Under the pieces are notes generated by a model. The model was not told where the DNA came from. It searched no databases and saw only the letters and a list, made by a program, of their open reading frames with translations. Positions 1 to 64,000 of a stretch of 64,000 nt of DNA are shown piece after piece. Origin of the DNA: Mycobacterium paragordonae. Its GTDB lineage: Bacteria; Actinomycetota; Actinomycetes; Mycobacteriales; Mycobacteriaceae. Made by a program: the position numbers and the translations under genes. Within the stretch, counting starts at the first letter, position 1, and the number at the start of each line of letters is the position of its first letter. Location: assembly GCF_003614435.1 (NCBI RefSeq), contig NZ_CP025546.1:3906001-3970000 (forward strand), in the 5' to 3' direction.

Positions 1-1026
1 CTCCGCCTCGAACGCGGCCAGCCGGCCGGGGAGCACGCGGCAGTCGATCACCGCTTCGGCGGTGGCCGGCACCACGTTGGCCTTGTAACCCGCCTTGAGC
101 ATGGTCGGGTTTGCGGTGTCGTGCAGCACCGCCTTGAGCATCCGCGCCATCGGCCCCAGCTTGTCGATCATCCCGTCGAGGTCAGGTGAGTCGACGTCGA
201 ACGGCAGGCCGGTCTCCTCGCTGACTGCGGCCAGGAACTGGGCGACCATGTCGGTGACCACCAGCGGGAACTGATGGCGGCCGAGCCGGGCCACGGCCTC
301 GGCGACGGCGGTGACCGCGTTGTTGTCGTGCACCATCGACCCGTGCCCCGCGCGGCCGCGAGCGGTCAGCCGCATCCACTGGATGCCCTTCTCGGCGGTC
401 TCGATCAGGTACAGCCGTCGCTCGCCGCCGTCGCGGCGCGGCACGGTCAGCGAAAACCCGCCGACCTCGCCGATCGCTTCGGTGACGCCGTCGAACAGAT
501 CCGGCCGGTTGTCGACCAGCCACTGCGCCCCGTACTTGCCGCCGTGTTCCTCGTCGGCGACGAACGCGAACACCAGGTCCCGCGGCGGCACGATGCCGGC
601 TCGCTTGAAATGCCGGGCCAGCACCAGCGTCATGCCGACCATGTCTTTCATGTCGACGGCGCCGCGGCCCCACACGTAGCCGTCCTCGATAGCGCCGGAG
701 AACGGGTGCACGCTCCAATCGGCCGGTTCGGCCGGGACGACGTCGAGGTGTCCGTGAATCATCAGGGCGCCGCGGGTGCGGTCGGCGCCGGGGAGGCGGG
801 CGAACACATTGCCCCGGCCGGGGGCGCCGGACTCGACATACTCGGTCTCGTACCCGACCTCGGCGAGCTGCTCGGCGATCCACTGGGCGCACTCGGCCTC
901 GCCCTTGGTTGTCTCGAGTTCGCCGGTGTTGCTGGTGTCGAACCGGATCAGCTTGCTGACGGTTTCGGCCACATCGTCTGCCGGATCGAATGGGTCGTTC
1001 GGCTCAGACGCGCTCGCACCGGTCAC
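1..1026 (-). CDS. M20-family metallopeptidase (ArgE/DapE/CPG2-like), 3' end cut by window
   Basis: Cytosolic zinc-dependent amidohydrolase of the M20 family, which cleaves N-acyl amino acids or small peptides; the substrate cannot be told from sequence. The frame runs unbroken to the window edge, so the C-terminus is missing. It shows the first zinc-ligand motif HGHLDVVP, then GRGAVDMKDMVG with the bridging Asp, then the catalytic DEEHGG. The start is taken as the GTG at 1026 because AGGAAAG lies six bases upstream; another GTG two codons earlier is possible. It lies just upstream of, and divergent from, the tRNA-Leu, and matches the position of M. tuberculosis Rv2141c next to this region (from memory, not searched). 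Chromosomal, outside the integrated element. Confidence 0.9.
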   Translation of the reverse strand, partial: MTGASASEPNDPFDPADDVAETVSKLIRFDTSNTGELETTKGEAECAQWIAEQLAEVGYETEYVESGAPGRGNVFARLPGADRTRGALMIHGHLDVVPAEPADWSVHPFSGAIEDGYVWGRGAVDMKDMVGMTLVLARHFKRAGIVPPRDLVFAFVADEEHGGKYGAQWLVDNRPDLFDGVTEAIGEVGGFSLTVPRRDGGERRLYLIETAEKGIQWMRLTARGRAGHGSMVHDNNAVTAVAEAVARLGRHQFPLVVTDMVAQFLAAVSEETGLPFDVDSPDLDGMIDKLGPMARMLKAVLHDTANPTMLKAGYKANVVPATAEAVIDCRVLPGRLAAFEAE

Positions 1027-1050
1027 AGTCACCTTTCCTACCACGGTCCA

Positions 1051-1197
1051 AGGGTGGCGATCCGCAGCGCCCGGCCACGCCGCGCTCACGATCGCCACGG
1101 GGTCGAAGGGTGGCGACCCGCAGCGCCCGGCTCCGCCGCGCTTGCGATCGCCACGGGGTCGTAGGGTGGCGACCCGCAGCGCCCGGCTCCGCCGCGC
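1051..1197. repeat. 56-bp tandem repeat, about 2.6 copies
   Basis: Units start at 1051, 1107 and 1163; each begins AGGGTGGCGA and the third is partial. The second and third units are almost identical, and the first differs at a few positions. Each full unit contains GTGGCGA and its inverse TCGCCAC, so single strands could fold into a hairpin. It lies between the divergent M20 peptidase and tRNA-Leu and resembles the short GC-rich intergenic repeats used as VNTR loci in mycobacteria. Confidence 0.8.
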
Positions 1198-1265
1198 CGC
1201 GAGGCCGATTGGGCCGACGCGAATCGATCCGATAGCCTTAGCTGCCAACTCATGTGGTTGGTCGA

Positions 1266-1351
1266 GTCCGAGTGGCGGAATGGCAGACGCGCTAGCTTGA
1301 GGTGCTAGTGCCCTACTAATGGGCGTGGGGGTTCAAGTCCCCCCTCGGACA
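1266..1351 (+). tRNA. tRNA-Leu (anticodon GAG)
   Basis: Complete class II tRNA. The acceptor stem GTCCGAG (1266-1272) pairs with CTCGGAC (1344-1350), followed by discriminator A at 1351. The anticodon stem CTAGC/GCTAG encloses a loop with GAG, there is a long variable arm, and the T-arm is GGGGG-TTCAAGT-CCCCC. CCA is not encoded. The 3' part from the T-loop onward is the attachment site of the element to the right: 1334-1352 is duplicated exactly at 43186-43204. The tRNA stays intact because the inserted element brings the same 19 bases. Confidence 0.97.
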
Positions 1352-2979
1352 CGTCCGGCGACACGACTTAAGTCGGCAGTCGCCGTGACTCGCTGAAGAT
1401 GCGGGTCGTAGTCGAGGCGCAGGCCCAGGCTTGCGTATACCTGAGCGCGTTCCGCCCCGGTTGCCTCACCAAGCACTGCTGACAGCCCGCCCAATTCCTC
1501 AACCAACTCGCTGATTTGTGCGGCAGTCATGACGCGAGGTCGCTCCGCTTGCTCAAGACGGACCTTCAGCTCGTCGCGCTCGGCGGTGCGGCGGCGCAAT
1601 GCAACAGTCAAATCCTCAACGGCCACACCAGACTCCACGGCGGTAACCAGAGCAGCAACCTTCGCATTCGCCTCGCTGAGCTGGCGCCGCAAGGCCGCGT
1701 AGCCAGCCCCTGCTACCGGGTCCGCGTCTTGCCCGCGTGCCAAGTCGGCCGGATCGGCCAGGGTGGCGATCCATTCGTCAAGTCGCGCAGTCACCTCATC
1801 TTCACGGAGGTAGACGGTGCGCGGGTGATCACTCAGGTCCGCGGGTACCGAACGCGACTTACCGAGCTCACAACGGTAGAGGATGCGTGTTGTTCGCTTC
1901 CCGGCGCGGGCAGCGCCCTGCATCCGCCGTCCACATGCGGCACAGAACAGCAGCCCACGCAGTGCATATGGCACTGTTGACTCTCTGCTGCAAACAAGAC
2001 CGGGACCCCGCCGCGCCTGCATCCGAAGACGAACAGCCTGCGCTAGTTCGTCACGGATCAGCGCTTCATGCGTGCGGCGTTCTGGTGCGATCCAGTCGGC
2101 CTCATCACGCCACCGCATACGAGTCTCATACCCCGCAGCGACATCATCGGGGTTGACCAGAACCTCGTATTTCTCCTGCTTGCCCCAAACACGGATACCG
2201 CGGTACGCCGGGTTGTCGAGTATCGCGCGGATCGCCGAATGGGACCATCCTCGTGGGTCACGATGCCGATTCCGTGCCGGGTCGTACTGGCTCGGTGACG
2301 GTACACCATCGTCGGTGAGCCGTTGCGCGATATAGCGCAGGCCCGCTCCGTCGGCGTACATGCGGTAGATCCGCTCGACGACCGAAGATGTCGCGGGGTC
2401 GGGTTCGAGGCGGTGAAGCCGCTGCCCAAGATTGGCCTTGGCAGGGTTTGGATGCGGGCCGGCATCGACGAGCCGGTAACCGTAGGGTGGTCGACCACCG
2501 AGATATCTGGCGGTGTCGTGCGCGAGTGCTGACATCGCCGTACGGACGCGCATCTGGATTCGAGCGCGCTCTCCCTTGCTCATGCCGCCGAACAGAGTCA
2601 TCACCAGGTCGTGTGCCTCGGAGCCGGGATCGACCGCTCCGCCGACCTCGGGTACCCACAGGCCAACTCCGTAGTGCGTGAGGACAGGGAAGGTGAGCGC
2701 GAACTGCGGCCCGTAGAACGCACGGGCGGGTTCCCCAATCACTACGGCATCAAAGCTACGGTCCCGACAAGCGACATCAGCAAGCAGACGTGACGCCTCT
2801 GGCCTGCGCTTCCACGGCAGTGAACGGCTCTGTCCCACATCGAAGTAGTCGGCGGCGATGAATCCGCCGTGCGGAGTGATCAGGTCCATGGCACGCCGCT
2901 TCTGCCAGCTGCGGCTCGCCTCCGGGTCTTGAGCGTCCTCCGTGCTCACTCGGCCATAGAAGGCGAACCTCAGGCTCAC
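1333..2979 (-). CDS. Large serine recombinase / integrase of the element
   Basis: Site-specific recombinase expected to integrate and excise the element at the tRNA-Leu 3' end. The 548 residues run as follows: resolvase catalytic domain (about 1-150) with nucleophile Ser12 in FYGRVSTED; Recombinase domain (about 165-290) with GGRPPYGYRLV; zinc-ribbon region beginning FCAACGRRM (about 335-390); then a helical, probably coiled-coil, C-terminal part. The GTG start overlaps the stop of the upstream small gene (GTGA), so the two are translationally coupled. The stop codon at 1333-1335 lies inside the tRNA gene, and the last residues (RVRGGT) are encoded antisense to the tRNA 3' end. After excision the frame would continue for 14 more residues. 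Large serine integrases more often use protein-coding genes than tRNA ends, so the target is unusual. Confidence 0.93.
   Translation of the reverse strand: MSLRFAFYGRVSTEDAQDPEASRSWQKRRAMDLITPHGGFIAADYFDVGQSRSLPWKRRPEASRLLADVACRDRSFDAVVIGEPARAFYGPQFALTFPVLTHYGVGLWVPEVGGAVDPGSEAHDLVMTLFGGMSKGERARIQMRVRTAMSALAHDTARYLGGRPPYGYRLVDAGPHPNPAKANLGQRLHRLEPDPATSSVVERIYRMYADGAGLRYIAQRLTDDGVPSPSQYDPARNRHRDPRGWSHSAIRAILDNPAYRGIRVWGKQEKYEVLVNPDDVAAGYETRMRWRDEADWIAPERRTHEALIRDELAQAVRLRMQARRGPGLVCSRESTVPYALRGLLFCAACGRRMQGAARAGKRTTRILYRCELGKSRSVPADLSDHPRTVYLREDEVTARLDEWIATLADPADLARGQDADPVAGAGYAALRRQLSEANAKVAALVTAVESGVAVEDLTVALRRRTAERDELKVRLEQAERPRVMTAAQISELVEELGGLSAVLGEATGAERAQVYASLGLRLDYDPHLQRVTATADLSRVAGRVRGGT
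1334..1352. repeat. Left attachment-core repeat (attL core)
   Basis: CAAGTCCCCCCTCGGACAC, identical to 43186-43204. It covers the T-loop/T-stem 3' half, the acceptor 3' strand and the discriminator of tRNA-Leu. On the minus strand it encodes the last codons of the integrase. Identity ends sharply on both sides (T versus C before, G versus C after). Confidence 0.93.
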
Positions 2980-3173
2980 GCCACTCCCCTCCCTGATCCA
3001 AGCATCCGGTCCCGCACAGCCATTATCACGTGTACCAGCGCGCGGTTGGCCTCGGACGGAAGTCGATATTGGTTGGGCACAACAATTTCAACACCCCCCT
3101 CTGACACCGTCGGCGCATCGGGACGAGCGTCACACCCGGAGCGAGCACGTGCTGCTCGGGACCTGTCAGCCAT
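2976..3173 (-). CDS. Small basic protein in the xis/RDF position
   Basis: 65-residue protein of unrecognised family. The ATG at 3173 overlaps the end of the Rep gene by 8 bases, and its stop overlaps the integrase GTG start, so rep, this gene and int form one coupled unit. In pSAM2-type AICEs the gene between rep and int is xis, so a directionality factor is the best positional guess. No MerR/Xis-like winged-helix motif is obvious. The N-terminal third is Arg/Ala-rich (MADRSRAARARSG) and the C-terminal half looks helical (SEANRALVHVIMAVRDRM). An upstream in-frame ATG at 3218 would give 80 residues inside rep, but the coupled start is preferred. Confidence 0.65.
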   Translation of the reverse strand: MADRSRAARARSGCDARPDAPTVSEGGVEIVVPNQYRLPSEANRALVHVIMAVRDRMLGSGRGVA

Positions 3174-4671
3174 CGCTTCCCCCTGGCGGATCCCATTGTT
3201 GATTGCGGGCTTGGCCACGGACTTCGATCAGTCCGATGCGGCGGGTGTGGATGTGTTGGACGGCCGCGGAGTAGATGAGGGTCCGGTCGCCGAGGCTGGT
3301 GGGGCCGGCACGATCGAATTCCCATGCCACCAGATCATCGCCATCGGTGGAGTCGAGGCCGAGATCATGTTGGTGCGCAGTGCTTTTTAAACGTTGTTCA
3401 CGGGTCCAGGCCGCGCGACGTTCGCGCAGCGCGGTCATCGTGGTGGAATAGCGGCGGGATTTGCTGGTGATGTGGCCCCGGTAGCCCAGGGTGTGCAGCC
3501 ACCGACCGACACCGGCCAGTCCCTTATCGGCGAGTTGGCTGATGGCGGTCAGGATCGCCCGAACGTGGTCGCAGACATCGAGGTCAGCGATGGCCTCGGT
3601 GGAGATGCGTCGCGCGCTGATCCCGACGTCAGCTAAGGATTTGGTGACGTATTTCGCGAGGTAGCGAGCTACGCGGCGGCCTGGAAGAACCCCGCCGTGT
3701 GGTGAATCCTCCTGCACAGCAGAGCCGTCCGTGCCGGCGTGCCGGTTGTCGATGGGTTGGGTGTCGACTTGTGTGCCGAACCTGATCACCCGTGTCGCTG
3801 TATTTGAGGATGAGTCGGTGACCGTCACGGCCACGGTTCGAACGGCCTGTTGGATGATGGTGGCCAGTTCGGTTGCCGCAAGGGGCGCATGCCAGTCATG
3901 ACCGCCAGAGTCATCGCTGTCGGGCGGGTCGAGGCGGATCAGGGCATGAATGTGCGGGATGAGCCGGGCTTGCAGTTCGACGACTTTGATGAAGCTGACC
4001 TGCACCGCATCCGGGTCGGCGCCCGAAGCACGTAGCTCTCGGCGCAGTGTGCGTCGCAGGGTGATGGTGAAGCGTCGCCACAGTTCGGGCAGGTGCCATG
4101 TGAACAGGACATGCCCGGTGTAGTCGTAGCAGTCCGCGCAGATCGGCTGTCCCGCATAGATATCACCTTCGCCGTGGGTTGTGCTGCACCACAGTGGTTT
4201 TCCATGCGGGCATCGGCGGTAGCCGCCAGTGTGGTGGTGGTCGCGACACACACGCTGCTTCTTGTCGCCTGCACGCGCGGCGGCGTGAACAGGCCCGTAG
4301 CTAGGTGCGGTGAGGGTGACGAACACCTGCGGACGATCGGCCACTGCTGCGGGGATGTTGTGGTGGCCGCCGGCGGTGCCAGCGTGCACGAGCTGCCACG
4401 TGTCGCGGGCGTACAGGTCTGAGCACGATGGGCATACCTGTGCGCGGCGGTTGTTGCACCGTGTCCACACCACCCGATCGCGGCCTATCTCGTCGGTACC
4501 TCTGAGTTGGATGGGGTGGGCGCAGAAGCCAACAGATTCCGCGCGCCGCCACCACGATTCGAACCCCGTCGAGGACGCGCGGCGCACCATCTGATCCACC
4601 ACCGCATTGGTGTCGATCGAGCCGGGAACCCCGGGCAACACCAGCGTGGGGGCTGTCGTTGCAGTAGTCAC
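3166..4671 (-). CDS. RepSA-like rolling-circle replication initiator
   Basis: Plasmid-type initiator protein of 501 residues, the family that replicates excised AICE circles. It has an N-terminal Cys-rich metal-binding region (CNNRRAQVCPSC near 72-83, and further Cys/His pairs to about 182). It carries the HUH metal motif as H240-I-H242 in LIPHIHALIRLD, and a candidate catalytic tyrosine motif RYLAKYVTKS with Tyr337 and Tyr341. The start ATG overlaps the translocase stop by 4 bases (ATGA), and its own 3' end overlaps the xis-position gene. Replication after excision is known for pSAM2 RepSA; here it is inferred. Confidence 0.9.
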   Translation of the reverse strand: MTTATTAPTLVLPGVPGSIDTNAVVDQMVRRASSTGFESWWRRAESVGFCAHPIQLRGTDEIGRDRVVWTRCNNRRAQVCPSCSDLYARDTWQLVHAGTAGGHHNIPAAVADRPQVFVTLTAPSYGPVHAAARAGDKKQRVCRDHHHTGGYRRCPHGKPLWCSTTHGEGDIYAGQPICADCYDYTGHVLFTWHLPELWRRFTITLRRTLRRELRASGADPDAVQVSFIKVVELQARLIPHIHALIRLDPPDSDDSGGHDWHAPLAATELATIIQQAVRTVAVTVTDSSSNTATRVIRFGTQVDTQPIDNRHAGTDGSAVQEDSPHGGVLPGRRVARYLAKYVTKSLADVGISARRISTEAIADLDVCDHVRAILTAISQLADKGLAGVGRWLHTLGYRGHITSKSRRYSTTMTALRERRAAWTREQRLKSTAHQHDLGLDSTDGDDLVAWEFDRAGPTSLGDRTLIYSAAVQHIHTRRIGLIEVRGQARNQQWDPPGGSDG

Positions 4672-6101
4672 CGTTGACCCCGGGCGGTGTCGGTGCGCCC
4701 GCTGTTGGACTGGTTGGTTCGGGTCGCGGCACGAGGTGGCCGGAATCGTGCTGCCAGAGTGGCGATGTCGTGGTCGGCGACGTGAAATGCCCGTACCCGC
4801 ACCGGTTGGGCCGTGCCATCGATCATCATGTAGCCCACACCGGGAGTGGTGTCGGGGATGTGATCGCAGTCGGCCCCCGCGTCGCGGGCGCCCTGGCCCA
4901 AAACCATGGTGGTTTGGGTGGCTTCGGTCAACCGCAACCCGATTCGCACGGTAAACAGCTGCCGCACCGGCAGGGTGTCTTTGGCCGGATCTTGCACCGC
5001 TGCCACCACCGAAATGCCGACGGCCCGGCCTTGGGAGAGCAGCAGGCCCAACAGCTGTTCAATTTCGCTGCGCACCTTGCGGTCGGTCACATACGCAGTC
5101 AGCGCGGCGATCTCATCGATCACCACCACGAATAACGGCTCAGTCGGAGTCGGGGTGTGCATGCGCGTCTTGCCCCGTAACCGATTGGCGCGGGCGTGCA
5201 TCACCTCCACTAGTTGCCGCAGCAGGTACAGGGTGGTGCCAGTGGCGTCGTGGGTGAACACCGTGAACATGGGTGCTCCGGCGCCCAGTTCCATGCCGCC
5301 TTTCGGGTCGATGACGCAGAGCCGCACTTGTCCGGTTTTCACGGCGGGGGCGAGGCCAGCGATCAGTGACCACAACACTGAACCTTTCCCCGCGCCGGTC
5401 GCGCCAGCCACGAGCAGGTGGTGGCCAAGCAGAGGTAGGTGCCACCAGTGGCGGGTTTCGGTGATCCCGACCCGCACCGACCCCACATCCACCGCAGTCG
5501 CCGTCGTGGGCATGGGCAGGGCAATCGGGTCGGCCAGCACGTCGCCGCGCATCAGGGTGATGCGTAGCTCTCCGGGCGCGGTCGCGCGGATGGCGATCCG
5601 GTCGGCACGCCAGGCGGCGGCTAGCGCCTCGGATTGCTTGTGCCAATCAGCCAGGGAGTGGCCGGTGACCACTCGCAGCGCCAGGACGTCGGTCGTCTTG
5701 CCGATGCGCACCGACTGCAAGGTCGGCACCAAGGTGCGTTCGCCAAGTGTGGCGGTCAGGCCGTGCAGGGTGCACACCGATTGCCAGGTGCGGGTGTAGC
5801 GCGACCAGGTCAACCAGCGCCGCCGCACCGGCTCGGTGACCCATCCGTGAAACGATCGCGGGTCCAGCCACGCCCAGCCCGCATACGCGGCAGCGAAAGC
5901 AATACCGATGATCAGACCCGCGCGTGAGCCATGGGTAATGGCCATCGCCACGCTGGCGATGATCGGGATGCTGATGGCCGGGAACAGGACCGCCCACCAC
6001 AGCAGATACCCGGCCGCTTTGAACAGTGAGAGGATGAGGTCGGTGATCCAGTCGTCGTCGTTGGATTGAGAGTTCTTGCTGTTTTTGTAGTTTGATGCCA
6101 T
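4668..6101 (-). CDS. FtsK/SpoIIIE-type conjugative DNA translocase (TraSA-like)
   Basis: Single-protein transfer pump that moves double-stranded DNA between mycelia or cells in AICEs. The 477 residues have a polar N-terminus, two predicted membrane segments (about 24-62), then a cytosolic RecA-like motor with Walker A GATGAGKGS near 230 and Walker B VVVIDEIAAL near 320. No relaxase or type IV secretion genes are nearby, which fits the AICE mode of transfer. It is the first gene of the tra-rep-xis-int overlapping run; the regulator gene 6191-6535 lies 89 bases upstream in the same direction. Confidence 0.93.
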   Translation of the reverse strand: MASNYKNSKNSQSNDDDWITDLILSLFKAAGYLLWWAVLFPAISIPIIASVAMAITHGSRAGLIIGIAFAAAYAGWAWLDPRSFHGWVTEPVRRRWLTWSRYTRTWQSVCTLHGLTATLGERTLVPTLQSVRIGKTTDVLALRVVTGHSLADWHKQSEALAAAWRADRIAIRATAPGELRITLMRGDVLADPIALPMPTTATAVDVGSVRVGITETRHWWHLPLLGHHLLVAGATGAGKGSVLWSLIAGLAPAVKTGQVRLCVIDPKGGMELGAGAPMFTVFTHDATGTTLYLLRQLVEVMHARANRLRGKTRMHTPTPTEPLFVVVIDEIAALTAYVTDRKVRSEIEQLLGLLLSQGRAVGISVVAAVQDPAKDTLPVRQLFTVRIGLRLTEATQTTMVLGQGARDAGADCDHIPDTTPGVGYMMIDGTAQPVRVRAFHVADHDIATLAARFRPPRAATRTNQSNSGRTDTARGQR

Positions 6102-6190
6102 GACAGGCGTCCCTCTGGTGAGTGAATGGTCGATAGCAGCTCACGTGCTGGGGCGCGACACCCACGAGCGCCGCGCCCCAGCAAATGGGG

Positions 6191-6535
6191 TTATTTCTGC
6201 GCGCGGGACGCTTGATCGCTCGGCGCAGCCGCGGGGTTGGTGGGGGTGATGGCGTCGGCACGGAACGCCACGCCGCTGCGATCACCTTGAGCCCAAGGGA
6301 TAGCAACCAGACCCGCGACTGAAACAGGTTGGGTGACTGTCACTTTCGGATCCCCGGCGACGGTGACGTTGAGCACTTCACCACCGGTGTCATCCAACGC
6401 CAACAGCTGCGCGGCATACAGTGGCACGCCGGTGGCGGTGTCCACTTTTGGGCTGCCGGTCTCGAAGTTCAGCCGCGGCTCGGCCGCTCGGGTGACGATG
6501 AACCGTGTGCCTGATGTGTCGATTCTTAAACGCAT
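6191..6535 (-). CDS. SCO3933-type small regulatory protein of AICEs
   Basis: 114 residues from the ATG at 6535, preceded by AAAGGA. It begins MRLRIDTSGTRFIVTRA and contains PLYAAQLLALDD and QPVSVAGLVAIPW, the pattern I recall for the conserved 'SCO3933 family regulatory protein' that precedes tra/rep genes in actinomycete elements. No membrane segment and no recognisable DNA-binding motif; its biochemical activity is not established. It is the first gene of the leftward transfer/replication/integration operon. Confidence 0.8.
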   Translation of the reverse strand: MRLRIDTSGTRFIVTRAAEPRLNFETGSPKVDTATGVPLYAAQLLALDDTGGEVLNVTVAGDPKVTVTQPVSVAGLVAIPWAQGDRSGVAFRADAITPTNPAAAPSDQASRAQK

Positions 6536-6672
6536 TGTCCCGCTGTTCCTTTCGTGATCTGTTTGCGCCCGTTGCGGCGCTGGGCTCAGTTCACGTGGAC
6601 ATCGCGGACGTAGCGAGGGACGTTGGCAGGCATTGCCGACACTGCCGCAGACATTTCGGACACGACAGGGAC

Positions 6673-6698
6673 ATGCCCGTGGGCATCGGACGGGCATC
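6673..6698. promoter_or_regulatory. Candidate operator between the divergent regulator and transfer operons
   Basis: ATGCCC-GT-GGGCAT at 6673-6686 is a perfect 6-bp inverted repeat, and a third half-site GGGCAT follows at 6692-6697. It lies in the 239-bp gap between the SCO3933-type gene (leftward) and the HTH regulator (rightward), the expected place for control of excision and transfer. Binding by the HTH protein is inferred. Confidence 0.4.
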
Positions 6699-6774
6699 AC
6701 CGCCGCGGGGCGGCGGCAGTCGCATGGCAAACTAGGAACCACGCGCTGAGGATGGACAGGGATGACACGGAAAG

Positions 6775-7593
6775 ATGTGCGCTGAGACGACGGGCGATCA
6801 GGACGGCGACGCCGAGGCCGCCACGATCCCCAACGATCGCCTCACCCAACGGCTGCACGCCAAGGGACTCTCCCCACAGAGGTTCGCCACTGCGGTGGGC
6901 GTGGATATCAAGACGGTGCGCCGCTGGCTGGCCAACATCGACTACAACGTCCGCGAGGACAACGCCCGCCGCGCCGCTAAGCTGCTTGGCTGCACACCGC
7001 ACAACCTGTGGCCCAACCAGTATCCTGCCCCTACCGCGAGCGCGCTGGCGACGACGTCGCTGGGTGGTCCGTTCACCGCGACGCTGTATGCCAGCCGCAC
7101 CCAGCTGCCGATCACGACGTGGCAGCAGCATTTCGGCGACGCCACCACCGGCATCGACATCCTCGTCCTGGCGGCCACGTTCCTGTTTGACACCCTCGAC
7201 GGCTTCCTCGACATTCTGCTCGACGCCGCCGCCCGCGGTGTGGCGGTGCGGTTTCTCGTCGGGGATCCTGACACTGCCACCACGATCCTGCGCGGCAAGG
7301 AGGAAGGCATCGGCGAGGCCGTCATCGCCCGCTGCCGCACGTCCGTGGAGTTGCTCGCCCCGCATGCCGATACCCCGGGGCTGGATATCCGCACCCACGA
7401 CACCACGCTCTACACGTCGATCTTCCGGGTCGACGACGCCATGATCGTCAACTTCCACATCTACGGCTCACCCGGGCGCAACAACCCCGTGCTTGTGCTG
7501 TCGCGCCACCACGAACCACGGCTCTGGGCCACCCTCGAAGACGCTTTCACCCAGGTCTGGGATCGCGCCAGACCGCTCAGCGCGAAAGGCTGA
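6775..7593 (+). CDS. HTH regulator with C-terminal PLD-like (DUF5919-type) domain
   Basis: 272 residues. An XRE/Cro-like helix-turn-helix lies at about 20-75 (LSPQRFATAVGVDIKTVRRW). A C-terminal domain of about 170 residues follows, with LYASRTQLPITTW, TFLFDTLDGFLDIL and VRFLVGDPD, the pattern of the phospholipase-D-like DUF5919 domain, without an obvious HKD catalytic motif. This architecture is common beside AICE transfer genes. It is divergent from the tra-rep-int operon and 5 bases ahead of the Nudix gene, so it probably controls element induction (inference). Confidence 0.85.
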   Translation: MCAETTGDQDGDAEAATIPNDRLTQRLHAKGLSPQRFATAVGVDIKTVRRWLANIDYNVREDNARRAAKLLGCTPHNLWPNQYPAPTASALATTSLGGPFTATLYASRTQLPITTWQQHFGDATTGIDILVLAATFLFDTLDGFLDILLDAAARGVAVRFLVGDPDTATTILRGKEEGIGEAVIARCRTSVELLAPHADTPGLDIRTHDTTLYTSIFRVDDAMIVNFHIYGSPGRNNPVLVLSRHHEPRLWATLEDAFTQVWDRARPLSAKG

Positions 7594-7598
7594 ACCCT

Positions 7599-8066
7599 AT
7601 GCGAACCGACTACTACAACGACCCCAACGCCCCGCTGCCCAACAGCGTCGTTCCGTCAGCCTCGGCCATCGTCACCGACGAACAGGGTCGTATCCTGCTG
7701 ATCAAACGCCGCGACAACACCCTGTGGGCGCTACCCGGCGGCGGACACGACATCGGCGAAACGATTGCCGACACCGCCGTCCGGGAAGTCAAAGAGGAAA
7801 CCGGGCTCGACATTGAAGTCACCGGCCTTGTCGGTGTCTACACCAACCCGCAGCATGTCGTCGCGTTCACCGATGGCGAAGTCCGCCAACAGTTCTCTCT
7901 GTCCTTCACCACCAAGGTTCTCGGCGGTACCCTGGCCATCGATCACGAAAGCACCGACATCGCCTGGACCGATCCCGACGACATCCCCAATCTGGACATG
8001 CACCCGTCGATGCGACTGCGCATCGAGCACTACCTGCAACACCGCGACAGCCCCTACCTCGGCTAA
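7599..8066 (+). CDS. Nudix hydrolase, candidate Pif-like immunity factor
   Basis: 155 residues with a full Nudix box at about 48-70: GGHDIGETIADTAVREVKEE, followed by TGL. All catalytic Glu/Arg positions are present, so it should bind Mg2+ and hydrolyse a nucleoside-diphosphate derivative. The Nudix protein Pif of pSAM2 prevents redundant transfer into cells that already carry the element (established for pSAM2). Position and cotranscription with the HTH regulator suggest the same role here, but a housekeeping sanitising function is not excluded. Confidence 0.88.
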   Translation: MRTDYYNDPNAPLPNSVVPSASAIVTDEQGRILLIKRRDNTLWALPGGGHDIGETIADTAVREVKEETGLDIEVTGLVGVYTNPQHVVAFTDGEVRQQFSLSFTTKVLGGTLAIDHESTDIAWTDPDDIPNLDMHPSMRLRIEHYLQHRDSPYLG

Positions 8067-8076
8067 CCGGCTGGGT

Positions 8077-8622
8077 TTACAGCCAATCGCGTACCCGTCG
8101 GACCGCCGCCAACAGTTCGTCGCGCCCCGCGTCGACCGCGCGGTGCACCGGGTCCTCGGGTCCATAGCGGCCCAACACCTCGATCAATCGATCTCGCGGT
8201 GATACCGGCGCCCCGTCCGGCCCGGTCGTCAGATCGCAAAAGGTCAACACATCCAGAACATCGCTGGGCGGATCGCTGAACGCCGCTAAACCTGACAAGC
8301 CGCGCTCGGCAGCTTCCGCGTGCGCCCCAGTATGGAACGCCACCAGGGAGGCGACCAGCTCCCGAAAACCCGCCGCCCGGGCAAACTCTGCGCCATCGAG
8401 CGGATGAAACCCGGTCCGGCGCAACGACGGTGCGTAGCCGATATCGTGCAGCCACGCCGCTGCCACCAAAGAGTCCGCTGTCTGGGCATCGAACCGCCGA
8501 CTCAGCCGCTCGGCAGTCGTCGCGACACCCCGCACATGCGCCAACCGCCGCAGCTGCCCCACCAGTCGCGTCTCGGCCTCTCGCCGTGCACGCTGCGCCA
8601 GCATCCCGCTCACAACCGCCAT
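8077..8622 (-). CDS. HD-domain protein
   Basis: 181 residues, single HD superfamily domain with H59-D60 in AAWLHDIGYAP and further conserved His in AFHTGAH. Probably a cytosolic metal-dependent phosphohydrolase; the substrate is unknown. It converges on the Nudix gene with a 10-base gap. HD proteins of this size are frequent companions of the HTH-DUF5919/Nudix pair in AICEs (recollection, not checked). It marks the end of the recognisable AICE backbone. Confidence 0.83.
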   Translation of the reverse strand: MAVVSGMLAQRARREAETRLVGQLRRLAHVRGVATTAERLSRRFDAQTADSLVAAAWLHDIGYAPSLRRTGFHPLDGAEFARAAGFRELVASLVAFHTGAHAEAAERGLSGLAAFSDPPSDVLDVLTFCDLTTGPDGAPVSPRDRLIEVLGRYGPEDPVHRAVDAGRDELLAAVRRVRDWL

Positions 8623-8953
8623 CCTACGAGTCCCATCGCCATGGCGCAGACCCGCAACTGATGCTCAGCGGAGCCCGGGCCGCCATAGCCCGCGAGGAAC
8701 CGGCGGCTACCTGCGGGCTTCGCTACACTCCCTCTGCTCCCGTCCGCTGGCGCTCCCGTCCGCGCCGCTCGCTACGCTTCGCCCTCCGTCCGCCGCCACA
8801 CAAGCTTGCACACGACGACGAGCGCTGTACATCTCAACGGCCACGGCATCCTGGCACCACGACAAGCCAGGACTGTCCTCGCTCCTCGCCGCATCGAGAC
8901 GCCGCGGGCAGCAGGCGCGACCAACGCCCGCCTGACCGCCGCTGGCCTGCGAT
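8623..8953. other. Gap at backbone/cargo junction, no gene recognised
   Basis: No supported reading frame, RNA or clear repeat. The stretch joins the AICE backbone to the decayed IS110 fragment and may contain its unrecognisable 5' part. Confidence 0.5.
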
Positions 8954-9433
8954 GTGAGAACTTTCTTTACTGCTATCAAGTCGATGGCGGCACGTTGCCA
9001 CCAGCTCGACACCGCAGCCGCCCGACTCGAACGCCACGTCGACACCATCACCGCCACCGCCGCACCCGAGCTACAGCGTCGGGCCCGACACCGCTGCCAC
9101 GCTGCTGACCGCCCTCGGCGACAACCCCGCTCGGATCGGCAGCGACGCCGCTTTCGCCAAACTCTGCGGGGTCAGCCCACTGGAAGCCTCCAGCGGCAAA
9201 ACGATCCGCCACCGGCTCAATTGGGGAGGCAATCGCGACGCCAACCGTGCCCTGCACGTCATCCTGGTGGTGCGCATGCGCCGTCACCAGCCCACCCGCG
9301 ACTACTTCGTTCACCGCCTGGCCGAAGGCAAAACCAAGAACGAGATCATGCGCTGCATCAAGCGTACATCGCCCGCGAGATCTACCACGCCCTCCGCCAA
9401 CCCAGCAGAAGAACCAACGAACTCATTGCCTGA
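8954..9433 (+). pseudogene. IS110-family transposase remnant (C-terminal half)
   Basis: Decayed IS110-family transposase. From about 9088 the frame reads DTAATLLTALGDNPARIG, then LCGVSPLEASSGKTIRHRLN, GGNRDANRALHVI and MRRHQPTRDYFVHRLAEGK, the typical C-terminal Transposase_20 region. A missing base near 9363 moves the end (YIAREIYHALRQ) into another frame, and a second lesion near 9080 separates the preceding segment (LDTAAARLERHVDTITATAA). The N-terminal catalytic half is absent. It differs from the intact IS110 at 28.4-29.7 kb, so it is an older, separate insertion at the backbone/cargo junction. The 152 bases after it hold nothing recognisable. Confidence 0.82.
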
Positions 9434-9585
9434 AGAACTCATTGCCTGAAGATAGGAGCATCTGGTATCAACTCCCGAAGGGCACCCGATCCGCAATGTC
9501 CACCCATTTCGTGGCGATATGGCACCTCTGTAGATGCCATCAATCCTCCCAGGTGAGTAATGTGCAGGTGGCTAATCGTTCAGGG

Positions 9586-10731
9586 TCATAGGGAACGCGA
9601 GATGATTTCCTTCATCACCTCATTTGTGCCGGCGTAGATTTTCTGCACGCGCTGGTCCACCCACAATCTCGAGATGGGGTACTCGGTCATGTACCCATAT
9701 CCGCCGTGGAGCTGCAAACAGTCATCGAGCACCTTCATCGCTCGCTCAGTGGTCCACCATTTCGCCATGGCGACGGTCTGGACGTCGAGTTGGCCCGCGA
9801 GGTGTAGGTCGATGCAGTAGTCCAAAAATACTCGTGCGATGCGCGTTTCGGTTGCAGCTTCGGCCAAGATGAATTTCGTGTTCTGGAAGCCGAAGACGGG
9901 CCGTCCGAACGCTTCCCGCTCACGGGTGTATTTGAGTGTCTGCTCCACGGCAAGTTCCATCGCCGCGACCGCCCCAACCGCGACGATGAGCCGCTCTTGA
10001 GGTAGCTGCGTCATCAGCTGAATGAAACCCTGACCCTCGGTCTCGCCCAGGAGGTGCGAGCGGGGCACTCTTACGTCGTCGAAGAACAACTCGGAGGTGT
10101 CTTGTCCGCGTTGGCCGATTTTGTCGAGGACCTTGCCGCGCCGGAATCCGGGTCGATCGGCTTCGGCGACGATCAGCGAGATGCCGGCGGCGCCCTGACT
10201 TGGATCTGTCTTGGCGACGACGATGATCAGGTCGGCTTGCTGACCGTTGGTGATGAAGGTCTTTGCGCCGGTGATCACGTACTCGTCACCGTCAAGAATT
10301 GCTTTGGTCTTGACACTCTGCAGATCAGAACCGGTCCCTGGCTCCGTCATGGCGATAGCACCGATCATTTCGCCTGAGGCCATCTTGGGCAGCCACTGCC
10401 TCCGTAGTTCTTCGGCCGCATACTGGAGGATGTAGTGCGCGACGATTCCGCTGTGCAGCCCTGCGCCCCATGAGCTGTCCCCGACTCGGGCTTGCTCTTC
10501 GAGTACGACGGCTTCGTGCGCGAATGTGCCGCCTCCCCCGCCGTATTCTTCGGGTATGGACATGCAGAGCAGGCCTAGTTCGCCGGCTTTGTGCCACAAT
10601 TCTCGGTCAACTTGGTGCTGGTCTGCGAAACGTTGCGCATGTGGGGCCAATTCGGTCGAGAAGAACTTCGCGGCAAGGTCACGAAGCTCGAGCAATTCGG
10701 CGCTCATCCAGGGAGAAATTGATGCTGTCAC
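9586..10731 (-). CDS. Acyl-CoA dehydrogenase
   Basis: FAD-dependent alpha,beta-dehydrogenation of an acyl-CoA thioester (first step of beta-oxidation). 381 residues, full length. It shows the N-terminal helical domain, the flavin motif AIAMTEPGTGSDL and the C-terminal HGGYGYMTEYPISR. The usual medium-chain catalytic Glu position reads YAGTNEV (Ala), so the base is probably the Glu in AMELAVE of helix G, as in long-chain and isovaleryl-CoA dehydrogenases. It ends the leftward set P450 - transglutaminase-like - CoA ligase - dehydrogenase, 42 bases after the ligase. The chain type is unknown. Confidence 0.93.
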   Translation of the reverse strand: MTASISPWMSAELLELRDLAAKFFSTELAPHAQRFADQHQVDRELWHKAGELGLLCMSIPEEYGGGGGTFAHEAVVLEEQARVGDSSWGAGLHSGIVAHYILQYAAEELRRQWLPKMASGEMIGAIAMTEPGTGSDLQSVKTKAILDGDEYVITGAKTFITNGQQADLIIVVAKTDPSQGAAGISLIVAEADRPGFRRGKVLDKIGQRGQDTSELFFDDVRVPRSHLLGETEGQGFIQLMTQLPQERLIVAVGAVAAMELAVEQTLKYTREREAFGRPVFGFQNTKFILAEAATETRIARVFLDYCIDLHLAGQLDVQTVAMAKWWTTERAMKVLDDCLQLHGGYGYMTEYPISRLWVDQRVQKIYAGTNEVMKEIISRSL

Positions 10732-10773
10732 AGGATTCCCTCTCGGCTGTTCAATATCAATGGGTTTGATTTC

Positions 10774-12399
10774 TTAGGACGTTTCGATCTGATACTCGCC
10801 GGCGGAGTGACGCGCGCGTATGGCCTTCTTGTCGTATTTCCCGACGCTTGTTCGGGGAATCTCAGACACGAAGCTCCACCGCTCCGGGATCCACCACTTG
10901 GCGACCTTGTCCAACAGAAACGCGCGCAGTCGGTCGATGTCGACCTCGGCTCCACGGTGAACCACGACCAGGGCGAGCGGTCTTTCCTGCCATTTGTCGT
11001 CGGGAACTGCCACCACCGCAGCCTCGTAGATCGCCGGGTGACCAATCAGCGTGTTTTCCAGCTCGACTGAGGAGATCCATTCTCCACCTGACTTGATGAC
11101 GTCCTTCGCACGATCGGTCAGCGTGAGATACCCGTCCGGGTCGATCCGGCCGACGTCGCCGGTGCGCAGCCACCCTCCGTCGAACTTGTCCGGATCATCG
11201 TCGCCGAAGTAGGCGCCGGTGATCCACGGGCCTCGCGCCTGTATTTCACCCGCTGATCGACCGTCCCACGGCACTGTCTTCTTGTGGTCGTCACGCAACC
11301 GGATCTCGACACCGCACATCGGCCGACCCTGGCTTTCGCGCATCTCCCACGCACGGGTCTCGCCTACTCCGTGCGCTGCGCGTGCGACGGTAGCCAGCGG
11401 CGAGGTTTCGGTCATGCCCCATGCCTGCACGATAGGCACGTTGTACTTGTCTTCGAATGCCCGCATCAGCGAGACGGGGACTGCCGATCCCCCGCAGGCA
11501 ACCAGCCGAAGTGAGGAGATGTCCCGGGCGGGATTCGATTCCAGGTATCGATCGACATCGTTCCAGATCGTCGGCACTGCACCGGCGATAGTCGGCTGAG
11601 TCTCTTCGATGATCGACACCAGCGGCGCGGCTTGCAGATGGCGATCGGGTAATACCAAGTCCGCACCAGACATCAACGCCGCGTAGATCAGTCCCCACGC
11701 ATTGGCGTGAAACATCGGGACAATGGCCAGGATACGGTCGGCCTCGCTCACTGCCAGGGCGTTCGACGTGCAGGCGGTCAGTGCATGTAGGTAGGTCGAA
11801 CGGTGGCTGTAGACAACACCTTTGGGATTTCCAGTAGTCCCGCTGGTGTAGCACATGGCCGCGGCGGAACGCTCATCGATCTCGGGCCAATCGAAAGTCT
11901 CCGGTTGCTGCGCCAGGATCTCCTCGTAACGCAACACCGTCTTCCCGCATCGCTGCAGCGGAGCGAGGTCGCCGCCCCCGGTGGCGATGACCGTATGCAC
12001 CGACTCCATCGCTGGTAGCGCACTAGCCAACAATGGCGCAACCGACGCATCCACCAGGATGATCTGATCGCTGGCATGGTTGGCGATGTACGCGAGTTGC
12101 TCTGGAGCCAAACGAATGTTGAGGGTGTGCAGCACCGCGCCCATGGAGGGAACCGCGCAGTAGGCCTCGAGATGTTCTTGGTTACTCCACTGAAAAGTGG
12201 CCACCCGTTGATCTGCCGTTATTCCGAGCCCGCGCAACGCATTGGCAAGTCGGCCCGCTCGCCCCAGGACGCTACGGTAGGACATACTTCGGTATCCAAT
12301 TCCGTCGGGGGTGATCACCTCGCTGTTTCCGTGAATGGAGGCGGCATGGCGGACAATTGCCGAGATTGTGAGCTGGACGTCTTGCATCGTGCTGTGCAT
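10774..12399 (-). CDS. Fatty-acid CoA ligase (FadD-like), copy 1
   Basis: ATP-dependent activation of a carboxylic acid to its CoA thioester. 541 residues with the AMP-binding P-loop [17 protein letters not shown], the A5 motif [10 protein letters not shown], the hinge region [17 protein letters not shown] and the C-terminal catalytic Lys in TSVGKYDKKAI. Close in layout and sequence to the second ligase at 29723-31351; both resemble medium/long-chain ligases such as alkane-pathway FadD proteins. It lies 14 bases after the transglutaminase-like gene, in one operon with P450 and acyl-CoA dehydrogenase. Confidence 0.93.
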   Translation of the reverse strand: MHSTMQDVQLTISAIVRHAASIHGNSEVITPDGIGYRSMSYRSVLGRAGRLANALRGLGITADQRVATFQWSNQEHLEAYCAVPSMGAVLHTLNIRLAPEQLAYIANHASDQIILVDASVAPLLASALPAMESVHTVIATGGGDLAPLQRCGKTVLRYEEILAQQPETFDWPEIDERSAAAMCYTSGTTGNPKGVVYSHRSTYLHALTACTSNALAVSEADRILAIVPMFHANAWGLIYAALMSGADLVLPDRHLQAAPLVSIIEETQPTIAGAVPTIWNDVDRYLESNPARDISSLRLVACGGSAVPVSLMRAFEDKYNVPIVQAWGMTETSPLATVARAAHGVGETRAWEMRESQGRPMCGVEIRLRDDHKKTVPWDGRSAGEIQARGPWITGAYFGDDDPDKFDGGWLRTGDVGRIDPDGYLTLTDRAKDVIKSGGEWISSVELENTLIGHPAIYEAAVVAVPDDKWQERPLALVVVHRGAEVDIDRLRAFLLDKVAKWWIPERWSFVSEIPRTSVGKYDKKAIRARHSAGEYQIETS

Positions 12400-12413
12400 T
12401 ACGCATCGGCCCT

Positions 12414-13067
12414 TCAGGCGAACAGGTCTGGATGGCGACTCGCATCGCCTATGAGCGTCCCGTAGTGGGTTCTGAGCGCTTGCAGGATCTCTGCCAGCGG
12501 TAGATCGTCGAAGGCGCCTCGATCCCTCAGATATTCCATGTGTTGTGTGCCGTCACCGGCGAACCCGTGCAGCAGGGCGTCTGTGCGCCCGTCGAAATCA
12601 ATTGGCGGGACGCCGAACCGTGCGCATAGCTCGCGATTGAACGCCGGAGTTGCCTTGACCCAGACACCGCAGAGATGCATGAGGCTGTATCCGTGGTAGA
12701 CGAAGACGTCGGTACCGCCCATCCGCTCACGCAATGTCTCGGTCTGAAGGTGGTTTCGGACATCGGCGAACCCCAGCCGCGCTGGGATGCCTGCTGCTCG
12801 GCAGGCCGCCGTCAAGAGCACCGCCTTCGGGACGCAGTAAGCGCGGTCTGCAGTTGCGATGGTGCTGGCGCGATACGCATGCGGGTCATCGGTCACGGTG
12901 TAGGGGTCATACCAAATCGAGTCGCGGACCGCAGTGAAGATGGCTATGGCCTTCGTGGTGTCGTCGACCGCGCCGCGGGTCGCCGATGCAACGAAGTCGC
13001 GTACCGATTCATGTTGCCAATCGAGGAACTCCGTGGGCTCCAGGTAAGGCGAGTTCTCACCGCTCAT
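12414..13067 (-). CDS. Transglutaminase-like protein
   Basis: 217 residues from the ATG at 13067, which overlaps the P450 stop (ATGA). Transglutaminase-like fold: Cys78 in ADRAYCVPKAVLL, then RAAGIPARLGFADVRNH, and His125 in VFVYHGYS. The third triad position (WVKATPAFN) lacks an obvious Asp, as in some uncharacterised family members. It could be a cysteine peptidase or amide/acyl-transfer enzyme acting with the P450 and ligase; no substrate is known. A broken relative lies at 25480-25740. Cytosolic, no signal peptide. Confidence 0.82.
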   Translation of the reverse strand: MSGENSPYLEPTEFLDWQHESVRDFVASATRGAVDDTTKAIAIFTAVRDSIWYDPYTVTDDPHAYRASTIATADRAYCVPKAVLLTAACRAAGIPARLGFADVRNHLQTETLRERMGGTDVFVYHGYSLMHLCGVWVKATPAFNRELCARFGVPPIDFDGRTDALLHGFAGDGTQHMEYLRDRGAFDDLPLAEILQALRTHYGTLIGDASRHPDLFA

Positions 13068-14521
13068 CGGTGCCGCAACGTCACAGGCAGTCCGTCCACG
13101 GGAATGGGCAGCGAGGTGTTGTCCCAACGCACGTGATAGTCGTTTGGGACCGTCCAAGTGTAGGTACGCAACATCTGGTGCAGGATTGCCTTCACCTCGA
13201 GTGTGCCGAACTGCATCCCAATGCATTTGTGCGCCCCCCCGCCGAACGGCACCCAGGCGAATCGGTGCTGTTGGTCCTCGCGCCGGGGCTCATCGAAGCG
13301 CGACGGATCGAAACGGTCCGGGTCGCTCCATATTCTGCGGTCGAAGTGATTTACGGCGGGTGTGATTGCGCACAAGGTTTCACGGGGGATGTGATAGCCG
13401 TCGATGGCGACATCGCGGACGGTCTTGCGCATCACCAGCGGAACGGGCGCCAGCAGACGCAGAGCTTCTTTGAGGATCAGATCGAGGACCGTCATCCGCT
13501 CCAGTTCGTCGATATCTGGCGAATCGTGACCGAAGGACCGCGCCTCCGCCGCTGCCTTCTCCTGCCACTCAGGATGTTTAGCGAGGAAGTAGGTGACAGC
13601 AGTGGTGGTGATCGTGGAGGTGTCATGGGCGGCCATCATGAGAAAGATCATGTGGTTGATCACATCCTCGTCGGAGAACCGTTCACCGTCTTCTGTGGTC
13701 GCCTGGCAGAGGGCGGCGAATAGATCGTCGGTCTCGCCTGCACGCGCGGCCGGCAGGTGTCGGGAGAAGTAGTCCTCCAACACGCGCCGCCCATGCACGC
13801 CGGCGCGGAACCTGGTGCCCGGGAGTGGAACTCGCACAAAGGAACTCGCCGCGCGAACAGTGGACACGAACGCCTCGTTGACAGCAGCGCTCTCGTCCTT
13901 GCCGCGGCCACCCATGAAGACATCCGTGGCAATATCGAGGGTGAGATTCTTCAACAACGGGTAGATCCGGACCGACGGACCGGTCGGCCACGCGGGCACG
14001 GCTGCGCGAACGCACGGGGCCACCTGCCCGACATATCCGGTCAGGCGAGGACGCGTGAACGCCTCCTGCATGATGCGCCGGTGCATCAAATGTTCGTCGA
14101 AGCTCATGAGCATCAACCCGCGATGGAAGAAAGCATCGATCAGGAAGGACCAGCCATCTTGAGAAAAGGCCTTGGCTTCGCTTGTGAACGCCTCACGCGT
14201 TGCGTCTGGACCGGCGATGACCACCATTTTGGTACCGAATGCGCCCATCCACGACACCGAGCCCAAACGTTCGTAACGCTCCCGACTGAATTCTGAACCA
14301 AATCGGATGTAGTCGACAGTGTGCCCCAGCAACGGGAGTCCAGCGTCCCCTAGGACGGCTCTCAGCCCAGATCCGGCGGGGGCCGGCGCAAGTTCCCGGA
14401 CTCTCCAGTCCCGACTCCACTGTCGCCATTTGTCATCGACGACGCGGGGGGCGGGCGCCAACAGGACAGACGTCAACCGCTCCTTGGGGTGACGCGTGAT
14501 TGCGAGAAGCTGATTAGCCAC
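13064..14521 (-). CDS. Cytochrome P450
   Basis: Heme monooxygenase, 485 residues, soluble. The I-helix motif reads AAHDTST (His where Gly is common). The ExxR motif is in KEALRLL, and the heme-binding loop FGGGAHKCIG, with the axial Cys, is near residue 430. An N-terminal extension of about 60 residues precedes the P450 core (LPLLGHTVDYIRFG). It resembles the CYP136/CYP51-like bacterial group more than CYP153, from memory and not tested. First gene of the operon with the transglutaminase-like protein, CoA ligase and acyl-CoA dehydrogenase; no ferredoxin gene is adjacent, so electrons may come from the CYP153 partners at 32-35 kb. Confidence 0.93.
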   Translation of the reverse strand: MANQLLAITRHPKERLTSVLLAPAPRVVDDKWRQWSRDWRVRELAPAPAGSGLRAVLGDAGLPLLGHTVDYIRFGSEFSRERYERLGSVSWMGAFGTKMVVIAGPDATREAFTSEAKAFSQDGWSFLIDAFFHRGLMLMSFDEHLMHRRIMQEAFTRPRLTGYVGQVAPCVRAAVPAWPTGPSVRIYPLLKNLTLDIATDVFMGGRGKDESAAVNEAFVSTVRAASSFVRVPLPGTRFRAGVHGRRVLEDYFSRHLPAARAGETDDLFAALCQATTEDGERFSDEDVINHMIFLMMAAHDTSTITTTAVTYFLAKHPEWQEKAAAEARSFGHDSPDIDELERMTVLDLILKEALRLLAPVPLVMRKTVRDVAIDGYHIPRETLCAITPAVNHFDRRIWSDPDRFDPSRFDEPRREDQQHRFAWVPFGGGAHKCIGMQFGTLEVKAILHQMLRTYTWTVPNDYHVRWDNTSLPIPVDGLPVTLRHR

Positions 14522-14636
14522 GATGCCTCCTGGGCGCTCTGCTGCACGGGTATCTGGTAATAGTTTACATAGATGTGCTGAATGTCAATATTCGAACAGT
14601 TAACAGTGAAATGTTAGACACCGCCTGCGACCCGGA

Positions 14637-16172
14637 TCATCTGCGCAGCCTCGCGCGGTTCTCACTCGGGCCGTCTAACTGAAGGCGTTCAACGTGCCTG
14701 AATAGATAATCGTGACTGCGTGGTTTGCGGGTGAGGATCCGGTAGGCAAATGTAGGCCCAGGCCAGTTCGTCGGGATCGCGCCACTCGAGGTCGTGTACC
14801 AGCTCGCGCAAAGCGCCCACACCGACCTTCGCAGCCGCCGGCTCAATCGTGTGTTGTAGCTTTGCTCGATGTCTGGCCTGACGTCGACCGTACGCCCTGG
14901 GTCACTCGCCAAAATCTTGATGAGGGCACCGACATAGCGGACCTGAGACTCGATCATGTAAATGATCGACCCGGAACCGACATTCGTGTTCGGGCCATAG
15001 AGGAGAAAGAGATTCGGGAACATCGGGACTGTAATGCCCAGGTATGCGTGCGCCTGCGTCCCCCACACCTCGTCCAGAGTCACTCCGCCCCAGCCGCGAA
15101 CACGCATCGGGGCGAGGAAGTCGGTAGCGCGGAAACCTGTTCCGTAAATGACGACATCCGCGCGATGGAGTACGCCATCGTCGGTCACGACTCCCTTGTC
15201 GCAAAGCTTCGCAACCGCGTTGGTCACCAACGAGACTTCACCGTTGGCAATCGCGGGGTAGTAATCATTCGAGAACAACACCCGCTTGCACCCCGGCGCA
15301 TCTGATGGCGTGAGTTGCCGGCGCAGCATTGGATCGGCAACCTGCCGATGGAGGTGGTAGCGGGCGACCGCGCCGAGAATGCGTGACAAGGGCTTCGCGT
15401 CGACCAACGTCACTGCGAGCACTTCAAAAATCAGCCATACCGCGAAACGCTCAAGACGCAGCCACAGCGGCAGAACCTTAATCAGCTGTTGGTGAAGACG
15501 TCCGTACCTGCTGTCCCACTTCGGCAAAATCCAAGGCGCCGTGCGCTGATACAGCGTTACGCGCTGTGCCTCGTGTGCGATCCGTGGCACAAACTGTATC
15601 GCGCTTGCGCCTGTCCCGATGACGGCTACTTCCTTGCCGCGCAGCGATACCGAATGGTCCCAACGCGCCGAATGAAAACGCGGCCCCTCGAAGGTGTCTT
15701 CGCCGGCAATATTCGGCGTATGAGGTCGCGAGAGCTGCCCCACGGCCGAAATCACGACATCGCACCAGATCGTCTCGCTGGATCCGGTCACCAAACGCCA
15801 ACGGCCGGCCTGTTCATCGAAGGTCATCTCGACGACTTCGGTCCGCGTGCGCAAATGCAGGTCCATTCCGTCGGCCAGGACGAGTCGGCGAAGATATTGG
15901 AGTATCTCGGGCTGTTCTGCATAACGTCTCGACCAACGAGTGTTGGGCTTGTCCGAGAGTGAGTACAACGCTGACGGCACGTCGCAAGCCGCTCCTGGAT
16001 AGGTGTTGTCGCGCCAGACGCCGCCGATGTCTGCAGCCTTTTCCACCATGGTGAAGTTGGTGAATCCGTCCCTCTTCAGCTGATGGGCCATGGCGATACC
16101 CGCGACGCCGGCCCCGATGATCACTATCGACGGATCGTGTCCTCGAGGATCCCTCGCAAAGCCGCCTGTCAT
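14637..16172 (-). CDS. Baeyer-Villiger-type flavin monooxygenase 1
   Basis: FAD/NADPH monooxygenase that inserts oxygen next to a ketone to give an ester or lactone. About 511 residues from the ATG at 16172 (a longer start at 16220 is possible). It has the FAD motif GAGVAGIAMA, the TYPGAACDVPS motif, the class B/BVMO fingerprint FEGPRFHSARWDH, and the second Rossmann motif IGTGASAIQFVP. It is the last gene of the leftward run SDR - diiron - BVMO3 - BVMO2 - hydrolase - BVMO1, 61 bases after the hydrolase. Similar to MymA-like FMOs of mycobacteria; the substrate is unknown. Confidence 0.92.
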   Translation of the reverse strand: MTGGFARDPRGHDPSIVIIGAGVAGIAMAHQLKRDGFTNFTMVEKAADIGGVWRDNTYPGAACDVPSALYSLSDKPNTRWSRRYAEQPEILQYLRRLVLADGMDLHLRTRTEVVEMTFDEQAGRWRLVTGSSETIWCDVVISAVGQLSRPHTPNIAGEDTFEGPRFHSARWDHSVSLRGKEVAVIGTGASAIQFVPRIAHEAQRVTLYQRTAPWILPKWDSRYGRLHQQLIKVLPLWLRLERFAVWLIFEVLAVTLVDAKPLSRILGAVARYHLHRQVADPMLRRQLTPSDAPGCKRVLFSNDYYPAIANGEVSLVTNAVAKLCDKGVVTDDGVLHRADVVIYGTGFRATDFLAPMRVRGWGGVTLDEVWGTQAHAYLGITVPMFPNLFLLYGPNTNVGSGSIIYMIESQVRYVGALIKILASDPGRTVDVRPDIEQSYNTRLSRRLRRSVWALCASWYTTSSGAIPTNWPGPTFAYRILTRKPRSHDYLFRHVERLQLDGPSENRARLRR

Positions 16173-16233
16173 GAGACAGCTAAGAAGCAGTTGATGGCGC
16201 GGTGGCAGTGGAGCATCCACGGTCCCAACACTT

Positions 16234-17199
16234 TCACCGGTGGGCCGAAGCTTTCAGGAAGTTTCCAGCGCGGTGGATCGCCTCACGAGCCTCGGGCAGG
16301 ATTCGGAACATGGCTTGGAACACGTGGATCTGTCCCCGGTACACCTGTATCTCAACGCTTGATCCGGCCGATCGGAGGCGGTCGGCAAGATGCCTCGAGT
16401 CATCGATCAACATTTCTCTTCCGCCTACCTGAATCAGGATCGGTGGCATGGACCTGAGGTCTGCGTCGAGCACGCTGATTCGCTCATTGCGGTGATCTGC
16501 ACCAGCCACGTACAGGTCAAGAGCGCGGGCCGCGGACCGAGCAGAGGCGAAAGGATCACGGCGGCGAAGTTCGCGTGCCCTCGCGAGTTCACATGTCAGA
16601 TCCAGGACCGGAGACATGAGAAGCATCGAATCCGGCAGCGGCAGTCCGTCACTACGTGCGCCAAGGGCGGTGGCCATCGTGAGCTGGCCGCCCGCCGAGT
16701 CCCCGGCCACCGCAACACCGCGTTCGCCGGAAGCCGAAGGCTGCCCTGTGACGAGCCAGCGGTATGCGTTCAGTGCATCGTCGGCGGCAGCGGGAAAGGG
16801 ATAGCGTGGAGCTAGCCGATACCTCACCGCAAAGATGGGCCGACCGCTCGCGGAGGCAAGTTCACCGAGCAGGCCGCGGTGGGTAGCCGGTGAGCACATG
16901 GAGTAGGCGCCGCCATGAATGTAGAGCAACGGAACCGCGTGTGGATCGACTGCAGGAGAAGTGATCCAATCCCCGCGTATCTGATTCCCGGCGAACTCGG
17001 TATCTATTGTGCGAACCGCCACGCTTCGGCGGGGCCGCGATCCCACAAGCGCCATCCGGAGTACGCGATCCATCACCGCGAGGCCGTGGGCGCTCGACGG
17101 GATGAGTTGCGACAGCGGACGCAGTGTGTTTCGCGAAGTCATTGCCACGAAATGACTTGCAAGACTGGGGCGCCGGTCCGCCGCATCAGTGTTGGTCAC
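16234..17199 (-). CDS. Alpha/beta hydrolase, hormone-sensitive-lipase family (LipR-like)
   Basis: 321-residue esterase of the HSL family. Oxyanion motif HGGAY at 95-99, nucleophile Ser168 in GDSAGG, acid Asp266/267 in EMLIDD and His292 in GQIHVFQ. Its ATG overlaps the BVMO2 stop by 4 bases, so the two are translationally coupled. A BVMO coupled to an esterase is the classic pair for ester formation and cleavage in ketone degradation (for example acmAB in Gordonia TY-5). LipR beside MymA in M. tuberculosis is another parallel. The role is inferred from family and context. Confidence 0.92.
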   Translation of the reverse strand: MTNTDAADRRPSLASHFVAMTSRNTLRPLSQLIPSSAHGLAVMDRVLRMALVGSRPRRSVAVRTIDTEFAGNQIRGDWITSPAVDPHAVPLLYIHGGAYSMCSPATHRGLLGELASASGRPIFAVRYRLAPRYPFPAAADDALNAYRWLVTGQPSASGERGVAVAGDSAGGQLTMATALGARSDGLPLPDSMLLMSPVLDLTCELARARELRRRDPFASARSAARALDLYVAGADHRNERISVLDADLRSMPPILIQVGGREMLIDDSRHLADRLRSAGSSVEIQVYRGQIHVFQAMFRILPEAREAIHRAGNFLKASAHR

Positions 17200-18713
17200 C
17201 GTGCGCCAACGGATTCTGCGCGACGTTCAAATCGGTAATCGGAGAGCCGGAAGGTGCGGCTACGCCAGTAAGTCTCCAGGGTAGTTGACGGACGCAACGG
17301 AACATCGCCGTGTTTGTCGAAATAGTAACTGTTGGCATTGGAACAGCTCGGCTGCCAGAAAACCTGTCGATGTCGGCGGCTAACCATGTCACCGAAGTAG
17401 CGATCGTTCGCCTGCTGTCTGACCTCTACGTAATCAGCCTTCAGCGTGCGCGCACGACGAAGACAGCGGACGATATGCCGACTTTGCGCCTCGATGAGTG
17501 TGAAGTACGAGGAGCCGTTGTAACCATAGGGACCGAAGATATTGAAGTGATTCGGGAACCCTGGGACGCTCACACCCTCGAAGGCTTGGAGGCGGTGCTC
17601 ATCCCACCAGGCAGACTGCTCCACTCCACCGCGTCCCTTCAGCACATAAGTCGGCATATTGCCCGACTCCATCACTTTGAACCCGGTGGCCAAGACCATG
17701 ACATCGATCGGATAACTCTTGCCATCTTCAGTGTGAACCGAGGCATGGTCGACATGGGTGATGCCGCTGGTCTCGAGCGAAACATTGCGACGGTTGTACG
17801 TTGCGAGATAGGAATTGTGGAAACTCGGTCGCTTACAACCCAACGAATAGCGAGGAATGAGTTGGTCTCGAGTCACCGGATCGTCGACCGCCCGACGCAT
17901 ATAGCGTTTCGCCGCCTCTTCCATGAGGTCCGACACAGGGATCAACGAGTGAAAATGAGCTGCGATGGGAAATGTGAACTCGACGAACGCCTGACTCGCA
18001 GTGCGCGTCATCAGTTGTGCCCCTGGCACCAACCGCATCACTGTCGCGGCCCAGCTCGGTATGGAGAAATCCGGCTTCGGCAAGCAGTAAATCGGCGTTC
18101 GCTGGAAGACCGTCAGACTTGATGCGATCTTCGCGACTTCGGGAATCAGCTGCACCGCAGATGCCCCAGTCCCGATCACCGCCACCCGCTTACCGGTGAG
18201 ATCTTTCGTATGGTCCCATCTGGCCGTATGCAGCGTCACGCCGGCGAAGTCGCGCACTCCTGGAATATCAGGCCACTTCGGCCGACTGAGAACGCCAGAG
18301 CAATTTATCACAAAACGCGCGGTCAGATTCTGACCAGAGGAGCAGCTCAGCCGCCATAGTGCGGCGCCTTCGTCGAAACAGGCTTCGTCCACAGTCGTGT
18401 TGAACCGGATGTAATTTTGGAGTCCGTATTTTTCTACACACCGCTCTGCATAAGCCTTCAACTCATCCCCGTGAGCGTAAGTACGTGACCAGGATGTTCG
18501 CATCTCATAAGAGAACTGGTAACTATAGGACGGAATATCGACCGCTATTCCCGGATACGTATTCCAGTGCCATGTACCGCCGACGCCATCGGCGTCATCG
18601 ACTATAAGAAAGTCCGCAAATCCGGCCTTCAACAGGCTGATCGCTGTACCAATCCCAGAAAACCCGGCTCCGACTATTACAATTTCGTAGTGCTGCCCAG
18701 ACTCAGAACCCAT
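17196..18713 (-). CDS. Baeyer-Villiger-type flavin monooxygenase 2
   Basis: 505 residues. FAD Rossmann motif GAGFSG at 15-20, WNTYPGIAVDIPSYSYQFS (49-67), BVMO fingerprint FAGVTLHTARWDH at 155-167 and NADPH motif GTGASAVQLIP from 180. Clearly divergent from the other two copies, so the three enzymes may take different ketones. Translationally coupled to the downstream esterase and 47 bases after BVMO3. Confidence 0.92.
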   Translation of the reverse strand: MGSESGQHYEIVIVGAGFSGIGTAISLLKAGFADFLIVDDADGVGGTWHWNTYPGIAVDIPSYSYQFSYEMRTSWSRTYAHGDELKAYAERCVEKYGLQNYIRFNTTVDEACFDEGAALWRLSCSSGQNLTARFVINCSGVLSRPKWPDIPGVRDFAGVTLHTARWDHTKDLTGKRVAVIGTGASAVQLIPEVAKIASSLTVFQRTPIYCLPKPDFSIPSWAATVMRLVPGAQLMTRTASQAFVEFTFPIAAHFHSLIPVSDLMEEAAKRYMRRAVDDPVTRDQLIPRYSLGCKRPSFHNSYLATYNRRNVSLETSGITHVDHASVHTEDGKSYPIDVMVLATGFKVMESGNMPTYVLKGRGGVEQSAWWDEHRLQAFEGVSVPGFPNHFNIFGPYGYNGSSYFTLIEAQSRHIVRCLRRARTLKADYVEVRQQANDRYFGDMVSRRHRQVFWQPSCSNANSYYFDKHGDVPLRPSTTLETYWRSRTFRLSDYRFERRAESVGAR

Positions 18714-18760
18714 TACTTCCTCACGTGCGCTTTGATGTTTACCCTATCCGCTGCTGCAGT

Positions 18761-20260
18761 TCAGCGTGTTTGTGTCAACTTCAGGTCAGCATCGTCACGC
18801 CGAGTGATATCGTAATCCCGCATATCCAGACGGGACAGTTCCCTGGTGAACTGAGTCGCAAAGCCCGGATACATCGTGCCGTTATAGCCATCCTCTGTTA
18901 AATACCAGCTGCTGCAACCCGAGTTCCATGTCGTGCGTCGTAACCGCCGCTGAATATTGGAGTGGTACGCGTTTTGGCTATTCTCTTTCACATCCAGGGT
19001 ATGGACTCCGTTACCTTGGTCGCGCAAGAGCTCGATCGCTTTTACGATGTAATCGATTGCCGCCTCCATATATAGAAGAGCGGAGTTGTGGCCAGGACCG
19101 GAATTAGGCCCGAAAGTGAAGAACAAATTCGGATACCCGGCCACACTCACGCTCTTGTAGGCAAATCTCCCCTCAGACCACGCGTCTTCGAGTTTTCGCC
19201 CGTCGCGCCCCAGGATCGGAAATGGCGTACCGCGTTTACACACATCGAAGCCTGTCGCGAATACTATGCAGTCCACCTCATGCTCGATGCCGTCGGCGGT
19301 TCGAATTCCGTTCGGAGCCAGTGTGGCGATCGGCCAGCTGACGAGTTTGCAGTTATCGGCCTGGAGAGCAGGGTAATAGTCGTTAGTCATAAGCATGCGT
19401 TTGCACCCAGGTCTGAACTGCGGTGTTAGCTGACGTCTCAACCAGGTATCCTTCACCTGCCGACGCAGATTCGCCTTCGCGGCCGCTTGGATGACAGATG
19501 TGGCAGCGGTATCCCAAACCATGCCCACGGCCATGACCTCATGCGCCCAAAACCACGCACCTCGTAGGGCCTGTTCGGTTGCCGGCATGCGCTTGAAAGT
19601 CGAACGCGCCCAGGCCGGATGCCGGAAATTCACCCTCGGTAGGACCCAGCCGGGCGTCCTCTGAAACACCTTGACCGACGCCGCCAACTGGACCAATTCG
19701 GGAACGATCTGCACAGCGCTCGCCCCGGTCCCGATAACCGCCACCCTCTTACCGCTCATGTCATAGGAGTGGTCCCACCGAGCACTGTGAATCTTTTTCC
19801 CCTCGTACGACTCGATGCCACGAATATCCGGGAAACTGGCGTCAGCAAGTGGTCCGCTAGCCATCACGACTGAACGGCCCCGATACCGCCTGCCGCCGGT
19901 CGTGTCGACAACCCACTCTCCGGCATCCTCGTCGAATTCCAGTGCACTCACGTCCGCACCGAAATGAATGAACCTCCCAAGATCGTATTTCGCGACAATC
20001 GCGTCGATATAGGCGAGGATCTCTGCGCTCCCCGAGTATGCGCGAGTCCAGCCTGGGTTCGGCTCGAACGAGTAGGAGTACAGCAATGACGGAATGTCGC
20101 AGGCGGCGCCGGGGTAAGTGTTGTCACGCCAGGTGCCCCCGACGCGATGTGATCGCTCCAAGATGACAAAGTCGTTAACGCCCGCTTGAAGCATTCTCAT
20201 CGCCGTACCGATACCCGCGAAGCCGGCGCCGACGATCAAAGTCGTTACCGTGTCCGTCAT
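18761..20260 (-). CDS. Baeyer-Villiger-type flavin monooxygenase 3
   Basis: 499 residues. GAGFAGIGTAMR FAD motif, TYPGAACDIPSLLYSYS, fingerprint YEGKKIHSARWDH (Tyr in place of the first Phe), and second Rossmann motif IGTGASAVQIVP. More like copy 1 than copy 2. The ATG at 20260 overlaps the diiron-protein stop (ATGA), placing it directly in the SDR-diiron-BVMO operon. Confidence 0.92.
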   Translation of the reverse strand: MTDTVTTLIVGAGFAGIGTAMRMLQAGVNDFVILERSHRVGGTWRDNTYPGAACDIPSLLYSYSFEPNPGWTRAYSGSAEILAYIDAIVAKYDLGRFIHFGADVSALEFDEDAGEWVVDTTGGRRYRGRSVVMASGPLADASFPDIRGIESYEGKKIHSARWDHSYDMSGKRVAVIGTGASAVQIVPELVQLAASVKVFQRTPGWVLPRVNFRHPAWARSTFKRMPATEQALRGAWFWAHEVMAVGMVWDTAATSVIQAAAKANLRRQVKDTWLRRQLTPQFRPGCKRMLMTNDYYPALQADNCKLVSWPIATLAPNGIRTADGIEHEVDCIVFATGFDVCKRGTPFPILGRDGRKLEDAWSEGRFAYKSVSVAGYPNLFFTFGPNSGPGHNSALLYMEAAIDYIVKAIELLRDQGNGVHTLDVKENSQNAYHSNIQRRLRRTTWNSGCSSWYLTEDGYNGTMYPGFATQFTRELSRLDMRDYDITRRDDADLKLTQTR

Positions 20261-21180
20261 TTAGCGACCGGTTCATAGGTCAGTTCATCCGTCCATGAAG
20301 GCGGTCGCCCGAGTACTTGCACGGGGAAGATGTCGATCGCATTGCCTAAGCGCTGGGAAACGAAGTGAAGGGGTTGGGACCGCTTGATCGAGGAGGACAT
20401 GTGGGCCTTCAAGATGTGATATCCAGGCACCCTCCGCGTGTGCTCACTGCGGTCCCCGACATTGCCATATCGCGTCACCGCGTTGTACAGCTTCTCTTCG
20501 GATAGCCCCATCGCGTTGAGATTCATCAACATGCGCGTGAGAAGCGGTATATACAGCAACGCGCCAGTGAGAATACGGGGGTCCATCACAGCGCCGACCG
20601 TTTGGATTGCATGGATTCGCATGGGACTGGCGCCGAGGTCATTCAGGACTTGAAAACCTACTGCAAGGTGCCGCGATTCGTCGCTGTTGACCTTATTGAA
20701 TACTTCCCCGCAAATTGGGTCGTCGACCTCATCAAGGAGAAATTTCAGCAGGGCCCCGTCCAGCGCGGTCTCCAGTGCGGGAATCGCGGCGCCGATGACA
20801 GTCAGAGGAAGAGCCTCAGCGTACCGATCTAGCCACTCGATCACGAGACGGATGTTCTTATTCGGTACAGGCTTTTCGCCTTCCTCGATCATGCCCCAGC
20901 GACGCATCAGAGCAAGTTCGGCGTTGGCGTGACGCTGCTCCTCGGCGTGAAAGTAACGGTAAATGTCTCCGAGCGCTTCGAAGGGCGCCTTCGGGGCCAT
21001 CGCAGCAAAGGCGCGCGCTCCGACATGCTCAATCCACACCACGTCGGACATGAATTGCTTGAGTTTGGGACGCTGTTCGTCGGTGATCAACTCCGCACCA
21101 GGGGCGCCCCAATCGATATCGGCGAGAGCCCATTGCTTGTTCTTGATCGTCTCGAGCATGTCGCTATATGCGAACGCCAT
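20257..21180 (-). CDS. Ferritin-like diiron-carboxylate protein of unknown function
   Basis: 307 residues, helical. Candidate iron ligands appear as EHVG, EEQRHANAE, ALETALDG and DESRHLAVG, giving the paired Glu and ExxH pattern of ferritin-like diiron oxygenases. No Rieske or P450 features. It sits between the SDR (1-base gap) and BVMO3 (4-base overlap), so it is made with a ketone-oxidising set and may hydroxylate or desaturate the same substrate. Not a recognised alkane monooxygenase; it could also be an oxidase or a non-catalytic partner. Confidence 0.8.
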   Translation of the reverse strand: MAFAYSDMLETIKNKQWALADIDWGAPGAELITDEQRPKLKQFMSDVVWIEHVGARAFAAMAPKAPFEALGDIYRYFHAEEQRHANAELALMRRWGMIEEGEKPVPNKNIRLVIEWLDRYAEALPLTVIGAAIPALETALDGALLKFLLDEVDDPICGEVFNKVNSDESRHLAVGFQVLNDLGASPMRIHAIQTVGAVMDPRILTGALLYIPLLTRMLMNLNAMGLSEEKLYNAVTRYGNVGDRSEHTRRVPGYHILKAHMSSSIKRSQPLHFVSQRLGNAIDIFPVQVLGRPPSWTDELTYEPVAK

Positions 21181-21181
21181 T

Positions 21182-22048
21182 TCACTGCTCCCTCTGTTCG
21201 GCTGGATCGTTCCATGAGGCCACGCGCTCCACCAGCCCCAACGCCCGCGTAAACTGACCGGGTAAAGCTCTTTTCAGTTGCCACAAAATTTTCGCGTCCA
21301 GTTGGGGCACTACATAGATTTGTCCGCGATCGTGCGCGTTCAAGGTCGTTCGAGCCACTTGATCCGGCGAAATGCCGGTCCACCTCATCAGGTTGGTCGC
21401 GAGTTTCGCCGCCGACTCCTCAATCTGAGGATTTTTGGCGATGTTCGTCTTGACGAAGGTGGGGCAAAGCACTGTGACATTGACGTTAGTACCGCTCAGT
21501 TCGGCCGCCAAGGTCTCGGACAGAGCGAGCACTCCGGCCTTACTCACGTTGTATGCCCCCATTCGGGGCGCCGAGCCGAAACTCGCGGCGGACGCCACAT
21601 TGATCACTCCGCCACGGCCGTTGCTCCGGAGCCGGGGAACGAAAGTCTCGCACCCGTAGATAACACCCCAAAGGTTGACAGAAATCGCAGCGTTCCAGTC
21701 CTCGACCGACGTAGCGCCGATGCGATTGCCGCCCGCACCGATTCCGGCGTTGTTGATCACCAGGCTCGCCGCCTTGCCAAACCAGTCTTCACTGGCATCA
21801 GCGAGGTTACGGACCTGCTCAAGGTCGGTGACGTCGCATACGACGTCGAAACCCTCGCCGCCGGCCTGCCTCACCAACTCGGCCGACTCTTTCGCAGTGA
21901 TGGGGTCTTTGTCCGCACACACAACACGTCCACCTCGGCGTGCAAGCTCAACGGCGAACGCGCGGCCGATACCGCTCCCTGCGCCTGTGACTACTGCGTG
22001 GGCGCGGTGGGTTCTACCTGGTGAACTACCGAACGGCAAGAACCTCAT
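21182..22048 (-). CDS. Short-chain dehydrogenase/reductase (SadH-like)
   Basis: 288 residues from the ATG at 22048. Classical SDR with the cofactor motif TGAGSGIGRA, structural NNAG, catalytic Ser in VASAASFGSAP and YNVSK (Tyr/Lys). An Arg/Asp-containing second strand (VVCADKDP) suggests preference for NAD. First gene of the leftward BVMO operon, divergent from the TetR gene 22169-22810. A secondary alcohol/ketone conversion feeding the BVMOs is the natural role (inference). Confidence 0.9.
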   Translation of the reverse strand: MRFLPFGSSPGRTHRAHAVVTGAGSGIGRAFAVELARRGGRVVCADKDPITAKESAELVRQAGGEGFDVVCDVTDLEQVRNLADASEDWFGKAASLVINNAGIGAGGNRIGATSVEDWNAAISVNLWGVIYGCETFVPRLRSNGRGGVINVASAASFGSAPRMGAYNVSKAGVLALSETLAAELSGTNVNVTVLCPTFVKTNIAKNPQIEESAAKLATNLMRWTGISPDQVARTTLNAHDRGQIYVVPQLDAKILWQLKRALPGQFTRALGLVERVASWNDPAEQREQ

Positions 22049-22114
22049 CTGCTTGCCTTTCGGATCGCGACACTGATTTCCGGTGCGGGAGACCATTGAT
22101 TTGGGGGCATCAGC

Positions 22115-22138
22115 CACCATTGGTGTCGCATGCCACCA
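22115..22138. promoter_or_regulatory. Candidate TetR operator for the BVMO operon
   Basis: CACCA-T-TGGTG at 22115-22125 is a perfect 11-bp palindrome, and another CACCA at 22134-22138 pairs with the same TGGTG across 8 bases. It lies in the 120-bp gap between the SDR operon and the divergent TetR gene, so autoregulation and control of the BVMO operon are plausible. Confidence 0.45.
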
Positions 22139-22168
22139 GTTTGGTCGTGAGCCCGACGTTTTGTCAAG

Positions 22169-22810
22169 ATGTTTGATGTGCGGTCGAGAAACACGCGCTG
22201 GGGTGGTCGGACCGGTGCTGAGCGTCGAGCAGAGCGACGGCAGCAATTGATCGAGGCTGCGACCGAGATTTGGAGTGAGAGCGGTTGGGCCGCAGTGACT
22301 ATGCGCGGCGTGTGCGCCCGGACAGGGCTCAACGATCGATACTTCTACGAGGACTTCAAGACGCGCGAGGATCTTCTCGTCGCAGCGTGGGATGGCGTTC
22401 GCAATGACATGCTCGGCGAGGTTTCCGCGCTCTTCGACGAGCGTGTGGATCGGCCGCCGATCGAAACCATCACCGCGGCGATCGCCATCGTGGTCGACCG
22501 GATCGCACGCGATCCTGGCCGGGCGCACATCCTCCTCGCTCAGCATGTAGGTAGCTCACCGCTGCAAGATCGCCGCGCTGTGGCGCTGCAGGAGGCAACG
22601 CAGTTGGTCGTCGAGGCAAGCCGGCCACATCTCAGAGAAGACGCCGACGAGACGGCCCTTCGTATGGACACTTTGGTTGCGGTGGGGGGGTTCGTCGAAG
22701 TCATCACGGCCTGGCACTCCGGTTTGCTCGCGGTGACCGAAAAGGAAGTGGTCGCGCACACGAGCCGACTGGCTGAAACCTTGGCTCAACGCTACGTCGT
22801 CAGCGGCTGA
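22169..22810 (+). CDS. TetR-family regulator
   Basis: 213 residues. N-terminal TetR HTH at about 25-70 (MRGVCARTGLNDRYFYEDFK), then a helical ligand-binding domain. Divergent from the SDR-diiron-BVMO operon, whose promoter shares a 120-bp gap with a palindrome, so it is the likely local repressor, with an alkanone or acyl compound as possible inducer. Confidence 0.9.
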   Translation: MFDVRSRNTRWGGRTGAERRAERRQQLIEAATEIWSESGWAAVTMRGVCARTGLNDRYFYEDFKTREDLLVAAWDGVRNDMLGEVSALFDERVDRPPIETITAAIAIVVDRIARDPGRAHILLAQHVGSSPLQDRRAVALQEATQLVVEASRPHLREDADETALRMDTLVAVGGFVEVITAWHSGLLAVTEKEVVAHTSRLAETLAQRYVVSG

Positions 22811-22976
22811 GGCTTAACCTTTCCGTGAGTTTCGAGGCCGACTGCACTTGTCTGTATGACTGTCGCCTTGACCCGCCACCGGGCATCCAATCCGTGACGA
22901 CAGGCGCGCTGTCGATTGTTTGGAGGAACGACGCAGAAACAGTGTCTTTCTGCGTCGCCCTCCTCACGCACTTTTG

Positions 22977-23846
22977 CTACCCCGGCTGAGCGATGACCTT
23001 CTGTGAGCCGTCTTGGTCGAACAGTTCCTTGCTCCATCGCTCCAGGACCGCGGTGCTGTCCCAATCATCAGGGTGGAAGCCGGGGCGGTTGTACGAACGG
23101 AATCGCTGCAGCGCATCGGCGGTGAACATCGGGGTGCGACTGAAGCGACGTAGGCTACGCACCAACGTGACCGGGTTATACGAGGCCTTGTCAGAGGCCA
23201 TCGACAGCGCAGTCTGCAGAATGAGTTCGCCGAACAGAATTGCAGAGGCGATCCGCATGCCCCGTACGCGGGTGCGCTCGGTGCCTCCAATCAGCCGATA
23301 GGCGTCGAAGGCGACGGCTTTGTGCTCCGACTCCTCGAACGCATGCCACAGCAGAATCGGTCGAACCTCTGTCTGTCCGATGAGCTTCTGCGCGTCATCG
23401 CTGGTGAGAATGATTTCAGCGAGCGTCGCGGTGTAGTGCTCCAATGCAGAGGTCATCGACAGCCGCATTTCTGGCGAAAAGCGCCGCTCCAATCGCTTGA
23501 TCAGGCGTGCGACGTGGCGGTCGATCCGCGCGGTCGGATAACCCATGGCCTGGAGCCGTTCGTTGAGGAGCCGATGCTGGTGTCGGTGTGTGGCCTCTTG
23601 CCCGATGAAACCCTTGACCGCTGTCAGCAATTGGGGATCGTCGATGGAACTCTGGAAATACTTGACCGAGCGGATGAAGAAGTCTTCCCCTTCCGGGAAG
23701 GTCGCAGAAAGCACCGAGATGAAATGGCTCATCACCAGGTCGCCATCCACGAAGTGTCGCCGCTTCGTGGAGGTGGGCATGGGGAAACGAACGCGCCGGG
23801 GTTTTGGCAATACACGGCTCTTGGTCGAGGCTCGATCTTCCGGCAT
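22977..23846 (-). CDS. Predicted metal-dependent hydrolase (PF10118-type)
   Basis: 289 residues. Typical family motifs FPEGEDFFIRSVKYF, FIGQEATHRHQH, ALEHYTA and FEESEHKAVAFD, which together give a helical, probably diiron-like metal centre. The family is named 'metal-dependent hydrolase' but its reaction is not well defined. Divergent from the TetR gene at 23920, with 73 bases between them. A second helical metalloprotein in this cargo besides 20257-21180. Confidence 0.85.
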   Translation of the reverse strand: MPEDRASTKSRVLPKPRRVRFPMPTSTKRRHFVDGDLVMSHFISVLSATFPEGEDFFIRSVKYFQSSIDDPQLLTAVKGFIGQEATHRHQHRLLNERLQAMGYPTARIDRHVARLIKRLERRFSPEMRLSMTSALEHYTATLAEIILTSDDAQKLIGQTEVRPILLWHAFEESEHKAVAFDAYRLIGGTERTRVRGMRIASAILFGELILQTALSMASDKASYNPVTLVRSLRRFSRTPMFTADALQRFRSYNRPGFHPDDWDSTAVLERWSKELFDQDGSQKVIAQPG

Positions 23847-23919
23847 CTTGACGGGGTCCTTCCTCCGTTGCGTGATCTGACTTTAGGCCTTGTCACATGA
23901 GACTGCCAGAATGTAGGGC

Positions 23920-24609
23920 ATGAGTCCAGCACGTGTTTATGGCGGGCTGTCCGCAACTCAACGCGATGCGCAGCGCCGCGCACTGCTGATTGACGCCGCG
24001 GTCGCGCTCATGGGCAAGCAGGGAGCCGCCGCGTGCACCGTGACCGCTGTGTGTACGGAGTCAGGAGTGACGAGCCGGTACTTCTACCAGCAGTTTCGCG
24101 ACAGAGACGCGCTCCTGCGTGCGATGTTCACCAAGATCTCCACCACCTTCCAAGCCGTGATCACCAAGGCGATACCGGATGACACCGTTGCTCCTCAAGA
24201 ACTCGCTTACGCTCCGATAAAGGCCCTGGTTCAGATGATCGAGAACGATCCCAGCATGGCCCGCATATTGTTTGTCGAATCGGGCGCTGAACCCCTGCTT
24301 CGGCAGCTGCGAAGCGAACTGATGTCCGAATTTGCGGAGCTCGTCCTCAGAGAGGCCCGCCTGCATCTCGATATACCCAGCGAGGTGATTCAGGTCGCAG
24401 ATCTCGCCGCTACCTACGGTGTCGGGGGCCTGTTCGAGATTCTCCGTCGCTGGATAGACGGACAACTAAACCTATCGACCGAAGTGCTTATCGAGCATTG
24501 TGCGGGTTTTCTCGGCAGTCTTGGCCTGTATACCCTCGGCCAGAAACCTGACCCGGCCGCTTCGCACATCCAGGTCGATATCAACTCCCCGGCGGGCCAC
24601 AACAGATGA
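23920..24609 (+). CDS. TetR-family regulator
   Basis: 229 residues with HTH at about 20-60 (CTVTAVCTESGVTSRYFYQQ) and a helical effector domain. Divergent from the PF10118-type gene, which it probably regulates. Related in motif to the 22169 regulator (same RYFY recognition-helix ending). Confidence 0.9.
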   Translation: MSPARVYGGLSATQRDAQRRALLIDAAVALMGKQGAAACTVTAVCTESGVTSRYFYQQFRDRDALLRAMFTKISTTFQAVITKAIPDDTVAPQELAYAPIKALVQMIENDPSMARILFVESGAEPLLRQLRSELMSEFAELVLREARLHLDIPSEVIQVADLAATYGVGGLFEILRRWIDGQLNLSTEVLIEHCAGFLGSLGLYTLGQKPDPAASHIQVDINSPAGHNR

Positions 24610-24771
24610 GACCGGCGGTATTTTCGCCGACACGCTGCGGCGTCACGCTACCGAAGGCTGGTACACCACGATGTGGTCGAGTACGCGTTTGCTTAGCAAA
24701 CCCCCTGTCGGCCCCGGTTCAATCCTGAGCAGCCTGCGCCGGTTGAAAAATGAGCAGATTTACGGGTTGAG

Positions 24772-25149
24772 TCATCCTTCCCAGGGTGGTCGCGCAGTGC
24801 AGCGTATTGACGACGCCTTCTGTATGGAGCTAGTGAAGTGATCCAGCGTGACGACGACGAATAACCCGGACGCGGACGCGACCAGCTGGCCGGTGGCTTC
24901 CTCGCGCAATTCTGTCCGCACTTCGAGTTTCCGGCCGGTTCTGGACACGAGCTCCGCGCTGACCTCGTAGGGAACCCCCAGCAATACCGGCGCGAAGAAC
25001 TCGGTGTCGAGCTTACGGGTGACGGCCATCTCACCGACGACGTAGAGCAGCATGCCCACCGTGTCGTCAAGAACCGTCATGACTGCGCCGCCATGTGCGA
25101 TCCCGGGTGCGCCGCGATGTCGGCCGTCGAAGATATGCCTGGCGCCCAC
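24772..25149 (-). CDS. PaaI-type hotdog thioesterase, start codon apparently lost
   Basis: Hotdog thioesterase with IAHGGAVMTVLDDTVG (catalytic helix) and RTGRKLEVRTEL. The only normal start in frame is the GTG at 25149, which would give 125 residues and drop the family's N-terminal part. The same frame is open further upstream to 25330 and encodes family-like HPWCLGCGTDNPHG. A strong ribosome-binding site AGGAGG (25329-25334, minus strand) precedes this extension, but the codons at normal spacing are GTC and ATC. The original start has therefore probably mutated, and the gene may be weakly expressed or dead. Confidence 0.7.
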   Translation of the reverse strand: MGARHIFDGRHRGAPGIAHGGAVMTVLDDTVGMLLYVVGEMAVTRKLDTEFFAPVLLGVPYEVSAELVSRTGRKLEVRTELREEATGQLVASASGLFVVVTLDHFTSSIQKASSIRCTARPPWEG

Positions 25150-25479
25150 CCCGTCGCCACGCCGACGCGCTCGCAGGCGATGACCGTGCGGATTGTCTGT
25201 GCCGCAACCAAGGCACCACGGATGGTGCGCATCGAGGTAGTCGCCGTCGGCGGCGATAACACGATTCTGAAAGTTATGCCACCACGCGATGGCCGAATCT
25301 TCTTCCGCTTGCTCGTCGATGACGAAATCCTCCTAAATAGGACCACGCAGTGCATGGACCACCATGCGACTGAAGAACTGCGCCGACGTCGGCTGGGCTG
25401 ATCGCCCGAAGACAGTATGTAAAGGACTCGTTAGCCCGCCGAGATCATCGCTGCGGTACACCTTCCAGTTCCGTCACTA

Positions 25480-25740
25480 TCAGCCATTTGGTCCTGCCCC
25501 GCAATACGCCCTCGACGCTGTCGCCGCATAGCTCGCCCGATAATGCTCGGGGTCGTCGTCGGTGCTATAGGGGTCATACCAAATCCTGTCCCCCACAGCG
25601 GTGACGGTCAACCTCGCCTTCTGCACAAGGGTCACGAACGTCACCGACCGCGTTCTGGGCGAAGCGCTGAACATCGTCATGCTGCCAATCGAGAAACCAG
25701 TAGTCTTCAGGAAACTCGATTGATTTGAAGTGCCACTCAC
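25480..25740 (-). pseudogene. Broken transglutaminase-like gene (relative of 12414-13067)
   Basis: Residues matching the intact transglutaminase-like protein appear in two frames: EFPEDYWFLDWQHDDVQRFA in one, then RIWYDPYSTDDDPEHYRASY and ASRAYC in the other, so there is a frameshift near 25630. The product ends a few residues after the presumed catalytic Cys; the rest of the domain is gone. It directly follows the BtrH_N-type gene. Confidence 0.8.
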
Positions 25741-26837
25741 AGATAGCCTTTCAGATGAGCTTCGATGCCGGTATCGACAGTGCCAACGGATCGACTGGCC
25801 GTTTCGAGGGCTTCGACGAGGCGCGTTTCGGCGTCCGGGATCGTCGCGGCGACTTTGGCCGCAGCTAGACTACGACTCCGTAGCGATGTGCCGGCATCCG
25901 TGGCTGCGGCCGCAAGCGTAGACCACGCTTTGGAAGCATGTCGGGCCGCGGCAGCCGCTTCGGCAGTGGCGGCGTCATCTAGGAGATCGGCGATGTTCTG
26001 GCAACCGTCTGCCTGCAGCGTACGAAAGAGCCCGCCGCCGGTACCGGCTTTCTCGATGAACGCCCCGAGCCCGAACAATGCCGCGGTCAGGGCATCGTCA
26101 TCGAACAGCGTTGGCCAATGCCCTACGTCATCGGCGAAGTCCTGCACACCCTTCAAACCGGAAGATTCGACTTCAGCTGCCTCGATGCGCAGTAGCGGCG
26201 CACCTACGGCACCGCCGCGCATGAACGCTGCGCTCGCGGCGAGTGCAGCGGCCGCGATCGGCCCAAGGTCTGGCACTCGCTCTGGCCAGTCGACGTGATA
26301 TGTGGTGTGCCGGGTAGGTGTGGGAAACCCGACCGAGGACCGCGCCCGGCGTAGGTCGTCGTAGGCCACCGTCTGGGTTGTCTCGCGGTCATTATCGACC
26401 ACATAGGCGACCCGTTGTTCGTCATCGTATCCGGTGATGACAATGTCGTGACGGCTCATGTGCAATCGGACGCGCAGGTAAGGAAGTTCGCCGATGTCAG
26501 CCCAGACCATGACGGGTCGACCTTTGTCGATTTCGTCGGTCACAAATGCCCATCCCACGTCCGGGTCATCGGTCGATCGCACGACGAACTTTGCGCCAAC
26601 CCGGGAGAGGTAATCCTGTTCCAGGTCGCTTCCTCGTCCTACCAGGTACACCTGGGGGAACAACTGCGTAGAGCGGACGTACGAGAAGTCCAAGACTCCG
26701 CCGAGGGTGAAGACCAATCCTTCACTGAGTGCTTCTGTCCCCCATCCGAGTTGGGCCCATTCAGTAAGGTCACGAAGCGCACCGGAACCACAGTGCCCTC
26801 CCCTCCTATGGGGATAGGGAACTTGAATCCTCGTCAT
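25737..26837 (-). CDS. BtrH N-terminal-domain / DUF4872-type protein
   Basis: 366 residues from the ATG at 26837 (GGAAGG upstream). The N-terminal papain-like BtrH_N domain has Cys16 in GGHCGSGALRDL and His in SRHDIVITGYDDE; an Ala-rich helical C-terminal domain follows (DUF4872-like). BtrH is the acyl-transfer enzyme of butirosin biosynthesis, so an acyl/aminoacyl transferase or amidase role is possible. It overlaps the broken transglutaminase-like gene, so two Cys-dependent proteins once formed a pair. Confidence 0.78.
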   Translation of the reverse strand: MTRIQVPYPHRRGGHCGSGALRDLTEWAQLGWGTEALSEGLVFTLGGVLDFSYVRSTQLFPQVYLVGRGSDLEQDYLSRVGAKFVVRSTDDPDVGWAFVTDEIDKGRPVMVWADIGELPYLRVRLHMSRHDIVITGYDDEQRVAYVVDNDRETTQTVAYDDLRRARSSVGFPTPTRHTTYHVDWPERVPDLGPIAAAALAASAAFMRGGAVGAPLLRIEAAEVESSGLKGVQDFADDVGHWPTLFDDDALTAALFGLGAFIEKAGTGGGLFRTLQADGCQNIADLLDDAATAEAAAAARHASKAWSTLAAAATDAGTSLRSRSLAAAKVAATIPDAETRLVEALETASRSVGTVDTGIEAHLKGYL

Positions 26838-27114
26838 CGCCGCTTCCTTCCTTGTCAGTAGCACTGTTGAGACTCGTCAAAAGCTACGTTTCATCACGGC
26901 TTCCCGGCTGACAGTAGGTGCCAACACCAACACGCGTGACCGCAGCCAACCTCAGCCGCGCATCTCGACAGCCTATGGCGATGGGGCACATTGACTTTCG
27001 ATCGCTAGTCCTGCATCAACACGTCAACGGTAAGAGCCACAGACGCGCAGCACTCAACCGTTGTACTCAGCTCGCTTGCTCCCGTGGTCGCGCTCCCGCG
27101 CTTCGGCTGCTTTA

Positions 27115-28221
27115 TCAGAATCGGATGAGTCCTCGGATGTTGCGGCCCGATCGCATATCCGCGTAGCCTTCGTTGATCTGATCGAGGGTGTACTCACGGG
27201 TGATCAGCTCATCCAGCTTGAGGTGTCCGGCGTTGTAGAGCTCGACGAGCCGCGGGATGTCGTGGGCGGCGTTCGAAGAACCGTACAGAGCGCCGCGGAT
27301 CTGCTTTTCATACAGCGTCAATTCCAGCAGTGAACCCGACATCGAGGTGTCTTCGGGGTGCCCGATCGCGGTAACGACCACACGGCCGCGTTTACCGACC
27401 AAGGACAGCGCCTCGCCGATGTAGGACCCTTCGGCGACATCGGTGGTCAAGACGCAGACATCGGCGAGTTTGCCGCGGGTGATGTCACTGATCAGTGACC
27501 AGGCCTCGTCGATCGTGGCAACGGCATGCGTCGCACCGAAACCGCCGGCTTGTTCACGCTTGAACGCCACCGGATCGACAGCCACGATGTTCAACGCGCC
27601 CGCGATGCGGGCACCCTGAATCGCATTCATGCCGATGCCACCGGCTCCGATCACCGCCACGGTATCCCCGGCACGCACCTCACCGGTGCGCACCGCCGAC
27701 CCGTACCCGGTCGTCACACCACACCCGATCAACGCCGCCTTGTCCAGCGGTGTCCCCTGGTCGATTTTGACCAGAGACGCCTTGGGGACCACGGTGTATT
27801 CCGAGAACGTGCCCAGCAGGCACATCTGGCCGACGTCCTCACCCCTGGCATGGAAACGGTAAGTGCCGTCGATCTGGGGTCCCATCATGAGCGCGGCACC
27901 CAAGTCGCACATGTTCCCCATCCCCCGCGCGCAATAGGAACAGTGCCCGCACGACGGCAGGAACGTCAGGATCACCGAATCGCCCTCGGCGACGTTCTCG
28001 ACACCCGCACCCACTTCGACCACGGTGCCGGCACCCTCGTGGCCACCGACGACGGGCAGCGGAATGGGCAGGTCGCCGGTCACGAGGTGTTCGTCGGAAT
28101 GGCACAACCCGGTCGCGGTCAGCTGGACGAGCACTTCATCGGGGCCGGGAGGATCCAACTCGATGTCCTCGACTTCCCACTTTTCTCCTAGGCCCCACAG
28201 CACTGCAGCACGTGTCTTCAT
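27115..28221 (-). CDS. Zinc-dependent (NDMA-type) alcohol dehydrogenase, AdhD-like
   Basis: 368-residue medium-chain dehydrogenase. Catalytic-zinc motif GLCHSDEHL and GGHEGAG, four-Cys structural-zinc lobe CGHCSYCARGMGNMC, Rossmann motif GAGGIGMNA, and the NIRGLIRF end typical of mycobacterial AdhD/AdhB-type NDMA-dependent enzymes, which hold NAD tightly. It should oxidise primary alcohols such as CYP153 products. The upstream region now holds an IS110 element, so its former promoter or operon link to the ligase at 29.7 kb is probably broken. The 277 bases after its stop hold nothing recognisable. Confidence 0.92.
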   Translation of the reverse strand: MKTRAAVLWGLGEKWEVEDIELDPPGPDEVLVQLTATGLCHSDEHLVTGDLPIPLPVVGGHEGAGTVVEVGAGVENVAEGDSVILTFLPSCGHCSYCARGMGNMCDLGAALMMGPQIDGTYRFHARGEDVGQMCLLGTFSEYTVVPKASLVKIDQGTPLDKAALIGCGVTTGYGSAVRTGEVRAGDTVAVIGAGGIGMNAIQGARIAGALNIVAVDPVAFKREQAGGFGATHAVATIDEAWSLISDITRGKLADVCVLTTDVAEGSYIGEALSLVGKRGRVVVTAIGHPEDTSMSGSLLELTLYEKQIRGALYGSSNAAHDIPRLVELYNAGHLKLDELITREYTLDQINEGYADMRSGRNIRGLIRF

Positions 28222-28239
28222 GTGTGTCCTTACCTTTCT

Positions 28240-29700
28240 TGGAGGGTGATCGGGGCGTATTGCCTTAGGCTTCGATTTGCCCAGGGACGTCGGGTATGGC
28301 TTTCATGTGGTTGCTGTGTTCGATGGCCGAAGGAGATTGGCCGCCCGGCGTTCCGCGACGACTCGACCGCTAATTGAGAGATGCGATGTGATCGCTGTGT
28401 AAGGACACGCCGGCGTGGTCGTCTGTTGGGTTGGTGGCACCTATGACGAGGACGGAGGTGGTTGTGGCGCAACAACTGTGGGCCGGTGTAGATGCTGGCA
28501 AGTCTGATCACCACTGTGTGGTCATTGATGCTGAGGGAAGTCGATTGCTCTCCCAGCGGGTCGCCAATGACGAGGCCGCACTGCTGGCGCTGATCAAGGC
28601 GGTTGCGGCGTTGGCCGATGGGGGTGAGCTCACCTGGGCGATCGACCTCAACGGCGGCGGGGCGGCATTGTTGATCTGCTTGTTGATGGCCGCTGAACAG
28701 CGGTTGCTCTACATCCCCGGCAGAACCATTTACCACGCCTCGGCTAGTTACCGCGGAGATGGCAAGACCGACGCCAAAGACGCCGCGATTATCGCCGATC
28801 AGGCACGGATGCGCCGCGACCTGCAACCGTTGCGGGCCGGTGATGACATCGCGGTCGAACTGCGCATCTTGACCAGTCGACGCGCTGATTTGGTCGCCGA
28901 TCGCACGCGGGCAATCAACCGGCTGCGTGCCCAGCTGCTGGACTACTTCCCCGCCCTGGAACGCGCATTTGACTACAGCAACAGCAAGGCGGCGCTGCTG
29001 CTGCTCAGCAGCTACCAGACCCCCGACGGGCTGCGCCGTGCAGGTGCTGCTCGCCTGGCTGCATGGTTGCGCAAACGGAAGGCTCGCAATGTCGATGCCG
29101 TCGTAGCCACAGCGCTGGCGGCGGCCAACGCCCAGCACACCATCATGCCCGGACAACAATTGGCCGCCACCGTCGTAGCTCGCCTGGCCAAGGAGGTGAT
29201 GGCCCTCGACATCGAAATCGGCGACACCGACACGATGATCGAGGAGCGATTTCGCCGCCACCGCCACGCCGAAATCCTGCTGAGCATGCCCGGATTCGGC
29301 GTCACCCTCGCCGCAGAGTTCCTGGCCGCCACTGGCGGCGACATGAGCGCATTCGACTCCGTCGACCGCCTCGCCGGCGTCTCCGGCCTGGCACCGGTTC
29401 CCCGCGACTCCGGACGCATCACAGGCAACCTCAAACGCCCACGACGCTACGACCGCCGACTCTTGCGCAGCTGCTACCTGTCGGCACAAATCGCCATCCG
29501 CACCGACCCCGCCTCGCGCACGTACTACGACCGCAAACGCGCCGAAGGCAAAACCCACACCCAAGCCGTGCTCGCTCTGGCCCGACGACGCCTCAACGTC
29601 CTGTGGGCAATGCTCCGCGACCACACGCCATATCAACCCACCGCAACTACTGCCGCGGCGGCTTGACAACGTCATTGAGAATCTCCTTAACGTCAGTGTT
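28240..29700 (+). mobile_element. IS110-family insertion sequence (ends approximate)
   Basis: Intact transposase gene with about 200 non-coding bases upstream and a short 3' tail. No terminal inverted repeats were found, as usual for IS110. The ends cannot be fixed without a second copy or an empty site. IS110 elements carry a structured bridge RNA in a non-coding end (established for IS621), so 28240-28460 is the likely RNA region. The insertion sits between an alcohol dehydrogenase and a CoA ligase of the same orientation. Confidence 0.7.
28464..29666 (+). CDS. IS110-family transposase
   Basis: 400 residues from the GTG at 28464, chosen because GGAGG lies five bases upstream. N-terminal DEDD RuvC-like domain: WAGVDAGKSDHH (Asp), TWAIDLNGGG and GDGKTDAKDAAIIAD. 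C-terminal Transposase_20 domain: LLSMPGFGVTLAAEFLAATG and DRLAGVSGLAPVPRDSGR with the catalytic-Ser region, then LARRRLNVLWAMLRD. All blocks are present and the frame is intact, so it may be active. Not closely alike to the remnant at 8.95 kb. Confidence 0.95.
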   Translation: MAQQLWAGVDAGKSDHHCVVIDAEGSRLLSQRVANDEAALLALIKAVAALADGGELTWAIDLNGGGAALLICLLMAAEQRLLYIPGRTIYHASASYRGDGKTDAKDAAIIADQARMRRDLQPLRAGDDIAVELRILTSRRADLVADRTRAINRLRAQLLDYFPALERAFDYSNSKAALLLLSSYQTPDGLRRAGAARLAAWLRKRKARNVDAVVATALAAANAQHTIMPGQQLAATVVARLAKEVMALDIEIGDTDTMIEERFRRHRHAEILLSMPGFGVTLAAEFLAATGGDMSAFDSVDRLAGVSGLAPVPRDSGRITGNLKRPRRYDRRLLRSCYLSAQIAIRTDPASRTYYDRKRAEGKTHTQAVLALARRRLNVLWAMLRDHTPYQPTATTAAAA

Positions 29701-29722
29701 TCGGTCGCAGTGGATTGATGAT

Positions 29723-31351
29723 TCACGCCAGCGTCTCGATGATGAGGTCACCGTCGGCGAACTGGCGGCGCAGCTTCTTCTTGTCGAACTTGCCAGTGGA
29801 AGTCAGCGGAATGTCGGTGACGAACGCCCACCGTTCCGGTAGCCACCACTTGGCCACCCGCGCACGCAGAAATTCGGTCAGCTCCGCCGCGGTGGCGGTG
29901 CGGGCGGCAGCCAGGACGACCACCGCCAGCGGCCGTTCCTGCCACTTGTCGTCGGGCACTCCAATCACCGTGGCGGTGCGCACCGCAGGGTGAGCGGCCA
30001 ACTCGTTCTCCAATTCCACCGAGGAGATCCATTCGCCCCCGGACTTGATGACATCCTTGGAGCGGTCGGTCAGCGCGATGAGCGCGTCCGCGCTGATCGT
30101 CCCGACGTCCCCGGTACGCAACCACCCGTCCGGCGACGCCGCCGGACTGTCATTCTCGTAATACGACTGAGTGATCCACGGGCCGCGGACTTGAATCTCC
30201 CCCACCGATTTTCCGTCCCACGGTTGTTCTGCACCGCTGTCATCGACGATGCGGGCCTGCACACCGGCCACCACCCGGCCTTGGGTTGCGCGCAGGTGAA
30301 GCGACCTCTCCGGGGTATCAGAACTCCGCGGCAGAGCGACCGAGGCCAGCGGGGAAGTCTCAGTCATCCCCCAAGCCTGCACAATGCGGATGCCCAGCTC
30401 GTCATAGGCGGTCATCAACGACCGCGGAACCGCCGAACCACCGCAGGCCACCATCTTCAGCGAACTCACGTCATGGCCAGGATTGTCGCGCAAGTAATGC
30501 AGAACATCGGTCCAGATTGTCGGCACCGCCCCCGCCATCGTCGGCCGCACCGCCTCGATCATCTCCACCAAAGGCCCCGCCTGCAGGAAACGGTCAGGCA
30601 GCAGAAGCTGCGCGCCGGCCATCATCGCCGCATACGGCAACCCCCACGCGTTGGCGTGGAACATCGGAACGATCGCCAACACCGTGTCGTCATGACCGAT
30701 GCCCAAGGCATTCGAGGTGCACGCCGCCTGAGAGTGCAACCACGTCGAACGATGGCTGTAGACAACACCTTTCGGGTGCCCGGTGGTACCGCTCGTATAG
30801 CACATCGCTGCAGCCGACCGCTCATCGACATCGGGCCACTCGAACGTACTCGACTGGGCGGCCACCACATCGTCGTACCGTAGGACGTCCTTTCCGCACC
30901 CCTCGACCGCGGCAAGATCGCCGGTTCCGGTCACTAGCACCGTGCGCACCGAGGTCATCGACGGCAACGCCGCCGCCAAAAGGGCAAGCACCGTACTGTC
31001 GACGATGATCACCCGATCCTCGGCATGATTGGCGATCCACGTCAGCTGTTCCGGCGGCAGCCGCAGGTTCAACGTATGCAGCACCGCGCCCATCGACGGC
31101 ACCGCCGCGTAACAGTCCAGATGCTCCTGGTTGCTCCATTGCAGCGTCGCGACACGCTCATCTCCACGGATGCCGATCTGGCGCAAAGCATTTGCCAACC
31201 GTGCCGCACGCTCACCCACCTCGCGATAGGACACCCCAGAGATCTGCCGGGGTCCGCGCGCAGTCAGCACCTCGCGATCGCCATGGACTGCCGAAGCATG
31301 GGCCACGATCGCGGGCACAGTCAACGCAACGTCCTGCATCGTGCTCCTCAT
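29723..31351 (-). CDS. Fatty-acid CoA ligase (FadD-like), copy 2
   Basis: 542 residues, same architecture as copy 1 (10774-12399) and nearly the same motifs: [44 protein letters not shown] and [10 protein letters not shown]. Activates fatty acids for beta-oxidation. It precedes the AdhD-like gene in the same direction, now separated by the IS110 insertion, and lies 36 bases after the SCP2 gene. Alkane-pathway operons often pair such a ligase with alcohol dehydrogenase and CYP153. Confidence 0.93.
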
Positions 31352-31387
31352 CGCACACCCGCCCTACAGCCCGCGGTGAGGCGAGGG

Positions 31388-31798
31388 TCACGCATCGATG
31401 AGGTCCTGCCGATTCTGGCTCTCCAGCATCAACCGGTACTCGGGGAACAGGTTCTTGGCCTGCGGGATCAACTTGATCAACTTCGGCACCGGACCTTTCG
31501 CACGTACCGTTCCCTTGGCCATCGCCATCGTCAAGTTCACCTTCCCCAACCAGAACTTGTTCCCCGTGTCTGCCGACATGAACAACTCCACGTTGGGCAC
31601 CGCGGTACTGGCCGCTCCGGTCTCCACCACCTTGTTCGGCATGTCCACCGTCACAACCGCATCCGGATCTGTGTAATGCACCCGCAACACCACACCCGAA
31701 TTCGCGAGCTTGTCCGCCAGACCCTCCTTCTCCAAACCCCGCCGAAAGATCCCGCCCAGGAAGGCATAGACCTCGTCCTCGTCCCTAAATACCGCCAC
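31388..31798 (-). CDS. SCP2 sterol-binding-domain protein
   Basis: 136 residues from the GTG at 31798 (GAGG upstream); an upstream TTG at 31810 is possible. Single SCP2 lipid-binding fold: VYAFLGGIFRRGLEKEG, VVLRVHYTDPDAVVTVDM, FWLGKVNLTMAMAKG and PKLIKLIPQAKNLFPEY. Such proteins bind hydrophobic acyl or sterol ligands and may present substrate to the oxidising enzymes. In line with the CYP153 operon and the downstream ligase. Confidence 0.87.
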   Translation of the reverse strand: MAVFRDEDEVYAFLGGIFRRGLEKEGLADKLANSGVVLRVHYTDPDAVVTVDMPNKVVETGAASTAVPNVELFMSADTGNKFWLGKVNLTMAMAKGTVRAKGPVPKLIKLIPQAKNLFPEYRLMLESQNRQDLIDA

Positions 31799-31823
31799 CG
31801 TCAACCTCAACTAACCTCATTGT

Positions 31824-31843
31824 CAGAACAGAACAGAACAGAA
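31824..31843. repeat. Pentanucleotide repeat (CAGAA)x4
   Basis: Four perfect CAGAA units (TTCTG on the coding strand of the SCP2 gene), about 25-45 bases upstream of its start. Slippage could change spacing in the leader. Confidence 0.75.
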
Positions 31844-32059
31844 CAGGCACCGACTTCTGACGCTGCTCCTCCGGAAAGAATCGTCATGCTCGTTGGGAAA
31901 CCCCACTAGGTCCTGATGCGCTGCGCCAAGGCGACCGCCGGGCAGCCGCTAGCGTTCCTTTGCCAGCGGGGCTGGATGGCAATTGTCACTGAAGTACCTC
32001 TCCAAGACACGCGTCGCATCCGCCGTCGTCGTTCCCACCGCCTACGCACCGCCGGCACC

Positions 32060-33262
32060 TCAGTCCGAGCCGGCGAGCACCAGTTCGGCCCGTTCGACGG
32101 CGACTTGCTGCGTGATGACCCGCTTGCTGAACATGAAGTCGCGGGGACGGTTGATGCAGTCGGCGGCAAGAAGCTCGCCGGCACGGAGGTAGAAGCAGGT
32201 GAAGTCGCGCTCCCGGGTCGGGTCGCCGCTGAGGACGACCTCGTCGTACCCGGTGTTGAGACCGGCGATCTGGAGCTTGAGGTCGTATTGATCTGACCAG
32301 AACCATGGAAGGGCCGCTATCTTCTTGGACTTCCCACAGACGGTCGCGGCGGCGACCTTGGCCTGCTCGGCCGCGCTCGGCACGGACTCCAGGCGGATGC
32401 GACGGCCGTAACGGGCCATGTCGTGGCTGGCGCAGTCCCCGGCGGCCACGATGTCGGGGTCGCTAGTCCGGGCCTGATCGTCGATCACGACGCCGTTGTC
32501 GACGACCAGGCCCGCGGTGGCGGCGAGCTCGGTGTTCGGCTCCACGCCGATGCCGACAATGACGAGGTCGGCGGGAATTGATTCGCCACCGGCCAGGATT
32601 ACTTCGCGGACCCTGCCGTCGCCGGACAGAGCCTCGACCAGCGTGCCCGTCCGGATGTTGACGCCCTCCTCCCGGTGGATCCGGTCGAAGAACTCCGATA
32701 CCTCCGGGGCGGTGACCCGTTCAAGGACGCGCCCGGTCGCCTCGAGCAGGGTGACCTCCAGACCCAGTGCACGCAACGAGGCGGCTGTCTCCAGTCCGAT
32801 GTAGCCGCCGCCGACGATCACCGCCCGACGCCCGGGGCCGGCGGCCTCTCGGATCATCTCGCCGTCCGCGGCGGTGCGTAGGTAGAAGACTCCGGCCAGG
32901 TCCGCTCCCGGGGTGGGGAGCCGACGAGGCCGGGCGCCAGTGCACAGCGCGAGCTTGTCGTAGGGCAGTGCGTCGCCGGTACTCAGCACGACATGACCAG
33001 CCGAGCGGTCGACCGCCGCCACCGTCGCATCCAGGAGTCGGATCCGCTGCTTGGCGTAGAAATCCGAGTTGCGGATCGCGAGTTCGGCCAGTTCGCATTT
33101 GTCGGCCAGGTACGACTTGGACAGCGGGGGCCGCTGGTAGGGCAACGCCGACTCATCGCCGACGAGGACGATTTCGCCGTCCCACCCTTCTCGGCGAAGA
33201 CTGGCGGCGAGCTGGGTGCCCGCGTGGCTGGCCCCCGCGATGACCGCTCGCTGCACGGTCAT
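32060..33262 (-). CDS. Ferredoxin reductase of the CYP153 system
   Basis: 400-residue FAD- and NADH-binding reductase. FAD motif GASHAGTQLAASLR, FAD-site ALPYQRPPLSKSYL, NAD motif VGGGYIGLETAASL, and the second FAD motif DIVAAGDCASHD. Its start overlaps the P450 stop by 4 bases (32.06-34.65 kb pair). It passes electrons from NADH to the 2Fe-2S ferredoxin. Same role as AhpH in Mycobacterium HXN-1500 (established there). 261 bases without a gene follow, apart from the repeat upstream of SCP2. Confidence 0.95.
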   Translation of the reverse strand: MTVQRAVIAGASHAGTQLAASLRREGWDGEIVLVGDESALPYQRPPLSKSYLADKCELAELAIRNSDFYAKQRIRLLDATVAAVDRSAGHVVLSTGDALPYDKLALCTGARPRRLPTPGADLAGVFYLRTAADGEMIREAAGPGRRAVIVGGGYIGLETAASLRALGLEVTLLEATGRVLERVTAPEVSEFFDRIHREEGVNIRTGTLVEALSGDGRVREVILAGGESIPADLVIVGIGVEPNTELAATAGLVVDNGVVIDDQARTSDPDIVAAGDCASHDMARYGRRIRLESVPSAAEQAKVAAATVCGKSKKIAALPWFWSDQYDLKLQIAGLNTGYDEVVLSGDPTRERDFTCFYLRAGELLAADCINRPRDFMFSKRVITQQVAVERAELVLAGSD

Positions 33263-34650
33263 GCGCCACCTTTCGGGGTGAGGCGGACCATCAGCTTACT
33301 GATCCCCCTCACGAAGTTGGACTGCACGTACTCGGGCTCACCGACGACCTCGATGTTCTCGAACCGCGGAAGCAGCTCCTCCCACAGGATCCGCAACTGC
33401 ATCTCGGCCAGCCGGTTACCCATACAGCGGTGCACGCCGAAACCGAAGGAGATGTGGTTACGGGCGTTGGCCCGATCGATAATCAGGTCATCGGGCCGAT
33501 CGAACACGCGCTCGTCGCGGTTGCCCGAGGCGTACCACATCAGGACCTTGTCGCCCTTGCGGATGAACTGCCCGTTGAGCACAGTGTCGGCCTTGGCGAT
33601 CCGGCGCATATGCGCGAGCGGGGTTTGCCACCGGATGATCTCCGAGACCATGTTGGGGATCAGCTCGGGGTTCGCCTTCAGCTTCTCAAACTGGTCAGGG
33701 AACTCGTTCAGCGCCAGAACACCACCGCTCATGGAATTGCGGGTCGTATCGTTGCCACCCACGATCAGCAATACCAAGTTGCCCAAGAACTCCATCGGGC
33801 GATCGATCAGGTCCTTGGTGCTCTCGTCGCTCTGCAACATGGTGATCAGATCGAAGCCGGGCAGCTCTCCGGCAGCTGTCCGGGCTGCCTTGTCCCGCCA
33901 GTGAGCGCTGAGACCTCTAGCCATATCGACCATGCCGCGAAATATCTCGTCGTTGTCCGAGGGCCCACCGTTGGCTTGCTCCATGGAGGTGGCGAGATCG
34001 GACCATTGGACGAGCTTGCGCCGCTGCTCGAACGGGAAGTCCAGCAGCGTGGCCAGCATGCGCGCGGTTAGCTCGATCGAGACGTGCTGCACCCAGTTGA
34101 ACGGTTCGCCAAGCGGCAGAGCGTCGAGCACGTCTACCACCCGCTCGCGGATGAGGCCCTCCATCTCACGCAGGTTCTTCGGTGCGACCACACCCTGGAC
34201 AGCCTGCCGTTGCCGGTCGTGTTTTGGGGGGTCCATCGCGATGAACATCGCAATGTCGAGGAAGCGCGGCGGGCTCCCGATGACGATGAACGGCTCGGAG
34301 GAGAAGACCTCGTGGTTCTTGTCGACGGCCACGATGTCGGCATGCCGCGTCACCGACCAGAACGGGCCGAACGCGCTGTGGGCCTGATAGTGCACGGGAG
34401 CCTCGTTGCGTAGGCGCTCGTAATAGGACTTCCAGCGACCCTGACGATAGAGGAAAGGATTGCTAAGGTCGATGTCGGTCAGTTCAACCTCGTCAGCCGG
34501 CGGGATCGGTCGCTCGATGAAGATTTTTTCACCGTTGGTGCCGGTGACCCAGCGCCGCGTTCTGTCGTAGAGGTGGGCGCCCTGGATTATTCGGTCCATC
34601 GGAATTGTTGCCTGAGCCTTGGCAGTGACTGCCTCGCGAATATTGCTCAC
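33259..34650 (-). CDS. Cytochrome P450, CYP153-family alkane terminal hydroxylase
   Basis: 463 residues. Characteristic CYP153 stretches: DLSNPFLYRQGRWKSYYERL, SAFGPFWSVTRHADI, FSSEPFIVIGSPP, FIAMDPPKHD, VQGVVAPKNLREMEGLIR. I-helix VGGNDTTRN, EIIRW (ExxR), heme loop FGFGVHRCMGNRLAE with the axial Cys near 405. The family omega-hydroxylates medium-chain alkanes with ferredoxin and reductase, all present in this operon. Likely under the divergent AraC-type regulator. Class I system as in the ahpGHI cluster of HXN-1500. Confidence 0.95.
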   Translation of the reverse strand: MSNIREAVTAKAQATIPMDRIIQGAHLYDRTRRWVTGTNGEKIFIERPIPPADEVELTDIDLSNPFLYRQGRWKSYYERLRNEAPVHYQAHSAFGPFWSVTRHADIVAVDKNHEVFSSEPFIVIGSPPRFLDIAMFIAMDPPKHDRQRQAVQGVVAPKNLREMEGLIRERVVDVLDALPLGEPFNWVQHVSIELTARMLATLLDFPFEQRRKLVQWSDLATSMEQANGGPSDNDEIFRGMVDMARGLSAHWRDKAARTAAGELPGFDLITMLQSDESTKDLIDRPMEFLGNLVLLIVGGNDTTRNSMSGGVLALNEFPDQFEKLKANPELIPNMVSEIIRWQTPLAHMRRIAKADTVLNGQFIRKGDKVLMWYASGNRDERVFDRPDDLIIDRANARNHISFGFGVHRCMGNRLAEMQLRILWEELLPRFENIEVVGEPEYVQSNFVRGISKLMVRLTPKGGA

Positions 34651-34670
34651 GTCTCACCTCTCTTTCGTCA

Positions 34671-34991
34671 TCACAGTTGGAACTCGGGCAGATGGACGAT
34701 CAAACCGTCCCACGCCTCAGAGACCTGCATCTGGCAGGACAGCCGGGAGGTCGGCTGACGCTCGGGGTTCATCGCGAGCATCTCCTCTTCATTGGCCCCG
34801 GAGAGGCCGACCCGATCGGACCATTGCGGATCGACGATCACATGGCAGGTGCCGCACGCGGCTTCGCCTCCGCAGTCGCCGTCGATGCCGGGCACCGCAT
34901 TGTTGGTCGCGACCCGCATCAGTGACTGACCTTCCTCGAGAGGCGCCTCATACTTCTCGCCGCCGTGGGAGACAAATGTGACAACTGCCAT
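34671..34991 (-). CDS. 2Fe-2S ferredoxin (putidaredoxin type)
   Basis: 106 residues. Cluster ligands Cys40, Cys46 and Cys49 in CGGEAACGTC, and Cys86 in RLSCQMQ. First gene of the leftward CYP153 operon, 20 bases before the P450. Electron shuttle between the reductase (32060-33262) and CYP153. Confidence 0.95.
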   Translation of the reverse strand: MAVVTFVSHGGEKYEAPLEEGQSLMRVATNNAVPGIDGDCGGEAACGTCHVIVDPQWSDRVGLSGANEEEMLAMNPERQPTSRLSCQMQVSEAWDGLIVHLPEFQL

Positions 34992-35018
34992 AGCCAGGCT
35001 CCTTGCGTGTCCTCAGTT

Positions 35019-35031
35019 ACTTGACACAAGT
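35019..35031. promoter_or_regulatory. Inverted repeat in the divergent CYP153/araC promoter region
   Basis: ACTTG-ACA-CAAGT, perfect 5-bp arms, in the 117-bp gap between the ferredoxin gene (leftward) and the AraC-type gene (rightward). TTGACA inside it could also serve as a -35 element on the plus strand. A related ACTTGTGA follows further right. Likely AraC-type binding region. Confidence 0.4.
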
Positions 35032-35108
35032 CTTGCGCCAGATGAGCGCTGCGGCTATGTTCGCCGGAGTCAGAAACTTGTGATTTCGGCTCAAAGGGGC
35101 CATGGTCA

Positions 35109-36119
35109 GTGAACCCCAATGACGCGGGTGTGCCCCCACTCGCATTCGTGCAAATGCTCGAGAGCCCGGCGTTTGACCCAGACGCCGTCGCGCGGCTTCG
35201 CAACATCATGGCTCGCGAAGGAACCGACGAGGCGACGCTGATTCAGCGTGATATCCAGGCCCCGTTACGGTGGTTTCGTGAGGCGTACCCCGGTCTAGAC
35301 ATCGATCAGGCAACGCTGCTCGGATTTGCGTTAGCCGAACAGGCACAGTTGACGTCCTTCGGCCCGCTGAGTGTTCCGCTGGTCAGCGCGGGCTCAGTGG
35401 CCGAGATCGTAGAGCTGCTGACTTATCTGCCGTTGATCACGACGGCTGTCAAAGCACAGTTTCATCCAGATGACCAAGGCCTCACCGTCGGGCTCTGGGG
35501 ACACACCAGCGATCGTGCCCTGGACTGCCTCGCCGTCACGTACGCCGGGTTGGCGTTGTTGCGACTGCTGGACATGCTCGTCCGTGCGGCGCCGACCCTC
35601 ACACTCCACTTGAGTTGGCCAGCGCCCGCCGCCTTGAAAGATCGCGAGGACGACCTTACCGCCGGGCGCCTGTTCTTCGACGCTCCGATGTCCTTCCTCC
35701 ATGTTCCCGCGGACACGCTCAACGAGGTGTGCCGGTTCTCCGATCCCGTCGCATACCGACTCGCCATCGTCGATCTGCAGCGAACTCTCGACCAGCGGAG
35801 CGAAACCACGTCGTTCTCGGAGAAGGTGAGACGGCTGCTGCAGAAGGAGCCCGGACGCCGAAGTAAACATTGGTTCGCACATGAGCTGTCGATGTCCACC
35901 AGCACACTCAAGCGGCGCCTCTCCGAAGAGGAGACCACCTTTCGCGAGTTGCGCCAAGCATTCCTGCGCGAGCGCGCGATGCTGCAGCTACTCGACCGAT
36001 CCCTATCGGTGAGTGAGATCGCCACGGATCTCGGATACAGCGACCTCGCCAACTTCTCACACGCCTTCAAGCGATGGACCGGCCGCTCTCCGAGCGAGTT
36101 TCGGCTCTCACCACATTGA
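35109..36119 (+). CDS. AraC-family transcriptional regulator
   Basis: 336 residues from the GTG at 35109. N-terminal ligand-binding-type region (arabinose-binding-like, with AQLTSFGPLSVPLVSAGS and LWGHTSDRALDCLA). The C-terminal double HTH has WFAHELSMSTSTLKRRLSEE and SVSEIATDLGYSDLANFSHA followed by FKRWTGRSPSEF. Divergent from the ferredoxin-CYP153-reductase operon, so probably its alkane-responsive activator. Same general type as VirS beside mymA in M. tuberculosis. Confidence 0.92.
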   Translation: MNPNDAGVPPLAFVQMLESPAFDPDAVARLRNIMAREGTDEATLIQRDIQAPLRWFREAYPGLDIDQATLLGFALAEQAQLTSFGPLSVPLVSAGSVAEIVELLTYLPLITTAVKAQFHPDDQGLTVGLWGHTSDRALDCLAVTYAGLALLRLLDMLVRAAPTLTLHLSWPAPAALKDREDDLTAGRLFFDAPMSFLHVPADTLNEVCRFSDPVAYRLAIVDLQRTLDQRSETTSFSEKVRRLLQKEPGRRSKHWFAHELSMSTSTLKRRLSEEETTFRELRQAFLRERAMLQLLDRSLSVSEIATDLGYSDLANFSHAFKRWTGRSPSEFRLSPH

Positions 36120-36620
36120 GCTGTCCCGGCGGGTCCGGAGATCCCGACCTTTGCGGCGTCTTTCTGCAGCGTCGCCTCTCCCCGGGTGTTCGATGAAGGC
36201 CCGAGCCTGCGCGCCGGGCAGCAGATTCACCCGGTCACACAAGCCGGCCAGATGCTCGGCCAGCACCGAATCCAATTGGCGGGCATAACCGAAAGTGAAC
36301 TCCCGCAACAGCGTTCCCATCGTTGACGGGGGATACACCCGGCGGAAAAAGGGTTTTTATGCCGCCAGCGCGGACCAGGTCGACATCATCGATGTAATCC
36401 GCGCCCGCGTACATGCTCGCGATCAGGGTGGCCAGTTTCGGAGCCGGATTGGCCGACCTCGACTTGACCCTGGGAGCTGCGATGTGAATCTTGTTGGCCA
36501 ACAACTCCGATAGGCCTGCCTGCTCAGCCAGCGCCATCACCGGCACCAGGCCCGCGCACGACACCAGATGTCCTCATCGAACACATCGGACCGCGGGGTG
36601 AACGTGTGGGACACTCGCGC
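36108..36620 (-). pseudogene. IS1380-family transposase remnant
   Basis: N-terminal quarter of an IS1380-type transposase. It reads (minus strand) VSHTFTPRSDVFDED, then in another frame CAGLVPVMALAEQAGLSELL, KIHIAAPRVKSRSANPAP and MYAGADYIDDVDLVRAGGIK, then in a third frame STMGTLLREFTFGYARQLDS and LCDRVNLLPGAQARAFI. At least two frameshifts (near 36565 and 36340) and loss of the whole catalytic C-terminal part. It separates the CYP153/araC block from the next TetR block. The 141 bases to its left-facing neighbour hold no gene. Confidence 0.85.
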
Positions 36621-36761
36621 CGGAAGTGCCGTTCTCGAACTGGACCGATTGTTGCCTGAACAATATCAATCTTCCCAGCTCAGAACGCACTTTCCTTATC
36701 CCGACACCCCGACAAACAGTCCATTGTCAGTGGATCGAGGCTAAGACCGCTCAAGTCACAG

Positions 36762-37379
36762 CTATCTATAACCATCGCCGAGGTAGCGGAGCGCCACCCG
36801 CGAGATCCGCGCACCCGTGGTGGCGATGTCCGCGGAGGGAAGGACGACGTGACTCACGGTGAGCCGCACCAGAACGTCTGCGACCTCCTCGACGTCTTCG
36901 GAGTCGAGATCGGCGAAGTGGTCGTGAAACCACGCGACCAAAGCCGCGGAGGAGAGCTGGAGCAGGGACGCCGATGTCGGCAGGAGAGGAAGAACGCCCG
37001 TCGTCGGCGCACCGGCGCGATCATCCCCTGAGTGGCTGGACGTCAGCACCGACTTCAGGAGCGGACTGGCTTCTGCTTCACGCAGGGTGAACCGCACCGC
37101 TGCGGTGATGCCGCCCTGAACGTCGCCGGTGTGTTCGGCGAGGATGGCGTGGATACCCTCCAGGAAGCGCTGACCCTCGGCCACCACGAGCGCGTCACCA
37201 AGTCCCTGCTTATCGCCGAACTCCTTGTATAGCGTCGGTCGGGAGACGCCGACAAGTTCGGCGACCTCACTCACTCGGACTTGTTCCCAGCCCTTCTCAA
37301 TGGTGAGTTCCCGTGTCGCCCTCAAGACCTGCTCGCGGATATGTCGGCGAAACGACATCCGCGCCGAATCAGTTGGCAT
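36762..37379 (-). CDS. TetR-family regulator
   Basis: 205 residues from the ATG at 37379 (a TTG at 37436 overlapping the hydrolase stop is the alternative). HTH at about 25-60: VSEVAELVGVSRPTLYKEFG. Helical effector domain. It follows the alpha/beta hydrolase and thioesterase in the same direction, so it may be cotranscribed with them. Target unknown. Confidence 0.87.
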   Translation of the reverse strand: MPTDSARMSFRRHIREQVLRATRELTIEKGWEQVRVSEVAELVGVSRPTLYKEFGDKQGLGDALVVAEGQRFLEGIHAILAEHTGDVQGGITAAVRFTLREAEASPLLKSVLTSSHSGDDRAGAPTTGVLPLLPTSASLLQLSSAALVAWFHDHFADLDSEDVEEVADVLVRLTVSHVVLPSADIATTGARISRVALRYLGDGYR

Positions 37380-37432
37380 ACGAGCAGAATAGGTGGCGAA
37401 CTGGGATCTCCCGCGCAGCCCGACGACTGGCG

Positions 37433-38344
37433 TCAAACGGTACGGTCGAGAAAGTCGACGACCGCCGTCGAGAATGCGTCGTTGTTGTCGCCAGCAACCA
37501 TGTGGCCCGCGCCCGACACGTCAACGGTTTGCGCGTGGGGAACCAAGGTGAGGAAATCCTTCACTGTCTCTTCGGAGACTATGTCCGACAGCAGGCCGCG
37601 GACCAGCAGCGCCGGCGCGGACACCTGTCGCGCGCCATCGACAAGGAATGCGCTCATCATCTCGAACTCCTCTGCGCCGTCGTCTGAATCACTCTGCAGG
37701 AACTGAAAATTCGACGTCGCAAACGCCGGATCCCATCGCCAGGCCCAGCGACCGTCTCCACGTCGGCGGAGGACTTTTTGAAGGCCGTCGACGTTTTCGG
37801 GGCGAGGGCGGTGCGGGTTGTAGGCGGCGATCACGTCAGCGGCCGACTCTAGGCTGTCGAAACCTTCGGGATGGGCCGACATGAACGATAGGACTCGGCG
37901 GGCGCCGTGCATCTGCATTCGCGGAGTGATGTCAACCAGGACGACGGCCTGCCATAGCTCCGATGGGGCGAGCAAGTGCGTGCCGAGGATGGTCAAACCG
38001 CCCAACGATGCCCCGATCGCGGCAACTGGGCGGGCGGAGCCGGCGTACGCGCGCACGGCCAACAGGTCGGACCCCAGCCGTTCGATGTCATAGCGTCCGT
38101 CTGGATCCCAGTCGCTGTCACCATGTCCCCTTGCGTCGTAGGCGGCAACGGTGTAGCCCCGCTGATGCAATCGTTGGGCGGTGACATCCCAGGCGTGCCG
38201 GCTCTGACCACCGCCGTGAAGGAGCAACACGACCGCCCGCGGTCCGTCACAGCGGTAGAAGTCGACCGCCAGCGAGAGCCCATCCACCGTGGGCACGCGC
38301 TCGACGACAGGAGCGGACGAATCATGTGCTCTGTTTGCAGACAT
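37433..38344 (-). CDS. Alpha/beta hydrolase
   Basis: 303 residues from the ATG at 38344, overlapping the thioesterase stop by one base. Alpha/beta fold with LLHGGGQSRHAWD (oxyanion), YDARGHGDSDWDPDG, nucleophile Ser in GASLGG and His in GAGHMVAGDN; Asp in LVRGLLSDIV. Esterase or thioester/lactone hydrolase by family. Middle gene of thioesterase - hydrolase - TetR. Confidence 0.9.
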   Translation of the reverse strand: MSANRAHDSSAPVVERVPTVDGLSLAVDFYRCDGPRAVVLLLHGGGQSRHAWDVTAQRLHQRGYTVAAYDARGHGDSDWDPDGRYDIERLGSDLLAVRAYAGSARPVAAIGASLGGLTILGTHLLAPSELWQAVVLVDITPRMQMHGARRVLSFMSAHPEGFDSLESAADVIAAYNPHRPRPENVDGLQKVLRRRGDGRWAWRWDPAFATSNFQFLQSDSDDGAEEFEMMSAFLVDGARQVSAPALLVRGLLSDIVSEETVKDFLTLVPHAQTVDVSGAGHMVAGDNNDAFSTAVVDFLDRTV

Positions 38345-38787
38345 CAAGAGATGGCCTTCGGTGCGACGACGGTGACGGTGCCCTGCGCCGCACACACCGC
38401 TCTGCCGTCGTTGCAGATGTCGATACGTGCCACACCGCTGGTTCTGCCCAGCGAGATGATCTCAGCCGTGGCTACACAGGTTCCGCTGGAGACTGGACGA
38501 AGCAAATTCAGTTTGAACTCCGTCGTCGCGACCCAGGATCCCATCGGAATCACGGGATAAAACACCACTCCAAGGCAATGGTCGACCATGGCCGACAAGC
38601 AGCCGCCATGCAAGTTGCCGAAAGGCGTCTTCAGGTCGTCGCGTGCGTCCATCTCCGCGACGAGCCGTCCAGCAGTGAATTCAGTGTGCCGGAAGCCGAG
38701 GTAACCGGCCAGCCCGCCCGTGGTTTCTGCTGCGCTCTGCAGTTGTTCAGCGACCTGCTGGTTGAACGCGGTGAACTGCACAGACAT
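38344..38787 (-). CDS. PaaI/hotdog-fold thioesterase
   Basis: 147 residues, single hotdog domain: TPFGNLHGGCLSAMVDHCLG (catalytic helix region) and TTEFKLNLLRPVSSGTCVA. Cleaves acyl-CoA or aryl-CoA thioesters to recover CoA. Coupled to the alpha/beta hydrolase; TetR gene 48 bases upstream in the same direction. Confidence 0.88.
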   Translation of the reverse strand: MSVQFTAFNQQVAEQLQSAAETTGGLAGYLGFRHTEFTAGRLVAEMDARDDLKTPFGNLHGGCLSAMVDHCLGVVFYPVIPMGSWVATTEFKLNLLRPVSSGTCVATAEIISLGRTSGVARIDICNDGRAVCAAQGTVTVVAPKAIS

Positions 38788-38834
38788 GTCCGGCCTCCTA
38801 CCTCAGCTGTGGTTGAGACATTACGCCTTGTCTG

Positions 38835-39467
38835 TCACATCGGTCGACAATGGTCGCTCGCCAGGATTGCGGGAAGGAGAAACCTTGAAAGAAATGTCCG
38901 GAGCCCGTCACGACTGCGCTCCCGCGGTCCTCGAACAGTCAGCAGGCTCAGTATCGTGCGGAGAACCCACTCGGCGGCGTCGTCGACGGAGACGCCCGGT
39001 TCTACGTAACTCCAGTGTCTCCTGAAGATGGGACGGAGAAACTCGGTGACGAGTTCGAAGAGTGACGTCGAGGTCCCCGCCGCGAGGCCAACGCCGGCGA
39101 GTTCCTCGTCGCTGCCGAACAACAATCCGATGATCTCTTCGCGGCGCGCGGCCTCAACTGTGTATTCCACGAAATCGACGAGAGCGGAGCCCAGATCGGT
39201 GTGCTCCGCGATCCGGGGGTTGATGCGATCGAGATAGCGCTCGGCGGCGCGAATGATGACGCCCGACATCACCGCCTCCCGATTAGGGAAGTAGCGATAC
39301 ACCGTTGCCCTGGAGACACCCGCTGTTCTGCCGATGTCCTCCATGGTCGTGCCTACCACGCCGCAACTCTCTAGGCACCGCTCGGCAGCATCTAGCAATC
39401 GGTCGCGAGCGGAATCACGATCTGACGGCGCGGCGGCACCCCATCGCACCAACTTCGTCGACACAAC
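38835..39467 (-). CDS. TetR-family regulator
   Basis: 210 residues from the GTG at 39467; earlier starts (to 39527) cannot be excluded and no clear ribosome site decides. HTH: MEDIGRTAGVSRATVYRYF. C-terminal helical domain. Divergent from the thiolase-remnant/ADH/carboxymuconolactone-decarboxylase-like set at 39.57-41.7 kb and probably its regulator. Confidence 0.85.
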   Translation of the reverse strand, partial: VVSTKLVRWGAAAPSDRDSARDRLLDAAERCLESCGVVGTTMEDIGRTAGVSRATVYRYFPNREAVMSGVIIRAAERYLDRINPRIAEHTDLGSALVDFVEYTVEAARREEIIGLLFGSDEELAGVGLAAGTSTSLFELVTEFLRPIFRRHWSYVEPGVSVDDAAEWVLRTILSLLTVRGPRERSRDGLRTFLSRFLLPAILASDHCRPM

Positions 39468-39514
39468 AGCCAGTATGCCGCGGGCGCACACCATTGTGGC
39501 TTGACTGCAGATAT

Positions 39515-39534
39515 GACACCATCGCATTCGTGTC
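39515..39534. promoter_or_regulatory. Candidate TetR operator
   Basis: GACAC-(10)-GTGTC inverted repeat in the gap between the TetR gene (leftward) and the TTG-started rightward operon. Arm length of five is modest. Confidence 0.32.
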
Positions 39535-39568
39535 TCACAACAGCCCGTGGCCCTGAGCGAGTGATCGA

Positions 39569-40003
39569 TTGTCGGTAGAAGCGCGTACTCCGGTGGCGGT
39601 CGGCGTAGGCGAAGTCACCCATCGCGGGGACGACGTCGTCACCGGCCTCGGTTGGTATTCGACGAAACATTCGGTCGGTGTGTGGTCGGCCACCCCTCCA
39701 CCAACCGGGTGGCGACTGATCGACACGGCAGACGAACAAACTCCGATCGATTCATCGCGGCTGGCCGTCGCAGGCGTCGACGAGGCGACCGGTCGCGCGA
39801 CAGTGGACGGGTACACGGTCGAATACGACCGAGACGGGCGACCTCGATGGACACCGACCATCGCGCACCTGTCCGACGGGCGAAGAGTCGTCGCACGCAG
39901 CGACGATCCGCAGATTGCCGAGGCGATGGCGGGCGAGATGTACGTTGGCAGAACGGTTTGCCTCCGAAACACAGGGTCGTCCACGGGATTCGAGCTTCCA
40001 TGA
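39569..40003 (+). CDS. Thiolase-like protein with catalytic core deleted (TLP1 N- plus C-terminal pieces)
   Basis: 144 residues from a TTG start. Residues 1-24 (RTPVAVGVGEVTHR) match the N-terminus of mycobacterial acetyl-CoA acetyltransferase/TLP1-type thiolases. The next residues (GLGWYSTKHSVGVWSATPPP) already belong to their extra C-terminal domain, which continues through DGYTVEYDRDGRPRW to the end. About 350 residues of thiolase core, with the active-site Cys and His, are absent, but the frame is kept. The protein cannot be a thiolase; it may be an OB-fold-like acyl-CoA-handling remnant or simply a relic. Its TGA overlaps the next ATG (ATGA). Confidence 0.72.
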   Translation: MSVEARTPVAVGVGEVTHRGDDVVTGLGWYSTKHSVGVWSATPPPTGWRLIDTADEQTPIDSSRLAVAGVDEATGRATVDGYTVEYDRDGRPRWTPTIAHLSDGRRVVARSDDPQIAEAMAGEMYVGRTVCLRNTGSSTGFELP

Positions 40004-41172
40004 TCGCCGAGGCCATGGTGTTGACCGGACCGCGGAATCTGGAGCGGCGCCAGATGACCATCCCCGACGTCGGTGACCGCGGTGCGATCCTGCGAGTTGA
40101 AGCATGTGGTCTATGCGGTACAGATCACGAACAATTCACCGGACACCTGCCTGCCGGCTTCTCATTCGTTCCAGGTCACGAAATCGTCGGCATCGTCGAA
40201 CATGTCGGCAATGCGGCCAGCGAACGCTGGTGCGTCCGGGCCGGCCAGCGCGTGGCCGTCGAGGTGTTCCGGTCCTGCCGAGACTGCCCGGAGTGTCGCC
40301 GCGGCGAATACCGGCGATGTGCGGTGAACGGCATCGCCACCATGTTCGGGTTCGTCGACGTGGAGATCGGCGCCGGGTTATGGGGCGGATACGCCACCCA
40401 TGTGGAGCTTCCGTGGGACGCGATGCTACTCCCGATTGCCGAAGACATGGACCCCGTTCTCGCCACGTTGTTCAACCCTCTCGGGGCCGGTATCCAATGG
40501 GGGAAAACTCTTCCCGACACCAAGGCGGGGGGTATCGTAGCGATACTGGGACCGGGCATCCGCGGGATCTGCGCGGCGGTGGCGGCGAAAGAGGCGGGAG
40601 CCGCTTTCGTCGCGATGACCGGCATCGGTCCACGCGACGATCAGCGACTGGCCATAGCCAGATCATTCGGTGTCGACCTGCCCATCGACGTATCGCAGGA
40701 CGATGCAGTGACAGCGCTCCAGCGTGAGACAGGCGGACAGCTTGCCGACGTGGTCATCGATGTCACCGCCAAAGCACCCTCCGCGTTCGCCGACGCCGTC
40801 GCCCTTGCCAGGCCTGGCGGCAGGGTCGTGGTTGCTGGCACCCGCGGCGGAGGCGGCGCGCCCGGCTTTGAACCAGACACGCTGGTGTATAAGGAATTAC
40901 ACATCGCCGGTGCACTCGGCGTGGAGTATCCCGCCTACCGGGCAGCCCTCGAGATTCTGGCCACGCGCCGCTGGCCGTTCGACCGGATCACAAGAGAATC
41001 AACCGGATTCGCTGGTCTCGCGCCGCTGCTCAGTTCGCTTGCAGATGAAAATGCCAAATCGAGTGCGGCCCTGCACAACGTCTTCGTGCCCACGCCCTCA
41101 CAGCATGCGGAGCTTCAACAGAGGAAGGTCACACGTGACGAGAACGGAACGCGTACCGATGCTCGACCTTGA
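40000..41172 (+). CDS. Zinc-containing medium-chain alcohol dehydrogenase
   Basis: 390 residues from the ATG at 40000, coupled to the preceding gene. Catalytic-zinc CGLCGTDHEQF and GHEIVG, structural-zinc lobe CRDCPECRRGEYRRC, Rossmann region ILGPGIRGICAAVAAKEAG. Threonine-dehydrogenase-like subgroup; alcohol or diol substrate unknown. Its 3' end overlaps the next gene by 38 bases. Confidence 0.9.
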   Translation: MIAEAMVLTGPRNLERRQMTIPDVGDRGAILRVEACGLCGTDHEQFTGHLPAGFSFVPGHEIVGIVEHVGNAASERWCVRAGQRVAVEVFRSCRDCPECRRGEYRRCAVNGIATMFGFVDVEIGAGLWGGYATHVELPWDAMLLPIAEDMDPVLATLFNPLGAGIQWGKTLPDTKAGGIVAILGPGIRGICAAVAAKEAGAAFVAMTGIGPRDDQRLAIARSFGVDLPIDVSQDDAVTALQRETGGQLADVVIDVTAKAPSAFADAVALARPGGRVVVAGTRGGGGAPGFEPDTLVYKELHIAGALGVEYPAYRAALEILATRRWPFDRITRESTGFAGLAPLLSSLADENAKSSAALHNVFVPTPSQHAELQQRKVTRDENGTRTDARP

Positions 41173-41713
41173 GCAGGCCCGGCTGCGGGCTGCCGAGTGT
41201 GGGCTGCCCGCAGAGATGGCAGAACTGTCAGTATTTCGCGTGGCACTTCACCAGCCGAGCCTCGCAGTGGCCCTGTACGGAATGCTTGAGGCGCTGCTAT
41301 TTAACGGTGTGCTCGACGCCCGGCTACGCGAATTGATCATCATGCGCATCGGCTGGGTAACGGGGTCGGTATATGAGTGGACACAGCATTGGCGAATCGC
41401 GACGCTGCTCGGTGTGGCTTCGGATGACCTTCTGGCGGTGCGTGACTGGCAGAGTTCCAATCGTCTGGGCCATGCCGAGCGTGCGGTCCTGGCGGCGACC
41501 GATGATGTGGTACGTGACGGGGTCATTGCCGAGGAAAACTGGGCCGCGTGCCACAAGGCATTCAATGGCGATCACGCGGTTTTGGTCGAACTTGTCGGAG
41601 CGATCGCCAATTGGCGGCTCTTTTCGATCCTGCTTCGATCCTTGAATATTCCGCTTGAGTCGGGTACCGACTCCTGGCCGCCCGATGGGCGAGCCCCTCG
41701 ACGTGACGATTGA
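41135..41713 (+). CDS. Carboxymuconolactone decarboxylase-like (AhpD-fold) protein
   Basis: 192 residues from the GTG at 41135 (AGGAAGG seven bases upstream). CMD/AhpD-type helical fold: RELIIMRIGWVTGSVYEWTQHWRIA. It lacks the CxxC of peroxidase-type AhpD, so decarboxylase/hydrolase or unknown function. Last gene of the rightward thiolase-remnant - ADH - CMD unit. Confidence 0.87.
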   Translation: MTRTERVPMLDLEQARLRAAECGLPAEMAELSVFRVALHQPSLAVALYGMLEALLFNGVLDARLRELIIMRIGWVTGSVYEWTQHWRIATLLGVASDDLLAVRDWQSSNRLGHAERAVLAATDDVVRDGVIAEENWAACHKAFNGDHAVLVELVGAIANWRLFSILLRSLNIPLESGTDSWPPDGRAPRRDD

Positions 41714-42355
41714 GTAAAAACGGTTGTTCAGCAATCGCACCCAAGTTGAAGCTCGGTTACCCCTTATGTTCCTAGTCAGTTGTGGGCTATTGAATTTCAA
41801 ACGGGTAGTTGTGATTTCGGTCTCTTAGCCACGGTCTCGGGGTAATGCCACCAACTGGACATGTGGAGCCAACTGTTCTGGGACGCCTACACCAGCTTGA
41901 AGCACGCTCCGTCATACGAATACGATCCAAGGGATGTCGAGGTTCTTCGCGACTCAGGCCAACTGTTACTACTGGGAGAGTCGTTCAATCGGGTCGCTGG
42001 CAACAGAACGCCAATGAAGGCGATCGTCGGCAGTCACCGCACACAGCACCTCACGCAGAGAATTCAAGAGCCCGCTGCTGCAAGCTAGACCCGGCGTCCG
42101 ACACCGAGGCGCTGCCGTCTTCATACAGCTGACCACGAACGCCAGCCGCGCCGAAGTCCCACCGGGGACGGCAAACACCTTCCGCCGCAACACCTTCGGA
42201 TGCAGCTTGGACGGAAGGCCACCAGCCACCATAATATCGACCGTCTCGGCGTCGCCAGCACCGCGGACGAATCGGTGTACCGGCCCGTTGCCACCTCGCC
42301 TCCGGCTTGCGCGGGTCAATCTCTCAGGTCGTCGTTGCCACACTCAGAAGTGACA
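41714..42355. other. 640-bp stretch with no recognised gene
   Basis: Several short frames exist on both strands, but none has a recognisable motif, a ribosome site or family-like composition. It may contain decayed sequence between the last cargo operon and vapBC. Confidence 0.5.
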
Positions 42356-42384
42356 TGTACAAATCACGGTTCAGCGAGTGTACA
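42356..42384. promoter_or_regulatory. Paired TGTACA palindromes upstream of vapB
   Basis: TGTACA at 42356-42361 and 42379-42384, centres 23 bp apart, ending 9 bases before the vapB GTG. Antitoxin operators are usually palindromes at this place. TACAGT (42381-42386) could be a -10 hexamer placing transcription close to the GTG, so the message may be leaderless. Confidence 0.4.
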
Positions 42385-42393
42385 GTTCACGGT

Positions 42394-42654
42394 GTGGAGG
42401 TATCCGTGACCGAGTTGCGCGCGCACCTTAGCGATTGGCTCGATCGAGTTCGGGCTGGTGATGAGGTCGTCATCACCGACCGCGGGATTCCGGTCGCGCG
42501 ACTCGCTGCGCTGGACAGCGCAGGCACCTTGGAGCGTCTCACGGCCGAAGGCGTGATTGCCAGGGCCACCGCGCAGCGGCCCGTCGCTGCGGGACGGTCC
42601 CGGCCCCGACCGCGGCGGCCGGTGTCTGACCAGGTCAGCGACCAGCGGCGCTGA
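42394..42654 (+). CDS. vapB: VapB/Phd-type antitoxin
   Basis: 86 residues from the GTG at 42394. Phd/YefM-like N-terminus VSVTELRAHLSDWLDRVRAG followed by DEVVITDRGIPVARLAAL binds operator DNA; the Arg/Pro-rich C-terminal tail should mask the toxin. Ends 3 bases before vapC. Probably autoregulated. Position next to the right end suggests stabilisation of the element by post-segregational killing (inference). Confidence 0.88.
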   Translation: MEVSVTELRAHLSDWLDRVRAGDEVVITDRGIPVARLAALDSAGTLERLTAEGVIARATAQRPVAAGRSRPRPRRPVSDQVSDQRR

Positions 42655-42657
42655 CCG

Positions 42658-43092
42658 GTGCCGCTCGTCTACTTCGACGCCAGCGCCTTCGTTAAACTTC
42701 TCACCACCGAGACAGGAAGCTCGCTGGCATCCGCGCTGTGGGACGGCTGCGACGCCGCATTGTCCAGCCGCCTGGCCTACCCCGAAGTCCGCGCCGCACT
42801 CGCTGCAGCAGCCCGCAATCACGACCTAACCGAATCCGAGCTCGCCGACGCCGAGCGTGACTGGGAGGACTTCTGGGCCGCCACCCGCCCAATCGAACTC
42901 ACCGCCACGGTTGAACAGCACGCCGGCCGCCTCGCCCGCGCCCATGCCTTGCGCGAAGCCGACGCTGTCCATCTGGCCAGCGCGTTGGCAGTCGGCGAAC
43001 CCGGCCTGATCGTCGCCGTTTGGGACCGACGCCTGCACGCCGGAGCCCAAGCCGCCGGGTGCCGACTCGCCCCCGCCCAACTCGACCCCTAA
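42658..43092 (+). CDS. vapC: VapC-type PIN-domain toxin ribonuclease
   Basis: 144 residues from a GTG. PIN-domain acidic residues: Asp in LVYFDASAFVKLL, Glu in RLAYPEVRAALA, Asp in LREADAVHLASAL and Asp in VAVWDRRLH. A metal-dependent endoribonuclease, typically against tRNA or rRNA. Directly follows vapB; 93 bases remain to the right attachment repeat. Confidence 0.92.
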   Translation: MPLVYFDASAFVKLLTTETGSSLASALWDGCDAALSSRLAYPEVRAALAAAARNHDLTESELADAERDWEDFWAATRPIELTATVEQHAGRLARAHALREADAVHLASALAVGEPGLIVAVWDRRLHAGAQAAGCRLAPAQLDP

Positions 43093-43185
43093 TCCGACCG
43101 CTCGACGTCAGAGGTGGGTCGACCCCGGCATGGATGACGATCAGGTACCGATTCGCCAGGTCAGAACCCGTGTCGTAAGTGGCCA

Positions 43186-43204
43186 AGTCCCCCCTCGGAC
43201 ACCC
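43186..43204. repeat. Right attachment-core repeat (attR core)
   Basis: CAAGTCCCCCCTCGGACAC, identical to 1334-1352. Only the tRNA 3' segment is present; the upstream sequence does not fold as tRNA, so this is the duplicated end and not a second tRNA. CGTGTCG lies 8 bases to its left (43171-43177). Confidence 0.93.
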
Positions 43205-43405
43205 AAGTGACACGGCCCGTTGCCGGGTCTGCGCCGGCGGCGTTGAGATTGCGCGGAGGGCTGCTTTTCTCGACGATTGACAACCCTCACCGCAAACTCG
43301 ACGCGGAAGGCGCCGCAAACTCGACGCCAAAGGCCCCGCAGCCGCAGGCTCGATTCCAAACGTGCCCGGGCCGTAGGCTTAAGAACCTGCAGTCGGGAGT
43401 GTCAC

Positions 43406-44098
43406 ATGACCCCAGCCAGGGGCTTTCTCCGGCGGATGCCGGCGCGCAGATATCGCGACCGCCGTGAAGCCGGTCGCGTGCTCGCGGCCGAGCTCGCGCA
43501 CTACCGCGGCAACCCCGGCTTGCTGGTGCTCGGTCTGGCCCGCGGTGGCGTGCCCGTCGCGTGGGAGGTCGCCGCGGCGCTGGGCGCCGATCTGGACGTG
43601 TTTCTGGTGCGCAAGCTCGGCGTCCCGCGCTGGCCCGAACTGGCGATGGGCGCGCTGGCCAGCGGCGGCCGGGTGGTGATGAACGACGACGTGGTGTCCA
43701 ACCTGCACATCAGCGAGGACCAGGTGCGCTCGGTCATCGACAGCGAGACGACCGAACTACGCCGGCGCGAACTCGCCTACCGCGGCGACAGGCCGGAAGC
43801 CGACCTGCGTGGTCGCACCGTCATGCTCGTCGACGACGGCATCGCCACGGGAGCCAGCATGCTGGCCGCGGTGCGGGCGGTACGCGCCGCCGGGGCGCGG
43901 TCGGTGGTGGTCGCGGTGCCGGTGGGACCCCGCACGGCCTGCCGCCAACTCGCCGCCGAAGCCGATGATGTGGTGTGCGCGACGATGCCGGTGGACTTCG
44001 ACGCCGTCGGGCAGGTTTACGCCGATTTCCATCAAGTCACCGACGATGAGGTGCGCACGCTGCTGGCCACCCCGGCCGGCGACGTCCCGCGGCGCTGA
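43406..44098 (+). CDS. Phosphoribosyltransferase-like protein
   Basis: 230 residues from the ATG at 43406 (GGGAG upstream). Type I PRTase fold: [16 protein letters not shown] at the start and the PRPP loop [14 protein letters not shown] with the paired acidic residues. Natural substrate not established. First chromosomal gene right of the element; matches M. tuberculosis Rv2143 in position. The 200 bases before it contain a 23-bp unit in two copies (43291-43336). Confidence 0.9.
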
Positions 44099-44105
44099 GC
44101 AGGCG

Positions 44106-44432
44106 CTACTTCTTGGAATTCTCGTCGACGCCCGCAGCGTCGGCGGGCTCGGAGGCGGGGTCGGCGGCCGGTTCCTCAGCAGCGTCGGCCTCGTCGGGAT
44201 AGTCGACGGCGTCGAGGGGTTCGCCGTCGTCCTCGTCCTCGTCCGTCGCGTCCTTCTCGTCCCCGCTCGCGTCGCGCTGCTGGCGCTCCCGTACCGCGTC
44301 AACGATCAGCAGGATGACGCCGAGCACACTGGCGCCGATACACACCCACGCCACCAGAACGTTGCTGGTCACCACCGCGAATACCAGGGCGACAAGCCCG
44401 ATCAGGGCTAATACGAGCGCAATGATCAGCAT
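44106..44432 (-). CDS. Small two-helix membrane protein with acidic tail (Rv2144c-like)
   Basis: 108 residues. Two membrane segments (about 1-20 and 26-46), then a strongly acidic tail (DATDEDEDDGEP and on). Function unknown. Conserved neighbour of wag31 in mycobacteria (recollection). Confidence 0.85.
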   Translation of the reverse strand: MLIIALVLALIGLVALVFAVVTSNVLVAWVCIGASVLGVILLIVDAVRERQQRDASGDEKDATDEDEDDGEPLDAVDYPDEADAAEEPAADPASEPADAAGVDENSKK

Positions 44433-44528
44433 TGGTCATCCTCCGGCCGCCTCGGTGCGACTGCCCAACCTACCAGGGCCGACGGTGCCGGAGCGGCACC
44501 CCGCACGTGTCCTGCCCCCCGCAGTGCG

Positions 44529-45332
44529 TCAGTTGCCTCGGTTGAACTGGTCGAACCCACCCGAATCGGCGCTGGAGTCGACCGGAGCCGCGGACCCGCG
44601 CTGGCCGAGCTCTTCGAGCTGGGATTCCAGGTACGTCTTGAGACGGGTGCGGTACTCGCGTTCGAACGTCCGCAGCTGCTCGAGCCGGCCTTCCAGGACC
44701 GTGCGCTGCTGATTGATGGTCCCCATGATCTCGGAATGCTTGCGCTCGGCGTCGGCCTGCAGGGCGTCGGCCTTCTCCTGCGCCTGGCGCAGCTGCGTCT
44801 CCGACCGCGACGTGGCGTCGGCGAGCATCGCGTCGGCCCGCTGGCGAGCCTCCGCGACCGTGGTCTCGGCGGTGTGGCGAGCCTCGCTGAGGATCTGGTC
44901 GGCGTTGGCGCGGGCGTCGGACAGCATCTTGTCCGATTCCGCCTTGGCCGTGCTGGTCAACCGGTCAGCGGTGTCCTGAGCCAGGCTGAGCACCCGCGCG
45001 GCCTTCATGGCCTGTTCCTCGTTGCTGCTGCTCGACGGCGCCGCAGCCGGGGCCGCCACCGGGGCGGGCTTGACCGGCTCGGGCTCGGGCTCGAACGTCG
45101 GGACGGGCTGGGCAACCGTAGGCGCGGCGGCACCCCCACCACCGCCGGCGGCCAGTTCCTGGTCCAACTCGGCGATCCGCTGACGCAGATCGGAGTTCTC
45201 CTCGATCAGCCGGGTCAGCTCGTTTTCCACCAGGTCGAGGAAGGCGTCAACTTCATCTTCGTTGTACCCGCGTTTGCCGATGGGCGGCTTACTGAACGCC
45301 ACATTGTGGACGTCGGCAGGTGTAAGCGGCAT
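44529..45332 (-). CDS. wag31: DivIVA-family polar growth protein Wag31
   Basis: 267 residues from the ATG at 45332 (AGGGG upstream). The N-terminal DivIVA domain begins [20 protein letters not shown], then a Pro/Ala linker, then a long coiled coil rich in AEA/ADA heptads (about 120-250). It recruits wall synthesis to the poles; Thr72 lies where M. tuberculosis Wag31 is phosphorylated by PknA (Thr73; inferred by position). Essential in mycobacteria. Confidence 0.97.
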
Positions 45333-45590
45333 TCTTTGTCCCCTCAAAGTTCCTGGACGGTCAAGCGATCTGGAGAGTCTAAAACGGTGCGGTAGCCGTC
45401 TGGCAACTGCCGCCCATCCTGTCACACCAGACTCGGCGGTTGCCGATTGGACTAATAAATAAGGAGCAATTTCAATCTCTAAGGCAAATAAATCACATTT
45501 CTTAGATGAGAAAAATCGCGCGCATCACACTTGTCGCCGAATCGTGGCCGAACCGTCTCCTAGCTACATCCGGTCTGTGGCGAGCGGCCG

Positions 45591-45878
45591 CTACGCCGCA
45601 GCGCTGAACGCCAACTGCATCCCGATGAATGCCACGAGCAACAACACCAGGATGGACAGGTCCAATCGGACGGCGCCGATGGTGATCTGCGGGATCAGCC
45701 GCCGCAGCAACTTCACCGGTGGATCGGTGATCGACATGATGATCTCCAGGATCACCACCGTCACCCCCGTCGGCCGCCAGTCCCTGCTGAACGAGCGGAT
45801 CCACTCGATGACGACCCGCGCGATGAGCAACAGCCAAAAGGTGAACAGCGCAAAACCAAGGATCTGAAAGAACAGCAC
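45591..45878 (-). CDS. YggT-family membrane protein
   Basis: 95 residues from the GTG at 45878, set by the usual start of the family just before FFQILGFALFTFWLLLI. Two YggT membrane segments around WRPTGVTVVILEIIMSITDP. Possible roles in division-site or osmotic function are not established. Between sepF and wag31, the usual dcw order. Of the flanking gaps only the 258 bases to wag31 are notable; no gene is seen there. Confidence 0.88.
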   Translation of the reverse strand: MLFFQILGFALFTFWLLLIARVVIEWIRSFSRDWRPTGVTVVILEIIMSITDPPVKLLRRLIPQITIGAVRLDLSILVLLLVAFIGMQLAFSAAA

Positions 45879-46051
45879 CAACGAGAGCCCGACCTTCACG
45901 ATGACGATGAGAGGAATGTCCGTCGCCGCCGCAGCGGCACCAGCAAGCCTACCGACCCGACCCCGGCGCCCACATCGCAAGGGACGCCCGAGATGCGCTC
46001 AGCCCGGTCGGCCACCGAGTGACCTACCGGGCTGTGCAGCGGAGATTTCGC

Positions 46052-46729
46052 CTATTGGTAAGCGTAGAAACCGGTTTCGGCGATGCGGCGACGCTCCTCC
46101 GGGGACACGTCGACATCGGCGGGCGACAACAGGAACACCTTGGTGGCCACCTTGTCGAACGAACCGCGCAGCGCGAACGCCAGGCCGGCGGCGAAGTCGA
46201 CCAGTCGCTTGGCGTCGGCGTTGTCCATCGACACCAGGTCCATGATGACCGGGGTCCCGTCGCGGAACCGCTCGCCGATGGTGCGCGCCTCGCTGTAGTC
46301 CTTGGGACGCAGCGTGGTGATCTTGGACAGCGGGTGGCCGTCCTCGAACATCATCGCCATGCGGCGCGGGTCCATCGCCAGCGCACCACGCGTGGAGCCC
46401 CGCAGCCATGACCCCAGCCGCGGCCGGGCCATGTCGGGCCGGTCGAACTCGCGCGGCTGGAACCGCGACTCGTCGGGGTAGCCGCCGCGGTAGCTGCTGG
46501 GCGGCGGGTAGTCGGCGGGCTCGCCCCGCAGCTCCCCGCGGATGTCACCGCGCGGGTCGCGGCGAGGCTCGTCGTATTCCCGATCGCGCCCTTCATAACG
46601 GCCGTATTCGTCGTCGAATCGGGGCCGTGAATAACCCCGGGACGGCGTGCGGTCGTCGTAATACTCGTCGTCGTAATCCTCCATCGGAGCCATACCGAAG
46701 TAGGCCTTGACCTTGTGGAGAGTGCTCAT
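46052..46729 (-). CDS. sepF: Cell-division protein SepF
   Basis: 225 residues from the ATG at 46729. N-terminal amphipathic membrane-binding helix [15 protein letters not shown], an acidic/Arg-Tyr-rich linker, then the SepF domain (about 125-215) with [20 protein letters not shown] and [13 protein letters not shown]. Links FtsZ to the membrane; in mycobacteria it stands in for FtsA, which is absent here. Confidence 0.96.
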
Positions 46730-46793
46730 CGTGCGACCCCTTCTAGCCTGGGACATTTGTTGTTTGTGATGAAGGTGTGACTCGAGTGACTAT

Positions 46794-47570
46794 TCACGGT
46801 GACCGTAACCGCCGTTCGCCCATAAGCGCGGTACCGACACGCACACACGTCGATCCATGTTTGACGGCGATTTCCAGATCGCCCGACATGCCGGCCGACA
46901 ACCCCGCCGCGTTGGGGAACGCCTGGCGCACCCGGCAGTGCTCGGATTGCAGCAGCTCAAAGGCCTGTTCGGGGTCCCAGTCCAGCGGCGGAACGCCCAT
47001 CAAGCCGACCAGTTCCAGACCCTCGGCGCCCTCCACCTGTTCGCAGACCCGATCCAGCGCGCCGGACTCGCCGATATCGACCCCGCCGCGCGACACGTCG
47101 CCGTCCAGACTGACCTGAACGTAGACCCGCAGCGGTGCGCTGCGGCGCTGCTCGGCCAGGGCGCCGGTTACCGCCCGCTCCAGCGCGGTCACCAACTGCC
47201 CGCTGTCGATCGAGTGGGCGGTGTGCGCCCAACGGGCCAGCGCTTTGGCCTTCTTGCGCTGGATCTGGCCGACCATGTGCCACTGCATATCCCGGGCTTC
47301 CCCGCCCCGGGCCGCACCCAGCAACCGTGCCACCTCTTTCACCTTCGCCGATGCTTCCTGCTCCCGCGACTCGCCCACGGCCCGGACTCCCAATCGGGCC
47401 AGGATCGCCACGTCGGACGCCGGGAAGAATTTGGTGATCGGCAGCAGTTCGATCTCGCCGACGTTGCGGCCGGCCGCCTCCGCAGCCGCCGCAAGGCGGG
47501 AACGCACCGAGGCCAAGGCGCGGGTCAATTCCGATTGGCGCTCGCCCTGGGCCGCCGCTGTCTCGGTCAT
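46794..47570 (-). CDS. PLP-homeostasis protein (YggS/PLPBP family)
   Basis: 258 residues. Single-domain alanine-racemase-like barrel with the PLP lysine in ELLPITKFFPA, WHMVGQIQRKKAK and the phosphate site LSAGMSGDLEIAVKHGST. No racemase activity is expected. The ATG overlaps the yfiH stop (ATGA). Confidence 0.95.
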   Translation of the reverse strand: MTETAAAQGERQSELTRALASVRSRLAAAAEAAGRNVGEIELLPITKFFPASDVAILARLGVRAVGESREQEASAKVKEVARLLGAARGGEARDMQWHMVGQIQRKKAKALARWAHTAHSIDSGQLVTALERAVTGALAEQRRSAPLRVYVQVSLDGDVSRGGVDIGESGALDRVCEQVEGAEGLELVGLMGVPPLDWDPEQAFELLQSEHCRVRQAFPNAAGLSAGMSGDLEIAVKHGSTCVRVGTALMGERRLRSP

Positions 47571-48283
47571 CGTGGTGCTTCCATCCAGACCAGAGACGCC
47601 AGCCGGCCGGTCGGCGCGTCGCGCCGATGACTGAACAATGCCGGGTCGGCCGCGGTGCAGCGCGGATCGGCCTCGATGGAGGTCACCCCCATCCGGCGCA
47701 GTTGCCCGGCGATGCCGACGCGAAGATCCAGACCCGCGGTGCCTGCGGGGGTCTTGGTGCGACTGCCGGGCAGGACGGCTTCGACCTCCGCGGCCATCGC
47801 CTCGGGCACCTCGTAATTGGGACCGCTGACCGCGGGGCCCAGTAGCGCCGAGATGTCACCGACCTGGGCGCCCAACTCCAGCATCGCCTCGACCGTGCGG
47901 GCGACCACGCCGTGCTGGGCCCCGACCCGACCGGCGTGCACCGCGCCGACGACACCGGCGCGTGCGTCGGCGAGCAACACCGGCACACAGTCGGCCGTCA
48001 CCACGGCCAACGCCAATCCCGTTGTCGCCGTAACCATTCCATCGGTGTCTGGCAGCGCTGTGCGCTGCGGCCCGTCGACCACCTCGACGTGGGTGCCGTG
48101 CACCTGGTTCATCCACAACACCCGGTCGCCGGGCAGGCCGATGGCTTTGGCCAGTCGGGACCGGTTGGCCCGCACGGCGCCGGGGTCGTCACCGACATGG
48201 TCGCCGAGGTTGAAAGTGTCGAACGGCGGTTTCGACACGCCGCCCGCCCGGGTGGTGGTCACCCGACGGATCCGAACGCTCAC
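47567..48283 (-). CDS. YfiH/PgeF-family polyphenol oxidase-like protein
   Basis: 238 residues from the GTG at 48283. Conserved MNQVHGTHV, TADCVPVLLAD and GAVHAGRVG give the metal/Cys-His site of the family, which acts on purine nucleosides and peptidoglycan-precursor quality control (as shown for PgeF in E. coli). The second family motif reads GRVG, where GRWG would be typical. Between ftsZ and yggS. Confidence 0.94.
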   Translation of the reverse strand: MSVRIRRVTTTRAGGVSKPPFDTFNLGDHVGDDPGAVRANRSRLAKAIGLPGDRVLWMNQVHGTHVEVVDGPQRTALPDTDGMVTATTGLALAVVTADCVPVLLADARAGVVGAVHAGRVGAQHGVVARTVEAMLELGAQVGDISALLGPAVSGPNYEVPEAMAAEVEAVLPGSRTKTPAGTAGLDLRVGIAGQLRRMGVTSIEADPRCTAADPALFSHRRDAPTGRLASLVWMEAPR

Positions 48284-48383
48284 GTCCCCAGTATCTGGAT
48301 GGTGTTGCCTGTCAGGCTGCATCGACGTCGGGCCATCAAGTTTCGAGGCCGGTTTGTCGCGCAGTGGCAAGCAAACTGAGACC

Positions 48384-49523
48384 TCAGCGGCGCATGAAGG
48401 GCGGCACATCGACGTCGTCGTCGTCACCGCCGATGCTCAGCGTGGCACCGTTGGTGTGCAACGGGACGCTGACGGCGTCGACCGGTTCGAACAGCGTCGA
48501 GGTGAGCTTGCCGGCCTTGGCGGTCTCGATGCGGTGGGCGCCACCGGTTTCGTTGCTGCTGACGGCCTTCCGGCCCGGGCCGGCGTCGAAGCCGGCCGCG
48601 ATCACGGTGACGCGCACCTCGTCGCCGAGCGAGTCGTCGATCACGGTGCCGAAGATGATGTTGGCGTCCTGATGGGCGGCGTCCTGCACCAGCGAGGCGG
48701 CCTCGTTGATCTCGAACAGGCCCAGGTCGCTGCCACCCGCGATCGACATCAGCACGCCCTGGGCGCCTTCCATCGAGGCTTCCAGCAGCGGCGAGTTGAT
48801 CGCGATCTCCGCAGCCTTGAGCGAGCGTCCCTCGCCGCGGGCCGAGCCGATACCCATCAGCGCGGTGCCGGCGCCGGACATGATGCCCTTGACGTCGGCG
48901 AAGTCGACGTTGATCAGGCCCGGTGTGGTGATCAGGTCGGTGATGCCCTGGACACCGTTGAGCAGCACCTCGTCGGCGCTGCGGAACGCGTCCATCAGCG
49001 ACACCGCCGCGTCGCCCATCTGCAGCAGGCGGTCGTTGGGGATCACGATCAAGGTGTCGCAGCTCTCCCGCAGCTGTCCGATGCCGTTCTCGGCCTGATT
49101 GCTGCGCCGCTTGCCTTCGAACGAGAAGGGCCGGGTGACGACGCCGACGGTCAGCGCGCCGAGTTTGCGCGCGATGCTGGCGACGACGGGAGCGCCACCG
49201 GTGCCGGTGCCACCGCCCTCCCCGGCGGTGACGAACACCATGTCGGCGCCGCGCAGCAGCTCCTCGATCTCCTCCTTGGCGTCCTCAGCGGCCTTCTTGC
49301 CGACCTCGGGGTCGGCGCCGGCGCCCAGTCCGCGGGTCGAGTCGCGGCCGACGTCCAGCTTGACGTCGGCATCGCTCATCAGCAACGCCTGCGCGTCGGT
49401 GTTGATGGCGATGAACTCCACGCCTTTGAGGCCCTGCTCGATCATTCGGTTGACGGCGTTGACGCCGCCACCACCGATGCCCACGACCTTGATGACGGCC
49501 AGGTAGTTGTGTGGGGGGGTCAT
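48384..49523 (-). CDS. ftsZ: Cell-division GTPase FtsZ
   Basis: 379 residues from the ATG at 49523; another ATG is immediately upstream (49526), at better distance from GGAGG. Tubulin-like GTPase with signature [28 protein letters not shown], the T7 region [11 protein letters not shown], and the C-terminal tail [13 protein letters not shown] that binds SepF/FtsW. Forms the Z-ring. 271 bases to ftsQ hold its promoter region; no other gene is seen. Confidence 0.98.
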
Positions 49524-49794
49524 CATTCGTCTTCCTCCCTGATGGGCTTTCAGTTCCCCTGTGTTGCGTGGGTGTGCCTGCGGTGTGTCTCCTTGCAAAA
49601 CCCTCAACCTCAACCATAGAGTTAGAGTTATGTCAAGTAGTTCCGCGTAACCAGAACCGTATGGGTACGACGGGCACTAGCCGTGCAGGCGCGCCGACGC
49701 GCCGCAGGCATTTTTCTTTGCGCCGAGTGTGACGCTGGCCGCACACTCGGCGTCGAACGTGCGGGCAGCCGCACACTCGCCGCGGTGGGTCAAG

Positions 49795-50802
49795 CTACTT
49801 GACGGTCGGCAGGTCCGGGCTGGACACGTCATAAGTCCGTCCGGGCTGGGTCAACAGCGCTGCCAGCTTCTCGGCCTTCTCCGCCGCGCGGTCGGTGGTG
49901 CCCCAGATCACCACCCGGCCGTCGGTCAGGGTGAGGGTGATCGAGGACACCGAGGGCGCCGCGATCCGCCCCACCTCCCCCGCGACCTCAGGACGCAGCG
50001 TGCTGAGCACCTTCAACGCGGCCAGCGTGGCCGGATCGGTGGGACCCGGGTTCTCGACGTCGATATAGGGCACCGCGGGCGGCGGCGGGTCGGTCGCGAA
50101 GTCCACGCCGTCGCGGTCGAAGAGGTGCGGTCCGTCCGGAAAGTCCTTCACCACCACCGGGATCCGCTCGACGATGGTGATGCGCAACGCCGACGGGTAC
50201 TGCCGTTGCACCCGGGCGCTGGCCACCCGCCGAATCGCGGCAACCCGGTCGGCGACCTGATTCGTATTGATCTGCAGCAGCGGCGTCCCGATCCGTACCT
50301 GCGCCGCGTCGAGCACTTCCTCCCGGGTCACCACGCCGGTGCCGGTGACCACGATGCTGCGTGCCGACATCGCCGGGGTGAAGTAGAGGATCAGGCCGAG
50401 CCCCACGCCGACCACCACCAGCAGCACCGTGGCCAGCAGCATCTTCAAACCCCGAACGACCCCGCGCGCAACGGGTTTCGGCTCGGGCAGCACGGCCCCC
50501 TTGGCGCGCCGTTTGGCCTCGCGACGCGCCTCCTCAATGGCGGTGGCCCGGGCCTGGGCGGCCCGGCGCTCGGCGCGTTCCCGCCGGGCACGGCGGCGCG
50601 GACCTTCGAAGTCCTCCTCGTCAGGGGCTTCGGGGGCGTCCGGGGACTCCGGCGCGTCCGGGCCGGCCGGACTGGCCGGGGCTTCTGGGGCGGGCGGGTT
50701 GATCGGCTCAGTCGCCGCCTCCCCGGCGCCGGCGGCGTCGGAAACCTCACCCGCCAGGTCGGTGGGCCGAGCCCCAGGTGCGTCGGGGTCGGGTCCGCTC
50801 AC
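49795..50802 (-). CDS. ftsQ: Divisome protein FtsQ
   Basis: 335 residues. Long acidic Pro/Ala-rich cytosolic N-terminus (to about 105), one membrane helix ([20 protein letters not shown]), then the periplasmic POTRA domain ([19 protein letters not shown]) and FtsQ beta domain. Overlaps murC by 4 bases. Confidence 0.96.
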
Positions 50803-52253
50803 TGCGGCACTCCCCGACCGGGTGCGTTGCGGTTGGCCCGCGCCCGCAGCGCGGTGATGATTTCGGGTCCCAGCAATGTCACGTCGCCGGCGCCCATGGT
50901 GACGATGACATCGCCCGGCGCCGCCGCGGCGGCCACCTCATCAGCCACCGCCGAGAAATCCGGGAGGTAGCGCACCGGGACGCTGACATGCTCGGCGACG
51001 GTGGCGCCGCTGATGCCGGCCAGCGGTTGTTCGCGCGCGCCGTAGACGTCCAGCACGAACACCTCGTCGGCGCCGTCCAGGGCCTGCCCGAATTCCTGCG
51101 CGAATGCCTTTGTCCGCGAATACAAATGGGGCTGGAACACGACCAGCGAACGGCCGCTGCCGCTCTGCTGGACGACGGAACGGACCGCCGCCAGGGTGGC
51201 GCCGATTTCGGTCGGGTGATGGGCGTAGTCATCGAACACCCGCACCGCATTGGCGGTGCCGACCAGTTCGAAACGGCGCCGCACCCCTTCGAAGGTCGCC
51301 AACCCGTCCAGCACCTCGTCGACCGGAGCACCGATCTCCACCGCCGCGAGCAGCGCAGCCAGCGCGTTGAGCGCCATGTGGCGTCCCGGCACCGACAGCC
51401 GCATCACCCGCTGCTGAGACTCCCCGGCCAGCTGGACGTGGGCAACGGCTTCGGTGCCGTGTTGTTCCCAGGACAACAATCGGGCGGCGAGCGATTCGTC
51501 TCCCGACCCGTAGCGCAGCACCCGGATGCCCAGCTCGGCGGTGCGTTGAGCCAGCGCGGCCGCGCCAGGGTCGTCGGTGCACGCCACCAGCGCACCGCCG
51601 GGTGCCAGCCGCTCGACGAACGAGTCGAAGACCCCGACGTAGGCGTCCGTGCTGCCGTAGAAATCCAGGTGGTCCGACTCGATGTTGGTGACCACCGCGA
51701 CGTTTGGCGTGTACTCCAGCAGCGTGCCGTCGCTCTCGTCGGCTTCGGCGACGAACAGATCGCCGCTGCCGTGGTGGGCGTTGGTGCCCGCTTCGCCCAG
51801 CTCGCCGCCGACCGCGAACGACGGGTCGCGCCCGCAGTGCTGCAGCGCGACGATCAGCATCGACGTCGTCGTCGTCTTGCCGTGCGTGCCGGTGACCATC
51901 AAGGTGGTGCGCCCGGCCATCAGCTTGGCCAGCACCACCGGTCGCAACACCACGGGGATGCCGCGGCGGCGCGCCTCGACCAGCTCCGGATTGGTTTTCG
52001 GGATGGCGGCGTGCGTGGTGATGACGGCGGTGACCCCGCCGGGCAGCAGATCCAGCGACGACGCGTCGTGCCCGATGCGGATCAGCGCGCCGCGCGCCTG
52101 CAGCGCGTGCACGCCGCGCGACTCCTTGGCGTCGGAGCCCGACACCATCCCGCCGCGGTCCAGCAGGATGCGGGCGATGCCCGACATGCCGGCACCACCG
52201 ATGCCGACCATGTGCACGCGTTGCAGCTCCGGCGGCAGCTGTTCGGCGGTCAC
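50799..52253 (-). CDS. murC: UDP-N-acetylmuramate-L-alanine ligase MurC
   Basis: 484 residues, cytosolic Mur ligase adding the first L-Ala. [15 protein letters not shown]-terminus, ATP site [22 protein letters not shown], and [14 protein letters not shown]. Overlaps both ftsQ and murG by 4 bases. Confidence 0.98.
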
Positions 52254-53428
52254 CGGCGCGCTCCCCGCGTCTGCCGGGCGACATCCAGCGCCGCCCGGGC
52301 CACCTGCTGCGCGGCGTCGCGGTGCCCGACCAGGGTTGCCGCCGCCGTCATCGCCGCGAGTCGGGGCGCGTCGTTGAGCAGGCCCGACACTTCGCGGGCC
52401 ACCAGGTCCGGTGTCAGCGCGGCGTCGGCGACGATCATGCCGCCTCCGGCGTTGACCACCGGCAGCGCGTTGAGCCGCTGCTCACCGTTGCCGATCGGCA
52501 GCGGCACGTAGATGGCGGGCAGCCCGACGGCCGAGACCTCGGCCACCGTCATCGCGCCGGAGCGGCAGATCACCATGTCGGCGGCGGAATAGGCCAGGTC
52601 CATCCGGTCCAGGTAGGGCACCGCCACATACGGCGGGTCGCCGGGACCGGGCGTGCGCAGTTCGAGGGTGTTCTTGGGTCCGTGCGCGTGCAGCACGGAC
52701 ACTCCGGCGGCGGCCAGATCGGCGGCCGCGGCGGAGACGGCCCGGTTCAGCGACACCGCGCCCTGGGATCCGCCGAACACCAGCAGGACGCGCGCGTCGT
52801 CGGCGAATCCGAAGTGGGCCCGCGCCTGCGCGCGCAGGGCGCCGCGGTCCAGGGTCGTGATCGCCGCCCGTACCGGCACTCCCACCACCTCGGCGCGCCG
52901 CAGCCCCGAATCGGGCACCGCGGACAGAATCCGGTCGGCGGTCCGGGCGCCCACCCGGTTGGCCAGGCCGGCGCGGGCGTTGGCCTCGTGGATCACCACC
53001 GGGACGCGGCGGCGGCCTGGCCTGCCGCGGGAGGCCAGGTAGGCGGGAAGTGCCACGTAACCGCCGAAACCGATGACGACGTCGGCGGCGACGCTGTCGA
53101 GCACCGCCCGGGTCTCCCGGACGGCGCGCCAGACCCGTGGTGGCAGCCGGGCCAGGTCGCCGCTGGGTTTGCGCGGCAGCGGCACCGGGGTGATCAGCTC
53201 GAGGTGGTACCCGCGCTCGGGTACCAGCCGGGTCTCCAAACCGCGGGCGGTGCCCAGGGCGGTGATCCTGATCCCGGGGTCCAGGGCGGTCAGCGCGTCG
53301 GCCACGGCCATCGCGGGCTCAACATGGCCGGCGGTCCCGCCGCCGGCGAGCACGACCGAGAACGCACCACCGGCGGGCAGAGGACTGTCCCCTGGCCCGC
53401 CGGTCGACTCCGTGACCTTGTCGTTCAC
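52250..53428 (-). CDS. murG: Lipid II synthase MurG
   Basis: 392 residues, GT28 glycosyltransferase at the inner membrane face, adding GlcNAc to lipid [19 protein letters not shown] and [13 protein letters not shown], with the donor-site [15 protein letters not shown]. About 20 extra N-terminal residues. Overlaps ftsW by 4 bases. Confidence 0.98.
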
Positions 53429-54990
53429 CCGTAACGCTGACCTTCCAATGCACCTACGCGCCGTGTCTGGCGCCGGCCGGCGTGTTGCTGGCCAGATCTA
53501 TGATGCCTGTCGCGCCCGTGGCCGCTTCCCGCAGACCGCCGACTCGTGCGCGGCTGCGGCTTCTGCGGAGGGCCGGCGGCCCGGCGGGCCGACGGCGGCT
53601 TGGGTGCCGGCTGCGGGCGCTTCCTGTCCCGGAACGTTTCGATTCGGCTGGGCACGTAGGGCTCCGGCAGCGGCAGCCGCAACAGCCGGTTCACCTTGTC
53701 GTCGCGTCCGGCGCGTAGCGCGGCCACCGCTTCGGGTTCGTGCCGGGCCGCGTTGGCCATGATCCCGATCATGAAAAGTGTTGCTGCCGTTGAGGTTCCG
53801 CCAGCCGATATCAGTGGCAGCTGCAGGCCGGTGACGGGCAGCAGACCGATCACATAGCCGATGTTGATGAAGGCCTGTCCGAGCACCCACAGCGTGGTGG
53901 TGGCGGTGAGCAGCCGCAGGAACGGATCGGCGGAGCGGCGCGCGATGCGCATGCCGGTGTAGGCGAACAACCCGAACAGCCCCAGCAGGCCCACCGCGCC
54001 GACAAGGCCCAGCTCCTCGCCGATGATGGCGAAGATGAAGTCGTTGTGGGCGTTGGGCAGATAGTTCCACTTGGCCACGCCCTGCCCCAGGCCGTCGCCG
54101 AAGATGCCGCCGTGGGCGAGCGCGTACTTGGCCTGCCGCGCCTGGTACCCGGTGTCCATCGGGTCGTCTTCGGGGTCCAGCCAGGACCGCACCCGGTCGG
54201 AGCGGTAGCCGGCGGACATCGCCAGCACCGCACCGGCGGCGAACACCGCGCCGAGCGAGCTGACGAACACCCGCAGCGGCAGTCCGGCGTACCAGAGCAG
54301 GCCCAGCAGGATGATGCCGAGCGACACGGTCTGTCCGAGGTCGGGCTGGGCCACGATCAGACCCAGCGCGATGAGCGCGGCGGGCACCAGCGGAATCAGC
54401 ATCTCGCGCAGCGAGGCCCGCTCCAGGCGCCGGGCCGCCAGCAGGTGGGCACCCCAGATCGCGAACGCGATCTTGGCCAGCTCGGAGGGCTGCATGGAGA
54501 AACCCGCGATGACGAACCACTTGCGAGACCCGTTGGCCAGGTTGCCGATACCCGGGATGAGCACCAGGACCAGCAGGATGATCGTGACTGCGTAGCTGGT
54601 GAAGGCAATGCGCCGGATGAACCGGATCGACATGCGCAATCCCGCGTAGCAGGCGACGAGCCCGACGATAGTCCAGAGCACCTGCTTGCCGAAGATGGTC
54701 CAGGCCGATCCGTCGTTGTCGTAGGAGTGCACGCCGGACGCCGACAGCACCATGATCAGGCCGAGCGACGTCAGCAGCGCGGTGACGGCGACGATGAGGT
54801 GAAACGAGGTCATCGGCCGGCCCAACCAGGCACCGAACGCGGTGCGCGGCCCGCCCGGCTCGGCCTTGGGCGCGGCGGCCTTCTCGCCGGGGGCGGCAGC
54901 GTCAGGCTGGTCGGCCTTGTCCGTCACCTCCGCGGCGTCGGACGTCTCCCCCTTGTCCCGGCGGAACAGCCGGGTCACTGCGATACCCAC
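53425..54990 (-). CDS. ftsW: SEDS peptidoglycan glycosyltransferase FtsW
   Basis: 521 residues. Acidic cytosolic N-terminal extension (about 1-55), about ten membrane segments, SEDS motifs [20 protein letters not shown] and [19 protein letters not shown], and an Arg/Pro-rich C-terminal tail. Polymerises lipid II with PBP3 (pbpB). Five bases after murD. Confidence 0.97.
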
Positions 54991-54995
54991 ACCGC

Positions 54996-56450
54996 CTACC
55001 GGACCGCGGCGCGGACGGCGGCCGCGAAGGCGTCACCCCGTGCGGCATAACCGGTGAATTGGTCAAACGATGCGCCGGCCGGCGCGAGCAGCACCGTATC
55101 TCCGGGTTTGGCCAGGTCACGGGCGGCGGCAACGGCCGCGGTCATCACCCGAGCGCCGATATCCCCGTTATTCACTTGTGTCACATCAGTAACAGAAACC
55201 ACACCAGCCGCATCCATCCCAACATCCTCGCCTGTAACAACCTGTACGACGGGGACATCGGGCGCGTGTCGTGATAACGCCTCGGCAACCTCGGCACGAT
55301 CCCGCCCGAAAAGTACGGCCCCGACCAGGTGGGACGCGATGCGGGCCAGCTCGGCGTCCAGGGATGCGCCCTTGAGCAGGCCGCCGGCCAGCCACACGAC
55401 CCGGGGATAGGCCAGCACCGATGCCTGGGCGGCGTGCGGATTGGTGGCTTTGGAGTCGTCGACATAGGTGATGCCGTCGGCGACGGTCACGACCTCACAG
55501 CGGTGCCGCCCCAGCCGGAACGCCGCGATGGCGGTGGCGATCGCCTCGGGCGCCACGTCAACCGCACGCGCCAGCGCCGCGGCGGCCAGCGTGTTGAGCA
55601 CTCCGACCGGGCCCGGCACCGGTATCGACGTGACCGGCAGCAGCGGCAGGTCCGCGGCGAACGCCCGGTCGACCAGCTGCCCGTCGCGCACGCCGAGCTC
55701 GCCGGGCGCGGGTTCACCGAGCCGGAAGCCCACGCGGACGGCTGCCGGGGCGATGTCCAGCAGCGCCGCCGCCCGGCTGTCGTCCAGGCCGACGACCGCG
55801 ACGCGGCCGGTCAGCACCCGGGCCTTGGCGGCGGTGTAGTCGGCCATGGTGTGGTGCCAGTCCAGGTGGTCTTCGGCGATGTTGAGCACCACCCCCGCCT
55901 CGGGCCGCAGCGAGGGCGCCCAAAACAACTGGAAGCTGGACAGTTCCACCGCCAGCACGTCGGACGGCTGGTCCAGCACGTCGAGCACCGGGTCACCGAT
56001 GTTCCCGCACAGCTTGCTGCGCAGTCCCCCGGCGATCAGCATGTCGTGCAGCATCGAGGTGGTGGTGGTCTTGCCGTTCGTGCCGGTCACCACCAGCCAC
56101 CGTCGCGGTGGCCCGAAATGGCCGGCCGCGTCCAGTCGCCAGGCCAGCTCCACATCGCCCCAGATCGGCACTCCGGCCGCGGCGGCCGCCGCCAGCACCG
56201 GGGTGTCCGGCTGGAAACCGGGGCTGGTGACCACCAGCGCGTACCGGTCGATCTGCGCAATGGCGGTTACGGGGTCGGCGGTCCCGACGCCCGCCGCGGC
56301 GTGTGGGGCCAGCATCGCCGGGTCGTCGTCGCACAGCGTCGGCTCGGCCCCGAACCGGGCCAGCGTGGCCAGCACCGCGCGGCCGGTCACCCGGGCGCCG
56401 GCGATCAGGACGGGCGCACCAGGCGCCAACGGATCCAGCACGTCAGGCAC
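54996..56450 (-). CDS. murD: UDP-N-acetylmuramoylalanine-D-glutamate ligase MurD
   Basis: 484 residues from a GTG. ATP site [38 protein letters not shown]. Adds D-Glu. Overlaps mraY by 8 bases. Confidence 0.98.
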
Positions 56451-57522
56451 CGATCGTGGACAGCCACTCGCCGTAGAACAGGGCGACGCCCAGGCCGCAG
56501 CTGATCGCGGTGAGCAGCCAGAACCGGATTATCACCGTGGTTTCCGCCCAGCCGCCGAGCTCGAAATGGTGATGGAAGGGCGCCATCCGGAATACCCGGC
56601 GCCCGGTGGTCCGGAAGGCCAGGATCTGCAACACCACGGAGGTGACTTCGGCGACGAACAACGCTCCCAGCACGACGGCGAGGATCTCGGTGCGGCTGGT
56701 CACCGACAGTCCGGCGATGATGCCGCCCAATGCCAGCGACCCGGTGTCGCCCATGAAGATCTTGGCGGGCGCGGCGTTCCACCACAGGAACCCGATGCAG
56801 GCGCCGGCGGTGGCGGCCGCGATCAGCGCCAGGTCCAGCGGGTCGCGCACGTTGTAGCAGCCCAGGCCGGGCGCGGTGACGCAGGCGTTGCGGTACTGCC
56901 AGAAGGTGATCAGGACATAGGCGCCGGTGACCATCGCCATGCAGCCGGCGGCCAGGCCGTCCAGCCCGTCGGTGAAGTTCACCGCGTTCGACCAGGCGCT
57001 GACCACCACCACGCAGAACAACACGAAGAGCCCCGGGGCGAAGGTGACGGTAGCGATCTCACGTACGTAGGACAGATCCGCGCTGCCCGGTGTCAGGCCG
57101 GCGTTGTTGCGGAACTGCAGCACCAGCACGGCGAACAGCACCGCGGCGGTGATCTGCCCGACCGTCTTGGCCGTCTTGTTCAAGCCCAGGTTGCGTGACC
57201 GGCGGATCTTGATCAGGTCGTCGATGAACCCGACCCCGCCGAGGGCGGTGGCCAGGCCCAGCACGCACAGACCCGTCGCCGAGATCCCCTCGCCGTCGAA
57301 GGCCAGCCCGAACAGGTGGGTGCCCAGGTAGCCGGCCCAGATACCGGCCAGGATCGCCACCCCGCCCATCGAGGGCGTGCCCCGCTTGGTGTGGTGGCTG
57401 GGTGGGCCGTCCTCGCGGATCTGGTGACCGAATCCCTGCCGGGTGAACAGCCGGATGAGCGCCGGGGTCAGCAGGATGGACACGGTCACCGCGATGGCGA
57501 CGGCGATCAGGATCTGCCTCAC
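56443..57522 (-). CDS. mraY: Phospho-MurNAc-pentapeptide translocase MraY (MurX)
   Basis: 359 residues, about ten membrane segments. [21 protein letters not shown], the active-site region [12 protein letters not shown] and the HHH motif [13 protein letters not shown]. Makes lipid I on decaprenyl phosphate. Called murX in M. tuberculosis. Overlaps murF by 4 bases. Confidence 0.98.
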
Positions 57523-59039
57523 GGGCGCGCCGCTCCCTTGCGGCCGGCATCGTCTGCGATCAGCGCGTCGGCCAGCGCCCCCAACCCGGCCGAGTTGGAC
57601 GCCTTGACCAAGACCACGTCTCCGGGTCGCAGCTCATCACGCAACAGGGAGAGGGCGGCGGTCGCGTCGACTACGTTGACGACCTCCTCCCCCCACGAGC
57701 CCTCCATCACCGCACCCTGGTGCATGGCGCTCATCGACCTCCCGGTTCCCACGACAACGAGTCGAGACACATCTAATCGCACCGCCAGCCGGCCGATGCG
57801 GTCGTGCTCGGTTATTGCATCCTCGCCGAGCTCGGCCATCTCCCCCAGCACCGCCCAGCTGCGCCGCGGATGTTCGTCACCGTGCGCGATCCAGGCGAGG
57901 GCCTGCAGACCGGCCCGCATCGAGTCGGGGTTGGCGTTGTAGGCGTCGTCGATGACGGTGACACCGTCGGCGCGGGTGCTCACGTGCATGCGGTGACGCG
58001 ACACCGGGCCCGCCGCCGCCAGCGCCGCCGCGACCTGTTCGACGCTCGCCCCGCACTCGAGGCCCACGGCGGCCGCGCACAGCGCGTTGCTGACCTGATG
58101 GTCGCCGTAGACGGCAAGGTGGACGTCGGCTTCGGCGGGGCCGGCGTGCAGGGTGAACTGCGGCCTGGCCACCTCGTCGAGTGACACCGGACCGGCCCAC
58201 ACGTCGCCTCCGGAATTCTCAGATCTTTCATTGCGACTCACCCGGACCACCCGGGCCGCGGTCACGTCGGCCATCGCGGCCACCATCGGATCGTCGGCGT
58301 TCAGGATGACTACACCGGATGGCGGAACAGATTGCGGCAGTTCGGATTTGGCCTGGGCGATGATCTCCCGGGAGCCGAACTCGCCCAGGTGGGCGGTGCC
58401 GACGTTGAGCACGACACCGATCGACGGCGTCGCGATGTCGGCCAGCGCGGCGATATTGCCGGGGTGGCGCGCCGACATCTCCAGAATCAGGAAATCGGTG
58501 TCCCGCGTTGCCCGCAGCACCGTCCAGGGATGACCCAGTTCGTTGTTGAACGAACCCGGCGGCGCGATCACCTCGCCCAGCGGCCGCAGCACCGCGGCCA
58601 CCAGGTCCTTGGTGGACGTCTTGCCCGACGACCCGGTGATCCCGATGATCGTCAGCCCTCCGGCCGCGAGTTCGGCGGCCACCGCCTTGGCCAGCTTGGC
58701 CAGCGCGGCCAGTACCGCGGCACCCGAGCCGTCGGCGTCGTGCTCGAGTACCGAGGCCCGATCGTCCTGTGCCGCTTGCGGTTTGACGACGATCGCGGGT
58801 ACGCCGACCGGCCGGGCGGCCAGCACCGCCACCGCACCGGCGGCCACCGCCGATACGGCGTGGTCGTGCCCGTCGACGCGGGCGCCGGGCAGGGCCAGGA
58901 ACAGTCCGCCCGGGCCGATGGCGCGCGAGTCGAATTCCACCGAACCGGTGACGCGGGTGGCTGCCGCCTGCTGCGGGGTGATGTCGGCCAGGGTGCCGCC
59001 GACGATGTCGGCGATCTGGGCCACGGTCAGGTCGATCAC
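57519..59039 (-). CDS. murF: UDP-MurNAc-tripeptide-D-Ala-D-Ala ligase MurF
   Basis: 506 residues. ATP site [40 protein letters not shown] and [18 protein letters not shown]. Overlaps murE and mraY by 4 bases on each side. Confidence 0.98.
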
Positions 59040-60637
59040 GCTCGACCTCCCAAAGCCTCGAGAGCCGCGGCCAGTTCCACCCGGTCATCGAACGGACGCA
59101 CCTCGTCGGCGCTGCGCTGACCGGTCTCATGGCCCTTGCCGGCGATCAGCACCACGTCCCCGGGGCCGGCCCAGCCGACCGCGTGGCGGATCGCCTGTTG
59201 CCGGTCGGCGATCTCGACCAGCTCGGCTCGTGAGCCGGCTTCCTTTGCGCCCGCCAGGATTTCGCTGCGGATGGCGGCGGGATCCTCGCTGCGCGGGTTG
59301 TCGTCGGTGACGACGACGAGGTCGGCGAGTTCGGCGGCCACCGCGCCCATCGGTGCCCGCTTGCCCGGGTCGCGGTCACCGCCGGCGCCGAACACCACCG
59401 CCAGGCGGCGCCCCGGCTGCACCAGGGTGGTGAGCACCGCGCGCAGCGCACCCGGCTTGTGCGCGTAGTCGACCAGCGCGAGGAAGCCCTGGCCGCGGTC
59501 GACCTGCTCGAGCCGCCCCGGCACCCGGGTCTCCCGCAGGCCCGTCGCCGCTTGCGCGGGCGAAACTCCGACCTCATTCAGAATTGCCAGAGCCACAAGG
59601 CAATTCGCGATGTTGTAGTGACCCGGCAGATTGATGCCGACGCGGTGCTCGGCGCCGGCGGGATCGACGGCGGTGAATTCCTGACCGGCCGGACCGCTGG
59701 GCGTGACGTCATAGGCGCGCCAGTGCGCCGGCTCCCCGGTGACGCTGACGGTGATCGCGTCACCCGCCCGCTCCGCCATCGCACGACCGGCCTCGTCGTC
59801 GACGCACACCACGACCCGGTGGGCACGCAGGGCCGAGGCGGGGTCGAACAACAGGGCCTTGGCCTCGAAGTAGTCGGCCATGGTCGGGTGGAAGTCGAGG
59901 TGGTCGCGCGACAGATTGGTGAATCCGCCGACGGCGAACTCGGTGCCGTCCACCCGGCCCAAAGCCAGCGCGTGACTGGACACCTCCATCACGACGGTGT
60001 CGACGCCGCGCTCGGCCATGGCTGCGAACAGCGCCTGCAACGCGGGGGCCTCCGGCGTAGTCAGCGCGCTGGGTATGTCGACGCCGTCGATGCGGATACC
60101 GATGGTGCCGACCAGACCCGCGACCCGACCGCCGGCCCGCAGACCCGCTTCGACCAGGTATGTCGTGGTGGTCTTGCCCGAGGTGCCGGTGATGCCGACG
60201 ACGGTGACCCGGTCCGACGGGCGGCCGTACACGGTCGCGGCCAGCCCGCCGAGCACGCTGCGCGGCGCCGGATGCACCAGCACCGGCACCGTCGTCGCGT
60301 GCGCACCCATCGCGGCGACCCCGTCGGCGTCGGTGAGCACCGCCACGGCACCGCGCCCGATGGCGTCGCCGGCATAGCGCGCGCCGTGCGTGGTGGCGCC
60401 CGGCAGAGCGGCGAACAGGTCACCGGGCTGCACGTCCTGAGCCCGCAATGTCACGCCGGTCACCGACACGTCGCCGGTGCACGTCGCTCCGATCTGCGCG
60501 GCCAGCACAGTCAGCGGGACGCCGACGATGGTGCGAGGCCGTAACCCGGTGGGCATCGACTCCGCCACGGGCACCACCTCCGTCCGGCCGCGGATATTCC
60601 AGAGATCGCTCGGCCTTGACACCCTACCCAGCGGCAC
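59036..60637 (-). CDS. murE: UDP-MurNAc-tripeptide synthetase MurE (meso-DAP adding)
   Basis: 533 residues from the GTG at 60637. ATP site [27 protein letters not shown] and the diaminopimelate-specific DNPRSEDP, so the wall peptide carries meso-DAP. The N-terminal 30 residues are variable, and a GTG at 60622 is an alternative start. 86 bases after the PE_PGRS gene. Confidence 0.97.
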
Positions 60638-60723
60638 CCGTTCACCATGCAGAGCCGCGCCCGGGCGGGAACGGCTTCACTCTCGCGGTGAGCCCCGACC
60701 ACGGATCGGTGCGCGCTCCGGAG

Positions 60724-62367
60724 CTACGGGACCCCGTCCACCCCGCTAGCACCGAGCAACAACCCGCCGGTGCCACCGGTGCCGCCGGCGCCGCCGTTGT
60801 TGCCGTTGCCTCCGTTGCCGCCGTTGCCGAAGAACGTCTGGACGAAAGCGCCCTGGGAGATTGCCCCGACGTTGCCGCCGTTGCCGCCGGCGGACGGTCC
60901 GACGCCTTGGCCGGCGTTGCCGCCGTTCCCGCCTAGTCCAACGGTCAACAGGCCGCCCGAGTTGCCACCCGCGCCGCCGTGGCCGCCGGCTGCAGCGAGG
61001 CTGTTGCCACCCGCACCACCGAGACCTCCGGCGCCCAGGCCGGCGAGGAGGAGGCCCTGGCCGCCCGCCCCGCCGGCGCCGCCCGTCCCGGCGACACTGA
61101 AGCCGCCCCCGCCGCCCAAGCCGCCGACACCGAAACCTGCGACCGCGGCGCCGATGCCACCGACGCCGCCCGCGCCACCGGCGCCACCCATGTTCGCGCT
61201 ACCACCGAGGCTGCCGGCACCGCCGACGCCCACACCCAGGACCGCAGCGCCGGTGCCGCCCGCGCCGGCGGCACCGCCCCCGGCGGCGCCGAAGCCGCCC
61301 ATTCCACTGGCACCGCCTTGGGCGTAGCCGAGCAGCACGCCGGACACGCCGCCGTCGCCCCCTGCCCCGCCGACGCCGGCAGCCGAAGAGGCCGCGCCAC
61401 CGGCTCCTCCAGCTCCGCCGAGACCGAAGAAGTAACCACCACCGGCGCCGCCCGCTCCACCGCCACCGCCCCCTGCCGTGCCCGCCCCACCGACGCCGCC
61501 GGCTCCGCCCACGCTGAAGAGCAGCCCGCTGGCGCCTCCGCCGGCGCCGCCAGCACCGCCGGTGCCACCGAAACCGCCTGTTCCGCCGGCGCCACCAACG
61601 GCTATGAGCCTTCCGCCGGTCCCTCCCGCGCCGCCGACCCCACCAGTTCCAGTGGCGGAGTCCCCACCCGCCCCGCCGTTGCCGCCCCATCCGATCAAAG
61701 TCGCGTTGCCGCCGGCCCCACCGGTCCCGCCAATGGCACCCAGGAGGTTGACCGCTCCCGCAGCACCGCCGCTACCGCCGCTGCCGATCAGCCACCCGCC
61801 GTTGCCGCCGCCCCCGCCGGACCCACCCAGGTAGCCGGTACCCCCCGCTCCGCCGTTGCCGATCAATCCCGCAGCACCACCGCTGCCGCCATTCTGCGCA
61901 GTGGCCCCGCTGGTGAAGCTGAAGCCGTTGCCCCCGTTGCCGATCAGCAGCCCGCCCGCACCGCCATTAGGGCTCGCCGCCGTCCCGTTGGCGCCGTTAC
62001 CGATCAACGGACGCCCCAGCAACGCCTGGGTGGGCGCGTTCACCACGCTCAGGACACCGACTTCCAGTGCCTGCAGCGGCGAGGCGCCGGCGGCGTCGGC
62101 CGCCGCGTACGCGCCGCCGGCCGCATTCAGCGTCTGGAGGAAACTCTGATGAAACTCCGCGGCGGCCGCGCTCAGTGACTGATATTGGGCGCCATAATTG
62201 CTGAATAGCGCGGTGACGGCCGCCGATATCTCGTCAGCGCCGGCCGCGAGCACCTGGGTGGTCGAGGCCGCGGCAGCCGCATTCGCGCTGTTCAGCGTGG
62301 TACCGATGCGAGCCACCTGCTGCGTAGCTGTTCCCAGCGCTTCCGGAACAACATTTACAAACGACAT
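60724..62367 (-). CDS. PE_PGRS-family protein
   Basis: 547 residues from the ATG at 62367 (GGAGA upstream). N-terminal PE domain (about 1-95: [20 protein letters not shown] onward), a linker [19 protein letters not shown], then a PGRS domain of about 400 residues of GGXGG repeats (GGAGGxGG, GNGGNGG). Probably type VII (ESX-5) exported and surface associated by family. Inserted between pbpB and murE. Limited to some slow-growing mycobacteria. Confidence 0.95.
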
Positions 62368-62500
62368 CAAACGTCTCCTGCCTCGGCCACGGGTAAGCGG
62401 CTGCAATTATGCAGAGTTCAGGAGAATTCGTGCGGACATTCGCCGAAAGGTCGTAATACTTTCAGCATACTTTCAGCGAAGCGTTTGGGCGGCTCGGTCG

Positions 62501-64000
62501 CTACATCGCCTGCAGCGTCAGCGGCGGTCCGGGATCGGGCGACAGCGGCACGTTCTCCCGCTGCATCAGCCAGCCCGCGATGTTGTGGAACAACGGCGCC
62601 GCGGAGTGCCCCGGCGTGCCGTCGGCGTTGCGTTGCGGGTTGTCCATCATGATCCCGATGACGTAGCGGGGATTGTCGACGGTGGCCATGCCGGCGAAGG
62701 TAATCCAGTAGACGTCGTCGAAGTAGCAGCCGCAGCCGGGGTTGATCTGCTGGGCGGTGCCGGTCTTGCCGGCCATCTGGTAGCCCGGCACCGCGGCCGC
62801 CGGCCCGGTGCCCTGCTGGTAGCCCATCGGGTCCTGCTGCACGACTGCCCGCAGCATCTGGCGCACGGTCTGGGCGGTCTGCGCCGATACGACCCGCACG
62901 CCTTCCGGACGCGGCTCTTCGGTGCGTGAGCCGTCGGCCGCGACGGTGGCCTTGAGGATCCGCGGCGGGATCCGCACCCCGTCGTTGGCGATGGCCTGGT
63001 ACATGCCCGCCATCTGCAGCAGGGTCATCGAAACACCTTGTCCGATTGGGAGATTGGAGAAGGTACTGCCCGACCACTGGTCGATCGGTGGCACCAGGCC
63101 GGCGCTTTCACCGGGCAGTCCGACGCCGGTGCGCTGGCCCAGTCCGAACTTGCGGACCATGTCGTAGAAGCGCTCCGGGCCCACCCGCTGCGCCAGCATC
63201 AGGGTGCCGACGTTGGAGGACTTTCCGAAGACGCCGGTGGTGGTGTACGGCATCACGCCGTGGTCCCACGCGTCGTGCACGGTGACACCGCCCATGGAGA
63301 TCGTCCCGGGCACCTGCAGCACCTCGTCGGGGTTGGACAGGCCGTATTCGATGACCGAGGACGCGGTGATGATCTTGTTGACCGAGCCGGGTTCGAAGGG
63401 TGAGGACACCGGCAGGTTGCCCAGTTGCCGCTCGCCCTGACGCCCGATGTCCTGCGACGGGTCAAAGGTGTTGTCGTTGGCCATGGCCAGCACTTCGCCG
63501 GTCTTGGCGTCGAGCACCACCGCGGAGACGGTGTGGGCTCCCGACACGTTCTTGGCCTGCTGCACCTGCTGCTGGACGTAGAACTGGATGTCGTCGTCGA
63601 GAGTCAGCTGGATGGTGGAACCGTGCACGGCCTTGTGGCGGTTGCGGTAACTGCCGGGGATGACGACACCGTCGGAACCGCGGTCGTAGGTCACCGAACC
63701 GTCGGTGCCGGCCAGCATGGCGTCCAGGGAGTCCTCGAGGCCCAGCAGCCCGTGGCCGTCCCAGTCGATGCCGCCGACGATGTTGGCCGCCAACGAACCG
63801 CCCGGGTACTGCCGGAGGTCCTGGCGTTCCGAACCGACCTCGGGATATTTGGCCGAAATCGCATGGGCAACAGCAGGTTCGACGTTGCGTGCCAGATAGA
63901 CGAACGTTTCGTTGCTCTGCAACTTCTTGAGCAGGGTCGCCGCGTCGGGCTTGTTGTTCAGCTTGCCCGCGACGTCCTTGGCCATGTCCTTGAGCCGCTG
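62501..64000 (-). CDS. pbpB: Penicillin-binding protein 3 / FtsI (PbpB), 5' end cut by window
   Basis: Division transpeptidase; the N-terminus and membrane anchor lie outside the window. Visible are the pedestal domain and the transpeptidase domain with active-site SVNK in FEPGSVNKIITASS, SSN in FGKSSNVGTLM and KTGT in YQMAGKTGTAQQ. Partner of FtsW. First visible gene of the leftward dcw cluster. Confidence 0.97.
   Translation of the reverse strand, partial: QRLKDMAKDVAGKLNNKPDAATLLKKLQSNETFVYLARNVEPAVAHAISAKYPEVGSERQDLRQYPGGSLAANIVGGIDWDGHGLLGLEDSLDAMLAGTDGSVTYDRGSDGVVIPGSYRNRHKAVHGSTIQLTLDDDIQFYVQQQVQQAKNVSGAHTVSAVVLDAKTGEVLAMANDNTFDPSQDIGRQGERQLGNLPVSSPFEPGSVNKIITASSVIEYGLSNPDEVLQVPGTISMGGVTVHDAWDHGVMPYTTTGVFGKSSNVGTLMLAQRVGPERFYDMVRKFGLGQRTGVGLPGESAGLVPPIDQWSGSTFSNLPIGQGVSMTLLQMAGMYQAIANDGVRIPPRILKATVAADGSRTEEPRPEGVRVVSAQTAQTVRQMLRAVVQQDPMGYQQGTGPAAAVPGYQMAGKTGTAQQINPGCGCYFDDVYWITFAGMATVDNPRYVIGIMMDNPQRNADGTPGHSAAPLFHNIAGWLMQRENVPLSPDPGPPLTLQAM

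Follow-up and report, generated by a model that had tools for sequence, protein, structure and literature searches.

Genes and boundaries of the block

The window (the whole stretch of 64,000 nucleotides of Mycobacterium paragordonae DNA that was analysed) contains a block of 41.9 kb (41,869 bases) bounded by a perfect 19-bp direct repeat (Table 1). Both copies of the repeat, CAAGTCCCCCCTCGGACAC, are free of mismatches, and the left copy forms the 3′ end of a tRNA-Leu(gag) gene. Repeat, block and tRNA-Leu site are as a preliminary description of this DNA had proposed, apart from right-hand coordinates that were off by one or two bases. In shuffled sequence, the 19-mer had a mean of 0.02 matches when up to three mismatches were allowed. 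GC content in 2-kb windows was 55–66% within the block versus 64–75% on its right side, a composition not taken as proof.

Table 1. Features of the block (window positions, strand, product and basis of the assignment)
Positions	Strand	Feature	Basis
1266..1352	+	tRNA-Leu(gag), integration target, left intact	ARAGORN
1334..1352	+	attL core	19-bp direct repeat
1333..2979	-	large serine recombinase (integrase); stop codon overlaps attL core	PF07508 76.9 bits, PF00239, PF13408; motif YGRVST
3166..4671	-	RepSA replication initiator, pSAM2-type	PF20199 423.6 bits (cut-off 34); HIHA, YLAKY motifs
4668..6101	-	FtsK/SpoIIIE transfer protein (Tra)	PF01580 57.5 bits (cut-off 24); GATGAGKGS, VVVIDE motifs (Walker-type)
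6775..7593	+	HTH regulator-like protein, weak match	PF01381 23.2 bits (cut-off 23)
7599..8066	+	Nudix protein (compare Pif of pSAM2)	PF00293 78.5 bits; role suggested by available text of PMC3218068
8077..8622	-	HD-domain phosphohydrolase	PF01966 42.1 bits
8954..9433	+	transposase relic, backbone/cargo junction	homologous pJCM15296 stretch has CDS annotated transposase
9586..10731	-	acyl-CoA dehydrogenase	PF00441 and others
10774..12399	-	acyl-CoA ligase (FadD-type)	PF00501
12414..13226	-	transglutaminase-like protein	PF01841
13064..14521	-	cytochrome P450, not CYP153	PF00067 222 bits; nearest in PDB CYP120, 177 bits
14637..16220	-	BVMO-like flavin monooxygenase 1	cyclohexanone monooxygenase 223 bits; BVMO fingerprint
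16234..17199	-	alpha/beta hydrolase (HSL/esterase family)	PF07859 192 bits
17196..18713	-	BVMO-like flavin monooxygenase 2	cyclohexanone monooxygenase 243 bits; BVMO fingerprint
18761..20260	-	BVMO-like flavin monooxygenase 3	fingerprint with Y for F at first position
20257..21180	-	ferritin-like protein	pJCM15296 homologue annotated ferritin-like; no Pfam match
21182..22546	-	short-chain dehydrogenase; true start probably further in	PF00106 144.6 bits, residues 183-372
22977..23846	-	metal-dependent hydrolase family protein	PF10118
23920..24609	+	TetR regulator	
25737..26864	-	BtrH-N/DUF4872 protein	
27115..28221	-	zinc alcohol dehydrogenase, NDMA-dependent type	PF08240/PF00107; homologues annotated NDMA-dependent ADH
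28229..29681	+	IS110-family insertion; transposase ORF 28431-29666	NF033542 226 bits (cut-off 140)
29723..31351	-	long-chain acyl-CoA ligase	NF004837 667 bits (cut-off 476)
31388..31810	-	SCP2-like protein	PF02036 22.0 bits (cut-off 21.3)
32060..33262	-	ferredoxin reductase	PF07992, PF14759
33259..34650	-	CYP153 alkane hydroxylase (predicted)	heme motif FGFGVHRCMG; CYP153A7 482 bits
34671..34991	-	2Fe-2S ferredoxin	PF00111 39.1 bits
35109..36119	+	AraC regulator, divergent from CYP153 operon (CypR-like)	NF053784 CypR 91.5 bits, under cut-off 500
36762..37436	-	TetR regulator	
37433..38395	-	alpha/beta hydrolase	
38344..38787	-	4HBT thioesterase	
38835..39527	-	TetR regulator	
39652..41172	+	zinc alcohol dehydrogenase; true start further in	
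40724..41713	+	carboxymuconolactone-decarboxylase-family protein, C-terminal part of ORF	PF02627, residues 182-261
42307..42654	+	Phd/YefM antitoxin (PhdYeFM)	PF02604 41.9 bits
42658..43092	+	PIN-domain toxin (VapC-like)	PF01850 40.4 bits
43184..43202	+	attR core	19-bp direct repeat

As proposed earlier, transfer and replication genes lie at the left end, where a serine recombinase, RepSA, an FtsK/SpoIIIE protein, a Nudix protein and an HD protein are encoded. Judged by their domains, the first three are the core gene set of an actinomycete ICE (AICE). The locus thus has the hallmarks of an AICE: an integrase gene ending inside attL, a Rep of the RepSA type, an FtsK/SpoIIIE Tra, direct repeats and an empty site. 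Neither a T4SS nor a relaxase was found in 40 element translations scanned with Pfam, and no excisionase or directionality factor stood out among the genes of Table 1. The pair at the right end had been called vapBC; its toxin is indeed of the PIN type, but the antitoxin belongs to Phd/YefM. The junction relic has no Pfam match and is IS110-like in our own reading, and the IS110-family insertion farther into the cargo is missing in all ten other full copies of the block.

The cargo contains the claimed CYP153 system, with ferredoxin and reductase genes adjoining. Against PDB P450s, the CYP153 protein scored 690 bits for the best match, 688 for alkane hydroxylase 8b2p and 482 for CYP153A7. Type I BVMOs carry the fingerprint FxGxxxHxxxW(P/D) and two Rossmann motifs. 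Three BVMOs had been announced, and three FMO/BVMO-type proteins are present; the fingerprint is exact in two of them, while the third has Y, not F, at position 1. For 16 cargo genes, dN/dS was 0.02–0.24 (versus G022, G170 and NBB4), with higher values against the M. aubagnense plasmid (fadD1 0.86 at dS 0.02, tetR 0.44, araC 0.33). A "complete" alkane/ketone pathway and growth on alkanes are predicted from homology.

Arms CGTGTCG/CGACACG border the core in the reconstructed attP of all 15 elements compared, several of which are near-identical to each other. This set comprises the window and 14 of 20 other elements fetched, in which two cores were found; G284, G069, G410, G244, G216 and G315 lacked two cores in the 20–80 kb fetched per element. 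A search for a further core gave only 4-mismatch copies in G284 (80 kb) and G069 (60 kb), and in G410, where the right-hand genes were reached at 32 kb, a second core occurred only with 4 mismatches, at 15,044. Another copy of the 19-mer, with 3 mismatches, lies at 3089–3107 between int and repSA. It recurs in 6/6 near-identical copies, and in G284 with 4 mismatches. It was rejected as a third att site because it is absent from that place, at up to 4 mismatches, in six diverged elements (G112, G216, G022, G170, G365 and G069).

Copies, empty site and wider distribution

A near-clean empty tRNA-Leu site occurs in the close relative G006, whose genome gave neither an integrase nor a cargo match in the genome-set searches; that of G010 is near-clean too, but less exact. 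Only these were recovered because sequence after attR differs from host to host, several hosts having kilobases before the conserved right-hand genes. The full block, attL to attR, was traced in ten other mycobacterial genomes at 99.2–99.99% identity, with 3, 4, 5, 8, 11, 37, 46, 304, 306 and 307 mismatches over 40,343–40,443 of 41,869 bases aligned (40,422 for the closest copy). The left flanks of the carriers are only 78–91% identical to that of the window, those of M. asiaticum, sp. 852002-51961 and M. gordonae not being alignable. Integration of the block as a single unit is therefore strongly supported, both by the empty site in G006 and by identical ends in ten genomes with diverged flanks. 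Since the block is almost letter for letter alike in other mycobacterial species, the element appears to have jumped recently between them. The empty site and the comparison with relatives, both suggested in the preliminary description as checks, thus bear it out.

Across the genus, an integrase match was found in 68/396 genomes and the core cargo in 38/336 scored (own genome counted in both; 60 unscored), where cargo-bearing means at least 4.5 kb of a 7.2-kb query at 76% identity or more. Any cargo match at all was found in 93/336; the 55 left out were shorter or weaker (e.g., G284 and G253, 67–75%), a number of them located at contig ends and others elsewhere in the chromosome. Of the 38 cargo-bearing genomes, 36 also have the integrase, and 34 have the two on a single contig, 9.1–24.4 kb apart (Fisher p about 1e-30, without correction for phylogeny); among the 336, 22 of the 58 genomes with an integrase fall under the cargo threshold. 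The AICE integrase went undetected in G299 (the NBB4 plasmid) and G334. Such cargo without the left AICE module had been named beforehand as evidence against the proposal and does count partly against it; it shows that the cargo lives outside the element too, and does not undo the element. Related cargo is found on plasmids of M. chubuense NBB4 and M. aubagnense. More distant elements of 52.8–61.0 kb have the same site and core cargo, and other family members are without that cargo, among them small ones of 8.8 kb (G167) and 12.7 kb (G395) with no match to cargo 9468–36200.

By matching coordinates, genome handles refer to Mycolicibacter sp. MYC123 (G374), M. peregrinum DSM 43271 (G201), M. 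longobardus DSM 45394 (G205), M. arupensis DSM 44942 (G102), Mycobacterium sp. 1164985.4 (G128), Mycobacterium sp. E1214 (G223), M. parascrofulaceum (an element carrier, L123/G124), M. austroafricanum (G061), Mycobacterium sp. IS-1742 (G277), M. koreensis (G239), M. brisbanense (G237), M. iranicum (G252), M. novocastrense (G245) and M. ahvazicum (G258); G299 is M. chubuense NBB4, judged by its matching region.

Proposed life cycle and alternatives

The block is best read, with a probability of about 0.88, as a single integrated mobile element that belongs to the serine-recombinase AICE family of the mycobacterial tRNA-Leu, with the following cycle and an oxidation cargo. By recombining attL with attR within the 19-bp core, the serine recombinase would release a circle, which RepSA would copy by rolling-circle replication. 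The FtsK-type Tra protein would carry the element into a recipient, where the recombinase would insert it into tRNA-Leu(gag) with the 3′ end of the tRNA restored. Re-entry may be restricted by the Nudix protein, and the toxin–antitoxin pair may promote retention. The cargo would serve as a mobile oxidation island. Alkane attack would start with CYP153 and its ferredoxin and reductase; ketone opening would fall to dehydrogenases and BVMOs together with an esterase, and acyl-CoA ligases plus a dehydrogenase would feed into beta-oxidation.

It is conceivable, though very improbable, that a small AICE of about 8–9 kb landed beside an unrelated chromosomal catabolic region, the distant repeat being a relic. 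The small cargo-free members would suit such an origin, and the transposase relic could mark the junction. This was rejected on the end points common to ten other full copies, which share the 42-kb unit at ≥99% identity; moreover, the attP arm sits before the core at 43184 as in other elements, and G006 lacks integrase and cargo alike. Another unlikely possibility is that only integration is the block's own doing, entry into hosts relying on a helper conjugative plasmid, distributive conjugal transfer or phage transduction. Related cargo sits on large plasmids, and 40–61 kb is not far from the packaging size of some phages. Against such entry, the RepSA and Tra reading frames are open with dN/dS of 0.17–0.28 (versus G022, G170, G210 and G284), and homologous replacement would not yield ends that coincide with att cores in ten hosts with diverged flanks.

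A reading that is doubtful but deserves some weight keeps the element mobile and gives its cargo a different substrate. Candidates are cyclic ketones, terpenoids and steroid side chains, or the cargo might remodel lipids of the host cell itself, like mymA-like clusters. Cyclohexanone monooxygenase is the nearest PDB match of BVMO1 and BVMO2, the best NCBIfam match of all three BVMO-like proteins is pentalenolactone D synthase (far under its cut-off), and the AraC–BVMO–lipase–SDR–ADH–FadD set presumably resembles mymA. However, the combination of CYP153 with a dedicated ferredoxin and reductase and a divergently oriented AraC gene fits alkane systems, and the homologous cluster belongs to NBB4, an alkane/alkene degrader; the available text gives C5–C14 as predicted substrates of that cluster (PMC8784404).

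Significance and comparison with known systems

Even odds can be given to a broader picture, in which one tRNA-Leu site serves several clonal lineages of very large AICEs (40–61 kb) that are moving through Mycobacteriaceae as intact units. These would be the chromosomal counterpart of hydrocarbon-oxidation sets that are also plasmid-borne, and the family would have alkane oxidation in common as a trait that can be transferred. If so, transfer by a single FtsK-type protein works for up to 61 kb between cells that form no mycelium, which raises the question of how one such protein could move 40–61 kb in bacteria of this kind. The element would provide a concrete means by which mycobacterial species could pass a whole predicted alkane/ketone oxidation set to one another, and would connect chromosomal elements with the cluster that a known hydrocarbon degrader has on a plasmid. 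Nearly identical copies occur in named type strains and are open to direct tests.

An AICE family in the mycobacterial tRNA-Leu has been known since 2011; its catabolic load or near-identical spread was not found in the literature searched. The integrase of pSAM2 is of the tyrosine type. The pSAM2 and mdp-nud-xre AICEs resemble the present element in RepSA, FtsK-type Tra, and Nudix, HD and HTH genes, as far as the available text goes (PMC3218068), and differ from it in that it has a serine recombinase, 42 kb and a large catabolic cargo. In the same text, Ghinet et al. 2011 listed eight mycobacterial serine-recombinase AICEs in one tRNA-Leu, alike in recombinase, site, cross-species similarity and AICE gene set; catabolic cargo and near-identical copies are not described there (PMC3218068). 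The M. parascrofulaceum element may be among those eight. The earlier remark that AICEs are mostly smaller fits one survey, whose available text gives 11.9–36.3 kb for Streptomyces AICEs and defective AICEs (PMC9513070). ICEMyc226 is likewise a mycobacterial ICE with xenobiotic-degradation genes, but is described in the available text as 388 kb, of T4SS type with a relaxase, with two T7SS and a DDE-type recombinase (PMC7478629). In the 60 kb examined of NBB4 plasmid pMYCCH.01 (615 kb; 615,278 bases), neither an att core (up to 4 mismatches allowed) nor a match to six AICE proteins is present. Its core block is 80.8% identical to the window over 15.1 kb. Its CYP153 block, inverted relative to the window, is 75% identical over 4.0 kb and likewise has the divergent araC (MYCCH_RS28400), beyond which 2.0 kb are 86.6% identical.

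Boundaries and backbone of the element

The preliminary description had proposed an AICE delimited by a perfect 19-bp direct repeat, and both points were borne out. Inward from the left end, a large serine recombinase is followed by RepSA, an FtsK/SpoIIIE protein, an HTH protein (a weak match), and Nudix and HD proteins. The recombinase contains the motif YGRVST, Tra has Walker-type motifs, and Rep has HIHA/YLAKY. The last 19 bases of the tRNA-Leu(gag) gene, which contain the end of the integrase gene, recur without mismatch 41,850 bases away; in shuffled sequence, the 19-mer gave a mean of 0.02 matches even allowing up to three mismatches. In the reconstructed attP, CGTGTCG and CGACACG occur at fixed distances around the core in 15 of 15 elements (several near-identical), and these arms, centred near core base 9, would fit the expectation for a serine-recombinase attP.

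Features of the window
Feature	Position	Remark
GC-rich intergenic repeat	1040-1202	short, on the left side of tRNA-Leu; matched at numerous sites across related genomes
tRNA-Leu(gag)	1266-1352
attL	1334-1352	left 19-bp copy
Cargo compared with other elements	9468-36200
Equivalent of G227 insertion point	15668-15673	BVMO1
IS110-family insertion	28229-29681	between ADH and acyl-CoA ligase genes
G374/G201 insertion point	36363-36375
attR	43184-43202	right 19-bp copy, 0 mismatches

A relative with an empty tRNA-Leu site, to which the preliminary description had looked, was found in the mycobacterial genome G006, with a near-clean joint. Its flanks are 92% and 94% identical to those of the window, the right-flank match (43203 onward) directly continues the tRNA 3′ end, and neither the genus genome scan for the integrase nor the core cargo scan gave a match. 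About 80 bases separate the tRNA and right-flank matches in G010, and 1.0 to 6.8 kb in G017, G031, G023, and G026. Judged by its sequence, the block is a genuine and seemingly complete AICE. It belongs to a mycobacterial family already described (Ghinet et al. 2011, PMC3218068), is large, and has predicted catabolic functions.

Near-identical copies in other species

The integrase was matched at E ≤1e-60 in 68 of 396 genus genomes (its own included) and is 99–100% identical in 13 besides the window's own. Among named species genomes, a scan limited to close relatives placed 50 of 51 integrase loci in Mycobacteriaceae by record title; the remaining copy, 49% identical, was from an actinomycete MAG. 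The element was traced from attL to attR in ten other genomes, where mismatches to the window over about 40.4 of the 41.9 kb numbered 3 (G227), 4 (M. peregrinum DSM 43271, G201), 5 (Mycobacterium sp. E1214, G223), 8 (Mycolicibacter sp. MYC123, G374), 11 (G199), 37 (Mycobacterium sp. 1164985.4, G128), 46 (M. longobardus DSM 45394, G205), 304 (G093), 306 (G016), and 307 (G070). G070 itself differs from G093 at 3 and from G016 at 5 of 40,431 bases. The unaligned remainder is chiefly the window's IS110 insertion, missing in all ten copies. The left flanks of these hosts are 78–91% identical to the window's, and such precise ends beside diverged flanks argue for site-specific integration over homologous replacement. 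There is strong sequence evidence for recent transfer of the AICE between species.

The G374 and G201 copies carry extra stretches of 5,895 and 5,540 bases, respectively, identical (100%) over two aligned pieces (4,271 and 1,273 bases), differing in length by 355 bases, and with 13 bases repeated at their ends; because this insertion is common to both at the same place, they form a sub-lineage. The otherwise nearly identical G227 copy has a 2.6-kb insertion that breaks the first BVMO gene. IS110 is a family of RNA-guided transposases, and the window's insertion may be polar on downstream catabolic genes.

Other full elements share the site and the 19-bp core, at 8.8 (G167), 12.7 (G395), 29.7 (G210), 31.6 (G388), 52.8 (G022), 54.7 (G170 and G365), and 61.0 kb (G112). 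G170 and G365 show 22 differences in 54,712 bases, G112 and G216 2 in 57,646 compared. Over the first 7.6 kb, G112 was 100.00% identical to its counterpart in 5 of 9 comparisons, and G022 in 4 of 6, despite alignable flanks only 75–88% identical. The window's cargo had no match in the four shorter elements or in the stretches examined of G284, G069, and G410. AICEs of the 61-kb kind (G112, G244, and G216; L083-L085) have a tRNA-Lys(ctt) gene at locus 4732-4811, and G210 (L075, L101) has tandem AICEs at one tRNA-Leu, the second integrase region starting where the first element reaches its right-hand 19-bp core.

Catabolic cargo and its linkage to the backbone

The alkane/ketone oxidation island of the preliminary description stands as a gene set, its role being predicted by homology. 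It includes a CYP153 system (CYP153, ferredoxin, reductase, and a divergent AraC gene), a further P450, and three BVMO-like proteins. Also encoded are two each of zinc alcohol dehydrogenases and acyl-CoA ligases, an acyl-CoA dehydrogenase, an SDR, a thioesterase, an HSL-type hydrolase, and TetR regulators. For 16 cargo genes tested against G022, G170, and NBB4, dN/dS was 0.02–0.24 (rough ratios, as dS was often >1); a few ratios were higher in the comparison with plasmid pJCM15296, for which dS is small (fadD1 0.86, tetR 0.44, araC 0.33). We read these ratios as cargo kept functional across lineages.

Cargo and backbone appear to travel together. When genomes were counted as cargo-bearing if 4.5 kb or more of the 7.2-kb core cargo matched at ≥76% identity, 38 of the 336 genomes scored (of 396) qualified, and 36 of these were among the 58 with the integrase; both lay on one contig, 9.1–24.4 kb apart, in 34 genomes and on different contigs in G071 and G310. 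Among the 38, the same cargo without the left AICE module, the counter-case raised beforehand, was seen in two exceptions: G334, where it lies on a chromosome-sized contig whose 60 kb examined showed neither an att core at ≤4 mismatches nor any backbone DNA match, and M. chubuense NBB4 (G299), where it lies on plasmid pMYCCH.01. When a 24.9-kb stretch of cargo served as query, the M. aubagnense plasmid pJCM15296 (L190) matched 93% of it at 95.8% identity, with cargo blocks of 3.0 and 16.0 kb at about 97%; adjoining partial backbone matches include an annotated recombinase of 380 aa (548 aa in the window), a possible trace of AICE-plasmid exchange. The G284 chromosome has a homologous P450/BVMO cluster (67–75% identity) at C1:5209974-5215796, a long way from its AICE integrase at C1:1297509; such clusters are therefore not restricted to tRNA-Leu elements.

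In titles and abstract openings from a full-text search of open-licence literature, no description of catabolic mycobacterial AICEs was found. Excerpts of published work describe one AICE-like contig in a Mycolicibacterium survey (PMC8190616), ICEMyc226 as an ICE of the T4SS type that carries xenobiotic genes (PMC7478629), and Streptomyces AICEs and defective AICEs of 11.9–36.3 kb (PMC9513070). For the NBB4 CYP153 cluster, the excerpted account predicts C5–C14 alkane substrates and names as regulators MYCCH_RS28400 and RS28420 (PMC8784404), both of which lie within the CYP153 block of pMYCCH.01.
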